Source: Gammaproteobacteria bacterium (GTDB lineage: Bacteria; Pseudomonadota; Gammaproteobacteria; CAIRSR01). Taken from it: DNA of 51,875 bases. The DNA is taken from contig CAUYTY010000055.1 in NCBI GenBank assembly GCA_963575655.1, positions 1-51,875 on the forward strand. Reading direction: 5' to 3'. The notes below the pieces were generated by a model. It searched no databases and was not told the origin of the DNA. It worked only from the letters and a program-made list of their open reading frames with translations. Below are positions 1 through 51,875 of this stretch, piece after piece. The position numbers and the translations under genes are program-made. How positions within the stretch are numbered: the stretch's first letter is position 1; each line of letters begins with the position of its first letter.

Positions 1-57
1 ATAATGAGTTACAATCGATTAACCCACCCGTTGCACTTCAAGGTTGAATCCGCCTCT
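1..57 (+). repeat. IS30 3' end, copy A of a 57-bp direct repeat
   Basis: The first 57 bases are identical to 1327-1383, which is the 3' end of the IS30-type transposase fragment there plus about 10 bases past its stop codon. The window therefore begins inside one IS30 copy and meets a second one 1.3 kb later, with different DNA to the right of each. This may be two genuine insertions or a contig that begins in a repeat. Confidence 0.9.
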
Positions 58-71
58 GGAATTAACTGAAA

Positions 72-267
72 ATGTGGAGCAAAGACTTCAAAGAGTTTGT
101 TTGGTTATTAAACCAACATGAGGTAGAATACCTGATTGTTGGGGGGTATGCCTTGGGTATCCACGGCTATCCGCGATACACAGGTGTATTTGGATGTCTG
201 GATCAATCCAACGGCGGAAAACGGACGTAAAATGGTTATGGTAATGGATGACTTTGGTTTTTCGTAA
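72..267 (+). pseudogene. Frameshifted nucleotidyltransferase (DUF6036/AbiEii-like) fragment
   Basis: From the ATG at 72 the frame reads MWSKDFKEFVWLL and then EYLIVGGYALGIHGYPRYTG, the typical N-terminal nucleotidyltransferase motif with its GG(Y/W)A signature. Near 183 the frame shifts by one base. The other frame continues LDVWINPTAENGRK and ends at TAA 265-267. The usual family protein is much longer (from memory, 150 residues or more), so the gene is both frameshifted and truncated. Such proteins are usually small mobile toxin-like or nucleotide-transfer genes. It directly follows the IS30 end, so it was probably flanking DNA into which the element inserted. It is almost certainly non-functional. 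Confidence 0.75.
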
Positions 268-322
268 CTACCTACCTACCACCAATCTACCAACCTTCTG
301 CAAAAAACGATAATGTAAGCGG

Positions 323-604
323 ATGCTCAACAACCTACCCAATGAGATAGCGCCCCTGAAAGCCATCATCCATGAAGTATGTGGAGAGAATGAACGGCTC
401 AAGGCGGAAAACGAACGGCTCAAGGCGGAAAACGCTGAGTTACGCCGTCGTTTGGGGTTGGACAGCAGCAACAGCCATAAACCGCCCAGTAGCGATGGTT
501 TGAAGAAGAAGCCAATCAAGCCGGCGTTGCCCAAGGCAGAAGGGCGGAATAAAGGAGGGCAGAAAGGGCATGAGAGAAATAAAAAAACAAGAACACTATA
601 TTGA
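323..604 (+). pseudogene. IS66-family transposase (TnpC) N-terminal fragment
   Basis: The 93-residue frame begins MLNNLPNEIAPLKAIIHEV, followed by a heptad-like tandem (RLKAENERLKAEN) and then LGLDSSNSHKPPSSDG and GGQKGHE. The coiled coil plus the SSNSSKPPSSD-type and GGQPGH-type motifs are characteristic of the N-terminal domain of IS66 transposases. An intact protein is around 500 residues; here identity to the family stops at about 568, where unrelated transposase sequence begins. The catalytic DDE domain is absent. The two RLKAEN units are a perfect 21-bp tandem duplication at the DNA level, a likely slippage site. Confidence 0.85.
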
Positions 605-725
605 GGCAGCCAATCAGTCACTACTGAAAAGACTGCATGCAGATGACATTGTTGTTGATATTCAAAAGGTTGAAGGTGCTGAAGTGGATGAAATGTGGAG
701 CTATAGCAAAGCCACCATAAAATGA
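570..725 (+). pseudogene. IS1-family transposase internal fragment
   Basis: The frame from ATG 570 gives 51 residues, including LLKRLHADDIVVDIQKVEGA and VDEMWSYS. The VDE(M/Q)WSY motif with its preceding region is typical of the InsB part of IS1-family transposases and contains the first catalytic Asp. The sequence breaks off immediately after WSY, and neither the C-terminal catalytic residues nor the N-terminal zinc finger is present. It is joined directly to the IS66 piece on the left and the IS630 piece on the right, with no intact element ends visible, which points to nested insertion and deletion. Confidence 0.75.
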
Positions 726-880
726 TTACGCATAATTTGCGAAGACTTCCTCGGTAGTACGGCGTTCTCTTTTGTCAATCGCCTTTAATTGCGCCCACTT
801 ATGTTCGATGGGATTGAAATCTGGTGAATAAGGGGGTAAATATTCCAGAATATGGCCCGCATTTTTGATGGCTTGTTGAA
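726..880 (-). pseudogene. IS630-family transposase C-terminal fragment
   Basis: Read on the minus strand this encodes QQAIKNAGHILEYLPPYSPD followed by FNPIEHKWAQLKA, the hallmark DDE_3 C-terminus of IS630-family transposases (YSPDxNPIE with the last catalytic Glu). Everything upstream of this motif is missing: at 881 the coding sequence is interrupted by a small inverted-repeat element whose end has been fused into the frame. Downstream of the motif the frame continues for about 20 codons to a TAA near 724. It is dead as a gene. Confidence 0.85.
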
Positions 881-981
881 TAGACCTTATCGGAAACCCC
901 CTACCTAGCTCTGCCGGACAACGCAACCTCATGATTTATATTGACTGTGGTGGGTGATGAGGAGGTTTCCGATAAGGTCTA
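881..981. mobile_element. Family A MITE, copy 1 (TA-flanked, IS630/mariner-type ends)
   Basis: The left end TAGACCTTATCGGAAACC and the right end GGTTTCCGATAAGGTCTA are perfect inverted repeats, and both begin with TA, the usual target of IS630/Tc1/mariner elements. The element is 101 bp with no coding capacity of its own. It sits between an IS630 C-terminal fragment and an IS30 fragment, and both reading frames run into its ends. Two further copies are at 10093-10192 and 13305-13471. Confidence 0.8.
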
Positions 982-1373
982 TTGCCCATGTGGCTAGCAA
1001 AGAGGCCGCTGTTGTGGCGGACACGATGATTTCCTTACTCAAGCCTTTCGCTGATCATGTTCACACTATCACGACCGACAACGGCAAGGAGTTTTCTCAA
1101 CATCAACGAATCGCCAAGGAACTGAATGCGGGGTTCTATTTCGCACACCCATATTCCTCTTGGGAACGTGGCGCCAATGAGAATATGAATGGACTAATCC
1201 GCCAGTTCTTTCCAAAGAAGATGAGTCTTAAATTCATCCCTGAAAAACTTATCCAGAGGGCAAAGGATTTCCTAAATCACCGGCCACGGAAATGCCTCGG
1301 GTTCAAAACTCCTTTTGAAGTGTTCAATAATGAGTTACAATCGATTAACCCACCCGTTGCACTTCAAGGTTGA
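982..1373 (+). pseudogene. IS30-family transposase C-terminal fragment
   Basis: This encodes about 130 residues of an integrase-core transposase. The visible parts are KEAAVVADTMISLLKPF, HTITTDNGKEFSQHQ, HPYSSWERGANENMNGLIRQ and the tail HRPRKCLGFKTPFEVF. The TDNGKEF Asp and the S-x-E-R-G-A-N-E-N-x-N-G-L-(I/V)-R block with the catalytic Glu are diagnostic of IS30. Intact IS30 transposases have about 320-380 residues; here the N-terminal helix-turn-helix and the first catalytic Asp are gone, replaced by the family A element at 881-981. The stop is TGA 1371-1373. The 3' end is duplicated at 1-57. Confidence 0.88.
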
Positions 1374-1383
1374 ATCCGCCTCT
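1327..1383 (+). repeat. IS30 3' end, copy B of the 57-bp direct repeat
   Basis: Identical to 1-57, spanning the last 15 or so codons of the IS30 fragment, its stop codon and about 10 further bases. Beyond position 1383 the sequence differs from that beyond 57, so the right boundary of IS30 is at or very near this point. Confidence 0.9.
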
Positions 1384-1693
1384 CCCCTGCGTCCTCGAAC
1401 TCACTTATACCGCCCACGACCTTGCCCTATTCGCCCGCGATCTTGGCTACGATGGAGCACCTTTTCCGTGGGACCCGGAGCGCCGCGCCCGATTGCGCGC
1501 TGAACTCGACGCCTATTACGCCAAACTGTACGGCCTCACCCGCGACGAATTACGCTATATCCTTGACCCCGCCGATATTTACGGCGAGGATTATCCGTCC
1601 GAAACCTTCCGCGTTCTTCAGAAAAACGAAATCCGTCAATTTGGCGAATACCGAACCCGGCGGCTGGTGCTGGAGGCGTGGGATAATTTATGA
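1384..1693 (+). pseudogene. C-terminal remnant of a restriction-modification (Eco57I/N-6 methylase-like) protein
   Basis: The open frame gives about 100 residues without a start of its own: [60 protein letters not shown] and a C-terminus [13 protein letters not shown]. The ending 'LDP.D.YG.D.P.ETFRVL...E...[14 protein letters not shown]' is familiar from large class IIG-like DNA methyltransferase/restriction proteins. The rest of the gene (usually 1000 residues or more) is missing because the IS30 end abuts it at 1383. The stop TGA overlaps the ATG of the next frame, as in an operon. It is a decayed defence gene. Confidence 0.65.
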
Positions 1694-1824
1694 AATTTGA
1701 ATGGGACCGCAATAAGGAAAAGACTAACGTCCAAAAACATAGAGCCACACTTGAAGAAGGCGCCCTATGTGGAACACACGCCAACGGCGCGTTGATACGT
1801 CCGCTCGGGGTTACCCCGGACTGA
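1690..1824 (+). pseudogene. BrnT-like toxin, N-terminal fragment
   Basis: The ATG at 1690 overlaps the stop of the preceding frame (ATGA). The first residues [20 protein letters not shown] and LEEG match the start of BrnT ribonuclease toxins (MxFEWDxxKxxxNxxKHGVSFEEA). After about 25 codons the family match ends and the frame runs into a large inverted repeat, stopping at TGA 1822-1824 (44 residues against about 90-95 for BrnT). No BrnA antitoxin follows. The likely history is insertion of the inverted repeat or a deletion at about 1765. It is not functional. Confidence 0.65.
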
Positions 1825-1852
1825 CATACCAACGCGCCGTTGATGTGGTGTC
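1776..1852. repeat. Inverted repeat at the BrnT breakpoint
   Basis: Two arms share the core AACGGCGCGTTG and its complement CAACGCGCCGTT, with similar flanks, and are separated by a loop of about 20 bases that contains a smaller GGGGTTACCCC palindrome. The right arm (GGACTGACATACCAACGCG...) resembles part of the repeat at 25064-25136. It marks the point where BrnT homology ends. Confidence 0.6.
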
Positions 1853-1933
1853 TTCAACGCTCGGAACAGTTGCGGCTAAGTGGGTGGCCGTAGCGGGAGT
1901 GTTCGTCGAACGGAGACGATTTTTAGCACGCGA

Positions 1934-2524
1934 CTAATGGTGTCCCCCTCGGCTGCGCTGATACTGGATGTATCCCGCGAAGAGCGCCAGGCTCCAGTAG
2001 TTGAGAAGGTACAGCCCCCAGAAGACCAGGCAAACCAAGTAGACGGTTATCCAGGCCGACCACAAGGCCGTACCTGCGCACGCCACGATCCCCCGTAAGG
2101 CGTTCCAGAACTTCCAAACGCGCAGACACAACAACACGAGGATGGTTGGTATCACCACCACCACGAGCGCAATAAGTAGACCCCGGCCACTTAGCGGCTG
2201 TTCCCGGAGCAGATTCAATAGCGGCTCTGGGTCATAGGCGAGAAGGTTGGCCCGTTCCAGCAGGAACTGATTCATGCTGAGGTTCCACTTGCTCGCCGGC
2301 ACGAACAATGCCTGGAGGTCGTAGTAGCTTTCGTCGAAGCTGGCATGGAGGAGCAGTCCACCGGCCAGCAACCCTTGCAACCGCGCTAGGGTAGTAAGGA
2401 TGGGGATCGCATGAAATTCATGATGAGCGATCACATTCATCAACGCCTCACCGCCATTGGCGACGAGGACTGGGATGCTGATGACGATGGCAGCTTGGAT
2501 AATGACCGAGAGCAGGTCGAGCAT
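1934..2524 (-). CDS. Hypothetical multi-pass membrane protein
   Basis: This is a 196-residue frame from ATG 2524 to TAG 1934. I do not recognise the family. The composition shows a hydrophobic N-terminal helix (residues about 3-22), a second apolar stretch near 45-62, and two strong membrane segments around 115-137 and 152-180. Between the second and third lies a soluble loop with ESYYDLQALF and FLLERANLLA. This layout suggests a four-pass inner-membrane protein with a periplasmic or cytoplasmic loop of about 50 residues. It stands alone: a transposon graveyard lies downstream and a gene-poor stretch upstream. The continuous hydrophobic pattern argues for a real gene, though conservation cannot be judged here. 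Confidence 0.6.
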   Translation of the reverse strand: MLDLLSVIIQAAIVISIPVLVANGGEALMNVIAHHEFHAIPILTTLARLQGLLAGGLLLHASFDESYYDLQALFVPASKWNLSMNQFLLERANLLAYDPEPLLNLLREQPLSGRGLLIALVVVVIPTILVLLCLRVWKFWNALRGIVACAGTALWSAWITVYLVCLVFWGLYLLNYWSLALFAGYIQYQRSRGGHH

Positions 2525-3542
2525 TCCTGGACCGTAAAGATGACTGATGGACTCATGGCCGCGTCATTGCGATAGCTTTAGACGCGACCCCCCGCTACCT
2601 CCCAAAAGGCGGAGCCTTAGGGATCTCGTACTCACCAAAGTCCCCGAGAAACCCCTGCCTTGTGGGCAGACAGGGAGGAAAGGAGACGGTTTTTCAACGC
2701 AGACCGGTACCGAACCATCCGGCAGCCGGCCTTGCAAGGACCTAGTAACACAACCTTTCGGTTTTCGTCCCTTGCCAGTGTGTAGCACGACTTCAGTCCA
2801 ATATTCTGAATCTAGCAACAAACCATTGGTATATCCCTACACCCTTGCGTCTATCCATCCCATTCCGTGAGGACGATACCTCCCTTGGTACAGGTTCAAA
2901 GAGCGAGGTCTCCCTCCCCTACCCAGATGGTCACCATAGAACCTGCGACTAAGCGCATGGTAACCACTCAACACCCGCACGTACAGTACTGCATCCTTCA
3001 AACGGGCAGCTTCTGGCGAATAGATCCGGCTTGCATCGGACAACAACCATCACATGGCCTGATAAGCGGTCAAACACCAAATTAATTGTGGTATAGCGTC
3101 CTCAAGGAGAAGGCTCATGATCTTGAAAGCTTTCCCAGGGGGTAGGCGCTCGGCGGCCATTATATGGTATTCGTCCATTCGATAGTGAAGGTATTCTAGA
3201 AAAACAATTTAGGTCAGGTTGCCATCCATCCGATTAAAGAGTAGCTGCATCCGTTTTAGCTTCAGAACATTGGCATATAATCTGAATCCTTCTATTTTCT
3301 TGAGAAATGGAGGCTCCCCCACAATTGGGTACAAGGCAATCGGGTTTGTCTTTCGGACATTGATTAAAATTGCACAATCGACCGAGATAATGATTGGTAT
3401 CTGAGTTAAAGATGAAGGTGTCAACCTAGATATCGGCGATACCGAATGTTGGATCACGTTGTTGGGCTTTGTGCAGGGCTTGAGCCAATGCCTTGCGGCC
3501 TTTAGCGGCTGGAATAATAATCAGCATCTCATGGATGCTGGT
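2525..3542. other. 1-kb gap without a recognisable gene
   Basis: No frame here looks like a known protein. On the minus strand a 42-codon frame (3050-3178, MDEYHIMAAERLPPGKAF...) has protein-like composition, and a 33-codon frame (3426-3527, MLIIIPAAKGRKALAQAL...) lies in phase with the stop codon of the downstream-facing reductase gene; neither is assigned. The part from 2560 to 3050 has many short G/C-rich inverted motifs on the minus strand and reads more like a structured RNA or a decayed element than like coding DNA. I could not match it to RNase P, tmRNA or a group II intron domain V. Confidence 0.4.
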
Positions 3543-4274
3543 TTAGGGCATTAATGATCGCCCTCCATCTACCGTCAGGATATGGCCGCTGGTATAGGTC
3601 GCACTTTGCACCAGAAACAACACTGCGCGGGCCACCTCTGTTGGAGAACCCAAACGGTTAAGAGTGGTACGGGCAAGGAGATTGGTTTTGTAGGTATCAC
3701 TCACTGGTCGTTCCGGCCACAAAATGGTTCCCGGCGCTACGGCGTTTACTCGCACTTGTGGACCTAATTCCCGCGCCAAGGCTTTAGTAAGCATGGTCAG
3801 TCCCGCCTTGGCAATACTATAGATTGGGTGATCTTTTAATGGACGTTCGGCATAGATATCTACGATATTGACAATATTACCCCCCGTAATACGCAGCCAC
3901 GGGGCGGCGGCTTGAGACAGAAAGAAAGGAGCACGTAGGTTAGTACCGAGGAGGTCATCCCATTGGGGAGCGGTGGCCTGTTCCAATGGGGTTGGATAGA
4001 AGGTTGATGCGTTGTTTACCAAGCAATCTAATCGACCCCACGCAGCGACCGTCTGATCTACCAGAGCCGAGAGGTTGTCGAATGCGAGTAGGTCCGCTTG
4101 TAGTGTTACCACGGAATCAGGGCGTGCCGTCTCCAGCTCCTCACATAGGGAGCGTACGGCCTCTGCCGAGGATCGATAGTGCAGTACGACATTCATTCCC
4201 GCACCATGTAAAGCTCGGGCAATGGCAGCGCCTACGCGGTGCGCTGCTCCCGTAATTAAGGCAGTCTGGGGCAT
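3543..4274 (-). CDS. Pteridine reductase (FolM/PTR1-like short-chain dehydrogenase)
   Basis: This 243-residue protein is an NADPH-dependent short-chain dehydrogenase. The N-terminal cofactor loop reads TGAAHRVGAAIA; the Arg in TGxxxRxG is the mark of pteridine reductases (PTR1, FolM) rather than of FabG-type enzymes. Further motifs are NNAS at about 87-90, the active-site Y-x-x-x-K in YSIAKAGL at about 152-156, and the C-terminal GHILTVDGGRSL. It probably reduces dihydrobiopterin/dihydromonapterin or dihydrofolate in pterin metabolism. In many gammaproteobacteria the gene lies next to folate genes, but here it stands alone, divergent from the comEA-like gene. The start ATG 4274 puts the cofactor loop at residue 8, as expected. 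Confidence 0.85.
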   Translation of the reverse strand: MPQTALITGAAHRVGAAIARALHGAGMNVVLHYRSSAEAVRSLCEELETARPDSVVTLQADLLAFDNLSALVDQTVAAWGRLDCLVNNASTFYPTPLEQATAPQWDDLLGTNLRAPFFLSQAAAPWLRITGGNIVNIVDIYAERPLKDHPIYSIAKAGLTMLTKALARELGPQVRVNAVAPGTILWPERPVSDTYKTNLLARTTLNRLGSPTEVARAVLFLVQSATYTSGHILTVDGGRSLMP

Positions 4275-4574
4275 ATCTTCGTCACGCGAATACTGCTGAA
4301 GGAAAGGTTGAAGGCAGAAGAGGTAGTAGATGTGGCCATCTGGTAGGTCGAATCCTGGGGTAGTACAATCGTTTTTCTGGATTAAAATACGGGAAATCGA
4401 TAATATTTCTCAGTACTGTTGCGCAGGGAAGAAGGGAATTGCTAATTTTTGTTAGCCACTATCCTAATACGGTAATAGTCGTCGCAAGGAAATCAAAGAG
4501 GCAACGAGATGTTACCGTAACGCGCCCGAGAGTGATTGGGTAGTTATAAACCATCTTACTTTAGAGGATAATCC

Positions 4575-4961
4575 ATGAAAAATCTACGTATCTGGTTGTC
4601 TGTATTCCTTCTGGTGGTGTTTAGTGGCCTTGCCTATGGTGCCCCTGTGGACATCAATACCGCCGATGCTGCCGCTCTCGCCAATGCCATCGTAGGGGTA
4701 GGTCCGAAAAAGGCTGAGGCGATTGTGACCTATCGCCAACAGAATGGTCCCTTCACCACCGTTGATGATCTCATGAAGGTTAAGGGGATTGGTCAAAAAA
4801 CCTTGGACAACAATCGTGCCAACCTCACTGTTGGTTCAGTGCCCGCATCTGCTGCCCCTGCCAAGCCTTTGGCTGCGGAACCTGCCAAGCCTGCAGCTGT
4901 GGCGCCTGCTAAGCCTGCGGCCATGGTGCCTGCCAAGCCCACCACTCCCGCAACCAAATAG
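4575..4961 (+). CDS. ComEA-like helix-hairpin-helix protein with an AKPA-rich tail
   Basis: A 128-residue secreted protein. Residues 1-22 form a signal peptide ending in AYG-A. The next part, PVDINTADAAALAN, GVGPKKAEAIVTYR and VDDLMKVKGIGQKTLD, is the double helix-hairpin-helix of ComEA, which binds DNA without sequence preference in the periplasm and helps natural transformation. The last 35-40 residues are a low-complexity tail of Pro-Ala-Lys repeats (APAKP, VAPAKPA, VPAKP), which resembles histone-H1-like or wall-spanning tails and is absent from many short ComEA proteins. An AGAGGA-like ribosome site (TTAGAGGATAATCC) precedes ATG 4575. It is a single-gene unit. Confidence 0.85.
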   Translation: MKNLRIWLSVFLLVVFSGLAYGAPVDINTADAAALANAIVGVGPKKAEAIVTYRQQNGPFTTVDDLMKVKGIGQKTLDNNRANLTVGSVPASAAPAKPLAAEPAKPAAVAPAKPAAMVPAKPTTPATK

Positions 4962-5098
4962 TTTTTGGTAGTCGTTTAGCCTCCCTGGGGACGTGAATGT
5001 CTCATCCGTCGCCCTCGTGCGACCGAGATGGTCGCGTTCCCTGGGGGAACGTCAGAACAAGGTGGGTTTTTAGGCAAGATCCCCTCTCGTTGGTAAAA

Positions 5099-7309
5099 CT
5101 ATTTGGCGTCCTTTCCTGCCAGACGTGCCCGCAGATTGGTAAGACGCTGGGCAGATCGCAGATTTTTCACGGCAAGGGCAAGCGCCTGGGATTGGGCGAC
5201 CAGGACTACGAGGCGTCGGCCGCGAGTCACTGCGGTGTAGAGCAGGTTACGCTCCAGTAGGGTGTAGTGTTGCGTCGCCAAGGGAATGACCACTGCGGGG
5301 TATTCGCTCCCCTGACTCTTGTGAATCGTGGTCGCATAGGCCAATGTAATCTCGTCCAATTCGGCCAACTCGTATTCCACAGTTCTTCCGTCGTAGTCTA
5401 TCCACAACAAACTCTCTTCAGAATCGATCCGGCTGATGGTGCCAATGTCGCCATTGAAAACCTCCTTGTCATAGTTATTAACAGTCTGGATCACCTTATC
5501 CCCAGGGGCATAGGTGTTTCCAAAACGTTCTACGCGCGGTGTTCCATTGGGGTTGAGGAGTTTTTGCAGTTCGACATTGAGGCTACGCGCCCCCAATGAC
5601 CCGCGATTCATGGGAGTAAGTACCTGTATTTCTTTTACGGGGTCTAGGCCAAAACGCTTGGGGATACGTTGGGTCACCATAGTAAGCAGACGTTCACGCA
5701 CCTCTTCGGGGGTCTTGGCGTAGACCAGATAGAAATCGCTTTCCTCTTCGGGGGCGGGGCGTTCGGGTTGGAGGCCGCGATTGATACGGTGGGCATTGAC
5801 GATGATGCGCGAGGCCGCCGCCTGACGAAAGATCTCGGTGAGGCACAGGATGGGTACTGCTGTCGAGGCGATGATGTCACTGAGTACGGTTCCCGGTCCT
5901 ACCGAGGGAAGTTGGTCCACGTCACCCACCAACAACAGTGCGCTACGCGAGGGAAGGGCACGCAAGAGCTGATTCATCAACACGACATCGACCATCGAGG
6001 TCTCATCCAGTACGACCAGGTCGGCCTCCAGCGGATGATTGGCGTTGCGTTTGAAGCCCCCCTGCTTGGGGTCGAACTCTAGGGTGCGGTGCAGGGTGCG
6101 GGCCTCCATTCCCGTAGACTCGGCGAGGCGTTTGGCCGCCCGCCCGGTGGGTGCACAGAGCAGTACGTCTACCTGTTTTGCCCGCAAAATCCGTAGGATG
6201 CTGTTGACAACCGTGGTCTTGCCGACCCCCGGACCCCCGGTAATCACCGTCACCTTGCCATTTACTGCCGCTGTTACTGCGGCACGTTGCGAGTTTGAAA
6301 GGCTCAGGCCGGTCTTGCGCTCGACCCATGGTAGCGCGGCGGCGGTGTCTACCCATTTCCAGGGGGGGAGCCCAGCCATTAACCGCAACAGGTGGCTTGC
6401 TACTCCGACCTCGGCGCGGTACAGGGGGGTGAGGAATAGGCTCGGGACCCCCTCGATCGCCTCCGCAACCAGGTTTTCCGCAGCGACCTCCAGGTCTAGG
6501 GCCTGTTCAATGATTAGGGCCGGGATGGTCAGTAGTTCGACCGAATTCTCGGTTAGAGTGGTTCGTGTGGCCGCGCAGTGGCCCTCACCGGAGCGTTCTT
6601 GGAGGATATGACGCACCCCGGCCTGGGCTCGAATTAGTGAGTCAGCGGGAATCCCCAGGCGAGCGGCAAGGGTGTCGGCGGTCTTAAAACCAACCCCATG
6701 GATATCAAGGGCGAGTCGATAGGGATTCTCGCGCACGAGGTCGATGGACTCATTGCCGTAGGTTTTGTAGATACGCACCGCACGCCCAGTGCCCACACCA
6801 TGAGATTGAAGGAAGACCATAATCTCGCGGATTATCTTTTGTTCGGTCCAGGATTTTTCCACTCGTTCGCGGCGTTTGGGGCCGATTCCAGGCAATTCTT
6901 GGAGGCGTTCCGGGGTTCGTTCGATAACGTCGAAGACCTGTTCACCAAAGGCCGCCACGAGTTTCTTGGCGAAATGGGGACCAATCCCTCGTACCATCCC
7001 AGACCCCAAATAACGCTCGATTCCTTCTCGGGTACTGGGTGGCACGATGCGCAGATAGCGTGCTGCGAATTGCAGGCCGTGACTGCGATCATTGACCCAG
7101 TTACCGTCGCAATCCACATATTCCCCCGGCGTAACCGACGCCGCACTGCCTACGATCGTGACCAATTCAGCACGACCGCGCACCCTCACGCGCAAGACAC
7201 AAAAGCCGGTCTCTTCACTATGAAAAGTAATTCGCTCTACATTTCCTGCGAGATGTTCCAGTGGGGCGGTGCTAGGGTTGGGCGTGAGAGAGAACGAGGG
7301 AGCAGACAT
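5099..7309 (-). CDS. recD2: RecD2-type ATP-dependent DNA helicase
   Basis: This 736-residue SF1B helicase of the RecD2/TraA group has an N-terminal beta domain (about 20-90), tandem helix-hairpin-helix segments ([15 protein letters not shown] at about 108 and [12 protein letters not shown] at 139) and the helicase core. The core shows Walker [10 protein letters not shown] at 358-366, a Walker B region [10 protein letters not shown] at about 432-441, [12 protein letters not shown], and [15 protein letters not shown] followed by [11 protein letters not shown] in the C-terminal UvrD-like domain. RecD2 unwinds DNA 5'-3' and acts in repair and replication outside RecBCD. Length and motifs are complete. 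ATG 7309 has no obvious ribosome site, so the start is only probable. It is monocistronic, ending about 140 bp past the convergent comEA-like gene. Confidence 0.92.
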
Positions 7310-7460
7310 AGAGGATGGGTAGTAAGGTGCTCAGTTGTAATAATTCAAAGGGATAGCAAAAAGATGTGGTAGAACTTGGTCTTGGTCATCGTTTCATCGG
7401 CCCACGTAGGATGCTGTGAGAAATGAACCGCATTATTCGCGTCGTCCAATTATTTATGCC

Positions 7461-7553
7461 TAACCCAAGTTGCTACCTATGCGGTGAGAAATGAAGAAGC
7501 CCCTCTCCCTGAGGGAGAGGGGAGAAAAGCGCGCTAGGTGGCAACTTGGGTTA
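7461..7553. mobile_element. Family B MITE, copy 1
   Basis: 93 bp bounded by TAACCCAAGTTGCTACCTA on the left and TAGGTGGCAACTTGGGTTA on the right. The core has GCGGTGAGAAATGAA followed by a short hairpin CCCCTCTCCCTGAGGGAGAGG. There is no coding capacity. It lies between recD2 and the REP-like region. Confidence 0.85.
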
Positions 7554-7714
7554 CTTACGAACTCTGTGACCTCCTGCCGTAGCTCCTTGGTAGCTACTGA
7601 ACGCAAGGGAGAAGAAAATTCTACCGCCTGAGAAAAGCCCTACCTTGACATTCGCCACGCAGTTCACGAAAACTCTGGAGGAAAAGGGGAAAATGGCGGA
7701 ACACTCGGCTATCC

Positions 7715-7995
7715 ATTCACGCCGCGACAATTTGCAAAAGTTAGGCTAGCGCCGCGTAGCGGCCTAATAATCTTAGCCGTGGATTTCAACTCATAATTGA
7801 AGCAGTTACTCCGTTTGTTGTGTGGCGACGATTGAATTAACCCGGTGGTTTTGATCACGGATTCCAATCGAGTGACCAAGCTCGATATGGAAGGCATGAG
7901 TTCAATCGTCGCGATGCGACGATGAGAACCTCCCATTTTAGCCGTGGATTGAAACCCACGGCTAAATTCATTACACGCGCTACGCGGTAGTTGTT
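7715..7995. repeat. REP-like palindromic cluster
   Basis: This gene-free stretch contains a hairpin at 7938-7965 with a 10-bp stem (TTAGCCGTGG / CCACGGCTAA) and an 8-base loop. A half copy of the same unit is at about 7772 (TTAGCCGTGGATTTCAACTC). Inverted arms close to GGCGACGATTGAATT lie near 7826 and 7902-7916. Short GCGCTACGCG and CGCCGCGTAGCGG palindromes lie at the edges. Hairpins of this kind often belong to REP/RAYT families; no RAYT transposase gene is in the window. Confidence 0.6.
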
Positions 7996-8083
7996 ATCCT
8001 GGTAGTTTTTTTAACCGAGACATACCTAATGCTCAAGTTATAAAATTCCTGTGTGGATAGTCAGTAAGCCCGAACGTACAGCC

Positions 8084-8329
8084 TCACAATTTTTTGTGAC
8101 TGCCATCGCACAACACACCATTGTGACCGTGTTTGCACGCGCAGAAATAGGTAGTTCCCGTCTCTTCCGCTTTATATTCTACCGGGACGAAGTCTGTGCC
8201 TTGGTGGTTGCCGTCGCAAAATGGTTGGGTCTTACTCTTACCGCAAGAACACCACCAATAGCTTTTGCCTGCCTCCACATCAACCGCACACGGTGACTTT
8301 TGGGCAATAACAGGAGTTTTGTCGGTCAT
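8084..8329 (-). CDS. Double-CDGSH iron-sulfur protein
   Basis: An 81-residue protein with two CDGSH-type [2Fe-2S] sites. The first has Cys27 and Cys29 (WCSCGKSKTQPFCDGNH), Cys38 and His42. The second has Cys63 and Cys65 (FCACKHGHNGVLCDGSH), Cys74 and His78. Each site has the three-Cys, one-His ligation of mitoNEET relatives. Bacterial two-site forms of this size are soluble, and their role in redox or iron-sulfur transfer is not settled. The gene lies just downstream of hisG on the same strand with a gap of about 60 bp, but no functional link to histidine synthesis is known. All eight ligands are present. Confidence 0.9.
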   Translation of the reverse strand: MTDKTPVIAQKSPCAVDVEAGKSYWWCSCGKSKTQPFCDGNHQGTDFVPVEYKAEETGTTYFCACKHGHNGVLCDGSHKKL

Positions 8330-8392
8330 GATTGGTATCTTCGCTTTAATTGATTAATGGATTGGTTGAACAGCAGATCATTCTCGATAACT

Positions 8393-9265
8393 TTATACCA
8401 ACTTACGCAACTCATATTCCAGAATACCCTGGGCCCCTGCTTCCACTAAGCGCGGCATGAGATTGCGGACGGCATCGCGGTCAATCACCGTTTCTACCGC
8501 CAACCAATTACCGCCATAGAGGTGGCTCACGGTTGGTGAATGGAGGCTTGGGAGCAGAGCCACGATGGCCTCCAAACGGTTATCGGGAATATTCATCTTG
8601 AGTGCCACCTTGTGGCGGGCGACTAAGGCAGCTTGGAGCAACAGGGCAATCTGCTCGATCTTGGCACGCTTCCAGGGATCAGCCAGCGATTCGCGGTTGG
8701 CTATGAGTTGAGTATGGGTATGGAGCAGATCGCAGACGATGCGCAACCCGTGGGCGCGGATCGTGCTGCCGGTCTCGGTGATCTCCACGGCCGCATCGAC
8801 CAGACCTTCTACTACTTTGGCCTCCGTCGCCCCCCAAGAGAATTCGACGGCTGCATTAATTCCGCGTGTTTCCAGATAACGCTTGGTAAATCCCACCAAC
8901 TCCGTGGCCACCTTCTTACCCTGCAGGTCTTCCACGGTCCGCACTGGCGAGTCTTGCGCTACCACCAATACCCAGCGGGCTGGGGCATCTGAGCTTTTGG
9001 AATAGATCAAGTCGCACACCGGCACGACATCGGACTCGGTCTCCATTATCCAATCCAGGCCCGTGAGCCCCACATCCAGGGTGCCTCGTGCGACGTAGGG
9101 TCCCATCTCCTGAGAACGAACTAGCGAGCAAGAAAGCTCCGGGTCATTCACCGCCGGGAAATAGTTACGCGAACGCGGGCTGATGGTCCAACCCGCCTGA
9201 GCGAACAGCGATAACGTAGCCTCCTCCAGGCTGCCCTTAGGGATGCCAAGTTTGAGTTTGGACAT
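8393..9265 (-). CDS. hisG: ATP phosphoribosyltransferase, long form
   Basis: HisG joins ATP and PRPP in the first step of histidine synthesis. At 290 residues it is the long, self-sufficient form: a catalytic domain (start LKLGIPKGSLEEATLSLF, Tyr/Leu-rich core with GLTGLDWIMETESD, and ETGSTIRAHGLR for PRPP binding), followed by a C-terminal ACT-like HisG_C domain (from about 215) that mediates histidine feedback inhibition. It therefore does not need HisZ. The start ATG 9265 matches the family N-terminus. The rest of the his operon is not nearby; rpiA lies immediately upstream (gap of 13 bp to its stop at 9279), so the two may be co-transcribed. Both use or supply phosphoribose compounds. Confidence 0.95.
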   Translation of the reverse strand: MSKLKLGIPKGSLEEATLSLFAQAGWTISPRSRNYFPAVNDPELSCSLVRSQEMGPYVARGTLDVGLTGLDWIMETESDVVPVCDLIYSKSSDAPARWVLVVAQDSPVRTVEDLQGKKVATELVGFTKRYLETRGINAAVEFSWGATEAKVVEGLVDAAVEITETGSTIRAHGLRIVCDLLHTHTQLIANRESLADPWKRAKIEQIALLLQAALVARHKVALKMNIPDNRLEAIVALLPSLHSPTVSHLYGGNWLAVETVIDRDAVRNLMPRLVEAGAQGILEYELRKLV

Positions 9266-9278
9266 AGAATTTTTCCTC

Positions 9279-9935
9279 TTAAGTCAACGTTCGTATCCCA
9301 TCCTTACCCCCAAGAATGAGTACATCTGCAGGGCGACGGGCAAAAAGGCCATTGGTAACTACACCGGTGATTTGATTGAGTTCAGTCTCCAGCTTGGTTG
9401 GCTCCAAGATAGAAAGACCGTAGACATCCAAAATCACGTTACCGTTGTCGGTGGTAAAACCTACTCGATAGACGGGTTCACCACCCATCTTGACGATCTG
9501 ACGCGCCACGTAGGAACGGGCCATCGGAATTACTTCAATCGGCAAGGGAAACTTGCCAAGTACATCCACCAACTTGGATTCATCGGCGATACACACGAAC
9601 TTTTCGGCCACGGCAGCAACGATCTTCTCTCGGGTTAAGGCCCCACCGCCCCCCTTGATGAGGTGTAGGTGGCGAGTAGCCTCGTCGGCCCCATCCACAT
9701 AGACTGACATGCGGTTCACCATATTCAGGTCCAGAACCTCAATGTCGTGCCGCTTCAAGCGCTCCGCAGTGGCCACAGAAGAGGCCACCGCCCCGTCAAT
9801 CCGATACTTGATCTCAGCCAAACAGTCGACGAAGTGATTGGCAGTGGAGCCAGTGCCTATCCCGACGATACCGCCTTTGTCAACGTAGTCGAGTGCCGCT
9901 CGTGCGGCCGCTTTCTTCATGTCGTCCTGCGTCAT
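9279..9935 (-). CDS. rpiA: Ribose-5-phosphate isomerase A
   Basis: RpiA interconverts ribose-5-phosphate and ribulose-5-phosphate in the pentose phosphate pathway. The sequence shows [18 protein letters not shown] (phosphate loop), VYVDGADEA (active-site Asp residues), [14 protein letters not shown] (catalytic Glu/Lys region) and [10 protein letters not shown] chose ATG 9935 ([10 protein letters not shown]...), which matches the E. coli start MTQDELKKAV; a GTG three codons upstream (9944) is possible. The product has 218 residues, the normal length. It is divergent from ilvA, an arrangement common in gammaproteobacteria, with a family A MITE in the shared promoter region. Confidence 0.95.
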
Positions 9936-10092
9936 ACCACGCACCTATGTGTTTATTAGATGGTCGCGGATGATACAGTGTGCCGCGAAATTCGCAACCG
10001 GCTGCGGATCCTTGTTGTTAATAATTGTTTAGTTTTAATAAGCAACAATTTTGATTATTTAGAGGCTACTTACTGATGGCTCAGATTGATAA

Positions 10093-10192
10093 TAGACCTT
10101 GTTGGGAAACTCCCGAGAGTTAATTGTTATTCCGGTATTCCCTGCGGAATAACAAGACGATAATTAACGTTCGAGGTTTCCGATAATGTCTA
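10093..10192. mobile_element. Family A MITE, copy 2
   Basis: 100 bp. The left end TAGACCTTGTTGGGAAACTC and right end GAGGTTTCCGATAATGTCTA are imperfect inverted repeats starting and ending in TA. The core is itself an inverted repeat (GTTAATTGTTATTCCG against CGGAATAAC...ATAATTAAC). It occupies the rpiA-ilvA divergent promoter region, 106 bp before the chosen ilvA start, so it could affect either promoter. Confidence 0.75.
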
Positions 10193-10297
10193 AACCATTC
10201 CCGGAAAAAATCTAGGCGTAGGTATTTGTTCGATAGGTTCTGGAGGGATGAGGTGGGGACTAAACGATTACACAAGACTCTGCTACCGTGTCGCCCC

Positions 10298-11812
10298 ATG
10301 ATCGATACCTACGTCAAACACATCCTCCTCGCTCGTGTCTACGACGTGGCCCGCGAGACCCCCCTCGACCCTGCGCCACGCCTCTCGGCACGCCTTGCCA
10401 ATCATGTTTTGCTCAAACGTGAGGACCTCCAAAGCGTCTTCTCATTCAAACTACGCGGGGCCTATAACCGCATTTATCACATGCCATCTGAGGATCGGGT
10501 ACGGGGGGTTATCACTGCCTCAGCCGGTAACCATGCGCAAGGGGTGGCCCTGGCCGGTCAGCGTCTAGGGGTTCGCACCCTCATCGTTATGCCCAAAACC
10601 ACGCCCGACATCAAAGTTCGTGCGGTGCGCAACCTGGGGGGCGAGATTGTGCTGCACGGCAACACCTATGACGATGCCTATACCCACGCCCGCGAACTAG
10701 CTGCGGTCGAGGGAATGACCTTCATCCACCCCTATGATGACCCGCTGGTCATTGCCGGTCAGGGTACCGTGGCCATGGAGGTGCTTCGTCAGCACCCTGA
10801 CTCGCTCCACGCCATCTTCGTCCCGGTCGGGGGCGGTGGGCTTATTGCTGGGATTGCTGCCTACGTCAAAGCCCTGCGCCCCGAGATCAAAGTCATTGGG
10901 GTAGAGCCTGAGGATGCCGCTTGTTTGCACGCCGCCCTCGCCGCCGGGCAACGGGTGGACCTGGGGCAAGTGGGTATATTTGCCGACGGGGTTGCAGTAC
11001 GTCAGATCGGAGAAGAACCCTTTCGCATTGCGCGTGAGTTTGTTGACGAGGTGGTACTGGTAACTACGGATGAGATCTGTGCCGCCATCAAGGATATTTT
11101 CGACGATACCCGCTCCATCGCCGAACCCGCCGGAGCCTTGGGGATCGCTGGACTCAAGCGTTACGTCGCGAACAGTGGCATCACCGGACAGGCCCTGGTG
11201 GCCATCGACTCGGGGGCCAACACCAACTTCGACCGCCTGCGCCACATCGCCGAACGTGCCGAGTTGGGAGAGCACCGCGAGGCGTTGTTCGCCGTTATCA
11301 TCCCCGAACGTCCTGGGAGTTTTCGTACTTTCTGCGAGTCTATTGGTTCGCGCGGCATCACCGAGTTCAATTACCGCTACGCTGATTCGGTGCGGGCGGT
11401 GGTCTTCGTGGGCGTACAGTTGCGCCACGGCAACGAGGAACGTATCCAACTTAACGCCCGTTTGCGTGATGCCGGCTATGCCGTTACCGACCTGACCGAC
11501 AACGAAATGGCCAAGCTTCATGTGCGTTATCTGGTGGGCGGACACGGTAGCGGGGTAACCGACGAAGTCCTCTATCGCTTTGAATTTCCAGAACGTCCTG
11601 GCGCCCTGTTGCGCTTTCTCAGCTATCTGGGGGGGCGCTGGAACATTAGCCTATTCCATTACCGCAACCACGGTGCCGCCTACGGGCGAGTGCTCATGGG
11701 CTGCCAGGTCCCACCCGCTGAACGCGAGGAATTTGGCCGATTTCTGAAGGATATCGGCTACGCGTATGTGGATGAAACCAACAACCCCGCTTATCGATTA
11801 TTCCTAAATTAA
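10298..11812 (+). CDS. ilvA: Threonine ammonia-lyase, biosynthetic
   Basis: IlvA deaminates threonine to 2-oxobutanoate, the first committed step to isoleucine. The 504-residue product has an N-terminal PLP domain (SFKLRGAYNRI with the Schiff-base Lys, SAGNHAQGVA, the glycine loop VPVGGGGLIAG) and two C-terminal ACT-like regulatory repeats, beginning FAVIIPERPGSF and YRFEFPERPGAL. The tandem ACT-like pair is the mark of the isoleucine-inhibited biosynthetic enzyme. I chose ATG 10298 (MIDTYVKHILLARVYDVA), which fits the family; the open frame extends 24 codons further up without homology. It is followed after 18 bp by the YecA-like gene, so the two may share a transcript. Confidence 0.95.
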   Translation: MIDTYVKHILLARVYDVARETPLDPAPRLSARLANHVLLKREDLQSVFSFKLRGAYNRIYHMPSEDRVRGVITASAGNHAQGVALAGQRLGVRTLIVMPKTTPDIKVRAVRNLGGEIVLHGNTYDDAYTHARELAAVEGMTFIHPYDDPLVIAGQGTVAMEVLRQHPDSLHAIFVPVGGGGLIAGIAAYVKALRPEIKVIGVEPEDAACLHAALAAGQRVDLGQVGIFADGVAVRQIGEEPFRIAREFVDEVVLVTTDEICAAIKDIFDDTRSIAEPAGALGIAGLKRYVANSGITGQALVAIDSGANTNFDRLRHIAERAELGEHREALFAVIIPERPGSFRTFCESIGSRGITEFNYRYADSVRAVVFVGVQLRHGNEERIQLNARLRDAGYAVTDLTDNEMAKLHVRYLVGGHGSGVTDEVLYRFEFPERPGALLRFLSYLGGRWNISLFHYRNHGAAYGRVLMGCQVPPAEREEFGRFLKDIGYAYVDETNNPAYRLFLN

Positions 11813-11830
11813 TGGCGGAGAGAAAAAACC

Positions 11831-13192
11831 ATGATGACCCCCTTCGATGCCTTTCGACGCGTACTCGCCGAATTACATATCCATCCTATCGAGCGCAGCC
11901 CGGTAATGTTGCACGGCTATCTGACTGGTTGGGCATTAGCACCGACCAACGGTGACACCGATTATCCCTTTCTACAAAATCTGCTGGGTCTACCCGATGA
12001 TGCAGAATTCGCGCTATTACCCACGACTTTGGAAAGGGTGGTAGTAGAATGTCTGGAAACTTTCCATGATGCACTCCGTAAGGGAAAATTTTCACCAGAG
12101 TTATATTCCTCTACCGGTGGTCGCTGCCAAACTGAGGTGTGGTGCCAGGGATTCGCGGAAGCGGTAGCAGTAGCCGAAGATGCCTGGGAGATTCTCACGC
12201 TCGAAAATACGGCCCTGACTCAACAACTCGTTACCCTTCAATTGTTGTCCGATTCCGACCTTTACGCGCAACTCATGAAGCGTTCGAAATCCACGCACAC
12301 GGATTTTGTTCGAGAAATGACTGAAGTTCTTCCTGCATTAATTGACGTTATTGCTGGCCACGTCTATACCGGTGGTAGTGACGCCCATGAGGTGAAACTC
12401 CCTCAATTCGACCCCGAGGAATTGGCCGCCTTGGATGAACCCGACCTTATGGAGATTCTCGTTACCCTGGAGGATCGTGTTCCCCGCGTAGTCATTGATA
12501 CCTGCGTGGCCCGTGGTGCAGAGTTTCTTCCCTGGCTACGCACCCATTTGGAGGGGGAGCGCCATTGGTCCACTGAACAGGCAACTCCTGCCGAATTTTG
12601 GGGACTGCTCCACAGTGTCATGATCCTGGGCCTAATGGACAGCCCTCAAGCCGCAGAATTGCTTTTAGAAGTTTTTGCACGCATGACCCGACAACCCGAG
12701 CATGACCTGTGGGCATGGCTCGGAAATCACTGGGCTGCGCTCTTTCACAATAAGAGGGTGGGTGTCGAACCTTTCGTCTCAATTGCCTGGGGAAAACATA
12801 TTGCCGCATTAGCCCGGGGAGAGGCAATGGCGTGTATGGTCGCTGCGGTGGCTGTCGGACCATCTCAACAATTGGAGAAGTTGCTAGACCAATTGGCTAC
12901 GATAGCTGCGGACCCCATGGAGGAAAATATTCTGCGCGTGCGGGTAGCGGATCTCCTCCTTTTCTTTCCTCGGGAACGTTATCGAGACTTGCTCTTGGCA
13001 CTGGCCCGCCTTCAAATGGAAGACTCGGCATTGGTCTATGTCGCATTCGATGAAGACGATGTGGCTACAGTATTCCAGGAGGGTGATACCCCGTTTTGGG
13101 ATAGCGATCCGTGGTCTTTCTACGACCCTGATGAAATCACTATCCGCCAGCTTTCCAACAATGACGCAGCCAACGAAGGGGATGCCTGGTAA
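11831..13192 (+). CDS. YecA/UPF0149-type domain fused to a DUF1186-like helical domain
   Basis: A 453-residue, acidic, soluble protein. The N-terminal part (about 15-180) has the UPF0149 (YecA/YgfB) pattern: MLHGYLTGWALAP near 26, LPTTLERVVVECLETFHDAL, and the WCQGFAEAV motif near 103. From about 190 it continues as helical repeats (ALDEPDLMEILVTLEDRVPR, then WGLLHSVMILGLMDSPQAAE and LRVRVADLLLFFPRERYRD) resembling DUF1186 or HEAT-like domains. There is no signal peptide or membrane helix, so it is cytoplasmic. The function is unknown; YgfB/YecA proteins are linked to regulation. A GGAGAG ribosome site precedes ATG 11831. It lies 18 bp after ilvA. The fusion assignment is inference from motifs. 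Confidence 0.6.
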   Translation: MMTPFDAFRRVLAELHIHPIERSPVMLHGYLTGWALAPTNGDTDYPFLQNLLGLPDDAEFALLPTTLERVVVECLETFHDALRKGKFSPELYSSTGGRCQTEVWCQGFAEAVAVAEDAWEILTLENTALTQQLVTLQLLSDSDLYAQLMKRSKSTHTDFVREMTEVLPALIDVIAGHVYTGGSDAHEVKLPQFDPEELAALDEPDLMEILVTLEDRVPRVVIDTCVARGAEFLPWLRTHLEGERHWSTEQATPAEFWGLLHSVMILGLMDSPQAAELLLEVFARMTRQPEHDLWAWLGNHWAALFHNKRVGVEPFVSIAWGKHIAALARGEAMACMVAAVAVGPSQQLEKLLDQLATIAADPMEENILRVRVADLLLFFPRERYRDLLLALARLQMEDSALVYVAFDEDDVATVFQEGDTPFWDSDPWSFYDPDEITIRQLSNNDAANEGDAW

Positions 13193-13304
13193 AAGCGGTG
13201 AATGAAGTCCATACCCGGATTACGGCCATGAACAAGATGGTCTATCTGGGTATGCCTGTTTCTGTACGAGTAGAGGGAATTCCACCTGTGCGTAGTGCAG
13301 AGAT

Positions 13305-13471
13305 TAGACATTATCGGAAACCTCACCCCCCAACCCCCTCTCCTTAACAGGAGGGGGGAGAATTATTCCGTTGTTATGCTTAACTCCTGGACGGAACAGG
13401 CAAAAAATCTCCCCCTCTCCTGTTAAGGAGAGGGGGGCGGGGGTGAGGTTTTGGGTTTCCGATAATGTCTA
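13305..13471. mobile_element. Family A MITE, copy 3
   Basis: 167 bp with ends TAGACATTATCGGAAACC and GGTTTCCGATAATGTCTA, flanked by TA. The core is a long hairpin: CCTCACCCCCCAACCCCCTC and its near complement GAGGGGGGCGGGGGTGAGG enclose CTCCTTAACAGGAG-like repeats. The core differs from copies 1 and 2, so ends are conserved while cores are not. Confidence 0.8.
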
Positions 13472-13490
13472 TTATCCATGCACTAACAAC

Positions 13491-13513
13491 CCGCATAGGT
13501 GATAACTTGAGTT
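13491..13513. repeat. Solitary right end of family B
   Basis: CGCATAGGTGATAACTTGAGTTA matches the right terminal repeat of family B (TAGGTAGCAACTTGGGTTA) with a few changes. No left end is found upstream, so it is a truncated copy. It lies next to family A copy 3, just before the chemotaxis gene. Confidence 0.55.
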
Positions 13514-13592
13514 ACCTATGGCGCGAAATACCAGAAACGTTATAGCTCTACGAGGGCTATTCACTTACTCTGCAATCGATAGAGATCTTTTA

Positions 13593-15179
13593 ATGAAAAA
13601 GTCATCGACTCACTCTCAGGAAAAAACGCGGTTAGTCAAAACTGCCCAATTGGGATTTTTCGACAGCATTGGAACCAAACTTAATGCGTTGTTTCTCGCT
13701 ATTGTAACGTTGGTTCTTGGTGTTACTGGCGCGATTAATTTCTTTGTGACTCAATCCGCATTAATGGACAGAATTGAAAATACGAACATCCAACTTCAGG
13801 CCCGTTTGCAGGTAAGTATATCAAAAGCACTCTGGGATCTACAAACCGATAGTGTGACCGGGCTCCTTCAGGCCGAAATGGCCGATCCCGATCTGCTAGT
13901 AATTGCAGTAACCGCTCAAGATCAACTTGTGGCAGGTTATCGCCGAACCACCAATGGAACCTTAGAGGCACTCCAGGATGTTCGCTTGATTAGTGAAACA
14001 TCCCATGGCTTCGACTTAGTCTATCAGGCAGAGGGGAAGGAACATCTGGTGGGAAAGGTTGTCTTCGTACGTTCCGAGGAGCATGTGCTTCAAGAATCGC
14101 GGGTAGTTTTGTGGCAAACGCTACTTGAAATCGTAATTGCCGATCTCATCTTGATCGTCGGACTTTCACTAGGGCTGCGCCTATTGGTGTTGCGTCCCAT
14201 TGATCAGGCTCAAAAGGCCCTTAATCAGATCGCCGAGGGTGATGCCGATCTGACCTTCCGACTCGACGACCGACGTCACGATGAATTGGGGGCGATGGCC
14301 GTAGGCTTTAATACCTTTACCGCCGGTCTGCAAGATATTATTGCCCAGGTTCAGGATAGTGCTGTTGAATTGTCCGCTACTGCACGCCAAACCAGCTTGG
14401 CTGCGGAACAGATCCATCACGCCCATCAGCAAGAGAAATCGGAGGCAATTAAGGTTTCCAACGCGGTGGTAGAGCTAGCCACCCAGATCGAGATCATTGC
14501 CGACCATGCCCAATCTGCCGTTGATACCGCTCAAGCCACCGACCAGCAAGCCCGTTTTGGTCAATCCGTAGTGAATGACGGTATTGGTGTTATGAATAAC
14601 TTACAGAGCGAGATCGAACAAAGCGCTCAAGTCGTTCAATCGTTGGCTATGGATGCCGAACAGATTGGGCGGATGGTCGTGGTAATTCAGGAAATCACCC
14701 AACAGACTAATCTGCTGGCCTTGAATGCGGCTATCGAGGCCGCTCGGGCGGGTGAGCATGGCCGAGGATTTGCGGTGGTGGCGGACGAAGTGCGAAAACT
14801 AGCTACCAGTACCCAAACCTCCACGGAGGATATCCAGACGATGGTCCAACGTCTGCAAACCAGTGTTCGTCAGGTGGTTGTGGCCATGAAAAAGAGTCAG
14901 GCTCGAGTCGAATCGGCAGCAGTTAGTGCTGACCACGCCGGGACTTGTATGAATGAGGTGAGTGCATCCATCCAGCGTATTGCCACCATCAACCGTGACA
15001 TCTCTCAGGCGTCCAATACCCAAAATACGGCGGTGACGGGAATTCGTGTCAGTGTTCAAACGCTTGACCAGTTGATAGCCAATACGGAGGCAGGGGCATC
15101 GCAGAGTCTCCATGCGAGTCAACAACTGGCCAATCTGGCCAATGCAATGAAATCGCTCGTGGAACGTTTCAAAGTGTAG
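13593..15179 (+). CDS. Methyl-accepting chemotaxis protein
   Basis: A transmembrane chemoreceptor that signals through CheW/CheA. From ATG 13593 ([13 protein letters not shown]) it has 528 residues: membrane helix 1 at about 31-50 ([20 protein letters not shown]), a periplasmic sensor of about 110 residues, helix 2 at about 168-186 ([17 protein letters not shown]), a HAMP domain ([20 protein letters not shown]) and a long coiled-coil domain with the highly conserved tip [20 protein letters not shown] and [18 protein letters not shown]. The frame is open 25 codons further up to ATG 13518, but that start lies against a repeat end, so I prefer 13593. The ligand is unknown. No che genes are nearby, so it is an orphan receptor. 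Confidence 0.92.
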
Positions 15180-15241
15180 GCCACTACCCTAACCGGGAGT
15201 ACCGGAGTGACGGTTAACTCCCGGGAGGTTTTCGAATATGC

Positions 15242-16444
15242 CTACTCTTCACAGCCCAGCAACCCAGCGGGGTCCTGTCCCGGTAGGGTAGGGTCAATCA
15301 CTGCCTGTATTTTTCTTATGGTCGATTCGTTTTCTTGTTTCGCCAGGTCAACCTCGAAAGGACGCATCAAAGGCATAAAGGTCTTGTTGTAGAAAATTTT
15401 AACCCTTGGGGCTAACGGTGCGCGCCAGTTCACCACCGTTACGACACCACGTTCCCCGGTATTCAACAATACCGCGCTCGATGGGGGATAGACACCGATC
15501 AGGCTAATGAGCAATTGAACCAACGATGGTTCATGGGATGACTGCAATGCCTTTTTGTAAATTTCCTGGAGGGCACGGGCGGGAATTATTGGCGACTTGT
15601 CGTAATAGCCATTAGCCAAACTATCAAAGTTGTCAGCCAAGGATAAGATACGGCTCATCGGGTGAATTTGTTCTCCGCCTAATCCCGCTGGATAACCATC
15701 GCCATTATAACGTTCATGATGTTGTGCGATTGCCTGGTGAATCTCTGGGTCAAAATCTCCCTTTTCGATTAGTTGAAGGCTGTAATCGACGTGCTTTTTG
15801 GTAAAAGAGAATTCGTCATTAGTATATGCGGTGTGAAAAGTAAAAAATTGCCCGGGAATCTTAAGCCAGCCAATATCCATCAGTAACGCGGCCAAACCTA
15901 TCTGTTTTTGTTCCTCTTGCGAATAACCCAACTTCTGCGCAAGCAACAACGATATGCTCATGACGTTGAATGCGTGGGTATAGAGCTTACTTGATTGACG
16001 CTTAGAAAGGAAAATATTTATCAGCGCTTGACTATTGCGGGATAATGAATCAATCGTTTGATTAACAAAAGATGACACTATCTCGATCTTTGGTGTCCCG
16101 CCTTCCTGTACCGCTGCAAACAAAGATTGCATTGCTTTTTTGGCGGATTCCTTGATATGTTTGGCGGTTTCCAGTTCATTATGCAACGAGGTTGGTTTAA
16201 GCGTCTTCTCGGCAGGCGGTATTACTTTATTATCCGCTGGTTGATTCGGCTTGCTGGGTTGTTTACCCTTTTCGATATCAATGGTAACAAGTTTAGCACC
16301 ACAATTTTTCAGGGCTACAATTTGTAACTCATTATCGATTAGCATCGAATGTTTAAAAAATGGTGTTTTCAGCCACGACACGTCCAATGCCGTAACAAAC
16401 ATACCAATTTCTAGTTGCTCAATAGCTATTTCTTTCTTTGACAT
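15242..16444 (-). CDS. HD-GYP domain protein with N-terminal DUF3391, altered HD motif
   Basis: A 400-residue cytoplasmic protein of the cyclic-di-GMP phosphodiesterase class. The N-terminal DUF3391 region (IEQLEIGMFVTALDVSWLKT) is followed by a Pro/Lys-rich linker (about 75-105) and an HD-GYP domain from about 135. The GYP signature is present (AQHHERYNGDGYPAGLGGEQ), as are the downstream SRILSLADNFDSL Asp and a conserved His in YTHAFNV. The central HD pair, however, reads LLMDIGWLKIP: the metal-binding His is Met. Activity may be reduced or lost, leaving a sensor or scaffold. The start ATG 16444 (MSKKEIAIEQ) fits the family better than upstream options. A perfect 8-bp tandem repeat lies about 80 bp upstream. 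Confidence 0.88.
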   Translation of the reverse strand: MSKKEIAIEQLEIGMFVTALDVSWLKTPFFKHSMLIDNELQIVALKNCGAKLVTIDIEKGKQPSKPNQPADNKVIPPAEKTLKPTSLHNELETAKHIKESAKKAMQSLFAAVQEGGTPKIEIVSSFVNQTIDSLSRNSQALINIFLSKRQSSKLYTHAFNVMSISLLLAQKLGYSQEEQKQIGLAALLMDIGWLKIPGQFFTFHTAYTNDEFSFTKKHVDYSLQLIEKGDFDPEIHQAIAQHHERYNGDGYPAGLGGEQIHPMSRILSLADNFDSLANGYYDKSPIIPARALQEIYKKALQSSHEPSLVQLLISLIGVYPPSSAVLLNTGERGVVTVVNWRAPLAPRVKIFYNKTFMPLMRPFEVDLAKQENESTIRKIQAVIDPTLPGQDPAGLLGCEE

Positions 16445-16526
16445 GAATTTCTTGAACAGTTGGTGGTAAATCGTGTGGAATGTGTTTTTCGGATGAAACC
16501 GGCACAAGCCCCCCCTTAACCGTCGA

Positions 16527-16574
16527 AGAAGGAGAGAAGGAGAGAAGGAGAGAAGGAGAGAAGGAGAGAAGGAG
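16527..16574. repeat. 8-bp tandem repeat, six perfect copies
   Basis: The unit AGAAGGAG is repeated six times without a mismatch over 48 bp. It lies 83-130 bp upstream of the HD-GYP start codon on its template side (the gene reads leftward). Read from the gene's strand the unit is CTCCTTCT. The unit length is not a multiple of three, but the array lies outside any assigned gene, so variation in copy number would affect spacing rather than frame. Confidence 0.95.
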
Positions 16575-16680
16575 ATGGTGGATTATCTATAGAAGCTACG
16601 CGAAAAACAACCTGTCGCAAAATGCGGTATGGCTGTATCTTGCGGCGACATATGGGCAGCGTCGCCGCAAGTTTCTTAAT

Positions 16681-16772
16681 TAACCAAAGTTGCCACCTAT
16701 GCGGCGAGAAACGAAAACCCCTCTCTCGGAGGGAGAGGGGGAGAAAGGCGCGCTAGGTAGCGACTTGGGTTA
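16681..16772. mobile_element. Family B MITE, copy 2
   Basis: 92 bp; left end TAACCAAAGTTGCCACCTAT, right end TAGGTAGCGACTTGGGTTA. The core is very close to copy 1: GCGGCGAGAAACGAAAA, then a CCTCTC...GAGAGG hairpin and GGCGCGC. It ends three bases from the stop codon of the PotD-like gene. Confidence 0.85.
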
Positions 16773-16775
16773 AAT

Positions 16776-17876
16776 TTAGTGTCCGCTGCTCCGCATGGCC
16801 TCGTTGGACATTGCCTTCATGACATTATCCGCCTGCATTTCATAGGGTGGCCAGAACTTTGCCTGATCAAAGAAGTTGGGATTTGCCTCGATCAAGGGAT
16901 TCTTGACCTCGTTGGTCACGGCTACCATCGATAAACCATTGACTACGCGATTCTGTACGGCTGGGGTCAGGAAATAGTCGATAAATGTATAGGCCGCTTG
17001 GAGTTTGTTGCCCTTGACACTGCTGTGGATGTTCATCGTATCCATCCATACCGTATTACCTTCCTTGAATTCTACCAACTCCCATTGCTCGCCCTTGGCG
17101 CGTAACCCCGCGATTTCGATACCGTAGCTGGCGACGAGGTGTAGATTGTCTGGAAATTCCGGAGCGGCATCCCAAAAGGCACCCACTTGGCCATAGAGTT
17201 GATTAAGTTTGGCCTGTGTCTCGGATTTCTTATCGGTGAGTTTAACGACCTCGTCGCGATTGCCTTTAACGATCAGGTCATTGATATAGAAAGGTGATTT
17301 GCCCATTGCCATCAGCACTAGAGCGATATTGGGCTGGATCTGACCTTTGGTCAGTGACAATCGCCCTTTCCACTTAGGGTCAAGAAGGTCATTCAAACTT
17401 TTCGGCATTTCTTGGGGCTGAACTTTTTTGGTATTGGCCCAGATACCGTAGGCGCCGCCACCAAATGGTACATAAAGCGGTTTACCCGCCTGGACACCCA
17501 TTGGAATCTCGCGGAGTGATGGCAAGACCTTTCCATAATTGGAGAGTTTGCTCGTATCGATGGGCTGAAGTAGCTTGGCGGTTTTTTCCTGATTCATCTT
17601 GATGTAATTCAACGTCAAGAAGGAGAGATCCGCAGCATCAGAGCGTAAAATATTGAACATTTGATCTGGGCCTTCTGCCCAGGGTTTGATAACCTCAATG
17701 CGGACCGGGTTCCCCGCTTTTTCTAGTAACCGGTCGATTGCAGCAATATCTTCGTTGGCAACGTAACCTTCCCATGCAAACACATGGAGTTTGTTATCGT
17801 CGGCATAAATGGATGAACCAAAGGTTAGGATTACGAATCCCCAGGCCAAAATTAAAGCATTACCAAACTTCTTCAT
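16776..17876 (-). CDS. PotD/PotF-like ABC transporter substrate-binding protein
   Basis: A 366-residue periplasmic solute-binding protein of the spermidine/putrescine (PotD/PotF) class. The signal peptide covers residues 1-25 (MKKFGNALILAWGFVILTFG, then SIYA). The mature start KLHVFAWEGYV resembles the (L/V)xxYNWxxYI opening of PotD. Other marks are VPFGGGAYGIWANTKKV, LNDLLDPKWKGRLSL, AFWDAAPEF and a C-terminal YEMQADNVMKA. The ligand-site aromatic/acidic residues cannot be assigned by eye, so the substrate (polyamine or another small compound) is open. No permease or ATPase gene is adjacent, which makes it an orphan binding protein. An AGGAGAT ribosome site just before ATG 17876 supports the start. 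Confidence 0.88.
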   Translation of the reverse strand: MKKFGNALILAWGFVILTFGSSIYADDNKLHVFAWEGYVANEDIAAIDRLLEKAGNPVRIEVIKPWAEGPDQMFNILRSDAADLSFLTLNYIKMNQEKTAKLLQPIDTSKLSNYGKVLPSLREIPMGVQAGKPLYVPFGGGAYGIWANTKKVQPQEMPKSLNDLLDPKWKGRLSLTKGQIQPNIALVLMAMGKSPFYINDLIVKGNRDEVVKLTDKKSETQAKLNQLYGQVGAFWDAAPEFPDNLHLVASYGIEIAGLRAKGEQWELVEFKEGNTVWMDTMNIHSSVKGNKLQAAYTFIDYFLTPAVQNRVVNGLSMVAVTNEVKNPLIEANPNFFDQAKFWPPYEMQADNVMKAMSNEAMRSSGH

Positions 17877-17967
17877 GACAATCTCCTGTGATGGTAGCTA
17901 CGAATATGATTGAATAATATCAACGTTACCTTGAAACTCCGCCATTAAAAACAATGCTCCCGCTTAT

Positions 17968-18058
17968 CTGGTTCAAATGCGGTGAGAAACGAAAAGCTCT
18001 CTCCCTCCTGGAAAGGGGCATTTTCGTTCTTCATCGCATAGGCAGCAACTTTGGTTAA
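17968..18058. mobile_element. Family B MITE, degenerate copy
   Basis: The right half (GGCAGCAACTTTGGTTAA) and part of the core (ATGCGGTGAGAAACGAAAAG, CTCTCTCCCTCC) match copies 1 and 2, but the left end is eroded to CTGGTTCAAATGCGG. It lies between the PotD-like and PreP-like genes. Confidence 0.65.
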
Positions 18059-18070
18059 ATAGCAATTTCC

Positions 18071-20986
18071 CTATATCTGTCGTACTACCAATCCCAATTT
18101 TTCGCCTTCCCGCTCTAACGTCGTGGGGTCACTTACTACCGCTACGCTTGCCTTTTCCGGGTTGAGATAGAGTGCGCCGACTCGGCGCAGATCGTCGATC
18201 GTTACTTGCAGTACTCGTGCGCGGAAGTCACGACGTTGCGTTGGAGTGCGGCCGTAAAGGCTACTCAGATAGGCGCCAATCGCCTCTCCTGCTGGGCTGT
18301 CGGGGCGGTCGATGGCGCCAATGACCCCAAGACACGCCTCCTCCAAGGCTCGTGTCGGATAGTCACCACGCGCCAACCATTCCAAGGAACGGTCGAAATC
18401 CTCCAAAGTCTCGGCCAAACGTGGGTCGCGGTAGGAATAAAAGCGAAAGACACCGGTATCTCCATCGTAACCAGCCCCGCCCCCATAGGCCCCGCCCTTT
18501 TCGCGAATAGCCCGGTGGAGATGACCATTGCGCAGAAAGGTACCGAGTACGGTCAAAGCGGGGGCGTCTGGGTGGCCAAGGGCAACGGTGGCATAGGCCT
18601 TGGCACAAAAATTAACCTGGGTCGAGGTCGCCCAACCCTCGCGTACCGCTCCCATTGGGGCGGGAGCGACCAAGGATGTGGCGTCTTCTACCGAGAGGTT
18701 ACCCGCCCACACCGATGTTGCCGCAGCCAGTACCGCGTCTCGGTTAGCGTCCTCACCGACCAAGAGGAGGCGGCGCGGTGCGGCGGCGATGGTCTCCGCC
18801 AAAAAGGCAAGACGGGCGGCAAAGGCCTCTAGTTCCCCGTCGTCGTCCAAACGATCATCAAGGGCCTTGAGTCGAACCAAACCGAGCAACCCCCCCCAGC
18901 GATGGGACAGTCTGGCCACTGCCGAAAGACCGGCAGCCGCTGCGACCATCGCCAGGACATGGCCGTGGTCGGTAACCGAAGACTCGCGGGAGAGTCGCGA
19001 CTGGGCTACCAGTTCGCGCAGTCGGTCAAGTTCGTTAAAGCGCGGGTCGAACAAAGTTTCCCACAACAAGTGAGTAAGGGCGGCGTGGTTGCGAGTCAAT
19101 GCTTTACCCGAGATGACGAACAAACCTCGGGTCTGGGTCACGTCGTCGACCGTAGCGCGTAGGGCATGGGCCGTCCGTATTCCACCGGTCACTGCCGCTT
19201 GGAGGGATTGCGTCGTCAGATAGTCGCGACCAGCGGAACCCACCTCGGTGAGACATTCACTAAACAGCGGTAAATCATCAATCTGTCCAGGGTCGAGGAC
19301 CGGCAAATCAAGAATGATTTGCTGGTACACCAAACCGTTAGTCCCCTGGCCGTACCAAGCGGCTGGCATCCCCGCCAGACGAATCCTTTCCCCTTCTGCA
19401 ATACGCAAGTCGGCAGGTACATCCGCCAATCCCACGCGCGGCAACAGTTCGGGATCATCCGAATGCCCCTGGCGTGCGGCAAGTTGTTGTGCCTGCTCGA
19501 TTAATTGCGTACGACCGGCAGCATCCAAGGTTGCCCCCAGGTGTGCCAAGCGTTCCTGCTCTTGGGTACGGCGGTAGGCATCCAGCTCCGTATCGGGATA
19601 GAGGGCGACACGTACTCGATGTGGATTCTCCAATAACCAAGTACGCACCAGGTTGGGGATAAAGCTCTCGTCCTCGACACGACGATGTAACTCGGCAAGG
19701 GCTGGGTCGATATCCAATGCTGCGATCGGGTCACCACCGTGCAGGGTGCGGCCCAACGTATTGACCAGGAGACGTAGGCCATAAGGGAAACCACCCCCCA
19801 AAATTTCCCGCTGGCTCAATTCCAATTGGTGCAGTACAGCATCCACATGCGCACGAGGTACACCATGCTCCACCACCTCACGCAATACGGACAGCACCAG
19901 TTCTTCGACCGCTGCCGCATCTTTGCGCTCGGAACCCTCCAATCCGCAGGAAAAAGTCATCTCTCGCGAAGAATCGTCCAGGCCACACAACTCAGAGGGG
20001 GCGCTACCAAGGTTTGAGGTTTCCAGGGCACGTAGCAACGGCGAGGCGCTATTGTCGAGCAGTACCCCGGAGAGCAAGTGGGCCGTGAGATAGTCCAGTG
20101 GGTCAGTGCAAGGACGCAGCAACCAGCCCACAACCACATGGGTACGCCGCGCAGTCTTCTCGGTAGGCTCTAGGGCATAGGGCGCTTCCACGGTAAGCGG
20201 GACTGGGTAGCGACGCTCATCAGGTACCGCAAGGTCCATTGGTTGCGCGGTAAAACGACTCAGGGCGTATTCCTCAAACCAAGCGTGGTGCTGAGCCACC
20301 GGAAGATCGCCGTAGGTCATGAATACTGCATTGGACGGGTGATAATGGCGACGATGAAAATCAACCAACTGATCATGAGTCAGATTGGGGATAACCTCAG
20401 GCTCTCCACCACTATTGTGGTGGTAGGTTATCGTAGGAAATAGATGACTCTGGAGGGTTTGGGCAAGACGCCTGGATGGTGCACTCATTGCGCCTTTCAT
20501 CTCGTTGTAGACCACCCCCTTGTAGATCAATCCACTGTCAGGATTCGTCGCATCTTCGGGTTCTACCCGATGACCCTCTTGGGAAAAATCCAGAGGATTG
20601 AGCAGCGGGAAAAAGGTGGCGTCCAGGTAGACCTGTAGAAGATTATGAAAATCCTTACGATTGCAACTCGCGAAAGGATATGCGGTCCAGTCTGAGGCAG
20701 TAAAGGCGTTCATGAAGGTATTGAGCGAGCGCCGCACCATCATAAAGAACGGGTCACGTACCGGATAGCGTTGGCTCCCGCACAGGGTAGTGTGTTCCAG
20801 AATGTGGGCCACCCCCGTGGAATCCGTGGGCACAGTCAGAAAGGCTACCAGAAAGGCATTATTGTCATCTTCGGCAGCCAGATGAAAGTGACGCGCACCA
20901 GTAACCCGATGACGATATTCCTCAACGGTTAGATTCAACGATGGTACTTCTTGACGCCGCAACAGGGAAAAGGTTTCGTTACTCAT
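18071..20986 (-). CDS. PreP-like M16C zinc metallopeptidase
   Basis: A 971-residue insulinase-family protease (subfamily M16C, presequence-protease type). The inverted zinc motif HILEH is in VAHILEHTTLCGSQRYPVRD near residue 70, and the following AFTASDWTAYPFASCNRKDF is typical of PreP. The two homologous halves and a long helical hinge give the usual length of about 970 residues. The C-terminal half has REKGGAYGGGAGYDGDTGVF, which holds the conserved Arg/Tyr pair of the substrate site. The enzyme forms a closed chamber that degrades unfolded peptides. No signal peptide is seen, so it is probably cytoplasmic. I prefer ATG 20986 (MSNETFSLL) to the GTG three codons upstream. It is monocistronic. 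Confidence 0.9.
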   Translation of the reverse strand: MSNETFSLLRRQEVPSLNLTVEEYRHRVTGARHFHLAAEDDNNAFLVAFLTVPTDSTGVAHILEHTTLCGSQRYPVRDPFFMMVRRSLNTFMNAFTASDWTAYPFASCNRKDFHNLLQVYLDATFFPLLNPLDFSQEGHRVEPEDATNPDSGLIYKGVVYNEMKGAMSAPSRRLAQTLQSHLFPTITYHHNSGGEPEVIPNLTHDQLVDFHRRHYHPSNAVFMTYGDLPVAQHHAWFEEYALSRFTAQPMDLAVPDERRYPVPLTVEAPYALEPTEKTARRTHVVVGWLLRPCTDPLDYLTAHLLSGVLLDNSASPLLRALETSNLGSAPSELCGLDDSSREMTFSCGLEGSERKDAAAVEELVLSVLREVVEHGVPRAHVDAVLHQLELSQREILGGGFPYGLRLLVNTLGRTLHGGDPIAALDIDPALAELHRRVEDESFIPNLVRTWLLENPHRVRVALYPDTELDAYRRTQEQERLAHLGATLDAAGRTQLIEQAQQLAARQGHSDDPELLPRVGLADVPADLRIAEGERIRLAGMPAAWYGQGTNGLVYQQIILDLPVLDPGQIDDLPLFSECLTEVGSAGRDYLTTQSLQAAVTGGIRTAHALRATVDDVTQTRGLFVISGKALTRNHAALTHLLWETLFDPRFNELDRLRELVAQSRLSRESSVTDHGHVLAMVAAAAGLSAVARLSHRWGGLLGLVRLKALDDRLDDDGELEAFAARLAFLAETIAAAPRRLLLVGEDANRDAVLAAATSVWAGNLSVEDATSLVAPAPMGAVREGWATSTQVNFCAKAYATVALGHPDAPALTVLGTFLRNGHLHRAIREKGGAYGGGAGYDGDTGVFRFYSYRDPRLAETLEDFDRSLEWLARGDYPTRALEEACLGVIGAIDRPDSPAGEAIGAYLSSLYGRTPTQRRDFRARVLQVTIDDLRRVGALYLNPEKASVAVVSDPTTLEREGEKLGLVVRQI

Positions 20987-21072
20987 TACTATCACTCACA
21001 GTACCAACAGGTAGAGGCGCCAAGAACAGCGCAGGAAGAGAAAAAGGATCGGGAGATCAATGAATTTTTAAT

Positions 21073-21120
21073 TAACTCAAGTTGCTACCTATGGTCTGAT
21101 TCAATTCCTTGAGTTGTAAC
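21073..21120. repeat. Family B left end, partial copy
   Basis: TAACTCAAGTTGCTACCTATGG matches the family B left end. The expected right end is reduced to something like TTCCTTGAGTTGTAAC at about 21106-21120. It lies just downstream of the aroB stop codon. Confidence 0.55.
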
Positions 21121-21131
21121 CTTTTTTAAAC

Positions 21132-22205
21132 TCAGGTAGCCTCTAGGGTCTCCCGCAGCGTATCGATCGGGTAGTTAGCAGTGACGATTGCGGTGCCGAT
21201 GGCTTGTAACAATACTAAGCGTATTTGCCCATCCAAAACTTTTTTATCCACTGCCATGAGATCCAAAAACTGTTCGGGGGAAAGGCTGGCAGGGGTACGG
21301 TAGGGAAGGTGGGCACGGATGAGGAGGGTCTTAATACGTGCCACCTCTTCCTGACTGATCCAGCCTAGGCGCTGCGAGAGGTCGGCGGCCATGGCCATTC
21401 CAGTTGCAACCGCCTCTCCGTGGAGCCAAGCGCCATAGCCAAGTCCAGTTTCAATGGCATGGCCAAAGGTGTGTCCCAAGTTGAGTAAGGCGCGGCGACC
21501 GGATTCAAATTCATCGGCAGCGACTACCTCGGCCTTGTCGCGGCAGGAACGCTCGATGGCGAAGGCTAGGCTCTGAGGGTGGCGTGCCAGCAGCTCCTCC
21601 AGATGGGTCTCTAGCCAGGTGTAAAAATCAGCATCGCCGAGAATGCCGTACTTGATGACTTCGGCGAGACCAGCAGCAAGCTGGCGGTCATCTAGGGTGT
21701 TCAGGGTTGTGGTGTCGGCCAACACGAGGCGGGGCTGGTGAAAAGCGCCAATCATGTTTTTGCCGAGCGGATGGTTGACCCCGGTCTTGCCTCCCACTGA
21801 AGAGTCTACCTGGGCAAGTAACGTGGTCGGCACCTGGATGAAGTCCACCCCGCGTTGGTAGGCCGCAGCAGCAAAACCGACCATATCTCCGATTACCCCC
21901 CCTCCCAGAGCCAGCAAGGTACAGCGACGGTCGAAACGTGCCCGAAGCAGGGCATCAAAAATACCGCCGAGAACTTCCAGGGTTTTGTATTCCTCTCCAT
22001 CGGGTAGTACCAGGGTTTCGCACTGCCACGAGGCAAGGGCGCTACGCACCTGGTCCAGATACAGAGGTGCGACGGTCTCGTTAGTGACCACCATCACCTG
22101 TCTACCCCGGAGGTGAGGGGCGTAAAGCTCGGTGCGTCCCAATAGATTCGTACCGATGTGGATGGGATAACTACGGTTACCCAACGCTACTTGTACTGTG
22201 TTCAT
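21132..22205 (-). CDS. aroB: 3-dehydroquinate synthase
   Basis: AroB cyclises DAHP to 3-dehydroquinate, the second step of the shikimate pathway, with NAD+ and a divalent metal. The 357-residue product shows the NAD-binding region [20 protein letters not shown], the glycine-rich [17 protein letters not shown], the active-site run [20 protein letters not shown] and NHPLGKN, the metal ligand in AEVIKYG, and the His pair in [11 protein letters not shown]. Its ATG (22203-22205) overlaps the aroK stop in an ATGA arrangement, so translation is coupled. This is the standard aroK-aroB order of gammaproteobacteria; damX/dam do not follow here. Confidence 0.96.
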
Positions 22206-22837
22206 GGGTCCACGGAGGGAGGAGGCGAGGAGGTAGAGGGAGAGTAACGACTGACTTGTCGTAACAATTCCCTAGTTACAATGCGGATGCTGCGATTACT
22301 GGTGTCCAGGATCACGTCTGCCACCTCTCGATACAAGGGGTCGCGGACCTCCAGGAGTTGGCAGAGTCGGGCACGTGCATCGACCCCCTGGAGGAGGGGA
22401 CGTTTATGGGTACGATCGTGGGTGGTGCGATTCACCAGGATCTCCACCGGTGCCCGCAGGTAGACTACGCAGCCGCGAGCCCTTAGACAGGCACGGTTAT
22501 CTGCATCGAGTACGACGCCACCACCGGTAGCAAGTATCAGACCTTTTTTGGCGGTTAGCTCATCGATGATCGCTTTCTCTCGAGATCGGAAGCCTGCCTC
22601 GCCTTCCCGTTCGAAAATGACGGGAATACTGACTCCGGTGCGTGCCTCGATTGCCCGATCACTGTCCTCAAAAGGAAGACGCAACGCACGAGCGAGCTGA
22701 CGCCCGACCGTCGTCTTGCCAGCCCCCATGAGCCCCACGAGAAAAATGTTATGTACCCCTTTCATGGCGGCAGTAATGCCAGTCTTGTCGAGAGAAATCA
22801 AGTTCTGGACAGGCATTCGTCCACATTTGTTGTTCAC
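22202..22837 (-). CDS. aroK: Shikimate kinase
   Basis: AroK phosphorylates shikimate at O3. Motifs are the Walker A loop [15 protein letters not shown], the shikimate-binding DSD ([13 protein letters not shown]), [22 protein letters not shown] and the lid RPLLQG. The open frame has 211 residues starting at a GTG. Homology begins only at [18 protein letters not shown] (ATG 22765), so the true protein may have 187 residues; neither start has a clear ribosome site. The tail after LLRQVSRYS is Ser/Pro-rich and unconserved. It is translationally coupled to aroB and divergent from rsmD, with only 17 bp between the open frames. Confidence 0.95.
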
Positions 22838-22854
22838 GGCAACGAGGAGGTGAG

Positions 22855-23439
22855 ATGAGCCTGCGGGGTTCGAATCAACTACGCATCATCGGTGGGCAGT
22901 GGCGAGGTCGCCGCTTACCCTTTCCCGACGCTGTGGGGTTACGTCCCACCCCGGATCGAGTGCGTGAGACTTTGTTCAACTGGCTCCAGGGGGTGGTGAC
23001 TGGGGCGCGTTGTCTGGACCTCTTCGCCGGCAGTGGCGCCCTGGGGCTGGAGGCGCTGTCCCGAGGCGCCGCAAAGACCGTATTGGTAGAGCACAATCCG
23101 ATGGTGGCTACGGCCCTACGCAAACACTTGGTACAACTAGATACCGTGGGGCATGGGCAGGTCGTACAGGCCGATGCGATGAACTACCTACAAGGCCCCT
23201 CCCAACCTTTCGATATCGTCTTCCTAGACCCCCCCTTTCACCAAGGTTGGATCGCCCGTTGTTGCCCGCTCCTCGAGGAGCGGGGCTGGCTTGCCCAAGG
23301 GGCTTGGATCTACCTGGAGACCGAGGTCGGACTCTCGCCAGAACCTCTGCCTCTCGGCTGGGAGCTGGTTCGCACTCGCCAGGCCGGACAGGTGGGTTAT
23401 CACTTGGCACGGTACCTACCTATTGATTCCCCGCCATAA
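22855..23439 (+). CDS. rsmD: 16S rRNA (guanine966-N2)-methyltransferase
   Basis: RsmD methylates G966 of 16S rRNA in the small ribosomal subunit. The 194-residue protein has the family opening LRIIGGQWRGRRLPFPDAVG followed by LRPTPDRVRETLFNWL, the SAM-binding motif CLDLFAGSGALGLEALSRGA, and the catalytic (D/N)PP(F/Y) motif as FLDPPFHQGW. A GAGG ribosome site sits 6-7 bases before ATG 22855. The order rsmD-coaD-ferredoxin is conserved in gammaproteobacteria, which supports all three calls. The short divergent gap to aroK means both promoters overlap the coding starts or lie within them. Confidence 0.95.
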   Translation: MSLRGSNQLRIIGGQWRGRRLPFPDAVGLRPTPDRVRETLFNWLQGVVTGARCLDLFAGSGALGLEALSRGAAKTVLVEHNPMVATALRKHLVQLDTVGHGQVVQADAMNYLQGPSQPFDIVFLDPPFHQGWIARCCPLLEERGWLAQGAWIYLETEVGLSPEPLPLGWELVRTRQAGQVGYHLARYLPIDSPP

Positions 23440-23586
23440 CTATTGTGCTAGCCATTACCTCGGTTAGTGCTATCCCTAGCAAGGAAAGTGGGGACCTTAC
23501 TAGAAAGCTTGCTGATAGCACAGGCAGAATAGTCGCGTGCTGGTTTTGCGAGACCTTACCTGTTTTTGAGCACAAAAGAAAAATGA

Positions 23587-24773
<1,187 letters not shown>

Positions 24774-24947
24774 GTTCCTTGCGTACTTCGGTCGTAGCTG
24801 TTCATTCCTCCTCCCGTTGGGAAGGGATGAATGATTACCTTCGGTCAACCTCGATACCGAACTCAGCCCCCTCGTTGGGAATCGTTCTACTGTCAAGGTA
24901 GAGCACTAAAACGAGTGTCGAGACCCTGTACAACGGTACCGCCGAGA

Positions 24948-24981
24948 AGAAGCCCCCCTTGTGGGGGCTTCTTTGTTTTTT
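24948..24981 (+). terminator. Rho-independent terminator downstream of yfhL
   Basis: The stem AGAAGCCCCC / GGGGGCTTCT has 10 perfect pairs with a CTTGT loop and is followed by TTGTTTTTT. It is 175 bp past the yfhL stop and is the clearest intrinsic terminator in the window. Confidence 0.9.
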
Positions 24982-25063
24982 GGGGGTACGTCAAACGCAT
25001 CTTCCTTTTGCCGGGTAGCGAAAGTCGATTTCAGTCATGGGTTTCATGCCACGGAAGACCAGG

Positions 25064-25136
25064 GTTTCAAAGCCAGAGCGTTGCCCTGGACTGATATACC
25101 AACGCGTCGTTGGTGTGTCTAAAGGTCACGACTCAC
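25064..25136 (+). repeat. 73-bp dispersed repeat, copy 1
   Basis: GTTTCAAAGCCAGAGCGTTG, then CCCTGGACTGATATACCAAC and so on to CTAAAGGTCACGACTCACC, aligns without gaps over most of its length to the complement of 26417-26489. A shorter related piece is at about 1815-1852. It is non-coding. The neighbouring stretch 24982-25496 contains no other feature I recognise. Confidence 0.7.
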
Positions 25137-25496
25137 CCCATCCGTATAACTTTACGCCGCTGGCCATCAGCACCATACGACCACATACCACGACTTCTGG
25201 TTTGAGCTCCTGATGTTTCACCGGTCACACGATGCGGGATCATCGCGGGATGCATTCCTACGCAGGGGCATGGAAACGATGACTAAGTAAACGAAGGCAC
25301 GAGTGAAGTGGATAGCCGAATCGTACCTTACCGTGGAGGAGGAGTCACTGCATGATGTGGTTTTGTCGGAATGAAGGCGCAATATCTTGCGTTTCTGATG
25401 CCGTTCTTCAAAAATTTCAGAGAACCGAAATGAGGTTGTGGTCGTCATTTTTGGGGATCATGATGCAGTTTTTTAGCAGCATTTTTCTTTTTCCCA

Positions 25497-25525
25497 TTGA
25501 CGGATATGTACGGCATCATTATATT
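25497..25525 (+). promoter_or_regulatory. Sigma70 promoter of the H-NS family gene
   Basis: The -35 box TTGACG (25497-25502) and the -10 box TATATT (25520-25525) are separated by 17 bases, near the consensus. Transcription would start near 25532, leaving a leader of about 70 bases before ATG 25601. A T-rich tract upstream (TTTTTTAGCAGCATTTTTCT) could act as an UP-like or curved element. Confidence 0.75.
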
Positions 25526-25600
25526 TAGGGTGTGCTGTGTTTCTTGATAGCAATGAACCCCGAAATTCCCAATCGTCCACGATACCCGAAGGAGAATCAT

Positions 25601-25972
25601 ATGGATCTCAATCTGTCACAACTGTCTGTAGCCGAGCTTGCCGATCTACGCAAGCGCCTTGAAAATGACCTGAAGAACCGCGCCGTTCAGGAGAAAAAAG
25701 CTGTTCAAAGGGAACACGAAGAGAAGCGCCGCGCCATCGTGAAGCAAGTTCACGAACTGGTCGGTGCTCACGGGCTCAGCCTGGATGATGTAATGAAACA
25801 ACGTCAGCCTCGTGGATCACGTCGTACCGAGGATGCCGATCTACCCAAGCCGCCCCCCAAGTACCGCAATCCGCTTGATGCAGCTCAGACTTGGGCCGGC
25901 AAAGGTCGCAAGCCGAATTGGTTGGTAGCGCTGCTTCAGCAGGGTAGAACGCTAGAAGAGTTTGCCGTCTGA
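25601..25972 (+). CDS. H-NS family nucleoid-associated protein
   Basis: A 123-residue H-NS-like DNA-binding protein. The N-terminal half is a coiled-coil oligomerisation domain (LSVAELADLRKRLENDLKNR, then KKAVQREHEEKRRAIVKQV). A linker (QRQPRGSRRTEDADLPKPPP) leads to the C-terminal DNA-binding domain KYRNPLDAAQTWAGKGRKPN followed by WLVALLQQGRTLEEF. The hallmark loop TWxGxGRxPxW is present. Such proteins silence AT-rich, often horizontally acquired, DNA. The ribosome site AAGGAG lies 7-8 bases before ATG 25601. It has its own strong promoter and no partner genes. Confidence 0.92.
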   Translation: MDLNLSQLSVAELADLRKRLENDLKNRAVQEKKAVQREHEEKRRAIVKQVHELVGAHGLSLDDVMKQRQPRGSRRTEDADLPKPPPKYRNPLDAAQTWAGKGRKPNWLVALLQQGRTLEEFAV

Positions 25973-26548
25973 TTGAACAGAGCCATTGTCGTCCGTTACC
26001 TTTCTCTCCAAGGGAGGAAAAGGGAACGGATGGCGAAGGGGTGTTATTCAGAATGAGTAAAGGGAGGCGTTGATATTGTGGCGGCTTTTTGCAGTGGGAC
26101 TGCCGCCTCACGCTGGTAACCTGGTCTACTCGTAGCACCGCACCCCAGTGCGGCGATTGACGGTGAGAAAGCGCAGCAAACCGCACTGGGGGCGGGCGCT
26201 TCCTCTGATTCTTTTTGTCTCCGCCGTTCTTCCATAAACTGGAAAGTGATTGGTTGAGGTAGCGTTTTCCCTCTGGCCGCATTCAAAGCGCAAAATAGCG
26301 AACAACTACATCACGTAGCGGATAACCAAGCATTGTTCTCGAAAACCTGAAAGGCATTTCAGGTCTCGACGTTTCTTATTCCATAACTGGTCATCCGCAT
26401 AAAGTCGCACAGACAGTGTGAATCGTGGCCTTTAGGCGCGCCAACGGCGCATCGGCACACCACCCCAGGGCAACGCTCCGGGTTTGAAGTTACTCCAGAA
26501 AAATCGTGCCCTGGAAGGGCGTGGATACGGCTAGAAGTAGTTCCCCTC
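25973..26548. other. Gene-free gap with an inverted repeat
   Basis: No protein is recognised. The segment 26135-26195 has CACCCCAGTGCGG and CCGCACTGGGGGCG as inverted arms about 30 bases apart, enclosing GATTGACGGTGAGAAAGCGC. The dispersed repeat copy 2 occupies 26417-26489. The remainder shows nothing I recognise. Confidence 0.5.
26417..26489 (-). repeat. 73-bp dispersed repeat, copy 2
   Basis: On the minus strand it reads CTTCAAACCCGGAGCGTTGC, then CCTGGGGTGGTGTGCCGATG and on to CTAAAGGCCACGATTCAC, matching copy 1 at 25064-25136. The two copies are in opposite orientation about 1.3 kb apart and flank the H-NS family gene. Confidence 0.7.
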
Positions 26549-27889
26549 CTAGTACGCCAACATTTTTTCCAGGTAATGGATGTTGGTGCCCCCCTGCTCG
26601 AAATTCGCGTCATCCAGGATGAGTTGATGGAGAGAGATATTGGTCTTGATGCCTTCTATCACAATTTCAGCAAGAGCATTGCGCATCCGGGCGATGGCTC
26701 GTACGCGATCCTCGCCGTGGGCGATAATTTTGCCGATGAGGGAGTCGTAATAGGGGGGGACTCGGTAGCCGGTATAGAGATGCGAATCTACTCGAATACC
26801 GGGGCCACCTGGGGCATGGTACATCGTCACGGTACCGGGCGAAGGGATGAAACGCTCCGGGTCTTCGGCGTTGATACGGCACTCAATGGCGTGGCCACGC
26901 CAGGTAATGTCCTCCTGACGGTAGGCCAGAGGCTCGCCGGCCGCGATGCGAATCTGCTCGCGAACGATATCCACCCCGGTGACCATCTCCGTAATCGGAT
27001 GCTCCACCTGGACTCGAGTATTCATCTCGATGAAGTAGAAGTGCCCGTCCTGGTATAAAAATTCGAAGGTACCGGCCCCACGATAGCCAACCTCGAGGCA
27101 GGCCTGGGCGCAACGAGCCCCCATTCGATCACGCATCTCCCAGGTAATGCCGGGAGCCGGACATTCCTCTACCACCTTCTGATGGCGACGTTGCATCGAG
27201 CAATCGCGTTCCCCGAGATGGATGGCATTGCCGTGAGTGTCGGCAAGTACCTGGAATTCCACATGACGGGGATTGTCCAGGTAGCGCTCCATATAGACCA
27301 TGGAGTTTCCAAAGGAGTTACTGGCCTCGGTTCGGGTGAGCGAGATCGCGGTGATCAGATTGGCCTCGCTATGCACCACGCGCATCCCGCGTCCACCACC
27401 ACCACCCACAGCCTTGATGATGAGGGGATAACCGATCTCCCGAGCGATACGAATATTCTCCTCTTCGTCCTCGCCTAGAGCGCCATCAGAACCCGGCACC
27501 GTCGGAACACCGGCACGCTTCATGGCCAGAATGGCCTGAACTTTATCCCCCATCATGCGGATATTGTCAGGACGCGGCCCAATAAAGACAAAACCACTAT
27601 GTTCGACCCGTTCAGCAAAATCAGCGTTTTCGGAGAGAAAGCCATAGCCAGGGTGGATGGCGCTCGCATCGGTTACCTCTGCGGCGCTAATTACCGCCGG
27701 AACATTTAGGTAACTCCCGGAGGCTACCGGGGGACCAATGCACACCGACTCGTCGGCCAGTCGGACATGTTTCAGGTCACGGTCGGCCGTGGAATGTACG
27801 GCCACCGTGCGAATGTCCATCTCATGGCAGGCACGTAAAATGCGCAGGGCGATCTCCCCGCGATTAGCAATGACAACTTTTTTGATCAT
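26549..27889 (-). CDS. accC: Acetyl-CoA carboxylase, biotin carboxylase subunit
   Basis: AccC carboxylates the biotin of AccB with ATP and bicarbonate at the start of fatty acid synthesis. The 446-residue protein has the N-terminal biotin-carboxylase fold ([20 protein letters not shown]), the ATP-grasp glycine loop [34 protein letters not shown], the catalytic [14 protein letters not shown] and the C-terminal [17 protein letters not shown]. Length and motifs are complete. It follows accB by about 45 bp on the minus strand. The order aroQ-accB-accC is typical of gammaproteobacteria and implies one transcript. Confidence 0.97.
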
Positions 27890-27933
27890 CGGGGGCGTGG
27901 AAAGAGGGAAGGAGTGAAGTCACTCGATGACAA

Positions 27934-28419
27934 TCAGTCGATGATAAACAACGACTGGCCGTATTCCACAGGCTGTCCGTTCTCTACGAGAATGGATTTG
28001 ACGGTGCCCGTTTGATCAGATTCGATCTGATTGAGCATCTTCATAGCCTCAATAATGCACAGGGTATCGCCAACACTGACTCGTTGTCCCACTTCTACGA
28101 AGGATTTTGACCCAGGAGATGGGGATCGGTAGAAGGTCCCAACCATGGGAGAGGTAACGACATGTCCGGGGGGTAGAGCCGTTTCGGTTGGGGTGAGTGC
28201 GGTGGCCGGGGCGGCGGATGCCGCTACTGGCGCAGCAACTGGCGGTAGGGCAGCCGATGTATAGGCCGGCGACATGGCAGATACCATCGTGACCGGAAGG
28301 GTAGCCGCCGCTGGGTAGCGGTTGATGCGTACCGATTCTTCGCCCTCACGGATTTCGATCTCGGCAATGCCGGACGCTTCCACCAGTTCAATGAGCTTCT
28401 TGATCTTTCTGATGTCCAT
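27934..28419 (-). CDS. accB: Biotin carboxyl carrier protein
   Basis: A 161-residue carrier subunit of acetyl-CoA carboxylase. The N-terminal part ([32 protein letters not shown]) is the conserved dimerising region. An Ala/Pro/Thr-rich flexible linker spans about 50-85. The C-terminal biotinyl domain contains the biotinylation site [10 protein letters not shown] with the target Lys, the 'thumb' around [10 protein letters not shown], and the end [12 protein letters not shown]. It lies between aroQ and accC in the usual order. Confidence 0.96.
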
Positions 28420-28497
28420 GGGACCTGATTGGCTTTTTCATCTCGGAAGCAGGGGAAACCACTAGTAACCCCACACCTGCTTCGCGAAACGATCGGG

Positions 28498-28947
28498 TTA
28501 GTTTGAATTGTCGGCGAGGCGCTTCAACGCCGCAGTGAGGGCCAGCTCATAGCCGTGTGCCCCCAATCCGCTGATGACCCCGACGGCAACGTCGGAAAAA
28601 TAGGAACGGTGACGAAAGGGTTCCCTTGCGTATACGTTGGACAGATGTACCTCGATGAAGGGGATCTTCACGGCCAGCAACGCGTCTCGCAGGGCCACGC
28701 TGGTATGGGTGTAGGCGGCGGGATTGATAACGATGAAATCCACCCCTTCCTGAAACGCAGCATGGATCCGATCGATCAAGGTGTGTTCGGCGTTGCTCTG
28801 AAAACTCTCCAATTGACAGCCAGCAGCCTCGGCGATCTGTCGAAGCCGGGCATCGATATCGGCGAGTGAGGTACGTCCGTACTTGTCCGGCTCGCGGAGA
28901 CCGAGCAGATTCAAATTGGGGCCGTGCAAAACCAACAAGCGCGCCAC
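28498..28947 (-). CDS. aroQ: 3-dehydroquinate dehydratase, type II
   Basis: AroQ dehydrates 3-dehydroquinate to 3-dehydroshikimate. The family N-terminus [20 protein letters not shown] begins three residues after a GTG at 28947 that has a good ribosome site (GAGGGGGAG), so I take that start and a 149-residue product; the frame is open 44 codons further up without homology. The catalytic Tyr is in the DKYGRTSL loop, [11 protein letters not shown] follows, then [17 protein letters not shown], and the His/Arg in [18 protein letters not shown]. It heads the aroQ-accB-accC group. Confidence 0.94.
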
Positions 28948-29122
28948 CGACTCCCCCTCATATGATTCAAGGGCGGGATTGTGCCCAAGACCAACCCCGT
29001 TGTCTATCTCGTTTCCTAATGGATTGCGTGTAAGGCGAGAAGATACCCGTTCTCCCATTCCCCGTCCGGTCGTAACCACCTATCTCCTCGCTTCGAGAGG
29101 GGGAGTGAACGGTTAGGTTTGG

Positions 29123-29656
29123 TCACAACAGCGGGCGAATGAACTGTTCAGCGTCAGCAGCAGATAATTCGCCGAGGCGGGCACGGACCACCTTCCCCGT
29201 GCGATCGATGATCACCGTATAGGGCAAGCCACCACTACGGTTGCCATAGCGGACAGCCAATTCCGCCCCAGACTCTTCTCCGAGGAGGTTGAGATAATCA
29301 ACCTTGAAATTGGTTACGAAGCTCAGCACCTCGGCGAGCTGATCGATGGCGACTCCCACTACCATCAGCCCTTGGGCGTGGTAGGTATGGTGGAGGTTCA
29401 CAAAACCTGGGATCTCTTTCCGGCATGGGGGGCACCAGGGAGCCCAAAAGTTGAGCAGCACCACACGCCCTAGCCACTCGTTACTGTCATGTCTCTGTCC
29501 TGACACATCGAGCAGGCTGAAACCAGTCCCCTGTCCCAATACCGGTAGGTCCGAAGTCGAGACTCCGCCATTTATGTAACCGAAAAAGGTCATCCCCAGC
29601 CCGGCACTGACCACAACCACTGCTAGTACCATGAGGAACCGCCGAATCTTGGTCAT
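29123..29656 (-). CDS. TlpA-like membrane-anchored thioredoxin
   Basis: A 177-residue thiol-disulfide oxidoreductase of the TlpA/ResA/DsbE kind. From ATG 29656 (MTKIRRFLMVLAVVVVSAGL) residues 7-26 form a membrane anchor. The periplasmic thioredoxin fold has the active site FWAPWCPPCRKEIPGFV (Cys75 and Cys78) and a cis-Pro in GGLPYTVIIDRTG. It would reduce periplasmic disulfides, for instance in cytochrome c maturation or copper handling. The ATG overlaps the cutA stop (ATGA), so the genes are coupled. In many relatives a dsbD gene lies between cutA and tlpA; here it is missing. Confidence 0.88.
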   Translation of the reverse strand: MTKIRRFLMVLAVVVVSAGLGMTFFGYINGGVSTSDLPVLGQGTGFSLLDVSGQRHDSNEWLGRVVLLNFWAPWCPPCRKEIPGFVNLHHTYHAQGLMVVGVAIDQLAEVLSFVTNFKVDYLNLLGEESGAELAVRYGNRSGGLPYTVIIDRTGKVVRARLGELSAADAEQFIRPLL

Positions 29657-29982
29657 GCCTCCTTCTCTGGAGTAACGCTTTCCGCAATCCAATCTAGGTA
29701 GGCGGGCAATCCCTGATGTATGGGTAAGGCAAGTATCTCAGGGACCTTATAGGGATGAAGCTCAGTAATGGCGCTCTCCAGTGCCGAATACACTGAGGCG
29801 TGTGTTTTAATCACCAACATACATTCCGTGGCAGTCTCTATCATTTCATGCCAACGGTAGATCGATCTCATATTGGGTAAGATATTGACACAAGCGGCCA
29901 AACCCCGATTTACCATGGCAGCGGCTAAAATTCCGGCAGAGTCAGTGTCTGGGCAGGTGCATAACACAATCAAACTCGACAT
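29653..29982 (-). CDS. cutA: Divalent cation tolerance protein CutA
   Basis: A 109-residue trimeric PII-like protein. Its marks are LIVLCTCPDTDSAGILAAAM, the conserved ACVNILPNMRSIYRWHEMIE, and LVIKTHASVYSALESAITELHPYKVPEILALPI. CutA has been linked to copper tolerance, but its biochemical role is uncertain. The length is typical. Translation is coupled to the tlpA-like gene downstream. Confidence 0.95.
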   Translation of the reverse strand: MSSLIVLCTCPDTDSAGILAAAMVNRGLAACVNILPNMRSIYRWHEMIETATECMLVIKTHASVYSALESAITELHPYKVPEILALPIHQGLPAYLDWIAESVTPEKEA

Positions 29983-30003
29983 GGTTGTTTTATCCTTTTT
30001 ACC

Positions 30004-31356
30004 TCAGTGATTATCGCCGAGCCAAGTATTTACCGCCTGTAGATCTGGGTCGTCAAGTTGGCCTGCCGCCTGTTTCAGGCGCAGGGTATTCAGGGTGTAA
30101 TCGTAACGGGCCTGGGAGTAGTCGCGTTCTGCAGTAAAGAGCAGACGATTGGCGTTGAGTACATCTACGATAGTACGGGTACCTACCTGATAACCCGCCT
30201 CGGTGGCCTGGAGGGCGCTTTGATTGGAGATAACCGCCTGATTGAGCGCCTTAACCCGAGAAATTCCAGCGATCACCCCTAGATAGGCCTTTCGAGCAGC
30301 GAGCACCGTGGCCCGTTGTCCTTGTTCCAGTAGATCGCGAGCACGGCCGTAATCGGCCGCCGCTTGGCGCACCCGAGAATCGACCAACCCGCCTTGATAA
30401 AGAGGGATGGAGAGCTGCAATCCGATGGCAGAGCTGTCTGTATCGGTAGTACCTGCGACACTGCCGCCTCCACCGATAGTCTGAAGTCTGAAATTACCTA
30501 CGGCATCAAGCCGTGGATAATGACCGGAACGCTGTATCTCTACTTGTTTCTGCGCAGTCTCCGTTTGAAAGCGGGCGGCTACCAGGGTCAAATTTTGCGC
30601 TACAGCGGTGTCGGCCCAACGGTCGGCATCGGTGGGGTCAGGGCTCACCAAGGGGGCTTTCCTACTCAGTGGTGCAAGGTCACCGGGGTGGGTTCCTGTA
30701 ACTTCCCGGAGTGCCTCCCGAGCGTTGGCAACCTGGTTCTCGGCGGCGATCTCCTGGGCTACGGTCAGGTCGTAGCTCGCCTGGGCCTCGTGGACATCCG
30801 TAATGGCGATGAGGCCCACAGCAAAACGTTGTTTACTCTGTTCGAGTTGGCGTGCCACCGCCAACTTTTCGGCCTGAGCCGTCTCTAGGGAGTCCAGGGC
30901 GGCGAGGACATCAAAATAACGCTGCGCCACCCGCACCATCAGATCCTGGCGGGCTGCCCCATATTCAGCGTTGGCCTGACTTACCCGGATGTTGGATTGA
31001 TCCAACGCTATCGAGGTCTCTCGATGGTAGACCGGCTGGGTAATGTTCAACGAAAAATCATGACCGGAAAAACTCAGCGTTCGCCCCGAAGTCGATCCTG
31101 CGGGACCTAGTGCAGAGGGATCACCATAGGTGGTTTTCTGGCGGTTGCGATTTAGATCGGCGCCCGCGCTAATGGTGGGCAGAAATCCCGATTTGGCCTG
31201 AGGTACCGCCTCCAGAGTGGAATCACGGGCCGCCGCCGCTGCTGCAAGCTGGGGATCACGCTCTAGCGCGAGACGATAGACCGCCATCAGATCTTCGGCC
31301 TCGGCTAGCGACGGGATAACTAGGATCGATAGCGCACCGACGACAAACAGTTTCAC
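30004..31356 (-). CDS. tolC: TolC-family outer membrane efflux protein
   Basis: A 450-residue outer-membrane channel of type I secretion and tripartite efflux. The signal peptide is about residues 1-20 (ending AEAED). The mature start DLMAVYRLALERDPQLAAAA and the repeats typical of OEP domains are present in two halves: QPVYHRETSIALDQSNIRVS ... ALREVTG, and SIPLYQGGLVDSRVRQAAAD ... TIVDVLNANRLLFTAERDYSQ with RYDYTLNTLRLKQAAG near the end. It lies after the rhodanese and pcm genes, the normal gammaproteobacterial setting for tolC. It is about 20 bp from cutA on the same strand. Confidence 0.93.
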   Translation of the reverse strand: MKLFVVGALSILVIPSLAEAEDLMAVYRLALERDPQLAAAAAARDSTLEAVPQAKSGFLPTISAGADLNRNRQKTTYGDPSALGPAGSTSGRTLSFSGHDFSLNITQPVYHRETSIALDQSNIRVSQANAEYGAARQDLMVRVAQRYFDVLAALDSLETAQAEKLAVARQLEQSKQRFAVGLIAITDVHEAQASYDLTVAQEIAAENQVANAREALREVTGTHPGDLAPLSRKAPLVSPDPTDADRWADTAVAQNLTLVAARFQTETAQKQVEIQRSGHYPRLDAVGNFRLQTIGGGGSVAGTTDTDSSAIGLQLSIPLYQGGLVDSRVRQAAADYGRARDLLEQGQRATVLAARKAYLGVIAGISRVKALNQAVISNQSALQATEAGYQVGTRTIVDVLNANRLLFTAERDYSQARYDYTLNTLRLKQAAGQLDDPDLQAVNTWLGDNH

Positions 31357-31405
31357 CGCGAATTCTCTGTGAGGGGCTGCCTGAAACTACGATCACTTTT
31401 AAGAT

Positions 31406-31738
31406 CTAATAGGTAGGCATGGCCGGATCGACATCCCGTGCCCAGGCCGCCAGGCCTCCGGTTAGATTGACAATATTGGTAAACCCCATGTGCTCCAGAA
31501 AGTAGGCAACCTGATAGCTACGCACACCATGGTGACAAATCACCACCGTCTCTTGGTCACGGTTCATGGTCTGGTAGCTAGTCGGGATTTGGCGCATGGA
31601 AAGGAGCCGAGCCCCCTCTAAGTGGCAGACCTGGTATTCCCAGCGCTCACGAACATCCAGCAAAAGAGGGGGAACCTCGGCCCCATCCAGGTATTCCTTG
31701 AGCTGGAACGGTGTGAGGTGACGCATAGATTCGGGCAA
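31406..31738 (-). CDS. Single-domain rhodanese-like protein
   Basis: A 110-residue cytoplasmic rhodanese. The domain runs LLLDVRERWEYQVCHLEGAR to TGGLAAWARDVDP. The active-site loop is CHHGVRS with Cys68, giving a persulfide-forming Cys followed by the six-residue loop of the sulfurtransferase family. The substrate is unknown. It starts 3 bp after the pcm stop and precedes tolC, an arrangement conserved in gammaproteobacteria. This suggests a single transcript but no established joint function. Confidence 0.9.
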   Translation of the reverse strand: MPESMRHLTPFQLKEYLDGAEVPPLLLDVRERWEYQVCHLEGARLLSMRQIPTSYQTMNRDQETVVICHHGVRSYQVAYFLEHMGFTNIVNLTGGLAAWARDVDPAMPTY

Positions 31739-31741
31739 GCC

Positions 31742-32404
31742 TTAGAACAAGAAACGCTGCGACGAAGAGGGGTTCACCAAGGGAGGTAGAACGGTCTCGA
31801 AAAGGTCTTCGTGGGCATAGGCGTTATCCCCAGTCCGGATGACGAGACGTGCCTCCATCACTGGCGACTCACCAACCACAGCGAACAACCGTCCACCATG
31901 CCGCAGACTGTTCAGAAACGCGTTAGGAATTTCAGACACAGATCCGGTAAGGACGATGACATCGTAGGGGGCATGACGGTCCCAGCCGCTTGCAGCGTCG
32001 CCTTGTTCCAACGTTACGTTGGTAATTCCCTGGGAAGCCAAACGGCTACTCGCGCTTTCCAGAAAATCGCTATGTAGATCGACGCTATAGACATGTTTGG
32101 CAAGACGCGCCAACAGTGCGGTGACAAAACCACTACCGGTTCCTACCTCCAAGACCATGTCTGAGGGCCTCACCGCCAAAGCCTGGAGCATGCGCCCCTC
32201 TACGACGGGAAACATCATCGTCTGATCGTGGCCGATCGGTATCTGAATGGCAGAAAAGGCCAGATTGCGGTACTTGGATGGCACAAAGTGTTCACGGGAA
32301 ACACCTTCCAGCGTGTCCAGCACCTGGGGGTCGAGGACCTCCCAAGGCTGTATCTGTTGTTTCACCATGTTGAAACGAGCACGATCCAGATCAACATTAG
32401 GCAT
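31742..32404 (-). CDS. Protein-L-isoaspartate O-methyltransferase family protein
   Basis: A 220-residue SAM-dependent methyltransferase of the PCMT fold. Its features are RARFNMVKQQIQPWEVLDPQ at the start, FVPSKYRNLAFSAIQIPIGH, MMFPVVEGRMLQAL, the SAM motif VLEVGTGSGFVTALLARLAK, and VILTGSVSEIPNAFLNSLRH. This is the shorter, tolC-linked subgroup, which differs from true Pcm in the substrate loop (M-M-F-P where Pcm has its TISQPY-type loop), so the substrate may not be isoaspartate. It is the first gene of the pcm-rhodanese-tolC set. Confidence 0.88.
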   Translation of the reverse strand: MPNVDLDRARFNMVKQQIQPWEVLDPQVLDTLEGVSREHFVPSKYRNLAFSAIQIPIGHDQTMMFPVVEGRMLQALAVRPSDMVLEVGTGSGFVTALLARLAKHVYSVDLHSDFLESASSRLASQGITNVTLEQGDAASGWDRHAPYDVIVLTGSVSEIPNAFLNSLRHGGRLFAVVGESPVMEARLVIRTGDNAYAHEDLFETVLPPLVNPSSSQRFLF

Positions 32405-32669
32405 CGCCGATACTCCACAGGGTAGTTGCGAAGGTTAAGGGGTTTCTTGAGGCGATGCAAGGCCAGGCCAAGCGAGAAGAGCAGTAAAAACTGATAAGTT
32501 TGAATAAATAGCCGTGCCGTGCGCGCTGGATAACTAGCATTACCTCTTTTAAAGTAATTATTTTTATTATTTTGGCCCATTAAGACCCCGCTCGGCTTGC
32601 AGTCAGTTGATTAGTAGCTAATCGGTTGTAGGCCGCGCAGGGCTTTAAAGAACCATTATTTCCCCGCCA

Positions 32670-34727
32670 TCAAAATTGTAATCCCACGCTAAACATAAAA
32701 TTACGACCCGGCAGTGGGTAGGTATTGTATTTGGGAGCGGTATTGCTGCATACCCCGTAATCGTAAAATTGTTTATCTAGAAGGTTATAGACCGCCGCAG
32801 TTAGTTCTAGGAAACCTTGGTGGTAGGTGAGTTTCGTATCAATAGTGGTATATGCCGGTATTCGTGCCATAAAGCTGTTACTCTGATCATTGTCGAAATA
32901 TTTTCTTCCAACGTGGCGAACAGTAGCGGTAGCACGTGTTTGGTGATCGATATCCCAGAGAGTGGTGAGGGCAGTGTTATTGCGAGGTACTAAGGGAACG
33001 TCATGGCCGCTCTGAGGCCCATCTCGGAATTGAGCGCGAGCGTAGGTATAGTTGAGTTCCATAAATAGGGTTTGAAACAAAGGGGCGTGGGCAGCGACCT
33101 CTAGCCCGTAGCGTCGAGTCCGATCGAGATTGATGTTGCTGAAAGTTTGTGGGTCGTAAGCAATCTCGTCGCGCAAGTTCATGTAATAGAGCGTGGGTGT
33201 AATGCGCAGCCCATTTTCTTGTTGGTATTCGAGCCCGAGATTGGTTTGTACTGCCTTTTGGGGCTGCAGTGGCGAGAGAAATGCGAGAAAATTTTCGTCA
33301 TACTTAAGCAATTCATCCACCGTGGAAAAGCGTACGCTACGCCCAAAGCTACCGGTCAGTGCCCAATTGGGTGTTAGCACTTGGCGTAGACCCAATTCCA
33401 ACATATGCTCCGTATCACCGTGAGAAAAATCCGGAATATGATTATCAAAGACAGCCCCTGGTGCGGAGGAATTAAAAGTATCTTTTGCTTCAACGCTGAC
33501 TCGCTGAAGCCGAGCGCCAAAAGTTAAGGCGGTATCTGTTGTTACTCGAGTGGTCTCCTGGGTATAAAACGCGAGGGTCCCTTGTTGTATATCCATGCGA
33601 TGGATTGGATCTGTGCTCGAAGTTTGGCCGCGATCGGAGGTGTAATCATATTGGTACCAATCCATACCTAGCAGTGCTGTGGCGGAACGACCAAATAGGG
33701 TATGACCAAGTGTGATGCGCGGAGTGAAAGACAAAGTCTTCAAATCGGTGTCGAGATATTTGGGGAAGCCGCCCTGTTCATAAAAGGCTTCTTGGTGGCT
33801 TGCTCGATAACCAGCATCAAGAAAGATTTCAACGTTGGTACTGATCTGCCGAGTCATACCGAGGGTGAGATAACTCCCGTTCAAGTTGGCGTAATCATTC
33901 GGAGTGGAGGTGCCACGCCGATCGTTCTGAAGTTCGTTGATGCCCCTTGGGGCGAGGTTTACAGAACGCGCTCCTGGTAGACGTTGCATTTCGTCGGAGG
34001 CCCCGACTTTCAGGTACCACTCTCCTTCTGCCTCATGCCGACGCAGGTCACCCTGGAAATTATTTTGACGCAGGTTGTTGTTGGCGCGGTAGCCATCAGA
34101 GTTAGTGGTCGTGGCGGTGAGATCCAAAGAGAATGGGCCATCCGCGTGGGACAGGTTGGCTTCGACCCGGTGGGTATCAGAGTTGCCGACCTCCAGGCGT
34201 ACCTGTCCGTGCGTGCCAGGAGTATCCCCTCCGGCTCTGGTGATGATATTGATAACACCACCGCTAGCACCGTCACCATAAAGGACGCTACCGCCTCCTC
34301 GCGTGATCTCGATGCGTTCCACCATCTCCAGCGGTAGACCAGAGAAATCCACCGACGTTAACTCAATGCCATTGAGGCGCCGGCCATCCAGCAAGATCAA
34401 GGTATTTTGGGAATCAGTGACGCCAAAACCACGTAGGCCAATACTGGTCTTGGTAGCCTGAATACCGTAATAGCTTGAGGTGTTTATTCCAGCCTTGAGG
34501 GCCAATAGCTCGGGAATAGTTTGGGCAGTGCTATTTCGGATCTCTTCGGCATCAATGATGGTAACTGTCCCGGTGGGGGCATCGAACTGAGAGGGGAGGC
34601 GGGTAGCAGCGACCAAAACCACCGGGAGCTTTTCCGCGCTTTCAACTGCCATCGCTGGGGTCGCAAGGGCCAAAGTCCAGACGTAAAAAGGGGAAAGCCA
34701 AATAGCCGAGGGAACTGCACGAGACAT
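32670..34727 (-). CDS. btuB: TonB-dependent receptor, probable vitamin B12 transporter
   Basis: A 685-residue outer-membrane receptor. The signal peptide ends near residue 27 (PAMA-VESA). A TonB-box-like KLPVVLVAATRLP is followed by the plug domain (GTVTIIDAEEIRN, GLRGFGVTDSQNTLILLDGR, ERIEITRGGGSVLYGDGASG and GVINIITR) and a 22-strand barrel ending in the canonical aromatic residue (FMFSVGLQF). On sequence alone the substrate would be open; the cobalamin riboswitch directly upstream makes cobalamin or a cobinamide-like compound very likely. A GGAG site lies 8 bases before ATG 34727. No btuCDF genes are in the window. Confidence 0.9.
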   Translation of the reverse strand: MSRAVPSAIWLSPFYVWTLALATPAMAVESAEKLPVVLVAATRLPSQFDAPTGTVTIIDAEEIRNSTAQTIPELLALKAGINTSSYYGIQATKTSIGLRGFGVTDSQNTLILLDGRRLNGIELTSVDFSGLPLEMVERIEITRGGGSVLYGDGASGGVINIITRAGGDTPGTHGQVRLEVGNSDTHRVEANLSHADGPFSLDLTATTTNSDGYRANNNLRQNNFQGDLRRHEAEGEWYLKVGASDEMQRLPGARSVNLAPRGINELQNDRRGTSTPNDYANLNGSYLTLGMTRQISTNVEIFLDAGYRASHQEAFYEQGGFPKYLDTDLKTLSFTPRITLGHTLFGRSATALLGMDWYQYDYTSDRGQTSSTDPIHRMDIQQGTLAFYTQETTRVTTDTALTFGARLQRVSVEAKDTFNSSAPGAVFDNHIPDFSHGDTEHMLELGLRQVLTPNWALTGSFGRSVRFSTVDELLKYDENFLAFLSPLQPQKAVQTNLGLEYQQENGLRITPTLYYMNLRDEIAYDPQTFSNINLDRTRRYGLEVAAHAPLFQTLFMELNYTYARAQFRDGPQSGHDVPLVPRNNTALTTLWDIDHQTRATATVRHVGRKYFDNDQSNSFMARIPAYTTIDTKLTYHQGFLELTAAVYNLLDKQFYDYGVCSNTAPKYNTYPLPGRNFMFSVGLQF

Positions 34728-34740
34728 CGTTCATTCTCCA

Positions 34741-34758
34741 CCGCGCACGCCCGCGCGG
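34741..34758 (-). promoter_or_regulatory. GC hairpin abutting the btuB ribosome site
   Basis: On the minus strand CCGCGC-GGGCGT-GCGCGG forms a perfect 6-bp G/C stem. Its last base is one nucleotide from the GGAG of the btuB ribosome binding site (34736-34739). It is a plausible expression platform for the riboswitch, acting on translation; that role is inferred from position. Confidence 0.6.
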
Positions 34759-34879
34759 ATTGATTTTGGGGACAGCGGTGGAGGAGGGGGGAAGATGGAT
34801 AGAGGGGAGAAGGGACAGGGAGGCGACACGCAACCCGGGACTCCTACCCGGACCGCCCTCCGCAGTACCGCAAGTGGTA

Positions 34880-35075
34880 CCTTTGGGCCGGTCTCCGGGC
34901 TTACGACGGACCCCGAAAAAAACAGGGTCAGACCCACCGCCTTCCCGCGTATTGTGCAGTGGCTTGTCGGGTGGGTCTATTCGTCGTCTACCGTTGCGGG
35001 GGCAGCGCCGGCATCGTCCCCATAAGGACCTACCGGACTTCCCGTTTAATCCCATCGTGCGCGACACCAGTTGTG
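34880..35075 (-). promoter_or_regulatory. Cobalamin riboswitch
   Basis: On the minus strand the order of conserved blocks is that of a B12 riboswitch: TTAAACGGGAAGTCCGGT, GCCGGCGCTGCCCCCGCAAC, GGTAGACGACG, AAGCCACTGC, GCGGGAAGGCGGTGGG, then the B12 box AAGCCCGGAGACCGGCC at 34886-34902. The box is a full match to the consensus. It lies about 150 bases upstream of btuB in the same direction. Cobalamin binding should lower btuB expression. Confidence 0.95.
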
Positions 35076-35246
35076 TCGGGTAATGGCACGGAAATTAGGC
35101 GTAATTATCGCCCAATGTCGGGACACCCAAGGCGGGCGCAATGTACGGGCATCCGCATCACAGTGTCAATGATGCTTAGGCGGCCATCGGCGGGTATTTT
35201 GATGGATCGGTTGGATGGTTTACGTCCCCATGCCCCTGGATTCCGA

Positions 35247-36185
35247 TTATCTCCGCGCTCGCTCCGCAAAAAAGACCCTGGCCTCCTCGGAATCTCTGAT
35301 GATCTGGGCGCGTAATTCATCGAAGGAGGCAAAACGACGCTCCTCGCGAAGCTTACGTAGAAAATCAACCTCTACGTGGCGTCCGTAAAGATCCCCGTTA
35401 AAATCGAAGAGGTGGACCTCCAATAAGGCTTGACTACCATCCACCGTGGGACGCATTCCGACATTGGCCACCCCCGGTCGGGGCTCTCCGGGAATGTTGA
35501 ACATCTCCACGGCATAGACACCAGAAAGCGGCGTCGCGTGGCGGTGTAAAAATAGATTGGCGGTAGGAAAACCAATCAACCGTCCACGCTTGTAACCGTG
35601 CGCCACCTTTCCCACCATACGATAGGGCCGCCCTAACAACTTTTCGGCACTGTCCAGGTCTCCTCGGGTAAGGGCCTCACGTACGCGGGTACTGCTCACC
35701 CGCGTGTGGTCAACACAAAAGGTGTGCAGGTTGACCACGGGAAATCCATAGGCTCCCCCCATATTCTGAAGCATGGCAAAGTCGCCGCGTCGCTTGCTTC
35801 CAAAACGAAAGTCGTCGCCAATTACCAGATAACGCACCCCCAATCCCACTACCAGCACTTGCTTAATAAACTCCTCAGGGGCCATCTTGGCCATCTTTTT
35901 ATCAAAATGCAGGCACAGTAAGCGGTCTACGGAATAACGACTGAGGATCTCTACCTTTTCTCGAAATCGCGTGAGGCGCGGCGGGGCACGATCCGGAGCA
36001 AAGTATTCCTGGGGGTGCGGTTCAAAGGTCACCACCGTCAGCGGAACCCCATACGAGCGCGAGTGCGTAGCCAATTGGCCTAGAACTTGCTGATGCCCTA
36101 GATGTACACCATCGAAATTGCCGATGGTCGCCACGCAATCGCGATGTTTGGGGCGGAGATTGTGGATGCCACGGATGAGTTCCAT
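35247..36185 (-). CDS. ribF: Bifunctional riboflavin kinase/FAD synthetase
   Basis: RibF makes FMN from riboflavin and then FAD. The 312-residue protein has an N-terminal FAD-synthetase domain (TIGNFDGVHLGHQQVLGQLA with the nucleotidyl motif GxHxGH, FEPHPQEYF, RYLVIGDDFRFGSKRRGDF, SSTRVREAL) and a C-terminal riboflavin kinase domain (GRPYRMVGKVAHGYKRGRLI, GFPTANLFL, GVYAVEM, VEVDFLRKLREERRF). It starts 5 bp after the murJ stop; the murJ-ribF order is typical of gammaproteobacteria, although rpsT upstream and ileS downstream are absent here. Confidence 0.96.
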   Translation of the reverse strand: MELIRGIHNLRPKHRDCVATIGNFDGVHLGHQQVLGQLATHSRSYGVPLTVVTFEPHPQEYFAPDRAPPRLTRFREKVEILSRYSVDRLLCLHFDKKMAKMAPEEFIKQVLVVGLGVRYLVIGDDFRFGSKRRGDFAMLQNMGGAYGFPVVNLHTFCVDHTRVSSTRVREALTRGDLDSAEKLLGRPYRMVGKVAHGYKRGRLIGFPTANLFLHRHATPLSGVYAVEMFNIPGEPRPGVANVGMRPTVDGSQALLEVHLFDFNGDLYGRHVEVDFLRKLREERRFASFDELRAQIIRDSEEARVFFAERARR

Positions 36186-36190
36186 GCGTT

Positions 36191-37777
36191 TTATTCCGCT
36201 ACCGGTTGCTCTACCGCCAATGGTGGGGCCGTGAGATGGCTACGCCCCACCAATACCCCACGAACACTAACCCCGCTAGCCGCCAAAACAGCAAAATAGG
36301 CGCTGCCCCCCACGGTAATCCACAGTATTAGATTCAATGCCCGTGTTCCTACCCCCCAACTAATCCAAGACGCCAGATCCCCTGCACCCCGCCACAGTAT
36401 CACTCCTAAAACTAGATTGGCCAACATAATCCGCGCAAAGAAATTACGCCAACCGGGTAGCGGATGATAGACCCCAGCTCGACGTAGATTACGATAGAGT
36501 AATCCGGCATTCAGATAGGCAGAAAGAGTAGTGGCCAACGCCAATCCAGCATGAGCAAGGGGGAAGACCAGGATCACGTTGAAGACCATATTGAAAAGCA
36601 TGGCGGTGATTCCAATTCGTACCGGGGTGCGAGTATCTTGGCGAGAATAAAAACCAGGCACCAAAACTTTGATGAGAATGAAAGCCGGTAGCCCCAAGGA
36701 AAAGGCCATTAGGCTCCGCGTCGCCATCAGGGTATCAGTGGTCCCAAATTCTCCATACTGGAATAAAGTCGCAAGCAGGGGACCGCCTAATAGGGCAAGC
36801 CCCAATCCCGCCGGGATGCCGATCAACATAACTAATCGGAGCGCCCAATCCAGGGTGCGGATAAACCCCTCAGCGTCGCGCGCGGCATTGTCCGTGGAAA
36901 GTTTTGGCAGAATGACCGTAGCAATAGCAATACCGAATACCCCCAATGGGAATTCCAATAATCGATCCGAGTAATAAAGCCAAGAGACGCTTCCCGTCAC
37001 CAGAAAGGAGGCGATTAAGGTATCAAACAATAGATTGACCTGAGCCACCGAGGAACCAAATAGCGTCGGCCCCATGAGTCTGAGGATGCGTCGTACCGCA
37101 GCATCTTGGAAATTGGGGCGGGGGGGCGCAAGCAGCCCCAGGCGGAAGACAGGCGGGAGTTGCACCGCGAGTTGGAGCGCCCCACCCAGCGTTACTCCCC
37201 AAGCAAGCCCCGTCACCGGATGTTCCAGGTGAGGGGCAAACACAAGGGCGCCGGCAATCATCGCCAGATTAAGAAATACTGGAGTAAAAGCGGGCATCCC
37301 GAACCGACCATAGGTGTTGAGTACCCCCCCGGCCAACGCTGCCAACGAGATGAAGGCCAAATACGGGAAAGTGATACGTAGCATCTCAACGGTAAGCCCA
37401 TAACGTACCGGTTCGCTGGTAAAACCTGGGGCGAATAGCCACACCAACAGCGGTGCAGCGAGGATGCCGAGGATCGTCACACCGATAACCACCACCCCCA
37501 AGGCCCCAGCGGCGTGCCCTACCAGGGCGCGCACCTCGTCGTGGCTGTGCAGGGTTTTATGCTCGGAGAGAACTGGCACAAAAGCCTGGGAGAATGACCC
37601 CTCGGCAAACATTCGGCGTAGAAAGTTGGGGATGCGGAAGGCAACGAAAAAGGCATCAGCTCCGTTGCTCGCCCCAAAATAGCGGGCAACCACCATGTCT
37701 CGAAGAAAACCCAGTATCCGTGAGATCAGCGTCATGCCACCAACGGTAAAGGTGGACTGGAGAAGTCGTTTGCTCAT
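36191..37777 (-). CDS. murJ: Lipid II flippase MurJ
   Basis: MurJ moves lipid II across the inner membrane for peptidoglycan synthesis. From ATG 37777 (MSKRLLQSTFTVGGMTLISR) the product has 528 residues and about 14 membrane helices. Family marks are SRILGFLRDMVVARYFGASN, ADAFFVAFRIPNFLRRMFAE, GSFSQAFVPVL, and a helix-7 to helix-8 region FPLGVFGIAIATVILPKLS. The open frame extends 26 codons upstream without homology. It is transcribed together with ribF. Confidence 0.95.
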   Translation of the reverse strand: MSKRLLQSTFTVGGMTLISRILGFLRDMVVARYFGASNGADAFFVAFRIPNFLRRMFAEGSFSQAFVPVLSEHKTLHSHDEVRALVGHAAGALGVVVIGVTILGILAAPLLVWLFAPGFTSEPVRYGLTVEMLRITFPYLAFISLAALAGGVLNTYGRFGMPAFTPVFLNLAMIAGALVFAPHLEHPVTGLAWGVTLGGALQLAVQLPPVFRLGLLAPPRPNFQDAAVRRILRLMGPTLFGSSVAQVNLLFDTLIASFLVTGSVSWLYYSDRLLEFPLGVFGIAIATVILPKLSTDNAARDAEGFIRTLDWALRLVMLIGIPAGLGLALLGGPLLATLFQYGEFGTTDTLMATRSLMAFSLGLPAFILIKVLVPGFYSRQDTRTPVRIGITAMLFNMVFNVILVFPLAHAGLALATTLSAYLNAGLLYRNLRRAGVYHPLPGWRNFFARIMLANLVLGVILWRGAGDLASWISWGVGTRALNLILWITVGGSAYFAVLAASGVSVRGVLVGRSHLTAPPLAVEQPVAE

Positions 37778-37939
37778 ATAGTAAAAACAGTTAGTTCCCT
37801 TGAGGGATGGGGGGGATGAAATGGTGTGTGTAGCGGGTGTGACCCTCACCGCCACCGGGTCAAACCAAAGTGCAAGGCAAGCCTTGCATGCTGACCCCCT
37901 GACGGCGTTAAATCCTTCGATGGGAGTGAGGGTGAGCGG

Positions 37940-38431
37940 TTACCGTGGTGGTGACAAAAGGGTTTGCTGTAACTCGGTGAGTAGGCCCCGGGCTGCGGCA
38001 TCCACGATGTCCAATACGTGCTCAAAACCATCCTGCGCCCCGTAATAGGGGTCAGGAACCTCGTCAACGGGGAGATGAGGCGCAAATTCTAGGAAGAGTC
38101 TGATCTTGTGGCCGCATTGAGGTGGCGCGGCCTGATGGAGCGCGTCGTAGTTGTCTCGATCCATCGCCAATAGGTAGTGATAGTATTCAAAGTCTTTGGG
38201 AACTACGCGTCGTGCCCGGAGTGCATTGAGGTCGACACCGCGACGTGCTGCGGCCTCGCGACTGCGTCGATCCGGTGCTTCACCCACATGGTAGGCGTGT
38301 GTACCGGCAGAATCGATCTCAAACCGGTGCTCAAGGTGGTGCTCTCGCACCAGTCGGGTGAATACTCCCTCCGCAGTAGGGGAACGACAGATGTTACCCA
38401 TACAAACGAAAAGTATTTTGATCTTTTCCAT
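37940..38431 (-). CDS. Low-molecular-weight protein-tyrosine phosphatase
   Basis: A 163-residue phosphatase of the arginine/tyrosine LMW-PTP family. The N-terminal P-loop is FVCMGNICRSPTAEG, giving Cys10 and Arg16 of the CX5R motif. The general-acid region is VPDPYYG, and EIDSAGTHAYHVGEAPDRRS is also conserved. Such enzymes act on tyrosine-phosphorylated proteins, often in exopolysaccharide control; no tyrosine kinase gene is close. It may share a transcript with murJ (gap of about 160 bp). Its 5' end and 30 bases of leader have been duplicated at 38538-38650. Confidence 0.93.
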   Translation of the reverse strand: MEKIKILFVCMGNICRSPTAEGVFTRLVREHHLEHRFEIDSAGTHAYHVGEAPDRRSREAAARRGVDLNALRARRVVPKDFEYYHYLLAMDRDNYDALHQAAPPQCGHKIRLFLEFAPHLPVDEVPDPYYGAQDGFEHVLDIVDAAARGLLTELQQTLLSPPR

Positions 38432-38537
38432 ACTGATGATTCTTCTATCTATCGTGGGGGATGCAGGTAGTCATGGTCACGCCGGGTCGCGCTAGTCTAT
38501 TCGATTTCCGGCTATCCACAAGGTTGCCTTTCTGTAT

Positions 38538-38618
38538 CAGTCGCGTAAAGACTCCCTAAGCGTTGGGAGAACGGCAGATGCTACCCATGCAGAAGAAAAG
38601 AATCTTCATTTTTTTGAT
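38538..38618 (-). pseudogene. Dead duplicate of the LMW-PTP 5' end
   Basis: On the minus strand this reads KKMKILFFCMGSICRSPNA, stop, GVFTRLI, against KIKILFVCMGNICRSPTA-E-GVFTRLV in the intact gene. The start codon is ATC instead of ATG, a TAG at 38556-38558 replaces a Glu codon, and homology ends after about 27 codons. The full homologous block is 113 bp without gaps (38351-38463 against 38538-38650); I count about 81 of the first 110 positions identical. The plus strand of this block is the start of the next gene. Confidence 0.85.
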
Positions 38619-39240
38619 AGCGGTGATTTTGCTGTCCATTGTGGAGGGGACGTTTTTGAGGCTTATTTTGCCACCGTGCGTAGCATCGAATTCGGGACAA
38701 GATCAGACCGCCTCGTTATCGGTAGCAAATAAATCCGAAACGAACCAATCTGTTGAAAACCAATTGGTACCAAACCAATCTTTGGCAAATATCGACAGTC
38801 TCCGAATTCTGGGAGACCAGTTAGACCACCTTCGTGAGATGAATACTCGCCTGGTCGATTATGTTCGTACCTTGCGTCCTACCGCCCCTGGCGAGATTTT
38901 GGTAGAGCAGGTCCGTCATGCCCGTTACTGGGTTGCTATCTACCTTGCCACTGCGGACGAAGATGCCAAACAACGCCTAACCGAGGCATTGACGCGAGTG
39001 GGATATACGGTAACTCCAGGAGATGCCTTGCATCTGCGCCCTATTGATTCGGAACAGCGTGCTAAAGTCTTCTATTTCCACGACGATGCCTTTGGGGCCG
39101 CTGATGAATTAGCCAAGCTTATGGGGCGATTGACGGGAGAAGCTTTTGATATACGCCGAGGCAGCGGGTTATCTCTGCCCTCTGAACAGCAACGTTGGAC
39201 TTTTGTCGTCTCTGCTACGCAAGTCTTTCCCAAGAATTGA
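38578..39240 (+). CDS. Hypothetical membrane-anchored protein with a start made from antisense phosphatase DNA
   Basis: A 220-residue frame. Residues 1-30 (MLPMQKKRIFIFLIAVILLS...) form a signal anchor. A Gln/Asn/Ser-rich spacer with repeated NQS/NQL units covers about 40-70, followed by a short coiled coil (SLRILGDQLDHLREMNTRLV). The C-terminal half (AKVFYFHDDAFGAADELAKL) resembles the small domain at the end of LytR-type proteins, though this is only a similarity by eye. The first 24 codons lie entirely in the duplicated antisense phosphatase block. GGGAG eight bases before ATG 38578 can serve as ribosome site. I do not know the function. Confidence 0.65.
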   Translation: MLPMQKKRIFIFLIAVILLSIVEGTFLRLILPPCVASNSGQDQTASLSVANKSETNQSVENQLVPNQSLANIDSLRILGDQLDHLREMNTRLVDYVRTLRPTAPGEILVEQVRHARYWVAIYLATADEDAKQRLTEALTRVGYTVTPGDALHLRPIDSEQRAKVFYFHDDAFGAADELAKLMGRLTGEAFDIRRGSGLSLPSEQQRWTFVVSATQVFPKN

Positions 39241-39376
39241 GACAATTTTTACCAGTGGTATGGCGTTAGAGCGATGATTGGGTCACGGTAACCATTCACC
39301 TCCTCCCGCCGGGAGAGAAGCAACGGTTACGTTAGTAGCAACTATTTCAAATGAAAACCGTATCCTGAGGCAAAAT

Positions 39377-40189
39377 ATGAAATTATTTTTTGGAATACTC
39401 ACCTTGCTTGGGGCTCTTTTTATTTCCAGCATTGCTGCTTATTTCAGTATCATTGGTCTTGCGGCGATTTTCGCTGCAACTTTTACCCCGGTGGTGGTCA
39501 TGACGGGAGTATTGGAGGGAGGGAAAATAATTGCTGCGGCATGGCTACATGCCAACTGGAAAAACCGAGATGTCAGTTGGCTGCATAAGTTATATCTCAT
39601 CATGGCGGTACTCGTGCTCATGGTGGTGACCGCAGTAGGCATCTACGGTTTTCTCAGTAAGGGGCATTTTGAACAAAAGGCCCCATTGGCGGGTATCAAC
39701 CTTCAAATTGCTCAGCATGAGCAGTCTGTTGCGCAGATTGAACGAGAAAATTCTCGACTTCAGGCGAAAACCGATCAGTTCGACAAAATCATTGATGCCT
39801 ATCTCAGAAACAATAAAGTGACTCTGAGCATCAAGACAAAAAAGGAACAAGATCCTGATCGCAACGAAATTCAGAAACAGATCACAGCCAATAAAAACGA
39901 AATTACTCGGTTGAACAAAGAGTTGTTGTCGTTGCGCTTACAGACTAGTGAGGTTGAGGCAAGTCTGGGGCCGGTTAAATATGTTGCCGCCTTGTTTGGT
40001 TGGCAGGATACGAGCTATGCAATACGGATGCTAATTTTGCTGTTGATGTTCTCCTTCGATCCGTTGGCGATTGTGCTCATCCTTTCTTCTTCTATTTCTC
40101 TGGGTGAATACTTTACCGCAAGCGGTAATAGTAAAAGAAGCATTACTACCTCGTCAGCGTTGGTGCCGCTATCGTCGGTAGCGGAATAG
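39377..40189 (+). CDS. Four-helix membrane protein with a long coiled coil, phage-like
   Basis: From ATG 39377 the protein has 270 residues. Helices span about 3-22, 25-46 and 73-95; a long coiled coil follows (about 110-205: LQIAQHEQSVAQIERENSRL, QIQKQITANKNEITRLNKEL-like), then a final hydrophobic segment (about 215-243, MLILLLMFSFDPLAIVLILS). The motif GVLEGGKIIAAAWLHANWKN, with SWLHKLYLIMAV, recalls membrane proteins found in large tailed-phage genomes, where VLE.(G/A)K...A.WLH.NW is common. That is recollection, not a search. A TGAGG site precedes the start. The open frame extends 33 codons up without support. Function unknown. Confidence 0.7.
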   Translation: MKLFFGILTLLGALFISSIAAYFSIIGLAAIFAATFTPVVVMTGVLEGGKIIAAAWLHANWKNRDVSWLHKLYLIMAVLVLMVVTAVGIYGFLSKGHFEQKAPLAGINLQIAQHEQSVAQIERENSRLQAKTDQFDKIIDAYLRNNKVTLSIKTKKEQDPDRNEIQKQITANKNEITRLNKELLSLRLQTSEVEASLGPVKYVAALFGWQDTSYAIRMLILLLMFSFDPLAIVLILSSSISLGEYFTASGNSKRSITTSSALVPLSSVAE

Positions 40190-40248
40190 GTAACGTTCGA
40201 TCGACAGAGGCGGCTCTGTGTTTTTAATTCTGTGGCAATATTAACAAA

Positions 40249-40398
40249 TAACCTAAGTTGCCACCTACTTGCCCCCCTCCCCAGTCCTCCCCGTAAACGG
40301 GGAGGGAGTAGGCCGCAGACCTCCCCCCGTTTACGGGGGGATTGAGGGGGGACGATTGGATGCGATCCCGAATTTTGAATAGGTGGCAACTTGGGTTA
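40249..40398. mobile_element. Family B MITE, copy with a GC hairpin core
   Basis: 150 bp; ends TAACCTAAGTTGCCACCTA and TAGGTGGCAACTTGGGTTA. The core is CTTGCCCCCCTCCCCAGTCC followed by a pair of hairpins around CCCCGTAAACGGGG and CCCCCCGTTTACGGGGGG. The flanking decamer TTAACAAATA occurs on both sides (40241-40250 and 40396-40405), overlapping the ends, and may be a target duplication. The same left half restarts at 51485. Confidence 0.85.
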
Positions 40399-40460
40399 AC
40401 AAATATCTAGAGATACCCTTCTCTGGTTAGTGGCCTGAATTGACAAAAGGAGAGCGTGCA

Positions 40461-41048
40461 ATGGCAAGGCATAGCTTGCGGCGTAGATTACTAGAATTGG
40501 CTTTTTGGTTGGGATGCGGGAGTTTTTGCGTAGGAGAGTTCGTCTTCGCCGGGGCTCGTGACCCAATGGAGCCACGGGGCGGCACCTTCGTACCTCCTCC
40601 TATTGAAGAACCTGCCCCCTGGAAGGAGCAAACAACCGATTTGCCTCCATTTCCACAGGATGAGGATTTGGTGGAGCTGCCCTTGGATCGATCCGATTAT
40701 CGTTGCTTAATAGATAGTCGGACGCTGATCGTAGGAAAAGATCAGGCGGTGCGTTATACCGCAGTGTTGGTATCCGCAAGTGGGGCGCGCTCAATTTTTT
40801 TCGAGGCGTTGCGTTGTGACAATGGAGAATACAAGACAGAGGCCTATGGCCGCTCTGGGTCTTTCCAGAAGGCATCTGCCCCGCTCTGGCGGCGTATTGA
40901 TGATATTTCTACTGGTTCCTCGCGACAATTTCGACTGGAACTGCGCGCGACATTGTGTGACGAGACGCATCGTCCACTAACTCCAACGGATATGATGAAA
41001 CGCTTAAAGTATCCACCGCCAAGTGGTATCTCCATGCTAGGGCGTTAA
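40461..41048 (+). CDS. CNP1-like family exported protein
   Basis: A 195-residue protein from ATG 40461, fixed by an AAAGGAG site about 10 bases upstream. The N-terminus (LRRRLLELAFWLGCGSFCVG, EFVFAGA) is a signal peptide. The mature part matches the CNP1-like family pattern: PWKEQTTDLPPFPQDEDLVE, YRCLIDSRTLIVGKDQAVRY, ARSIFFEALRCDNGEYKTEA and APLWRRID, with two conserved Cys (in YRC and LRC) and a third near the C-terminus (ATLCDE). The family is common in beta- and gammaproteobacteria and has no established function. It precedes the MCE gene by about 60 bp on the same strand. Confidence 0.82.
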   Translation: MARHSLRRRLLELAFWLGCGSFCVGEFVFAGARDPMEPRGGTFVPPPIEEPAPWKEQTTDLPPFPQDEDLVELPLDRSDYRCLIDSRTLIVGKDQAVRYTAVLVSASGARSIFFEALRCDNGEYKTEAYGRSGSFQKASAPLWRRIDDISTGSSRQFRLELRATLCDETHRPLTPTDMMKRLKYPPPSGISMLGR

Positions 41049-41110
41049 ACAAAATCAGAGCGTTGGCGTTAGTAAATTCTCTAGGCAACTGATTTAGAAC
41101 ATGATGTTTT

Positions 41111-42031
41111 ATGCAAAACCGCGTAGGTTATGCCGCTGTTGGATTGTTTGTGGTACTACTTGGACTTGCCGCTGTGGCGGTGGCCCTATGGTTAGCGGTA
41201 GGAACTTCGAATAAGGTTTACGACACCTATTTAGCCTATATGTCCGAATCAGTTTCTGGTCTCAATCCTGAGGCCCCGGTGAAATACCGTGGAGTGGATA
41301 TCGGGCGGGTGGTGGGTATTTCTCTAGTCCCCAATAATCCTGAAGAGGTAGAATTGCGTCTTTCGCTGGAGCGGGGCGCGCCCATTCGACGTGATACCGT
41401 CGCGGTCCTCAAAACCCAGGGGCTTACCGGTATCGCCTACGTAGAATTAACCGGGGGGAGTCGTAACGCCGAACCGTTAATATCCAAAAAGGGCCATCCC
41501 GCAGTGATCCTCACTGCGCCTTCTCTCTTGGAACGATTGGACATTGCGGTTACTACGGTCCTAGGCAAGATTGAAGCCCTCTCGGGGAACTTCGCCGAGA
41601 TCCTTGCGCCAGAGAATCGGGCTGCACTCGCCAAAATTCTGGCCAATCTCGATACCATCACCAGCGCTGTAGCTCAGCGCACCGGGAGCATTGATCAAAC
41701 ACTGGCCAATGCCAGTATCTCCGTGGATAACATTGCTATGGCTAGTAACTCTCTCGTGCCATTACTAGATTCTTTGCATCGTGGCGCCAACACCATCGAA
41801 TTGGCTGCGCATAATCTGGCTCGAGCGGGCGATGGGGCAAGTTCCGCAGTCCAAGATGGGCGCCGCAGCCTTACTCGCTTTAGTCAGGAAACTTTGCCGG
41901 AGGTTACTGCCCTGGCAACTGAATTGCGCGACCTGGTCGCGGCTCTAAAACGGTTCACCGAACAATTGCAACGTGACCCTAATTCTTTAGTCTTCGGTCG
42001 TCGCGACCGACGTTTAGGGCCTGGAGAATAG
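41111..42031 (+). CDS. MCE (MlaD-type) lipid transport protein
   Basis: A 306-residue inner-membrane-anchored, periplasmic protein. Residues 7-29 (AAVGLFVVLLGLAAVAVALW) are the anchor. One MCE domain follows (about 38-118): SVSGLNPEAPVKYRGVDIGR, VVGISL and LKTQGLTGIAYVELTGG. The rest is a long helical region (about 135-300) typical of MCE proteins that bridge the periplasm. Substrate-binding subunits of this type carry phospholipids or other lipids for an MlaE/MlaF ABC transporter. No permease, ATPase or lipoprotein partner is adjacent, so it is an orphan or works with distant partners. Confidence 0.88.
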   Translation: MQNRVGYAAVGLFVVLLGLAAVAVALWLAVGTSNKVYDTYLAYMSESVSGLNPEAPVKYRGVDIGRVVGISLVPNNPEEVELRLSLERGAPIRRDTVAVLKTQGLTGIAYVELTGGSRNAEPLISKKGHPAVILTAPSLLERLDIAVTTVLGKIEALSGNFAEILAPENRAALAKILANLDTITSAVAQRTGSIDQTLANASISVDNIAMASNSLVPLLDSLHRGANTIELAAHNLARAGDGASSAVQDGRRSLTRFSQETLPEVTALATELRDLVAALKRFTEQLQRDPNSLVFGRRDRRLGPGE

Positions 42032-42154
42032 CTAGAGATTATGGGCAACGGCAAGAAGTGGCAACGTTTATATTGTTTTGTTCTTGAGCCAAAAGTTTGG
42101 GCAATTGGAATCGTATAAACCGTTCAGTAACGAACCTATGTTAATTATCCCTCG

Positions 42155-43549
42155 GTGTGCGGATCTTCCTATTGGGGAGATGTTCTACCAGTGAATTCTT
42201 CATCCGCTATAACCTTTTGGCTAACCCACTCCAATCAGAGTGCCTTACTCCAAAGGCAGGTAAATCCTCTTTCGTTTACTAATACCACTAACGGTTGCCA
42301 GAAGATTCAAGTTGATGCAACGCATAGTTATCAGCCGATGGAGGGGTTTGGTTTCTCCCTGACCGGCGGCAGCGCTTATCTAATCAACCAGCTTACGTCA
42401 TGGGAGCGAGATAGACTCCTGAGAGAAACTTTCTCAAGCGAAAATGATGGAATTGGTGTGAGTTATCTGCGGGTTAGTATTGGCGCATCGGATTTGAGCG
42501 CAACGACTTTTTCCTATGACGATATGCCGATCGGCCAAACCGATCCGGGGCTAATTCATTTCGATTTAAACGCTGGCGACCTTGACCTTATTCCGGTGCT
42601 TCGTGAGATCATTGCAATTAATCCCCAGATCAAAATTATGGGGACACCGTGGTCCGCCCCCCCCTGGATGAAGGATAACAACAGTTTTGTGGGGGGAAGC
42701 CTACGCTCAGAATATTATCAGGTGTACGCCGATTATTTTGTTAGATATCTTCGAGCGATGCGGGATAATGGTATTTATATTCATGCCCTCACCCTGCAGA
42801 ATGAACCGCTGAACAAGAAAAATGATCCGAGTATGGTAATGAAATCGGCGGAGCAGGCCGACTTTATTAAGAATTATCTGGGGCCAGCTTTGTGGAATGC
42901 TGGCCTCCAGGAGGTTGAATTATTTTGCTGGGATCACAACTGCGACGAAAAGCGCTACCCCATCGAAGTTCTTAATATTCTCGATGAGAGTAACGCGCTT
43001 AATTATCTCGCCGGAGTGGCTTGGCATCTCTATGCCGGTGATGCCAGCTCGATATCCGATGTTCATTATCTGTACCCAGAAATGAAGATGGCTTTTACTG
43101 AGCAATGGGTGGGGCGCGACGGAAATTTTGCTGGCGATTTAATCTGGCATATGAAAAATGTCATGGTCGGTACGATCAGGAACTGGAGCCGTGTCGTACT
43201 CGAATGGAATCTTGCGTCTGATCCCGTTTGTCGTCCGCATACGCGCGGAGGAGAGCCTAATTGTGTTGGTGCATTGACGATTGATGTCGATGGTGAAGAG
43301 AAGGTGCGACGCAATGTCTCGTATTATGTCATTGCCCACGCCGCCAAGTTTGTCTGTCCCGGTTCGGTCAGGATATCCTCTACCTCGATAGACTCCCTGC
43401 CTAATGTGGCGTTTAAGACACCAACGGGTGGCATCGTGTTGATTGTGCTCAACGCGACTGGCGACCAGCAAACCTTTGGGATTCAATTTGATGAAAGAGT
43501 AGCTACGACTACACTGGCGGGAGGAAGCGTGGGGACCTATGTCTGGTAA
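42155..43549 (+). CDS. GH30-family glycoside hydrolase
   Basis: A 464-residue retaining glycosidase of family GH30 (glucosylceramidase/endo-1,6-beta-glucanase type). The N-terminal part has the family pattern GFGFSLTGGSAYLIN, SYLRVSIGASDLS, and MGTPWSAPPWMKDNNSFVGG. The acid/base Glu is in TLQNEPLN (E217) and the nucleophile Glu in MAFTEQWVG (E316). The C-terminal beta-sandwich includes YYVIAHAAKFVCPGSVRIS. No signal peptide is visible from the GTG at 42155, where most relatives are secreted; a start further down (GTG 42191) does not change this. The codon and base use look more AT-rich than in the neighbours, so acquisition by transfer is possible. Confidence 0.9.
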   Translation: MCGSSYWGDVLPVNSSSAITFWLTHSNQSALLQRQVNPLSFTNTTNGCQKIQVDATHSYQPMEGFGFSLTGGSAYLINQLTSWERDRLLRETFSSENDGIGVSYLRVSIGASDLSATTFSYDDMPIGQTDPGLIHFDLNAGDLDLIPVLREIIAINPQIKIMGTPWSAPPWMKDNNSFVGGSLRSEYYQVYADYFVRYLRAMRDNGIYIHALTLQNEPLNKKNDPSMVMKSAEQADFIKNYLGPALWNAGLQEVELFCWDHNCDEKRYPIEVLNILDESNALNYLAGVAWHLYAGDASSISDVHYLYPEMKMAFTEQWVGRDGNFAGDLIWHMKNVMVGTIRNWSRVVLEWNLASDPVCRPHTRGGEPNCVGALTIDVDGEEKVRRNVSYYVIAHAAKFVCPGSVRISSTSIDSLPNVAFKTPTGGIVLIVLNATGDQQTFGIQFDERVATTTLAGGSVGTYVW

Positions 43550-43785
43550 CAATCCTAACGTAACCATTCACTCCCAACGGCGTATGAATCAACCATTGAG
43601 TAAGTGGGACCCGAGGCCCTTTCCATAGCTGGCGATGCACCACGTGTCCTAATCTGGGGCACTCCCTGCCGCCACCTAGTGATAGGATTGTTTCCAGAAA
43701 TCGCTTAAATTGTTAGTAGCCATTGAATAACCGTGGACAATGTCTGCTGATGGCAGTTCTTCACGTAGCATGACGAGGTGATGTT

Positions 43786-44418
43786 GTGGAAGACATAGGG
43801 ACCATCGCCCTCACCATGGGGGCATCCTGGGCGAGCGGGATCAACCTGTACGCAACGCTGCTGGTGCTGGGTTATTTGCACCACTCGGGTAGTAACATCC
43901 TGCCACCGGATCTACTGATTGTTGCCAATCCTCTGGTAATGTCTGCGGCAGGGGTCATGTATATGGTGGAATTCTTTGCCGACAAGATCCCTGGTGTAGA
44001 TACGGTGTGGGATACCCTTCATACCTTCGTGCGCATCCCGGCGGGAGCGGCACTGGCGGCGGGAGCAGTGGGGGACGGTGGATTGGCTGCACAGTTTGCG
44101 ATGGTTCTTGTGGGGGGCGGTCTGGCGAGTGCTACCCACGCTACCAAAACTGGAACTCGGGTTCTTATCAATACCTCACCTGAACCTTTTACCAACTGGA
44201 CTGCATCCGTAACCGAAGATGCAATGGTAGTGGGAGGATTGTGGACCGCTCTACACCATCCTGTGTTGTTTTTGGGACTGTTGATAGTCTTTTTGGTGGC
44301 GTTGATCTGGGTTTTACCGCGTCTGTGGCGGGCCTTGCTGCGGATCTTTGCTACCTTGGGACGCTGGCTGGGCTTAACTAAATCATCGTCGCCACCGCCA
44401 TCAAAGTCGGAACTCTAG
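43786..44418 (+). CDS. DUF4126-family membrane protein
   Basis: A 210-residue inner-membrane protein starting at GTG 43786. It shows the DUF4126 pattern: ASWASGINLYATLLVLGYLH near residue 13, EFFADKIPGVDTVWDTLHTF near 62, RIPAGAALAAGAVGD, and GLASATHATKTGTRVLINTS with PEPFTNW. It has about four to five membrane segments, the last one (about 165-187) being VLFLGLLIVFLVALIWVLP, followed by an amphipathic Arg-rich helix and a Ser/Pro tail. The function of the family is unknown. It stands between GH30 and a small secreted protein, with long gaps. Confidence 0.9.
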   Translation: MEDIGTIALTMGASWASGINLYATLLVLGYLHHSGSNILPPDLLIVANPLVMSAAGVMYMVEFFADKIPGVDTVWDTLHTFVRIPAGAALAAGAVGDGGLAAQFAMVLVGGGLASATHATKTGTRVLINTSPEPFTNWTASVTEDAMVVGGLWTALHHPVLFLGLLIVFLVALIWVLPRLWRALLRIFATLGRWLGLTKSSSPPPSKSEL

Positions 44419-44569
44419 CGTAATCTGAATCGTTACCTGGCAAGCTATAGGGCACCATTCCGACGTTACTCTGCCGAAATGATATAGCTAGCAATTCGAG
44501 TTAACGTACAGGCGTTATTAAGAACTCTGAAGACCAGTCGATTGTATTATCTATCAGGAGATCCAGATC

Positions 44570-44839
44570 ATGTTGCACAAAATATTGGCGGTTTTTGCCT
44601 TGATCAGTGTACTGTTCTTTTCGGTGGGAGCAGCAGGCGCAGCCGATAAATTTTTTACGCCGCAACCTCAAGGCACCCCATCCGGGACAACCTCGGGTGG
44701 TCGTTTAGCAACACCGCAGGGATCTACTGACCCGCAAAAGAAAGACGAGGCCGTTAAAAATCGCACCAACAACAATCCTTCCTCCTCCCGAAGACCTGCA
44801 ACGAATGTGGGCGGAAGTACCATTGGTCCAGGAACCTAA
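44570..44839 (+). CDS. Small secreted Ser/Pro/Gly-rich protein
   Basis: An 89-residue frame with a clean signal peptide (residues 1-25: MLHKILAVFALISVLFFSVG, AAGAA-D) and a mature part of about 64 residues that is rich in Gly, Ser, Thr, Pro and Asn, with no Cys or aromatic residues after FF. It looks disordered. A strong AGGAGAT ribosome site 9 bases before ATG 44570 supports translation. No family is recognised. It precedes leuC by about 200 bp but is probably unrelated. Confidence 0.6.
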   Translation: MLHKILAVFALISVLFFSVGAAGAADKFFTPQPQGTPSGTTSGGRLATPQGSTDPQKKDEAVKNRTNNNPSSSRRPATNVGGSTIGPGT

Positions 44840-45044
44840 CCTGGAACAGGTAGTAAAATAGCAATCGTTCATTCCCTCTCCTCACGAGAGAGGAAGGCGA
44901 TTATGTAATAATGAACCGCAATGATCGTTTTGTCAAATTCTGGGGTGTCTGTTAGATTTTCCCAGAAATGATGCTGACCAAACGTATGATTGTCTTTCTT
45001 GTTTCTGACTATCGCTAGTAACAAATCCTCTGAAGAGTCTCTCA

Positions 45045-46460
45045 ATGGCCGGAAAAACCCTCTACGACAAAATCTGGGACGCCCATGTAGTGCGTACCGA
45101 ATCCGATGGCACCACCCTCCTCTATATCGACCGTCATCTCATTCACGAGGTGACTTCACCGCAGGCATTTGAGGGCCTGCGCCTTGCAGGGCGTCGGCCG
45201 TGGCGGGTGGAAACAAGTCTGGCTGTGGCGGACCACAATGTCCCCACTACCGACCGCAGCGTAGGTATTGCCGACCCCGTCTCTCGACTTCAGGTAGAAA
45301 CCCTAGCCGAGAATTGTGCCCATTTCGGCATCACCGAGTTTCGTATGGACGACCCACGCCAAGGCGTTGTCCATGTAGTAGGCCCGGAACAAGGGTCAAT
45401 TCTACCGGGAATGACGGTGGTATGCGGAGATTCTCATACAGCCACCCATGGGGCCTGTGGCGCGCTTGCTTTCGGTATTGGTACCTCGGAGGTAGAGCAT
45501 GTCCTGGCTACCCAGTCGCTTGCCCAGAAGAAATCAAAAAATCTGCGCGTTCAAGTTAACGGAAAATTACCCGCTGGTGTTACGGCAAAAGATCTCATCC
45601 TCGCCGTAATTGGGCGTATTGGTACGGCCGGTGGTACCGGTTACGCCATGGAATTCGCTGGTCCCGCTATTGAGGATCTATCCATGGAAGGGCGCATGAC
45701 GGTGTGCAATATGGCCATTGAGGCCGGGGCACGAGCTGGATTAGTGGCGGTAGACGATAAGACTGTCGAATATTTTAATGGTCCAGGTATCCATCGACCC
45801 TACGCCCCACGCGGAGATATACAAGAGCGTGCCGTGGCCGCCTGGCGTGAATTACGCTCTGATTCCGATGCAGTATTCGATAGAGTGGAGATAATAGATG
45901 CAGCTACTCTGAGCCCACAAGTAACTTGGGGGACCTCGCCGGAAATGGTAGTTGCCGTAGAGGGGCAAGTTCCCGACCCTGCCGCCGAATCCGATCCAAT
46001 CAAGCGTGCGGGTCTAGAACGGGCACTTGCCTATATGGGGCTGGCCGCTAATACCCCCATCTGTGATATCTCCGTGGACAAGATTTTTATCGGCTCCTGC
46101 ACCAATGGACGTATTGAGGATCTACGTGCTGCTGCCGCTGTGATCCGTGAACAAAAGGTGGCCGCGACGGTCAAATTGGCCTTGGTGGTACCGGGTTCGG
46201 GATTGGTGAAAGCCCAAGCAGAGGCCGAGGGATTGGATGTAATTTTCCGCTCTGCTGGTTTTGAATGGCGCGCGCCGGGCTGTTCGATGTGTTTGGCAAT
46301 GAATGCAGACCGATTGGAGCCAGGAGAGCGTTGTGCCTCCACCTCCAATCGTAATTTTGAGGGGCGCCAGGGTCCCGGTGGACGTACTCACCTAGTGAGT
46401 CCGGCCATGGCCGCCGCTGCCGCAATTGCTGGACATTTCGTGGATGTTCGAAAGATGTAA
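45045..46460 (+). CDS. leuC: 3-isopropylmalate dehydratase, large subunit
   Basis: LeuC with LeuD isomerises 2-isopropylmalate to 3-isopropylmalate in leucine synthesis. The 471-residue aconitase-type protein starts [16 protein letters not shown]. It shows [40 protein letters not shown], and the three [4Fe-4S] ligands in [11 protein letters not shown] and [13 protein letters not shown], followed by [19 protein letters not shown]. Length is normal. It is the first of leuC-leuD-leuB; a family B MITE separates it from leuD, and leuA is not in the window. Confidence 0.97.
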
Positions 46461-46473
46461 TGGTAGCGTTAGA

Positions 46474-46558
46474 TAATTCAACTTGCTGCCTATCCGTCAT
46501 TCCGTTGCTCTCTACCGGAATGACGGTCCGGAAGTTTGCTAGGTAGCAATTTGAGTTA
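46474..46558. mobile_element. Family B MITE between leuC and leuD
   Basis: 85 bp; ends TAATTCAACTTGCTGCCTA and TAGGTAGCAATTTGAGTTA. The core is a hairpin CGTCATTCCG...CGGAATGACG, not the CCTCTC core of copies 1 and 2. It starts 14 bases after the leuC stop and ends 36 bases before the leuD start, so it lies inside the operon and would be part of the mRNA. Confidence 0.85.
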
Positions 46559-46594
46559 ACGTAAGAAAGCGAAAAAACGAGGATAAAACCAAAG

Positions 46595-47236
46595 ATGCAA
46601 CCATTTACGACCCTTGACGGCCTCGTGGTACCGCTCGACCGCGCCAACGTGGATACCGACGCCATCATCCCCAAGCAGTTCTTGAAATCAATCCGGCGTA
46701 CCGGATTTGGGCCTTACCTTTTTGATGAATGGCGCTATCTAGATCACGGCGAACCGGATATGGACTGTACCTCTCGTCCGCGTAATCCTGATTTCGTCCT
46801 CAACCAGCCCCACTACCAAGGCGCGCAGGTACTCTTGGCGCGGGCCAATTTCGGTTGTGGATCAAGTCGCGAGCATGCCCCCTGGGCCATCGCCGATTAC
46901 GGTTTGCGTGCCCTAATCGCCCCATCCTTTGCTGATATTTTCTACAATAACTGTTTCAAAAACGGTTTGTTGCCGATTATTTTGACCGAAGAAATCGTGG
47001 ATCGATTATTCTGTGAGCTAGCAAAAACAATTGGAGGCTATCGGTTGCAGATCGATCTTACGACCCAAACGATTACCGCGCCGGGGTGGGGGACGATTTC
47101 CTTTTCTATTGACCCACATCGTCGTCATTGTTTGTTGCACGGTCTCGATGATATCGAATTAACGTTGCAGCACGCCAAAGTCATTCGTGCCTACGAGGCC
47201 CGTCGGCGGTTAGAGGCGCCGTGGTTGTTTTCCTAA
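46595..47236 (+). CDS. leuD: 3-isopropylmalate dehydratase, small subunit
   Basis: LeuD is the swivelling domain of isopropylmalate isomerase. The 213-residue protein shows [39 protein letters not shown], the active-site [40 protein letters not shown] and LLPI. Length is typical of the proteobacterial form. A MITE occupies most of the gap to leuC, so if the genes are co-transcribed the element is in the message; an AACGAGGATAAA stretch serves as ribosome site. Confidence 0.97.
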
Positions 47237-47288
47237 GCCAGAACGTAAGAAACGCCATCAAAAGATTTTTAATCTTAAAGGGTAACGC

Positions 47289-48380
47289 ATGACTTGCAAG
47301 ATTCTTGTACTGCCGGGTGACGGTATTGGTGTTGAGATCATGGCTGAGGCCGTGAAGATTATCGAGGTACTACGTGCGGAATTTGGTTTTAGCGTAGAGA
47401 TCGAGACCGCCTTGGTGGGCGGGGCGGCAATTGATGCTACCGGTCACCCTCTCCCGGAAGAGACCCTACGTCTCGCTAAGAATTCCGATGCGGTTTTATT
47501 AGGTGCGGTGGGTGGCCCTAAATGGGAACCATTACCCTACGCCGTTCGTCCCGAACGTGGTTTGCTTGGTCTACGGGCTGAATTGGGATTGTTTGCTAAT
47601 CTCCGACCGGCCATTTTGTATCCTCAACTCGCGGCAGCGTCTACCCTGCGTCCTGAGGTAGTGGCAGGGCTCGACATTATGATTGTGCGCGAGCTAACTG
47701 GTGGTCTTTATTTTGGGCAGCCACGCGGCGTGCGCACTTTAGAGAGTGGTGAACGCCAAGGCTTCAATACCCTGGTCTATAGTGAATCCGAGATTGAACG
47801 TATTGGTCGGGTTGCTTTTGAGATTGCTCGTAAGCGTGGACGGAAGGTCTGCTCGGTGGACAAGGCCAATGTATTGGAGTGTACCGAATTCTGGCGCGAG
47901 ATTATGATCCGGACGCATCAGAATTACCCAGACGTGGCACTGACCCATATGTATGTGGACAATGCAGCAATGCAGTTGGTGCGCAATCCTCGCCAGTTCG
48001 ATGTAATGGTTACCGAAAATATGTTCGGTGACATTCTCTCGGACGCCGCTGCCATGCTCACTGGTTCGATTGGAATGCTGCCCTCGGCCTCTTTGGATGC
48101 CCACGGCAAGGGTATGTACGAACCCATTCACGGCTCCGCACCAGATATTGCAGGGAAAGGTATTGCCAATCCCCTTGCTACCCTCCTGTCGGTGGCCATG
48201 ATGTTGCGTTATACCCTAAATCTTCCTGATTTGGCCACGCGTTTGGAGGGAGCGGTGGGGGCAGTATTGGATGCTGGATTGCGTACTGGTGATATTTATA
48301 CCGAAGGTTGCCGGCGGGTAGGTACTGGAGAAATGGGCGATGCCATGGTGGCTGCTTTACGGGGTGTAGCCGTGGGTTAA
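47289..48380 (+). CDS. leuB: 3-isopropylmalate dehydrogenase
   Basis: LeuB oxidises and decarboxylates 3-isopropylmalate with NAD+. The 363-residue protein has [40 protein letters not shown], the substrate Arg residues in [33 protein letters not shown], the signature [20 protein letters not shown], and [17 protein letters not shown]. It starts 52 bp after leuD and completes the leuCDB set. Confidence 0.97.
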
Positions 48381-48405
48381 GTTTTTGGCTACCACAAAGT
48401 TACGG

Positions 48406-48493
48406 TAACCCAACTTGCTACCTATGGATCAATTCAACTGTCATTCCGGCAGGGATTGTCTGCCGGAATGGCGAATAGATGGCAACTTCGGTA
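48406..48493. mobile_element. Family B MITE between leuB and lptF
   Basis: 88 bp; left end TAACCCAACTTGCTACCTAT, right end ATAGATGGCAACTTCGGTA. The core is GTCATTCCGGCAGGGATTGT and CTGCCGGAATGGC, again a CATTCCGG-type hairpin as in the leuC-leuD copy. It ends 30 bases before the lptF start codon. Confidence 0.8.
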
Positions 48494-48523
48494 AACGATT
48501 ATGGTCCGCTACTGATCGCCCCT

Positions 48524-49636
48524 ATGATCATCGATCGCTATATTGCCCGAGAAATCACTCATACCCTGCTTGCCGTATTTGGCATCCTCATGGTGATTCT
48601 GATTAGTCACCAATTTGTCCGCTACCTAGCTGATGCCGCAGCGGGAGAGGTTCCTGGGGATATGCTTTTGGTGTTGATTGGACTCAAGGCGATTAGTTTT
48701 GCGGGGTTAGTGCTGCCGCTCTCCTTATTCCTATCAGTAATTATCGGATTGGGTCGATTCTACCGAGATAGCGAGATGGTGGTAATGGCCGCTTGTGGTA
48801 TTGGTCCGTTGCAAATCCTGAAAAGCGTGATGCGTACTGCGGTTATGGTGGGGATAGTTTTGGCGGTCCTCTCTCTGTATTTCAATCCCTGGGCGGCAGA
48901 GCAAAAATCACGGTTTTTGGATCAGGCTCGAGCCAAACCCGAGTTGTCTGGGATCACCTCTGGTCGTTTTCAAGAATCGAACCGAGGGGAGACTGTCTAC
49001 TTCGCGGAACGTTTGAATCCAGACGGCGCCTTGGAAAACGTTTTTATCCAGTATCGCCGATCTGGAGGGATTAGTGGCATTTTAGCTGCGGCTCGTGGCC
49101 ATCAAGAGGTAGACCCTCATAGCGGAAATCGATATTTGGTTTTAGTCGATGGTCACCGTTACGAGGAACCCGCAGAGGGAAATGAATTTCGTACGATGAG
49201 TTATGGACGACACGGGGTTGCTATTCCGTCGCCGCATGTTGAGACGGGAGGGCGTAAACGTGAGGCGATGCCTACCTTTCAATTGCTTACCTCGAATTTA
49301 CGAGAAGATCGGGCGGAGCTCCAGTGGCGTTGGTCGTTGCCACTTTCCGCCATTTTGTTTGCGGCCCTTGGTGTCCCTCTTAGTCACAGTACCCCACGCG
49401 AAGGACGTTACGGGAAATTGTTCACCGGGATCTTAGTCTATCTCGTATTCAGCAATCTATTGAGTGTCGCACGTAATTGGATGGATCGCGGGACTGTTCC
49501 CGTCGAATTGGGGTTATGGTGGGTCCATGGATTGCTACTAATCCTGGTGATGGTTATGATGGTGGGGGCAAAGGGATTGCGAACCTTACGGGAACGGTTA
49601 CATCCCCGAAAGATTTTCTCACCTACCGCTTCTTGA
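48524..49636 (+). CDS. lptF: LPS export permease LptF
   Basis: A 370-residue inner-membrane subunit of the LptB2FG exporter. The start MIIDRYIAREITHTLLAVFG matches E. coli LptF (MIIIRYLVRETLKSQLAILF), so I use ATG 48524 and not the open extension upstream, which lies in the MITE. Other matches are FVRYLADAAAGEVPGDMLLV, LPLSLFLSVIIGLGRFYRDS, EMVVMAACG, a periplasmic beta-jellyroll (about 130-245) and the C-terminal helices with AALGVPLSHSTPREGRYGKL. The usual partner lptG does not follow; the next gene is unrelated. Confidence 0.95.
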   Translation: MIIDRYIAREITHTLLAVFGILMVILISHQFVRYLADAAAGEVPGDMLLVLIGLKAISFAGLVLPLSLFLSVIIGLGRFYRDSEMVVMAACGIGPLQILKSVMRTAVMVGIVLAVLSLYFNPWAAEQKSRFLDQARAKPELSGITSGRFQESNRGETVYFAERLNPDGALENVFIQYRRSGGISGILAAARGHQEVDPHSGNRYLVLVDGHRYEEPAEGNEFRTMSYGRHGVAIPSPHVETGGRKREAMPTFQLLTSNLREDRAELQWRWSLPLSAILFAALGVPLSHSTPREGRYGKLFTGILVYLVFSNLLSVARNWMDRGTVPVELGLWWVHGLLLILVMVMMVGAKGLRTLRERLHPRKIFSPTAS

Positions 49637-49771
49637 GACGTTCAACGTTTTTGAAACATTCGGACTTGTTCCTTACGACCGTTCTAATTCCGCGATGATG
49701 CGATTTATTCCGCGCTGCATCCTACGCGGTGCTGCGCTATATAACCAAACTGACCGCGAAAATCAAATAAC

Positions 49772-50266
49772 TTGAATAGATTATCCCGGCTATCTCATAA
49801 ATTTATCAGCTTTCTACGTCTGCCACGTTTTGAACAGATATGGTTATTCCCGGTTTGGTGTTTGTTGGGATTGAGTCGCCTGGTGATTCTGACCGTTCAA
49901 TTTCCTCGCTTGGCGACATGCCTGGGTGTCCATTTTGGTAATCAATCTGTAATACCGATATTGTCTACTAGCCAACAGATTCGGGCATTTCACATCGGCC
50001 GAGTGGTACGGTTGACTGCTGGCTATACCCCTTGGGAATCTAATTGCTTCCCTCAGGCAGTAACTGCCCGTTTATTGCTTGGTTTGTATCGGATTCCCTA
50101 TGCCTTGTTTTTCGGGGTGGCAAAAAATGGAGAGAGTGAAATGGAGGCCCATGCCTGGGTAGCGGCAGGTCCGGTGCGAGTGACCGGTAGTGATGGTTTT
50201 TCAGGATTTACCGTGGTCGGGGTATTTGTCTCAAGAGGATCGATCGATGTTAGTGAAAAATTCTGA
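49772..50266 (+). CDS. Lasso-peptide B2-like cysteine peptidase (Transglut_core3), orphan
   Basis: A 164-residue protein with the architecture of lasso-peptide biosynthesis B2 proteins: an N-terminal helical part (LRLPRFEQIWLFPVWCLLGL, with LARL-like segments up to CLGVHFG), then a transglutaminase-type core with the catalytic Cys in WESNCFPQAVTARLLLG (Cys92) and the catalytic His in EAHAWV (His127), with an Asp in TGSDGF that may complete the triad. B2 removes the leader of a lasso precursor. No B1 recognition element, cyclase (asparagine-synthetase-like) or precursor gene is seen nearby. The only start is TTG 49772. The product may act on another peptide. Confidence 0.78.
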   Translation: MNRLSRLSHKFISFLRLPRFEQIWLFPVWCLLGLSRLVILTVQFPRLATCLGVHFGNQSVIPILSTSQQIRAFHIGRVVRLTAGYTPWESNCFPQAVTARLLLGLYRIPYALFFGVAKNGESEMEAHAWVAAGPVRVTGSDGFSGFTVVGVFVSRGSIDVSEKF

Positions 50267-50843
50267 GTAGAATTAAACTGTTGTCGGGTAATGCCGGTCC
50301 CGCTGAACCAAGATCTGACTAATCTCGAATCAAGCAACTCTACTTAGGCTGTTATCCATGGGGCGTTATTTTCCAACAACCTGCCAACCCGCCTCAATGG
50401 CGTCTACGGATAAATTAGCACCACAATTCCATTCAATGAAATACTCACATAGCTTTCATAAACTCAGCACGTAGGTCGACTGCGCGTTTTTTGAAAAGCA
50501 CAACACTTTGAAACATAAACGATTCGCGGAAAATCATGTTGGGCTTCCTTCGTTAGCTCAACCTACGCGCTGTCCGCAGCAAATCAATGTCCACCTCTAC
50601 CTCTGGTGAGATAGCAAAGGCTTCAGTTTTTTGATTGCTGGATGTGCCTGTGGCCCAGGTCACAGGACTATATTACCGTTCATTCAGATAGCCGTTGTCA
50701 AACGATCGTTGGTACCTGGGTGATTACAATTTAATTTACAAAAATTATCGCCGTTGGTTCGTTAGCACACAGATAACTTCGCGTTGGCCAGCTAAGCTTG
50801 TATTGGTTTTACTAGTAGTTGTTGTCACAGGAAGGGGAAAGTT
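50267..50843. other. Gap between the B2-like gene and the SCPU gene
   Basis: No gene is recognised. On the minus strand, 50540-50575 reads GTAGGTTGAGCTAACGAAGG then AAGCCCAACATG, like the widespread GTAGGTTGGGTTAGCG...CCCAACA repeat. Directly beyond it a short minus-strand frame (MIFRESFMFQSVVLFKKRAV...) runs about 30 codons and stops; I do not assign it. The 100 bases before 50844 must hold the SCPU promoter, but I see no convincing boxes. Confidence 0.45.
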
Positions 50844-51389
50844 ATGAAACGTAACCTAATATTCAAGGTAATGACTCGTAGTGCGTCCGCGGCGCTCGCC
50901 GTTTTCAGTTTGATTCTGGTAGGTTCAGCACAGGCCGCGACTAGTTCCGGGAGCCTGGTCGTCACCGCCACCATCGACGCGTCCTGCACGGTTTCCGCGA
51001 GTCCAATGGCGTTCGGTACCGTAGTCCCGGGTACCGTCAAGGACACCACATCCACAGTAACATCAAATTGCACCAACGGTACCACCTATACCGTTGATAT
51101 TGGTGATGGGCTCAACCACGGCGCGACCATCGGCTCAGGCGGCGAATATCGTCGCCAGATGGCTTCAGGTGCTAATTTGCTACGGTATGTGATTGCAAGT
51201 GACGCTACCTATGCAACCCATATCAACGCCACTTCACTCATCTCATACAACAACCTTTTGACATCCACAATAGGCGACAGTACCGATCAGACAACCATGA
51301 TTTATGGTCGCGTGATTGGTGCCGAATCTGCGTCTAAAGCGGCCGGTAGCTATTTAGATACCGTGGTCGTTACGATCTCCTTCTTATGA
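50844..51389 (+). CDS. Spore coat U (SCPU) domain secreted protein
   Basis: A 181-residue exported protein. The signal peptide ends near residue 31 (VGSAQA-A). The mature domain has the SCPU/CsuA-B pattern: SLVVTATIDASCTVSASPMA, FGTVVPG, STVTSNCTNGTTYTVDIGDG, and an ending YLDTVVVTISF. The two Cys in ATIDASCTV and SNCTNG probably form a disulfide. Such proteins are subunits of chaperone-usher pili of the Csu type or stand-alone coat proteins. A GGAAGGGGAAAG site precedes ATG 50844. Chaperone and usher genes would be expected downstream, where the readable sequence ends. Confidence 0.9.
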   Translation: MKRNLIFKVMTRSASAALAVFSLILVGSAQAATSSGSLVVTATIDASCTVSASPMAFGTVVPGTVKDTTSTVTSNCTNGTTYTVDIGDGLNHGATIGSGGEYRRQMASGANLLRYVIASDATYATHINATSLISYNNLLTSTIGDSTDQTTMIYGRVIGAESASKAAGSYLDTVVVTISFL

Positions 51390-51436
51390 GGTTCGAGATT
51401 CGTATCTCGTTTAAGCCTCAACCGCTTTTTTCCCTC

Positions 51437-51465
51437 ATCGTTCCCACGCTCAGTGTGGGAACGAT
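51437..51465. repeat. REP-like hairpin
   Basis: ATCGTTCCCAC-GCTCAGT-GTGGGAACGAT forms a perfect 11-bp stem. No T-run follows, so it is not a typical terminator. TCGTTCCCACGC...GTGGGAACGA is a widespread repeat in proteobacteria. It lies 48 bases after the SCPU stop. Confidence 0.8.
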
Positions 51466-51484
51466 TAACCGGATAGCCATATCG

Positions 51485-51510
51485 TAAACCCAAGTTGCCA
51501 CCTACTTGCC
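51485..51510. repeat. Family B left end at the start of the bad sequence
   Basis: AAACCCAAGTTGCCACCTAC followed by TTGCCC matches the left end and first core bases of the copy at 40249-40398. Directly after it the sequence turns into C and G runs, as if the GC hairpin core could not be read. Confidence 0.75.

Positions 51511-51875
<365 letters not shown>

Follow-up and report, generated by a model that had tools for sequence, protein, structure and literature searches.

IS982-family MITEs can reach very high numbers. MITECca01, found in the Cardinium symbiont of Oedothorax gibbosus, counts 169 copies, mostly intergenic (PMC9769881). A second kind of repeat, the intrastrand triplex motif TM/TMECO, reads CCCTCTCCC-loop-GGGAGAGGG-loop-GGGTGAGGG (Holder et al. 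2015, PMC4666352). Two types are distinguished by their second loop (TTA or CCG), they occur as inverted pairs, and deletions of these pairs leave a hairpin. Bacterial genomes are rich in triplex motifs, which have been linked to genome instability; in the accessible part of that report, a mobility function was never found beside them, and a stable triplex was not seen in vivo (PMC4666352). Furthermore, Enterobacter sp. 638 harbors one hundred copies of a palindromic repeat, CCCTCTCCCXX(X)GGGAGAGGG, with a presumed role in termination (PMC2869309).

The present analysis concerns a window of 51,875 nt, i.e. the whole stretch of DNA analysed, belonging to a draft genome referred to below as G000. 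This window contains a family of short repeats with conserved inverted ends and different cores. These copies are very probably MITEs moved in trans by a DDE transposase of the IS982 family, with triplex-motif cores that would have been captured and then spread.

Copies and single ends in the window

With up to three mismatches allowed, the window contains 11 occurrences of the 19-base end, for 0 expected from 100 shuffles. The copies, the single ends and one element with other ends are the following:

7461..7553, + strand: A1 element of 93 bp, IS982-type ends flanking a single CCCCTCTCCC/GGGAGAGGGG hairpin
13305..13471, no strand assigned: second-family element, two facing C/G-rich hairpins, best triplex motif of 11 triplets
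13491..13514, - strand: lone right end with an A1-type arm (CCGCATAGGT...), adjoining the second-family element
16681..16772, + strand: A1 element of 92 bp, from the end scan and core clustering
17968..18058, + strand: A1 relic, right end at 18039-18057 only, left end unrecognisable, the arm present twice, inverted, in the interior
21073..21091, + strand: lone left end, from the end scan
40249..40398, + strand: B element of 150 bp, two C/G-rich hairpins, CCCTCCCCGTAAACGGGGAGGG and CCCCCCGTTTACGGGGGG, plus a triplex motif
44485..44503, - strand: decayed right end adjoining a CATTCCG-like core
46474..46558, no strand assigned: C1 element of 85 bp, CATTCCG hairpin as core, negative in the triplex scan
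48406..48494, no strand assigned: C1 element of 89 bp, CATTCCGGCAG hairpin as core, negative in the triplex scan
51485..51600, + strand: lone left end of a B-like copy, core of long C and G runs

The shared conserved ends proposed by the sequence-only reading are thus borne out, and the coordinates that it gave for the copies are correct. Five of its six two-ended copies have both ends, the sixth being the relic at 17968-18058. The single ends that it placed at 13491-13514, 21073 and 51485 are genuine, and that at 44485-44503 is an additional, decayed one. It had also described all copies as intergenic: judged against mechanical ORFs only, they do sit between larger ORFs, with the exception of overlaps with short ORFs and of a 16-base one with the ORF that begins at 48479. 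At the gathering threshold, Rfam 15 yields no match to the elements in the window. Its sole match there is a cobalamin riboswitch at 34869-35086.

A clean target duplication is observed in one of the five two-ended copies, the B element at 40249-40398 (9 bp, TAACAAATA). The four others, including the A1 elements 7461..7553 and 16681..16772, are devoid of it, and the duplication evidence therefore comes mostly from the rest of the genome. In this B element, the scan returns the best triplex motif only, and the other hairpin had its third strand assigned by eye.

IS982 ends, target duplications and empty sites

Genome-wide, 533 ends are detected at up to two mismatches, against 0 for a backward-read control. 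They read ACCCAAGTTGCYACCTA, span 17-19 bp, and nearly always have TA directly before them. A full-length transposase-bearing element with matching ends, of the kind that the sequence-only reading proposed to look for, is found in G001, a genome of the same genus. This IS982 element (C329, L133:1172-2380) carries a 272-aa ORF inside the same ends and is flanked by the target duplication TAAAATTA. Its transposase scores 189.2 bits against the NCBIfam model transpos_IS982 (NF033520, cut-off 130) and 61.7 bits against PF13612 (cut-off 27). Judged by sequence, the window ends, which that reading could assign to no named family, are the terminal inverted repeats of an IS982-family insertion sequence. 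In the sister genus (G002), one IS end is present in at least 40 exact copies (40 scored of 150 candidates, all 40 positive), together with C-terminal pieces of the transposase of 79-90% identity. Copy numbers vary widely among relatives. The same ends, enclosing other hairpins, are also found in another phylum, going by the record title of an Armatimonadetes MAG.

The copies combine ends common to a full-length IS982, a partner transposase of the IS982 family, short duplications, and a short length without a transposase gene, as expected of IS982-derived MITEs. Indeed, 75 of the 76 pairs are shorter than 400 bp and lack a transposase gene; the single 1085-bp pair corresponds to an A1 element whose loop holds ~1 kb of other DNA. 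A MITE/IS chimera is located at L197:2078-2431. The partner transposase is represented in the draft assembly of G000 by one interrupted N-terminal fragment (63% identity, residues 1-103), and its intact copy was found in G001 but not in G000. With this single fragment in the draft genome, most copies are probably stranded at present. The four other IS982 copies of G000 are just 32-33% identical over the matched part.

Two other sources of the ends were rejected. IS630 had been suggested by the TA beside the ends, but these occupy no constant position in 28 loci of a multi-copy IS630, and most duplications measure 6 bp instead of TA alone. The second candidate was another IS982 group present in G000 (C51, C122, C188, C195); its members L129 and L134 have no such end within 5 mismatches, and the end is therefore not part of the common element of that group.

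IS982 target duplications are variable, from 3 to 9 bp. Here, duplications of 5-9 bp flank 42 of the 55 well-preserved pairs (both ends with at most 2 mismatches), 31 of them being exactly 6 bp, and 13 pairs have no clean duplication. When all 75 pairs below 400 bp are considered, 44 display a duplication of at least 5 bp vs ~3.8 in shuffles. The usual form is a 6-bp TANNTA, the TA at both borders being partly a consequence of the element boundary chosen. Duplications are also seen in G001 (8 of 12 pairs, the IS counted in) and in G369, where 9 of 20 pairs have at least 4 bp (shuffled mean 1.2, maximum 5). The L070 and L071 copies are segmental duplicates, and hence not independent.

Mobility is further documented by related empty sites, found within G000 for two insertions. 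Paralogous sites without the insertion exist for L063:19128. At L068:7006, an A2 element sits in a CRISPR-like spacer, and the removal of 165 bp and of one 6-bp copy leaves a 76-bp unit, the remaining 25 units being 74-80 bp long. Because the units differ in spacer sequence, the evidence lies here in the restored unit length. The matches for L071:18010 and L186:12703 were excluded, as they are self-matches beside repeats.

These results bear on two explanations that dispense with an IS982 transposase. The copies might be immobile regulatory hairpins or transcription terminators kept by selection, as their intergenic placement and the termination role proposed for similar Enterobacter hairpins (PMC2869309) would allow. 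However, target duplications, empty sites, the insertion in a CRISPR-like spacer, and the varying copy number leave this hardly credible: a terminator role is refuted as the main explanation, while a secondary regulatory effect is possible. Alternatively, strong hairpin cores at intergenic sites evoke REP-like elements, transferred by a tyrosine transposase in the form of single-stranded hairpins, for which the ends would be mere context. The target duplications already disfavour such a transfer, and with inverted ends common to a DDE element and the IS982 homology it becomes extremely improbable.

Exchanged cores and the triplex motif

The 76 cores cluster into A1 (39), B (14), A2 (8), C1 (3), C2 (3), D1 (2), and D2 (2), with five singletons. 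Exchanged cores inside common ends are real: the three or more types distinguished in the window stand, the wider genome sample adds further ones, and the clusters are not diverged versions of one sequence. With these unrelated cores and the related empty sites, both refutations proposed in the sequence-only reading fail. The system separates the part required by the transposase (the ends) from its cargo (the core), as one set of ends encloses different hairpins within a single genome and also, going by a record title, in another phylum.

Cores A2, B, and D share a design, that of intrastrand triplex motifs, in which a C-rich/G-rich hairpin is followed by a purine-rich third strand. With a threshold of at least 7 triplets, the triplex scan is positive for seven of the eight A2 cores (9-10 triplets; the eighth has 6), all 14 B, both D1, and both D2. 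None of the 39 A1, the 6 C1/C2, the 5 singletons, or 216 shuffles (drawn from at most 4 cores per cluster) is positive. For triplex formation, this amounts to a potential at the sequence level. Core A2, formed of two triplex motifs facing each other in agreement with the class-wide motif pair, matches the paired motif described by Holder et al. 2015 (PMC4666352), which supplies a name for this core as IS982 does for the ends. Strict matches to this motif amount to 24 in G000 and 32 in G001. The B and D cores have its design but not its sequence, and the A1 and C cores have neither. One of the second loops of A2 is TT and the other is CCG (7) or CAG (1), as typed on the cores with both loops readable (5 of 8 A2 in G000 and 3 of 6 in G001, the other 6 being unreadable).

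In the stretches examined, an end is found no more than 160 bp from the motif in 11 of 11 cases in G000 (window excluded) and 9 of 9 in G001. In the sampled part of G000, neither the A hairpin nor a B-core arm was found end-free, 62 of 62 and 14 of 14, respectively, lying within 120 bp of an end; the source of a capture is therefore not visible in this genome. Taken alone, the third-strand string GGGGTGAGGG has an end nearby in 18 of 22 occurrences. A free occurrence of C-type hairpins was suggested by TCATTCC, 64 of its 132 copies being over 1 kb away from an end; stricter patterns reduced this to 6 of 28, then 1 of 6, and the independent existence of these hairpins is weakly indicated.

In the proposed mechanism, the transposase would bind the ends alone, cut there, and insert at TA-N(1-5)-TA; with recognition and cutting confined to the ends, anything between two ends would travel. 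Motif pairs may have been captured between two IS982 ends and later spread by transposition. The abundant A1 form would derive from A2 through the loss of one hairpin and the spacer, deletions of this kind having been reported for such motif pairs. The C-type cores are other hairpins. An ends-only transposase and captured hairpins, initially offered as alternatives, are jointly supported by the IS982 ends, the unrelated cores, and the main core found end-free elsewhere.

The cores could also have arisen in place, the copies being ordinary IS982 internal-deletion MITEs whose C-/G-rich palindromes were not captured. IS982 MITEs of such origin are known, as Cardinium MITECca01 (PMC9769881), and the confinement of the A hairpin and B-core arm to the ends in sampled G000 DNA goes in the same direction. 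In contrast, A2 matches in detail a motif present in 83 of 369 genomes of the class (control 0), down to the second loops, TT and CCG, that characterise the known paired types, and by inspection the MITEs have nothing but the ends in common with the IS, which makes an origin in place quite unlikely.

Motif-bearing genomes outside this genus are without these ends, motif and ends coinciding within the genus only. Other ends, however, hold the motif. A second end family of G000 (TAGACATTATCGGAAACC) contains motif pairs in 11 of its 23 copies. Of 108 motif loci from other genomes, 9 are located between other inverted repeats (score of at least 13), vs 0.92 expected from mismatched flanks, and the remaining 99 have no such repeats within 300-350 bp. 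A first, smaller test had given 7 of 49 loci, the later count including more loci at a laxer score. A by-eye reading, according to which free motifs elsewhere share no inverted ends, is contradicted at some loci by the mismatched-flank test. Among the 10 best loci, L242 is the sole one with a clean direct repeat (9 bp) under the rule used, and L233 and L322 are long repeats, possibly of other cause. In G048, the motif lies inside the ends CACTRCTGTCCCATAAAC, with a 9-bp direct repeat; in G084, three dispersed copies of one 240-bp element with ends AACCTATCTCAAAAT hold it. At least four end sets therefore hold the motif, these two and, in G000, the IS982 ends and TAGACMTTATCGGAAACC. Judged by titles and abstract openings, searches of one open-access library yielded no report of triplex motifs inside a MITE.

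Triplex-motif pairs may tentatively be regarded as general, end-independent passengers of bacterial miniature transposons, repeatedly taken up by unrelated ends, a possible but still doubtful generalisation. If so, the folded core would perhaps join the two ends or stall replication, thereby favouring transposition, and many free motifs would be passengers or MITE remains, which would answer how the motifs spread. The direction may also be reversed, the class-wide motifs being remains of MITEs with decayed or lineage-specific ends, and the motif always a transposon core. Such a scenario draws on the two unrelated motif-holding end families of G000, the excess of loci between inverted repeats, the L242 direct repeat and the dispersed G084 copies, as well as on an origin called unclear by Holder et al. 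It is nevertheless rather unlikely in view of the 99 loci devoid of inverted repeats, the single clean direct repeat among the ten best loci (with L233 and L322 maybe of other cause), and the lack of transposase remnants beside the motifs in the accessible part of that report (PMC4666352).

Comparison with described systems

The paired triplex motif is now placed within a mobile element for which a transposase family can be named and which displays target duplications and empty sites; its spread thereby becomes testable at the bench and through genome searches. The Correia/NEMIS elements of Neisseria have ends and a core unlike those described here, and are not known to belong to IS982. They resemble the present family as small inverted-repeat elements that come in two sizes, with or without an internal segment (PMC2229807). 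MITECca01 is closer, being short, IS982-ended, devoid of a transposase gene, present at very high copy number, and accompanied by its parental IS. It differs by its length (~240 bp), its host organism, and its derivation beside the ends of its own IS (ISCca4); triplex motifs and core exchange are not reported for it in the accessible text (PMC9769881). The hairpin of the Enterobacter sp. 638 repeat is identical to core A, its ends not being described in the available part of that source (PMC2869309). Finally, TM/TMECO, whose origin was left open by Holder et al. and which other end sets carry too, shares with core A2 its sequence, the inverted pairing of two loop types, and, by the probable origin of A1, the hairpin-leaving deletions. 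Whereas TM/TMECO were described, in the part of the report available, as free-standing and without mobility functions, the motif forms here the core of an element with ends and target duplications (PMC4666352).

Ends, transposase and target sites

The 19-base end TAACCCAAGTTGCTACCTA is found 11 times in the window (up to 3 mismatches; 0 expected by chance) and, at up to 2 mismatches, 268 + 265 times in the whole 4.2-Mb draft genome (G000), where the pattern read backward gives 0 matches. Approximately 691 kb of this genome was read, namely the window and 39 of 40 fetched stretches (L172 overlaps and was omitted), a sample more element-rich than the genome overall since the stretches were selected where ends had been listed. 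Ends number 243 in it at up to 5 mismatches, and 76 pairs face inward, 75 of them spanning 73-350 bp. The last one, of 1085 bp (stretch L174:6553-7637), is an element of the A1 type described below with ~1 kb of other DNA inside its hairpin loop.

The same-genus genome G001 contains a 1209-bp element bounded by the same ends, one with 1 mismatch and the other with 2, and TAAAATTA lies as a direct repeat on both sides. It encodes a 272-residue protein that matches PF13612 and passes the NCBIfam IS982 cut-off (189 bits against 130). By sequence, the ends are thus those of an IS982 element, and the short elements, which are miniature inverted-repeat elements (MITEs) devoid of a transposase gene, would be moved in trans by its transposase. 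G002, from another genus of the family, repeats one end of a related IS exactly at its contig edges, at least 40 times given that scoring covered 40 of the 150 candidates, and has C-terminal transposase pieces sharing 79-90% identity with the G001 protein; short paired elements were not found in 356 kb of its contigs chosen for carrying ends. Neither the ends nor the IS982 transposase were found in G003, of the same family. The G000 transposase is reduced to an N-terminal piece at a contig edge (residues 1-103, 63% identity), which opens with the same end and is cut off by the end of another repeat. The three genomes therefore differ: the G002 sample holds the IS alone, G001 the IS and MITEs, and G000 MITEs and a broken IS. 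A DDE_3 transposase of IS630 type is also present in G000 in 28 copies (L009-L036), all scoring the same, and the two compared (L011 and L012) are identical over 1150 bp; this is a recent burst of another element.

With element boundaries set from ACCC to GGGT, perfect direct repeats of 5-9 bp flank 42 of the 55 G000 pairs having both ends within 2 mismatches (5 bp, 1; 6 bp, 31; 7 bp, 6; 8 bp, 3; 9 bp, 1), the remainder showing TA only (9) or no repeat (4). Repeats of at least 5 bp occur at 44/75 pairs shorter than 400 bp; with left and right flanks shuffled, the figure is ~3.8. Because TA adjoins each end, the repeats begin and end in TA, which can be assigned to the target or to the element. 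Within the window, a clean duplication is seen at 40249-40398 only (1/5). Two insertions have related empty sites. At L063:19128, the flanking repeat exists uninterrupted, without the element, in three paralogous copies. The second (L068:7006-7174, with an A2 core) interrupts one spacer of a CRISPR-like array (L068:5036-7232, contig C192) of 27 identical 31-base repeats. Its ordinary units, of which there are 25, measure 74-80 bp, and the interrupted one 247 bp; subtracting the 165-bp element and one 6-bp duplication from the latter leaves 76 bp. Target duplications and empty sites, both read from sequence, show that the elements have moved.

A scan for paired ends in named genomes, perhaps not covering the window's near relatives, returned one locus, in the MAG Armatimonadetes bacterium SJ283 (G369; phylum as labelled). 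Allowing up to 3 mismatches, 214 ends were counted in this 6.1-Mb genome, against 1 for the backward-read pattern. By inspection, 30 loci yield 20 distinct pairs, whose cores comprise single and double GGGGCGCGAT-type hairpins as well as longer, nested forms; across L241 and L282-L311, the nested cores reach 445 bp in total length. Duplications of at least 4 bp are present at 9/20 pairs (shuffled mean 1.2, maximum 5). The IS982 relic of G369 is frameshifted and has an end with 4 mismatches next to its C-terminus; although the ends are shared, its identity with the G001 counterpart is only 44-45%.

Exchanged cores and the triplex motif

The sequence-only reading had proposed a family with conserved ends and exchanged cores. 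The exchange is real: 76 cores (75 pairs and a window relic), clustered at 40% distance, fall into seven clusters and singletons. The coordinates given by that reading are also borne out, except at 17968-18058, where only one end is recognisable.

Core types in G000 and cores predicted to hold at least 7 triplets
A1: 39 cores, 48-62 nt, mostly 55; 0/39
B: 14 cores, 110-113 nt; 14/14
A2: 8 cores, 130-134 nt; 7/8 (the eighth has 6)
C1: 3 cores; C2: 3 cores; together 0/6
D1: 2 cores; 2/2
D2: 2 cores; 2/2
Singletons: 5 cores; 0/5

Two window copies have the following features.
17968-18058: A1 relic, a fold-back product with two mutually inverted copies of the same arm
51485-51620: B-like copy near the contig end, its core reading as runs of C and of G, the longest of 31 bases, either a real expansion or an assembly artefact

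A1 and A2 have common arms, A1 forming one CCCCTCTCCC/GGGAGAGGGG hairpin and A2 two with a spacer. Both forms, with diverged arms, exist in G001 (3 A1 and 6 A2 among 12 pairs, by inspection). A G001 chimera (L197:2078-2431) joins an A2 core at left to the 3' end of the IS982 gene at right, indicating that cores can recombine.

The triplex scan looked for a hairpin with a third strand that places G on GC and either A or T on AT, tolerating a single bad triplet, and kept the best motif per core. Shuffled cores reached 7 triplets in 0/216 cases (up to 4 cores per cluster). Read by eye, B and D2 each hold two motifs. Five G369 cores gave 10 triplets in one, 7 in another and none in three.

A2 matches the known intrastrand triplex motif. 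Of 369 class genomes, 83 contain CCCTCTCCC-N-GGGAGAGGG-N-GGGTGAGGG, with a maximum of 90 copies per genome (backward control, 0). Searched as 17 bases with at most 1 mismatch, the ends abound in only three of these 369 genomes, G000, G001, and G002; four others have one match each, and none of these four has the motif. G002 possesses the ends without the A motif. Strict A motifs lie within 160 bp of an end in 11/11 cases in the G000 stretches, window excluded, and in 9/9 in those of G001. Both A2 loops are readable in 5/8 cores of G000 and 3/6 of G001; each of these eight combines TT with a second loop, CCG in seven and CAG in one. A B-like pattern is found in 23/369 genomes, G002 and G003 included, and is less specific since two of these genomes give backward-control matches.

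The motif within other inverted repeats

A second miniature family of G000, with ends TAGACMTTATCGGAAACC flanked by TA, counts 23 pairs of two sizes. The short form (12/23, 100-102 bp) has a core without triplex potential; the long form (11/23, 167-169 bp) has facing C/G-rich hairpins with a best predicted motif of 7-11 triplets. The family occupies many further places in the genome sample besides those in the window, listed here with two other features.
881-981: second family
10093-10192: second family
13305-13471: second family, long form
25066-25166 and 26388-26488: inverted 101-nt arms, 74% complementary, 1.2 kb apart, unrelated to the IS982-ended family
34869-35086, minus strand: cobalamin riboswitch, 77.6 bits

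In other genomes of the class, flanking inverted repeats (motif-like arms excluded) were sought at 108 motif loci from 25 genomes, among the matches listed, with flanks from different genomes joined as a control. Scores of at least 13 were obtained at 9/108 loci (0.92 expected) and of at least 14 at 7/108 (0.35 expected); the initial set of 49 loci gave 7 (~0.2 expected). At a minority of loci elsewhere, other inverted-repeat elements surround the motif. At L242 (genome G048), the ends are CACTACTGTCCCATAAAC and the direct repeat, clean over 9 bp, is GGTTAGGGG. L264, L268, and L269 (G084) are dispersed copies with ends AACCTATCTCAAAAT and 95-96% identity over ~240 bp. By eye, L281 (G188) is similar to the G048 element, and its 9-bp repeat is near-perfect. 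As 99/108 loci have no inverted repeats of the kind, and L242 alone among the best ten satisfies the rule applied for a clean direct repeat, such elements account for few of the free motifs.

Comparison with known systems

MITEs of IS982 are already known from Cardinium (PMC9769881). In Holder et al. 2015 (PMC4666352), the origin of the triplex motif is called unclear, transposase or integrase remnants are said never to be found around it, and inverted pairs are described as suffering deletions that leave a hairpin. The relation of A1 to A2 resembles these deletions, and A1 may have derived from A2 in such a way. Motif pairs would have been captured between IS982 ends. As far as the open-access literature searched extends, a widespread triplex repeat carried as MITE cargo is apparently new.

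Follow-up and report, generated by a model that had tools for sequence, protein, structure and literature searches.

In the locus described here, the 5' end of an LMW-PTP gene is repeated, the repeat extends into the spacer between its two copies, the outer copy (copy B) is dead as a phosphatase, and a coding-like frame of 220 codons on the opposite strand is open through that copy. We suggest, at slightly below even confidence, that the locus is the fossil of a head-to-head gene overlap split by a short tandem duplication, with the sense protein retained in one copy and the antisense start, ribosome site and anchor in the other. The window, i.e., the whole stretch of DNA analysed, was 51,875 nt of contig CAUYTY010000055.1 (assembly GCA_963575655.1; Gammaproteobacteria bacterium, CAIRSR01), forward strand. 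The features of the locus were as follows.

37940–38431, minus strand: intact LMW-PTP gene, 163 codons (Pfam LMWPc, E 1.2e-39)
38351–38463, minus strand: copy A, LMW-PTP codons 1–27 with the 32 bp that precede the ATG (110-mer comparison)
38391–38495, plus strand: frame antisense to copy A, open for 34 codons (MLPIQTKSILIFSILMILLSIVGDAG...), hydrophobic and possibly left over from an ancestral anchor (sequence, frame comparison, Kyte-Doolittle)
38464–38537, minus strand: spacer, with gapless phosphatase homology (codons 28–37) at 38508–38537 and weak homology with indels in the rest (k-mer ranking, gapped alignment)
38538–38650, minus strand: copy B, dead LMW-PTP 5' end, ATC for ATG and TAG at codon 21 (110-mer comparison, frame reading)
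38565–38569, plus strand: Shine-Dalgarno-like GGGAG, 8 nt before the ATG, antisense to former phosphatase codons 17–18 (sequence)
38578–39240, plus strand: 220-codon orphan frame; residues 1–24 in copy B, of which about the first 14 lie opposite former phosphatase codons (frame list, codon usage, frame comparison)
38602–38646, plus strand: hydrophobic segment IFIFLIAVILLSIVE..., predicted membrane anchor (Kyte-Doolittle, low-confidence model)
38932–39129, plus strand: possible LytR_C-like stretch, residues 119–184, under the family cut-off (Pfam)

The start of the phosphatase gene is duplicated

Copies A and B lie 187 bp apart and were aligned without gaps, with 81 of 113 positions identical (also 81 in the first 110). 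When copy A was compared with every 110-mer of the window, the next best site after copy B reached 49/110 on the plus strand and 47/110 on the reverse complement; therefore, the likeness of the copies is far above chance, and the gapless 113-bp repeat of the original prediction was confirmed. The gene that contains copy A is an LMW-PTP: the LMWPc family covered residues 6–151, and the CX5R P-loop was present as CMGNICRSP. Relatives of it were present in genomes G002 (76% identity) and G003 (72%). A phosphatase scan of genome contigs, in which the best 80 of 584 loci were kept, gave none above 66% identity; i.e., these 80 appear to include no closer relative. Copy B read IKKMKILFFCMGSICRSPNA*GVFTRL in the phosphatase frame, with ATC in place of the start ATG, the changes V9F, N13S and T19N, and TAG as codon 21. 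Having neither the start codon nor the open reading frame of an LMW-PTP, copy B can no longer encode this enzyme, as had been claimed.

The repeat was found where it had been predicted, but its predicted length was too short, as homology continued for about 30 bp into the spacer. The 24 nt of spacer adjoining copy B were scored against three phosphatase genes (that of the window, L003 and L004) and were bettered by 1 of 102,256 window 24-mers; longer stretches were bettered more often (30 nt, 20/102,232; 42 nt, 334/102,184; 60 nt, 1,230/102,112). The 24–30 nt beside copy B matched phosphatase codons 28–37. A gapped extension over the whole spacer to the phosphatase body was equalled by 14 of 1000 shuffles, and by 8/400 and 5/400 under two other scoring schemes; the outermost 45 bp taken alone showed no significant homology. 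The flanks that follow copy A (38464–38537) and copy B (38651–38724) did not match each other (score 2, with 400/400 shuffles as good). Since the spacer aligned to the phosphatase body while the two flanks were unlike, we placed the end of a tandem unit at 38463/38650. In a tandem repeat, the spacer should resemble the far end of the repeated unit; this homology was clear for the adjoining 24–30 nt and weak and gapped for the remainder. The arrangement fits an old tandem duplication with a unit of about 187 bp, of which 38464–38650 would be the outer copy. As the outer copy of a tandem keeps the original outer flank, here 38651 onward, the junction with the 220-codon frame would predate the duplication.

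The opposite strand of copy B opens a coding-like frame

On the plus strand of copy B, GGGAG was followed after 8 nt by an ATG (38578), from which MLPMQKKRIFIFLIAVILLSIVEG continues into the 220-codon frame and its stop at 39240. The ribosome site, start and hydrophobic beginning that the original prediction had assigned to this strand were thus borne out, together with about 14 antisense residues and a coding-like frame. Using log-odds trained on long frames from other parts of the window, codon usage scored 0.147 per codon for the whole frame and 0.120 for its 24 duplicated codons, like neighbouring genes, while the other five frames scored −0.13 to −0.36. The opening codons of the frame, about 14 of them, lie opposite former LMW-PTP codons 1–14, so that its putative coding sequence derives there from the other strand of a known gene, as in overprinting. 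Only about 41 bp of the DNA behind the anchor are antisense to phosphatase codons, and AVILLSIVEG is encoded by sequence upstream of the phosphatase.

The 220-aa product matched Pfam LytR_C at 17 bits (E 0.012), below the gathering cut-off of 22.2, and gave no NCBIfam match up to E 1. A single-sequence structure model of low confidence (mean pLDDT 46.6) contained an anchor helix (residues 4–30), a polar linker, a long helix and an alpha/beta part. The product would be a membrane-anchored extracytoplasmic protein with its start at 38578; start, anchoring and role are all putative. A promoter and terminator scan of 38300–38800 found nothing, including no sigma-70-like promoter.

Homologues of the 220-aa protein

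Searches with the 220-aa protein returned only itself in its own genome and only itself among 56 relatives, and no match in genome contigs, plasmids and viral contigs. The host order was represented by four genomes among those searched. The C-terminal part gave seven weak matches besides its own in 274 genomes of the class (best E 1.4e-4, in G159), and 398 genomes of the phylum gave three (best E 0.0012). The match in G159 was rejected as a chance hit, as it falls in a 607-aa frame that we take to be a RecD-like helicase. PDB sequences gave two matches (E about 0.5) and PHROGs one (E 0.056). A convincing homologue, with or without the duplication, such as the original prediction had proposed to look for, was not found in any collection searched; therefore, the order of events is a proposal, and the expression and function of the protein are putative.

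The antisense of the P-loop in copy A and in relatives

The first seven residues of the 220-codon frame mirror the P-loop codons, and xLP[IM][QH]T[NK] was present at this place in 78 of 79 relatives; therefore, the mirror motif in the intact copy is by itself no evidence of function. Its start position was ATG in 18/79 relatives and ATA in 61/79, and a Shine-Dalgarno-like string preceded the mirror ATG in 2 of the 18. These motif counts used 79 of the 80 loci, leaving out L060, in which the exact P-loop string is missing; for starts and Shine-Dalgarno strings, the P-loop pattern gave 81 hits, and the 79 with a nearby SAG were kept. The phosphatase thus appears to have a start-like element nearly built in, and the combination of ribosome site, ATG and open hydrophobic frame appears unusual.

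The antisense frame that had been reported in the intact copy was present, starting at 38391 with a stop after 34 codons. Its Kyte-Doolittle 15-residue maximum was 2.97, against 3.03 for copy B (within the first 24 codons). The best value in relatives was 2.27 among the 28 with the frame open and 2.91 among all 80 (stops scored as 0), in a comparison that was picked after the data were seen. The frame was open for 24 codons in 28 of 80 loci with a looser P-loop string and in 27 of 79 with the exact string. Over 19 residues, copy B reached 2.68 and the copy A antisense 2.19. The hydrophobic antisense of copy A is best read as a relic of an ancestral anchor, because copy A is now joined to no long frame. 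In G002 (L003, 1868–2098), the antisense of the phosphatase start was likewise open (MFPMQTKSILIVSVRTVGL...) but not strongly hydrophobic, with a 19-residue maximum of 0.99.

The spread of the mirror motif among relatives raises the alternative of a genuine 220-codon gene whose start lies downstream of copy B, e.g., at the ATG at 38839, in which case the antisense start would have arisen by chance from the P-loop mirror. According to PMC2478687, overextension of divergent genes is common among gene finders. We consider a downstream start very improbable, as GGGAG, 8 nt and ATG are followed by 24 open codons with coding-like usage, and an anchor this strong was found in none of the 28 relatives with the frame open.

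Constraint and age

The original prediction had proposed that synonymous and non-synonymous change be compared on the two strands. Between copies A and B, 7 of the 24 plus-frame codons were identical, 8 differed synonymously and 9 were changed, whereas 12.4 changed codons were expected when the same changes were placed at random (p 0.035). The comparison thus gave weak support over the whole stretch but not outside the phosphatase codons, where the plus frame was not significant (p 0.086). Within the overlap, constraint cannot be assigned to one strand, because both frames share third positions. The substitution seen as N13S in the dead phosphatase frame turns TTA into CTA in the plus frame and leaves the residue there unaltered; the one that removed the phosphatase ATG of copy B belongs to a Ser-to-Leu replacement within the anchor.

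At the 27 third positions, copies A and B differed at 15, copy A and L003 at 12, copy A and L004 at 16, and L003 and L004 at 15. As this divergence resembles that between species, the duplication would be old, or copy B would come from a diverged relative, and the plus frame of copy B would have been open for a long time. The copies differed at 20 sites in 27 codons. With both outgroups in agreement, the derived state lay in copy B at 7 sites and in copy A at 1; with one outgroup in agreement, the counts were 3 and 2, respectively; and 7 sites were unpolarised.

Copy B might therefore be the remnant of a second, diverged LMW-PTP, either an old whole-gene duplicate or a piece taken up from a relative, which was once functional and was then deleted down to its 5' end, with the plus frame using the rest. 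Besides the species-like divergence, this reading draws on phosphatase codons 14–27, outside the 220-codon frame, where 2 codons were changed against 6.1 expected (p 0.0009). This value arises partly because copy A is a living phosphatase, which itself adds constrained changes, and copy B carries seven of the eight changes where the outgroups agree. In addition, A and B resemble each other, but not G002 or G003, in the 32 bp that precede the ATG, which favours a local duplication: over 29 nt of this stretch, A and B showed 9 mismatches to each other and 20–24 to G002 or G003. We regard a second phosphatase as improbable.

Gene neighbourhood

In G002, the genes stand on one strand in the order ribD, ribE, LMW-PTP, murJ and ribF; G003 has the same order, but an extra frame separates ribD and ribE (all names besides LMW-PTP are our assumption). 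The stretch presumed to be ribE-LMW-PTP-murJ-ribF is contiguous in both sister-genus genomes (window 36191–38431 compared with L015, L016, L017, L018 and L031). In the window genome, the presumed ribE is on another contig, followed by a presumably ribBA-like frame, and the ribE/LMW-PTP linkage is broken. In G001, which belongs to the genus of the window genome, LMW-PTP was absent from the locus beside the presumed murJ. Because of the broken link and of the 29 upstream nt common to A and B but not to G002 and G003, it appears that the 220-codon frame came to lie head to head with the phosphatase after a rearrangement, or else that the sister genus swapped its neighbour.

The frame at 39278–40189 encodes a protein of unknown family with membrane and coiled-coil-like parts. 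Its relative in G001 is 67% identical and lies elsewhere, with unrelated neighbours and no 220-codon frame. Two further stretches of the window matched a stretch between frames in G001: 21069–21091 was an exact 23-bp match to L031 5079–5101, and 7499–7557 matched over 59 bp at 76%. They possibly represent a short interspersed repeat of the genus.

Proposed order of events

We infer a tandem mechanism and an overlap that preceded the duplication, as the simplest history of the locus. A rearrangement would first have brought the orphan frame to the phosphatase, producing an ancestor in which the LMW-PTP gene overlapped at its 5' end with that of a divergent orphan gene on the opposite strand. 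The antisense of phosphatase codons 1–18 would have given the orphan gene its Shine-Dalgarno sequence, its ATG and about 14 residues, after which the frame continued in its own sequence, with an ancestral coding overlap of 41 bp, corresponding to 38391–38431 in copy A. A tandem duplication of about 187 bp would then have copied 38277–38463 as 38464–38650, leaving one copy per gene. The inner copy A would have remained the phosphatase; the outer copy B, still joined to the orphan frame, would have ceased to be readable as phosphatase through loss of start codon and open frame, and would have become the private 5' end of the orphan gene, encoding its N-terminal membrane anchor.

The original prediction implied that the duplication came first and made the new N-terminus. 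Its antisense origin stands for the ribosome site, the start and about 14 residues; the duplication as maker is not supported, as the junction with 38651 appears older. The open, hydrophobic antisense of copy A and the small share of the anchor that is antisense to phosphatase codons also speak against an anchor made by the duplication. We therefore reversed the order, giving overprinting before duplication about even chances, and we favour, as an evenly poised judgement, a pre-existing 41-bp head-to-head overlap relieved by the duplication rather than an anchor made by it. The overlap is placed first because both copies keep the plus frame open and the copy A antisense is more hydrophobic than in the 28 open relatives. 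Counting against it are the lack of a homologue in the collections searched, the non-significant plus-frame constraint beyond the phosphatase codons, the unmatched outermost 45 bp of the spacer, the post hoc choice of the hydrophobicity comparison and the negative promoter scan.

Conversely, a duplication may have come first, with the decaying outer copy exapted so that a frame already present, or just arising, received a new start and anchor from its antisense. Copy B, no longer able to encode a phosphatase, bears the start of a coding-like frame, its anchor is slightly more hydrophobic than the copy A antisense over both 15 and 19 residues, and plus-frame stops could have vanished after duplication. 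We consider this order unlikely, though the likeliest of the rivals: the tandem geometry puts the 38651 junction before the duplication, and the antisense of copy A is open and hydrophobic though it now leads nowhere.

Comparison with known systems

Most work on overprinted genes concerns pairs in which neither frame has been lost. If the overlap came first, a duplication can free an overprinted pair from conflict, leaving an antisense-derived 5' end that is invisible as an overlap. The LMW-PTP P-loop codons, which in reverse dictate the mirror motif with its frequent ATG, would constitute a near-ready antisense start that evolution could reuse. A limited literature search, which is no proof of absence, turned up no example of a head-to-head overlap relieved by duplication.

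The ancestor proposed here resembles the divergent prokaryotic overlaps of PMC2478687 in being such an overlap, of 41 bp. In that study, all 75 examined divergent overlaps of >60 bp were judged to be mis-annotations (mis-annotated starts), and the rarity of head-to-head overlaps weakens the overlap-first account; those cases were judged to be annotation errors, whereas the evidence here is a duplication fossil. The overprinted antiparallel bacterial orphan genes nog1/citC (PMC4683798) and laoB (PMC5810103) share with this locus coding from the strand opposite an established gene and a taxonomically restricted protein. They differ in that the new gene is embedded in a living one and reportedly comes with evidence of expression; at this locus, antisense origin is confined to the 5' end of a putative gene, and the host copy is dead. 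Finally, a partial tandem gene duplication likewise leaves a direct repeat of the gene's 5' end with a pseudogenised outer copy; unlike in an ordinary one, the outer copy here was apparently retained for its antisense strand.
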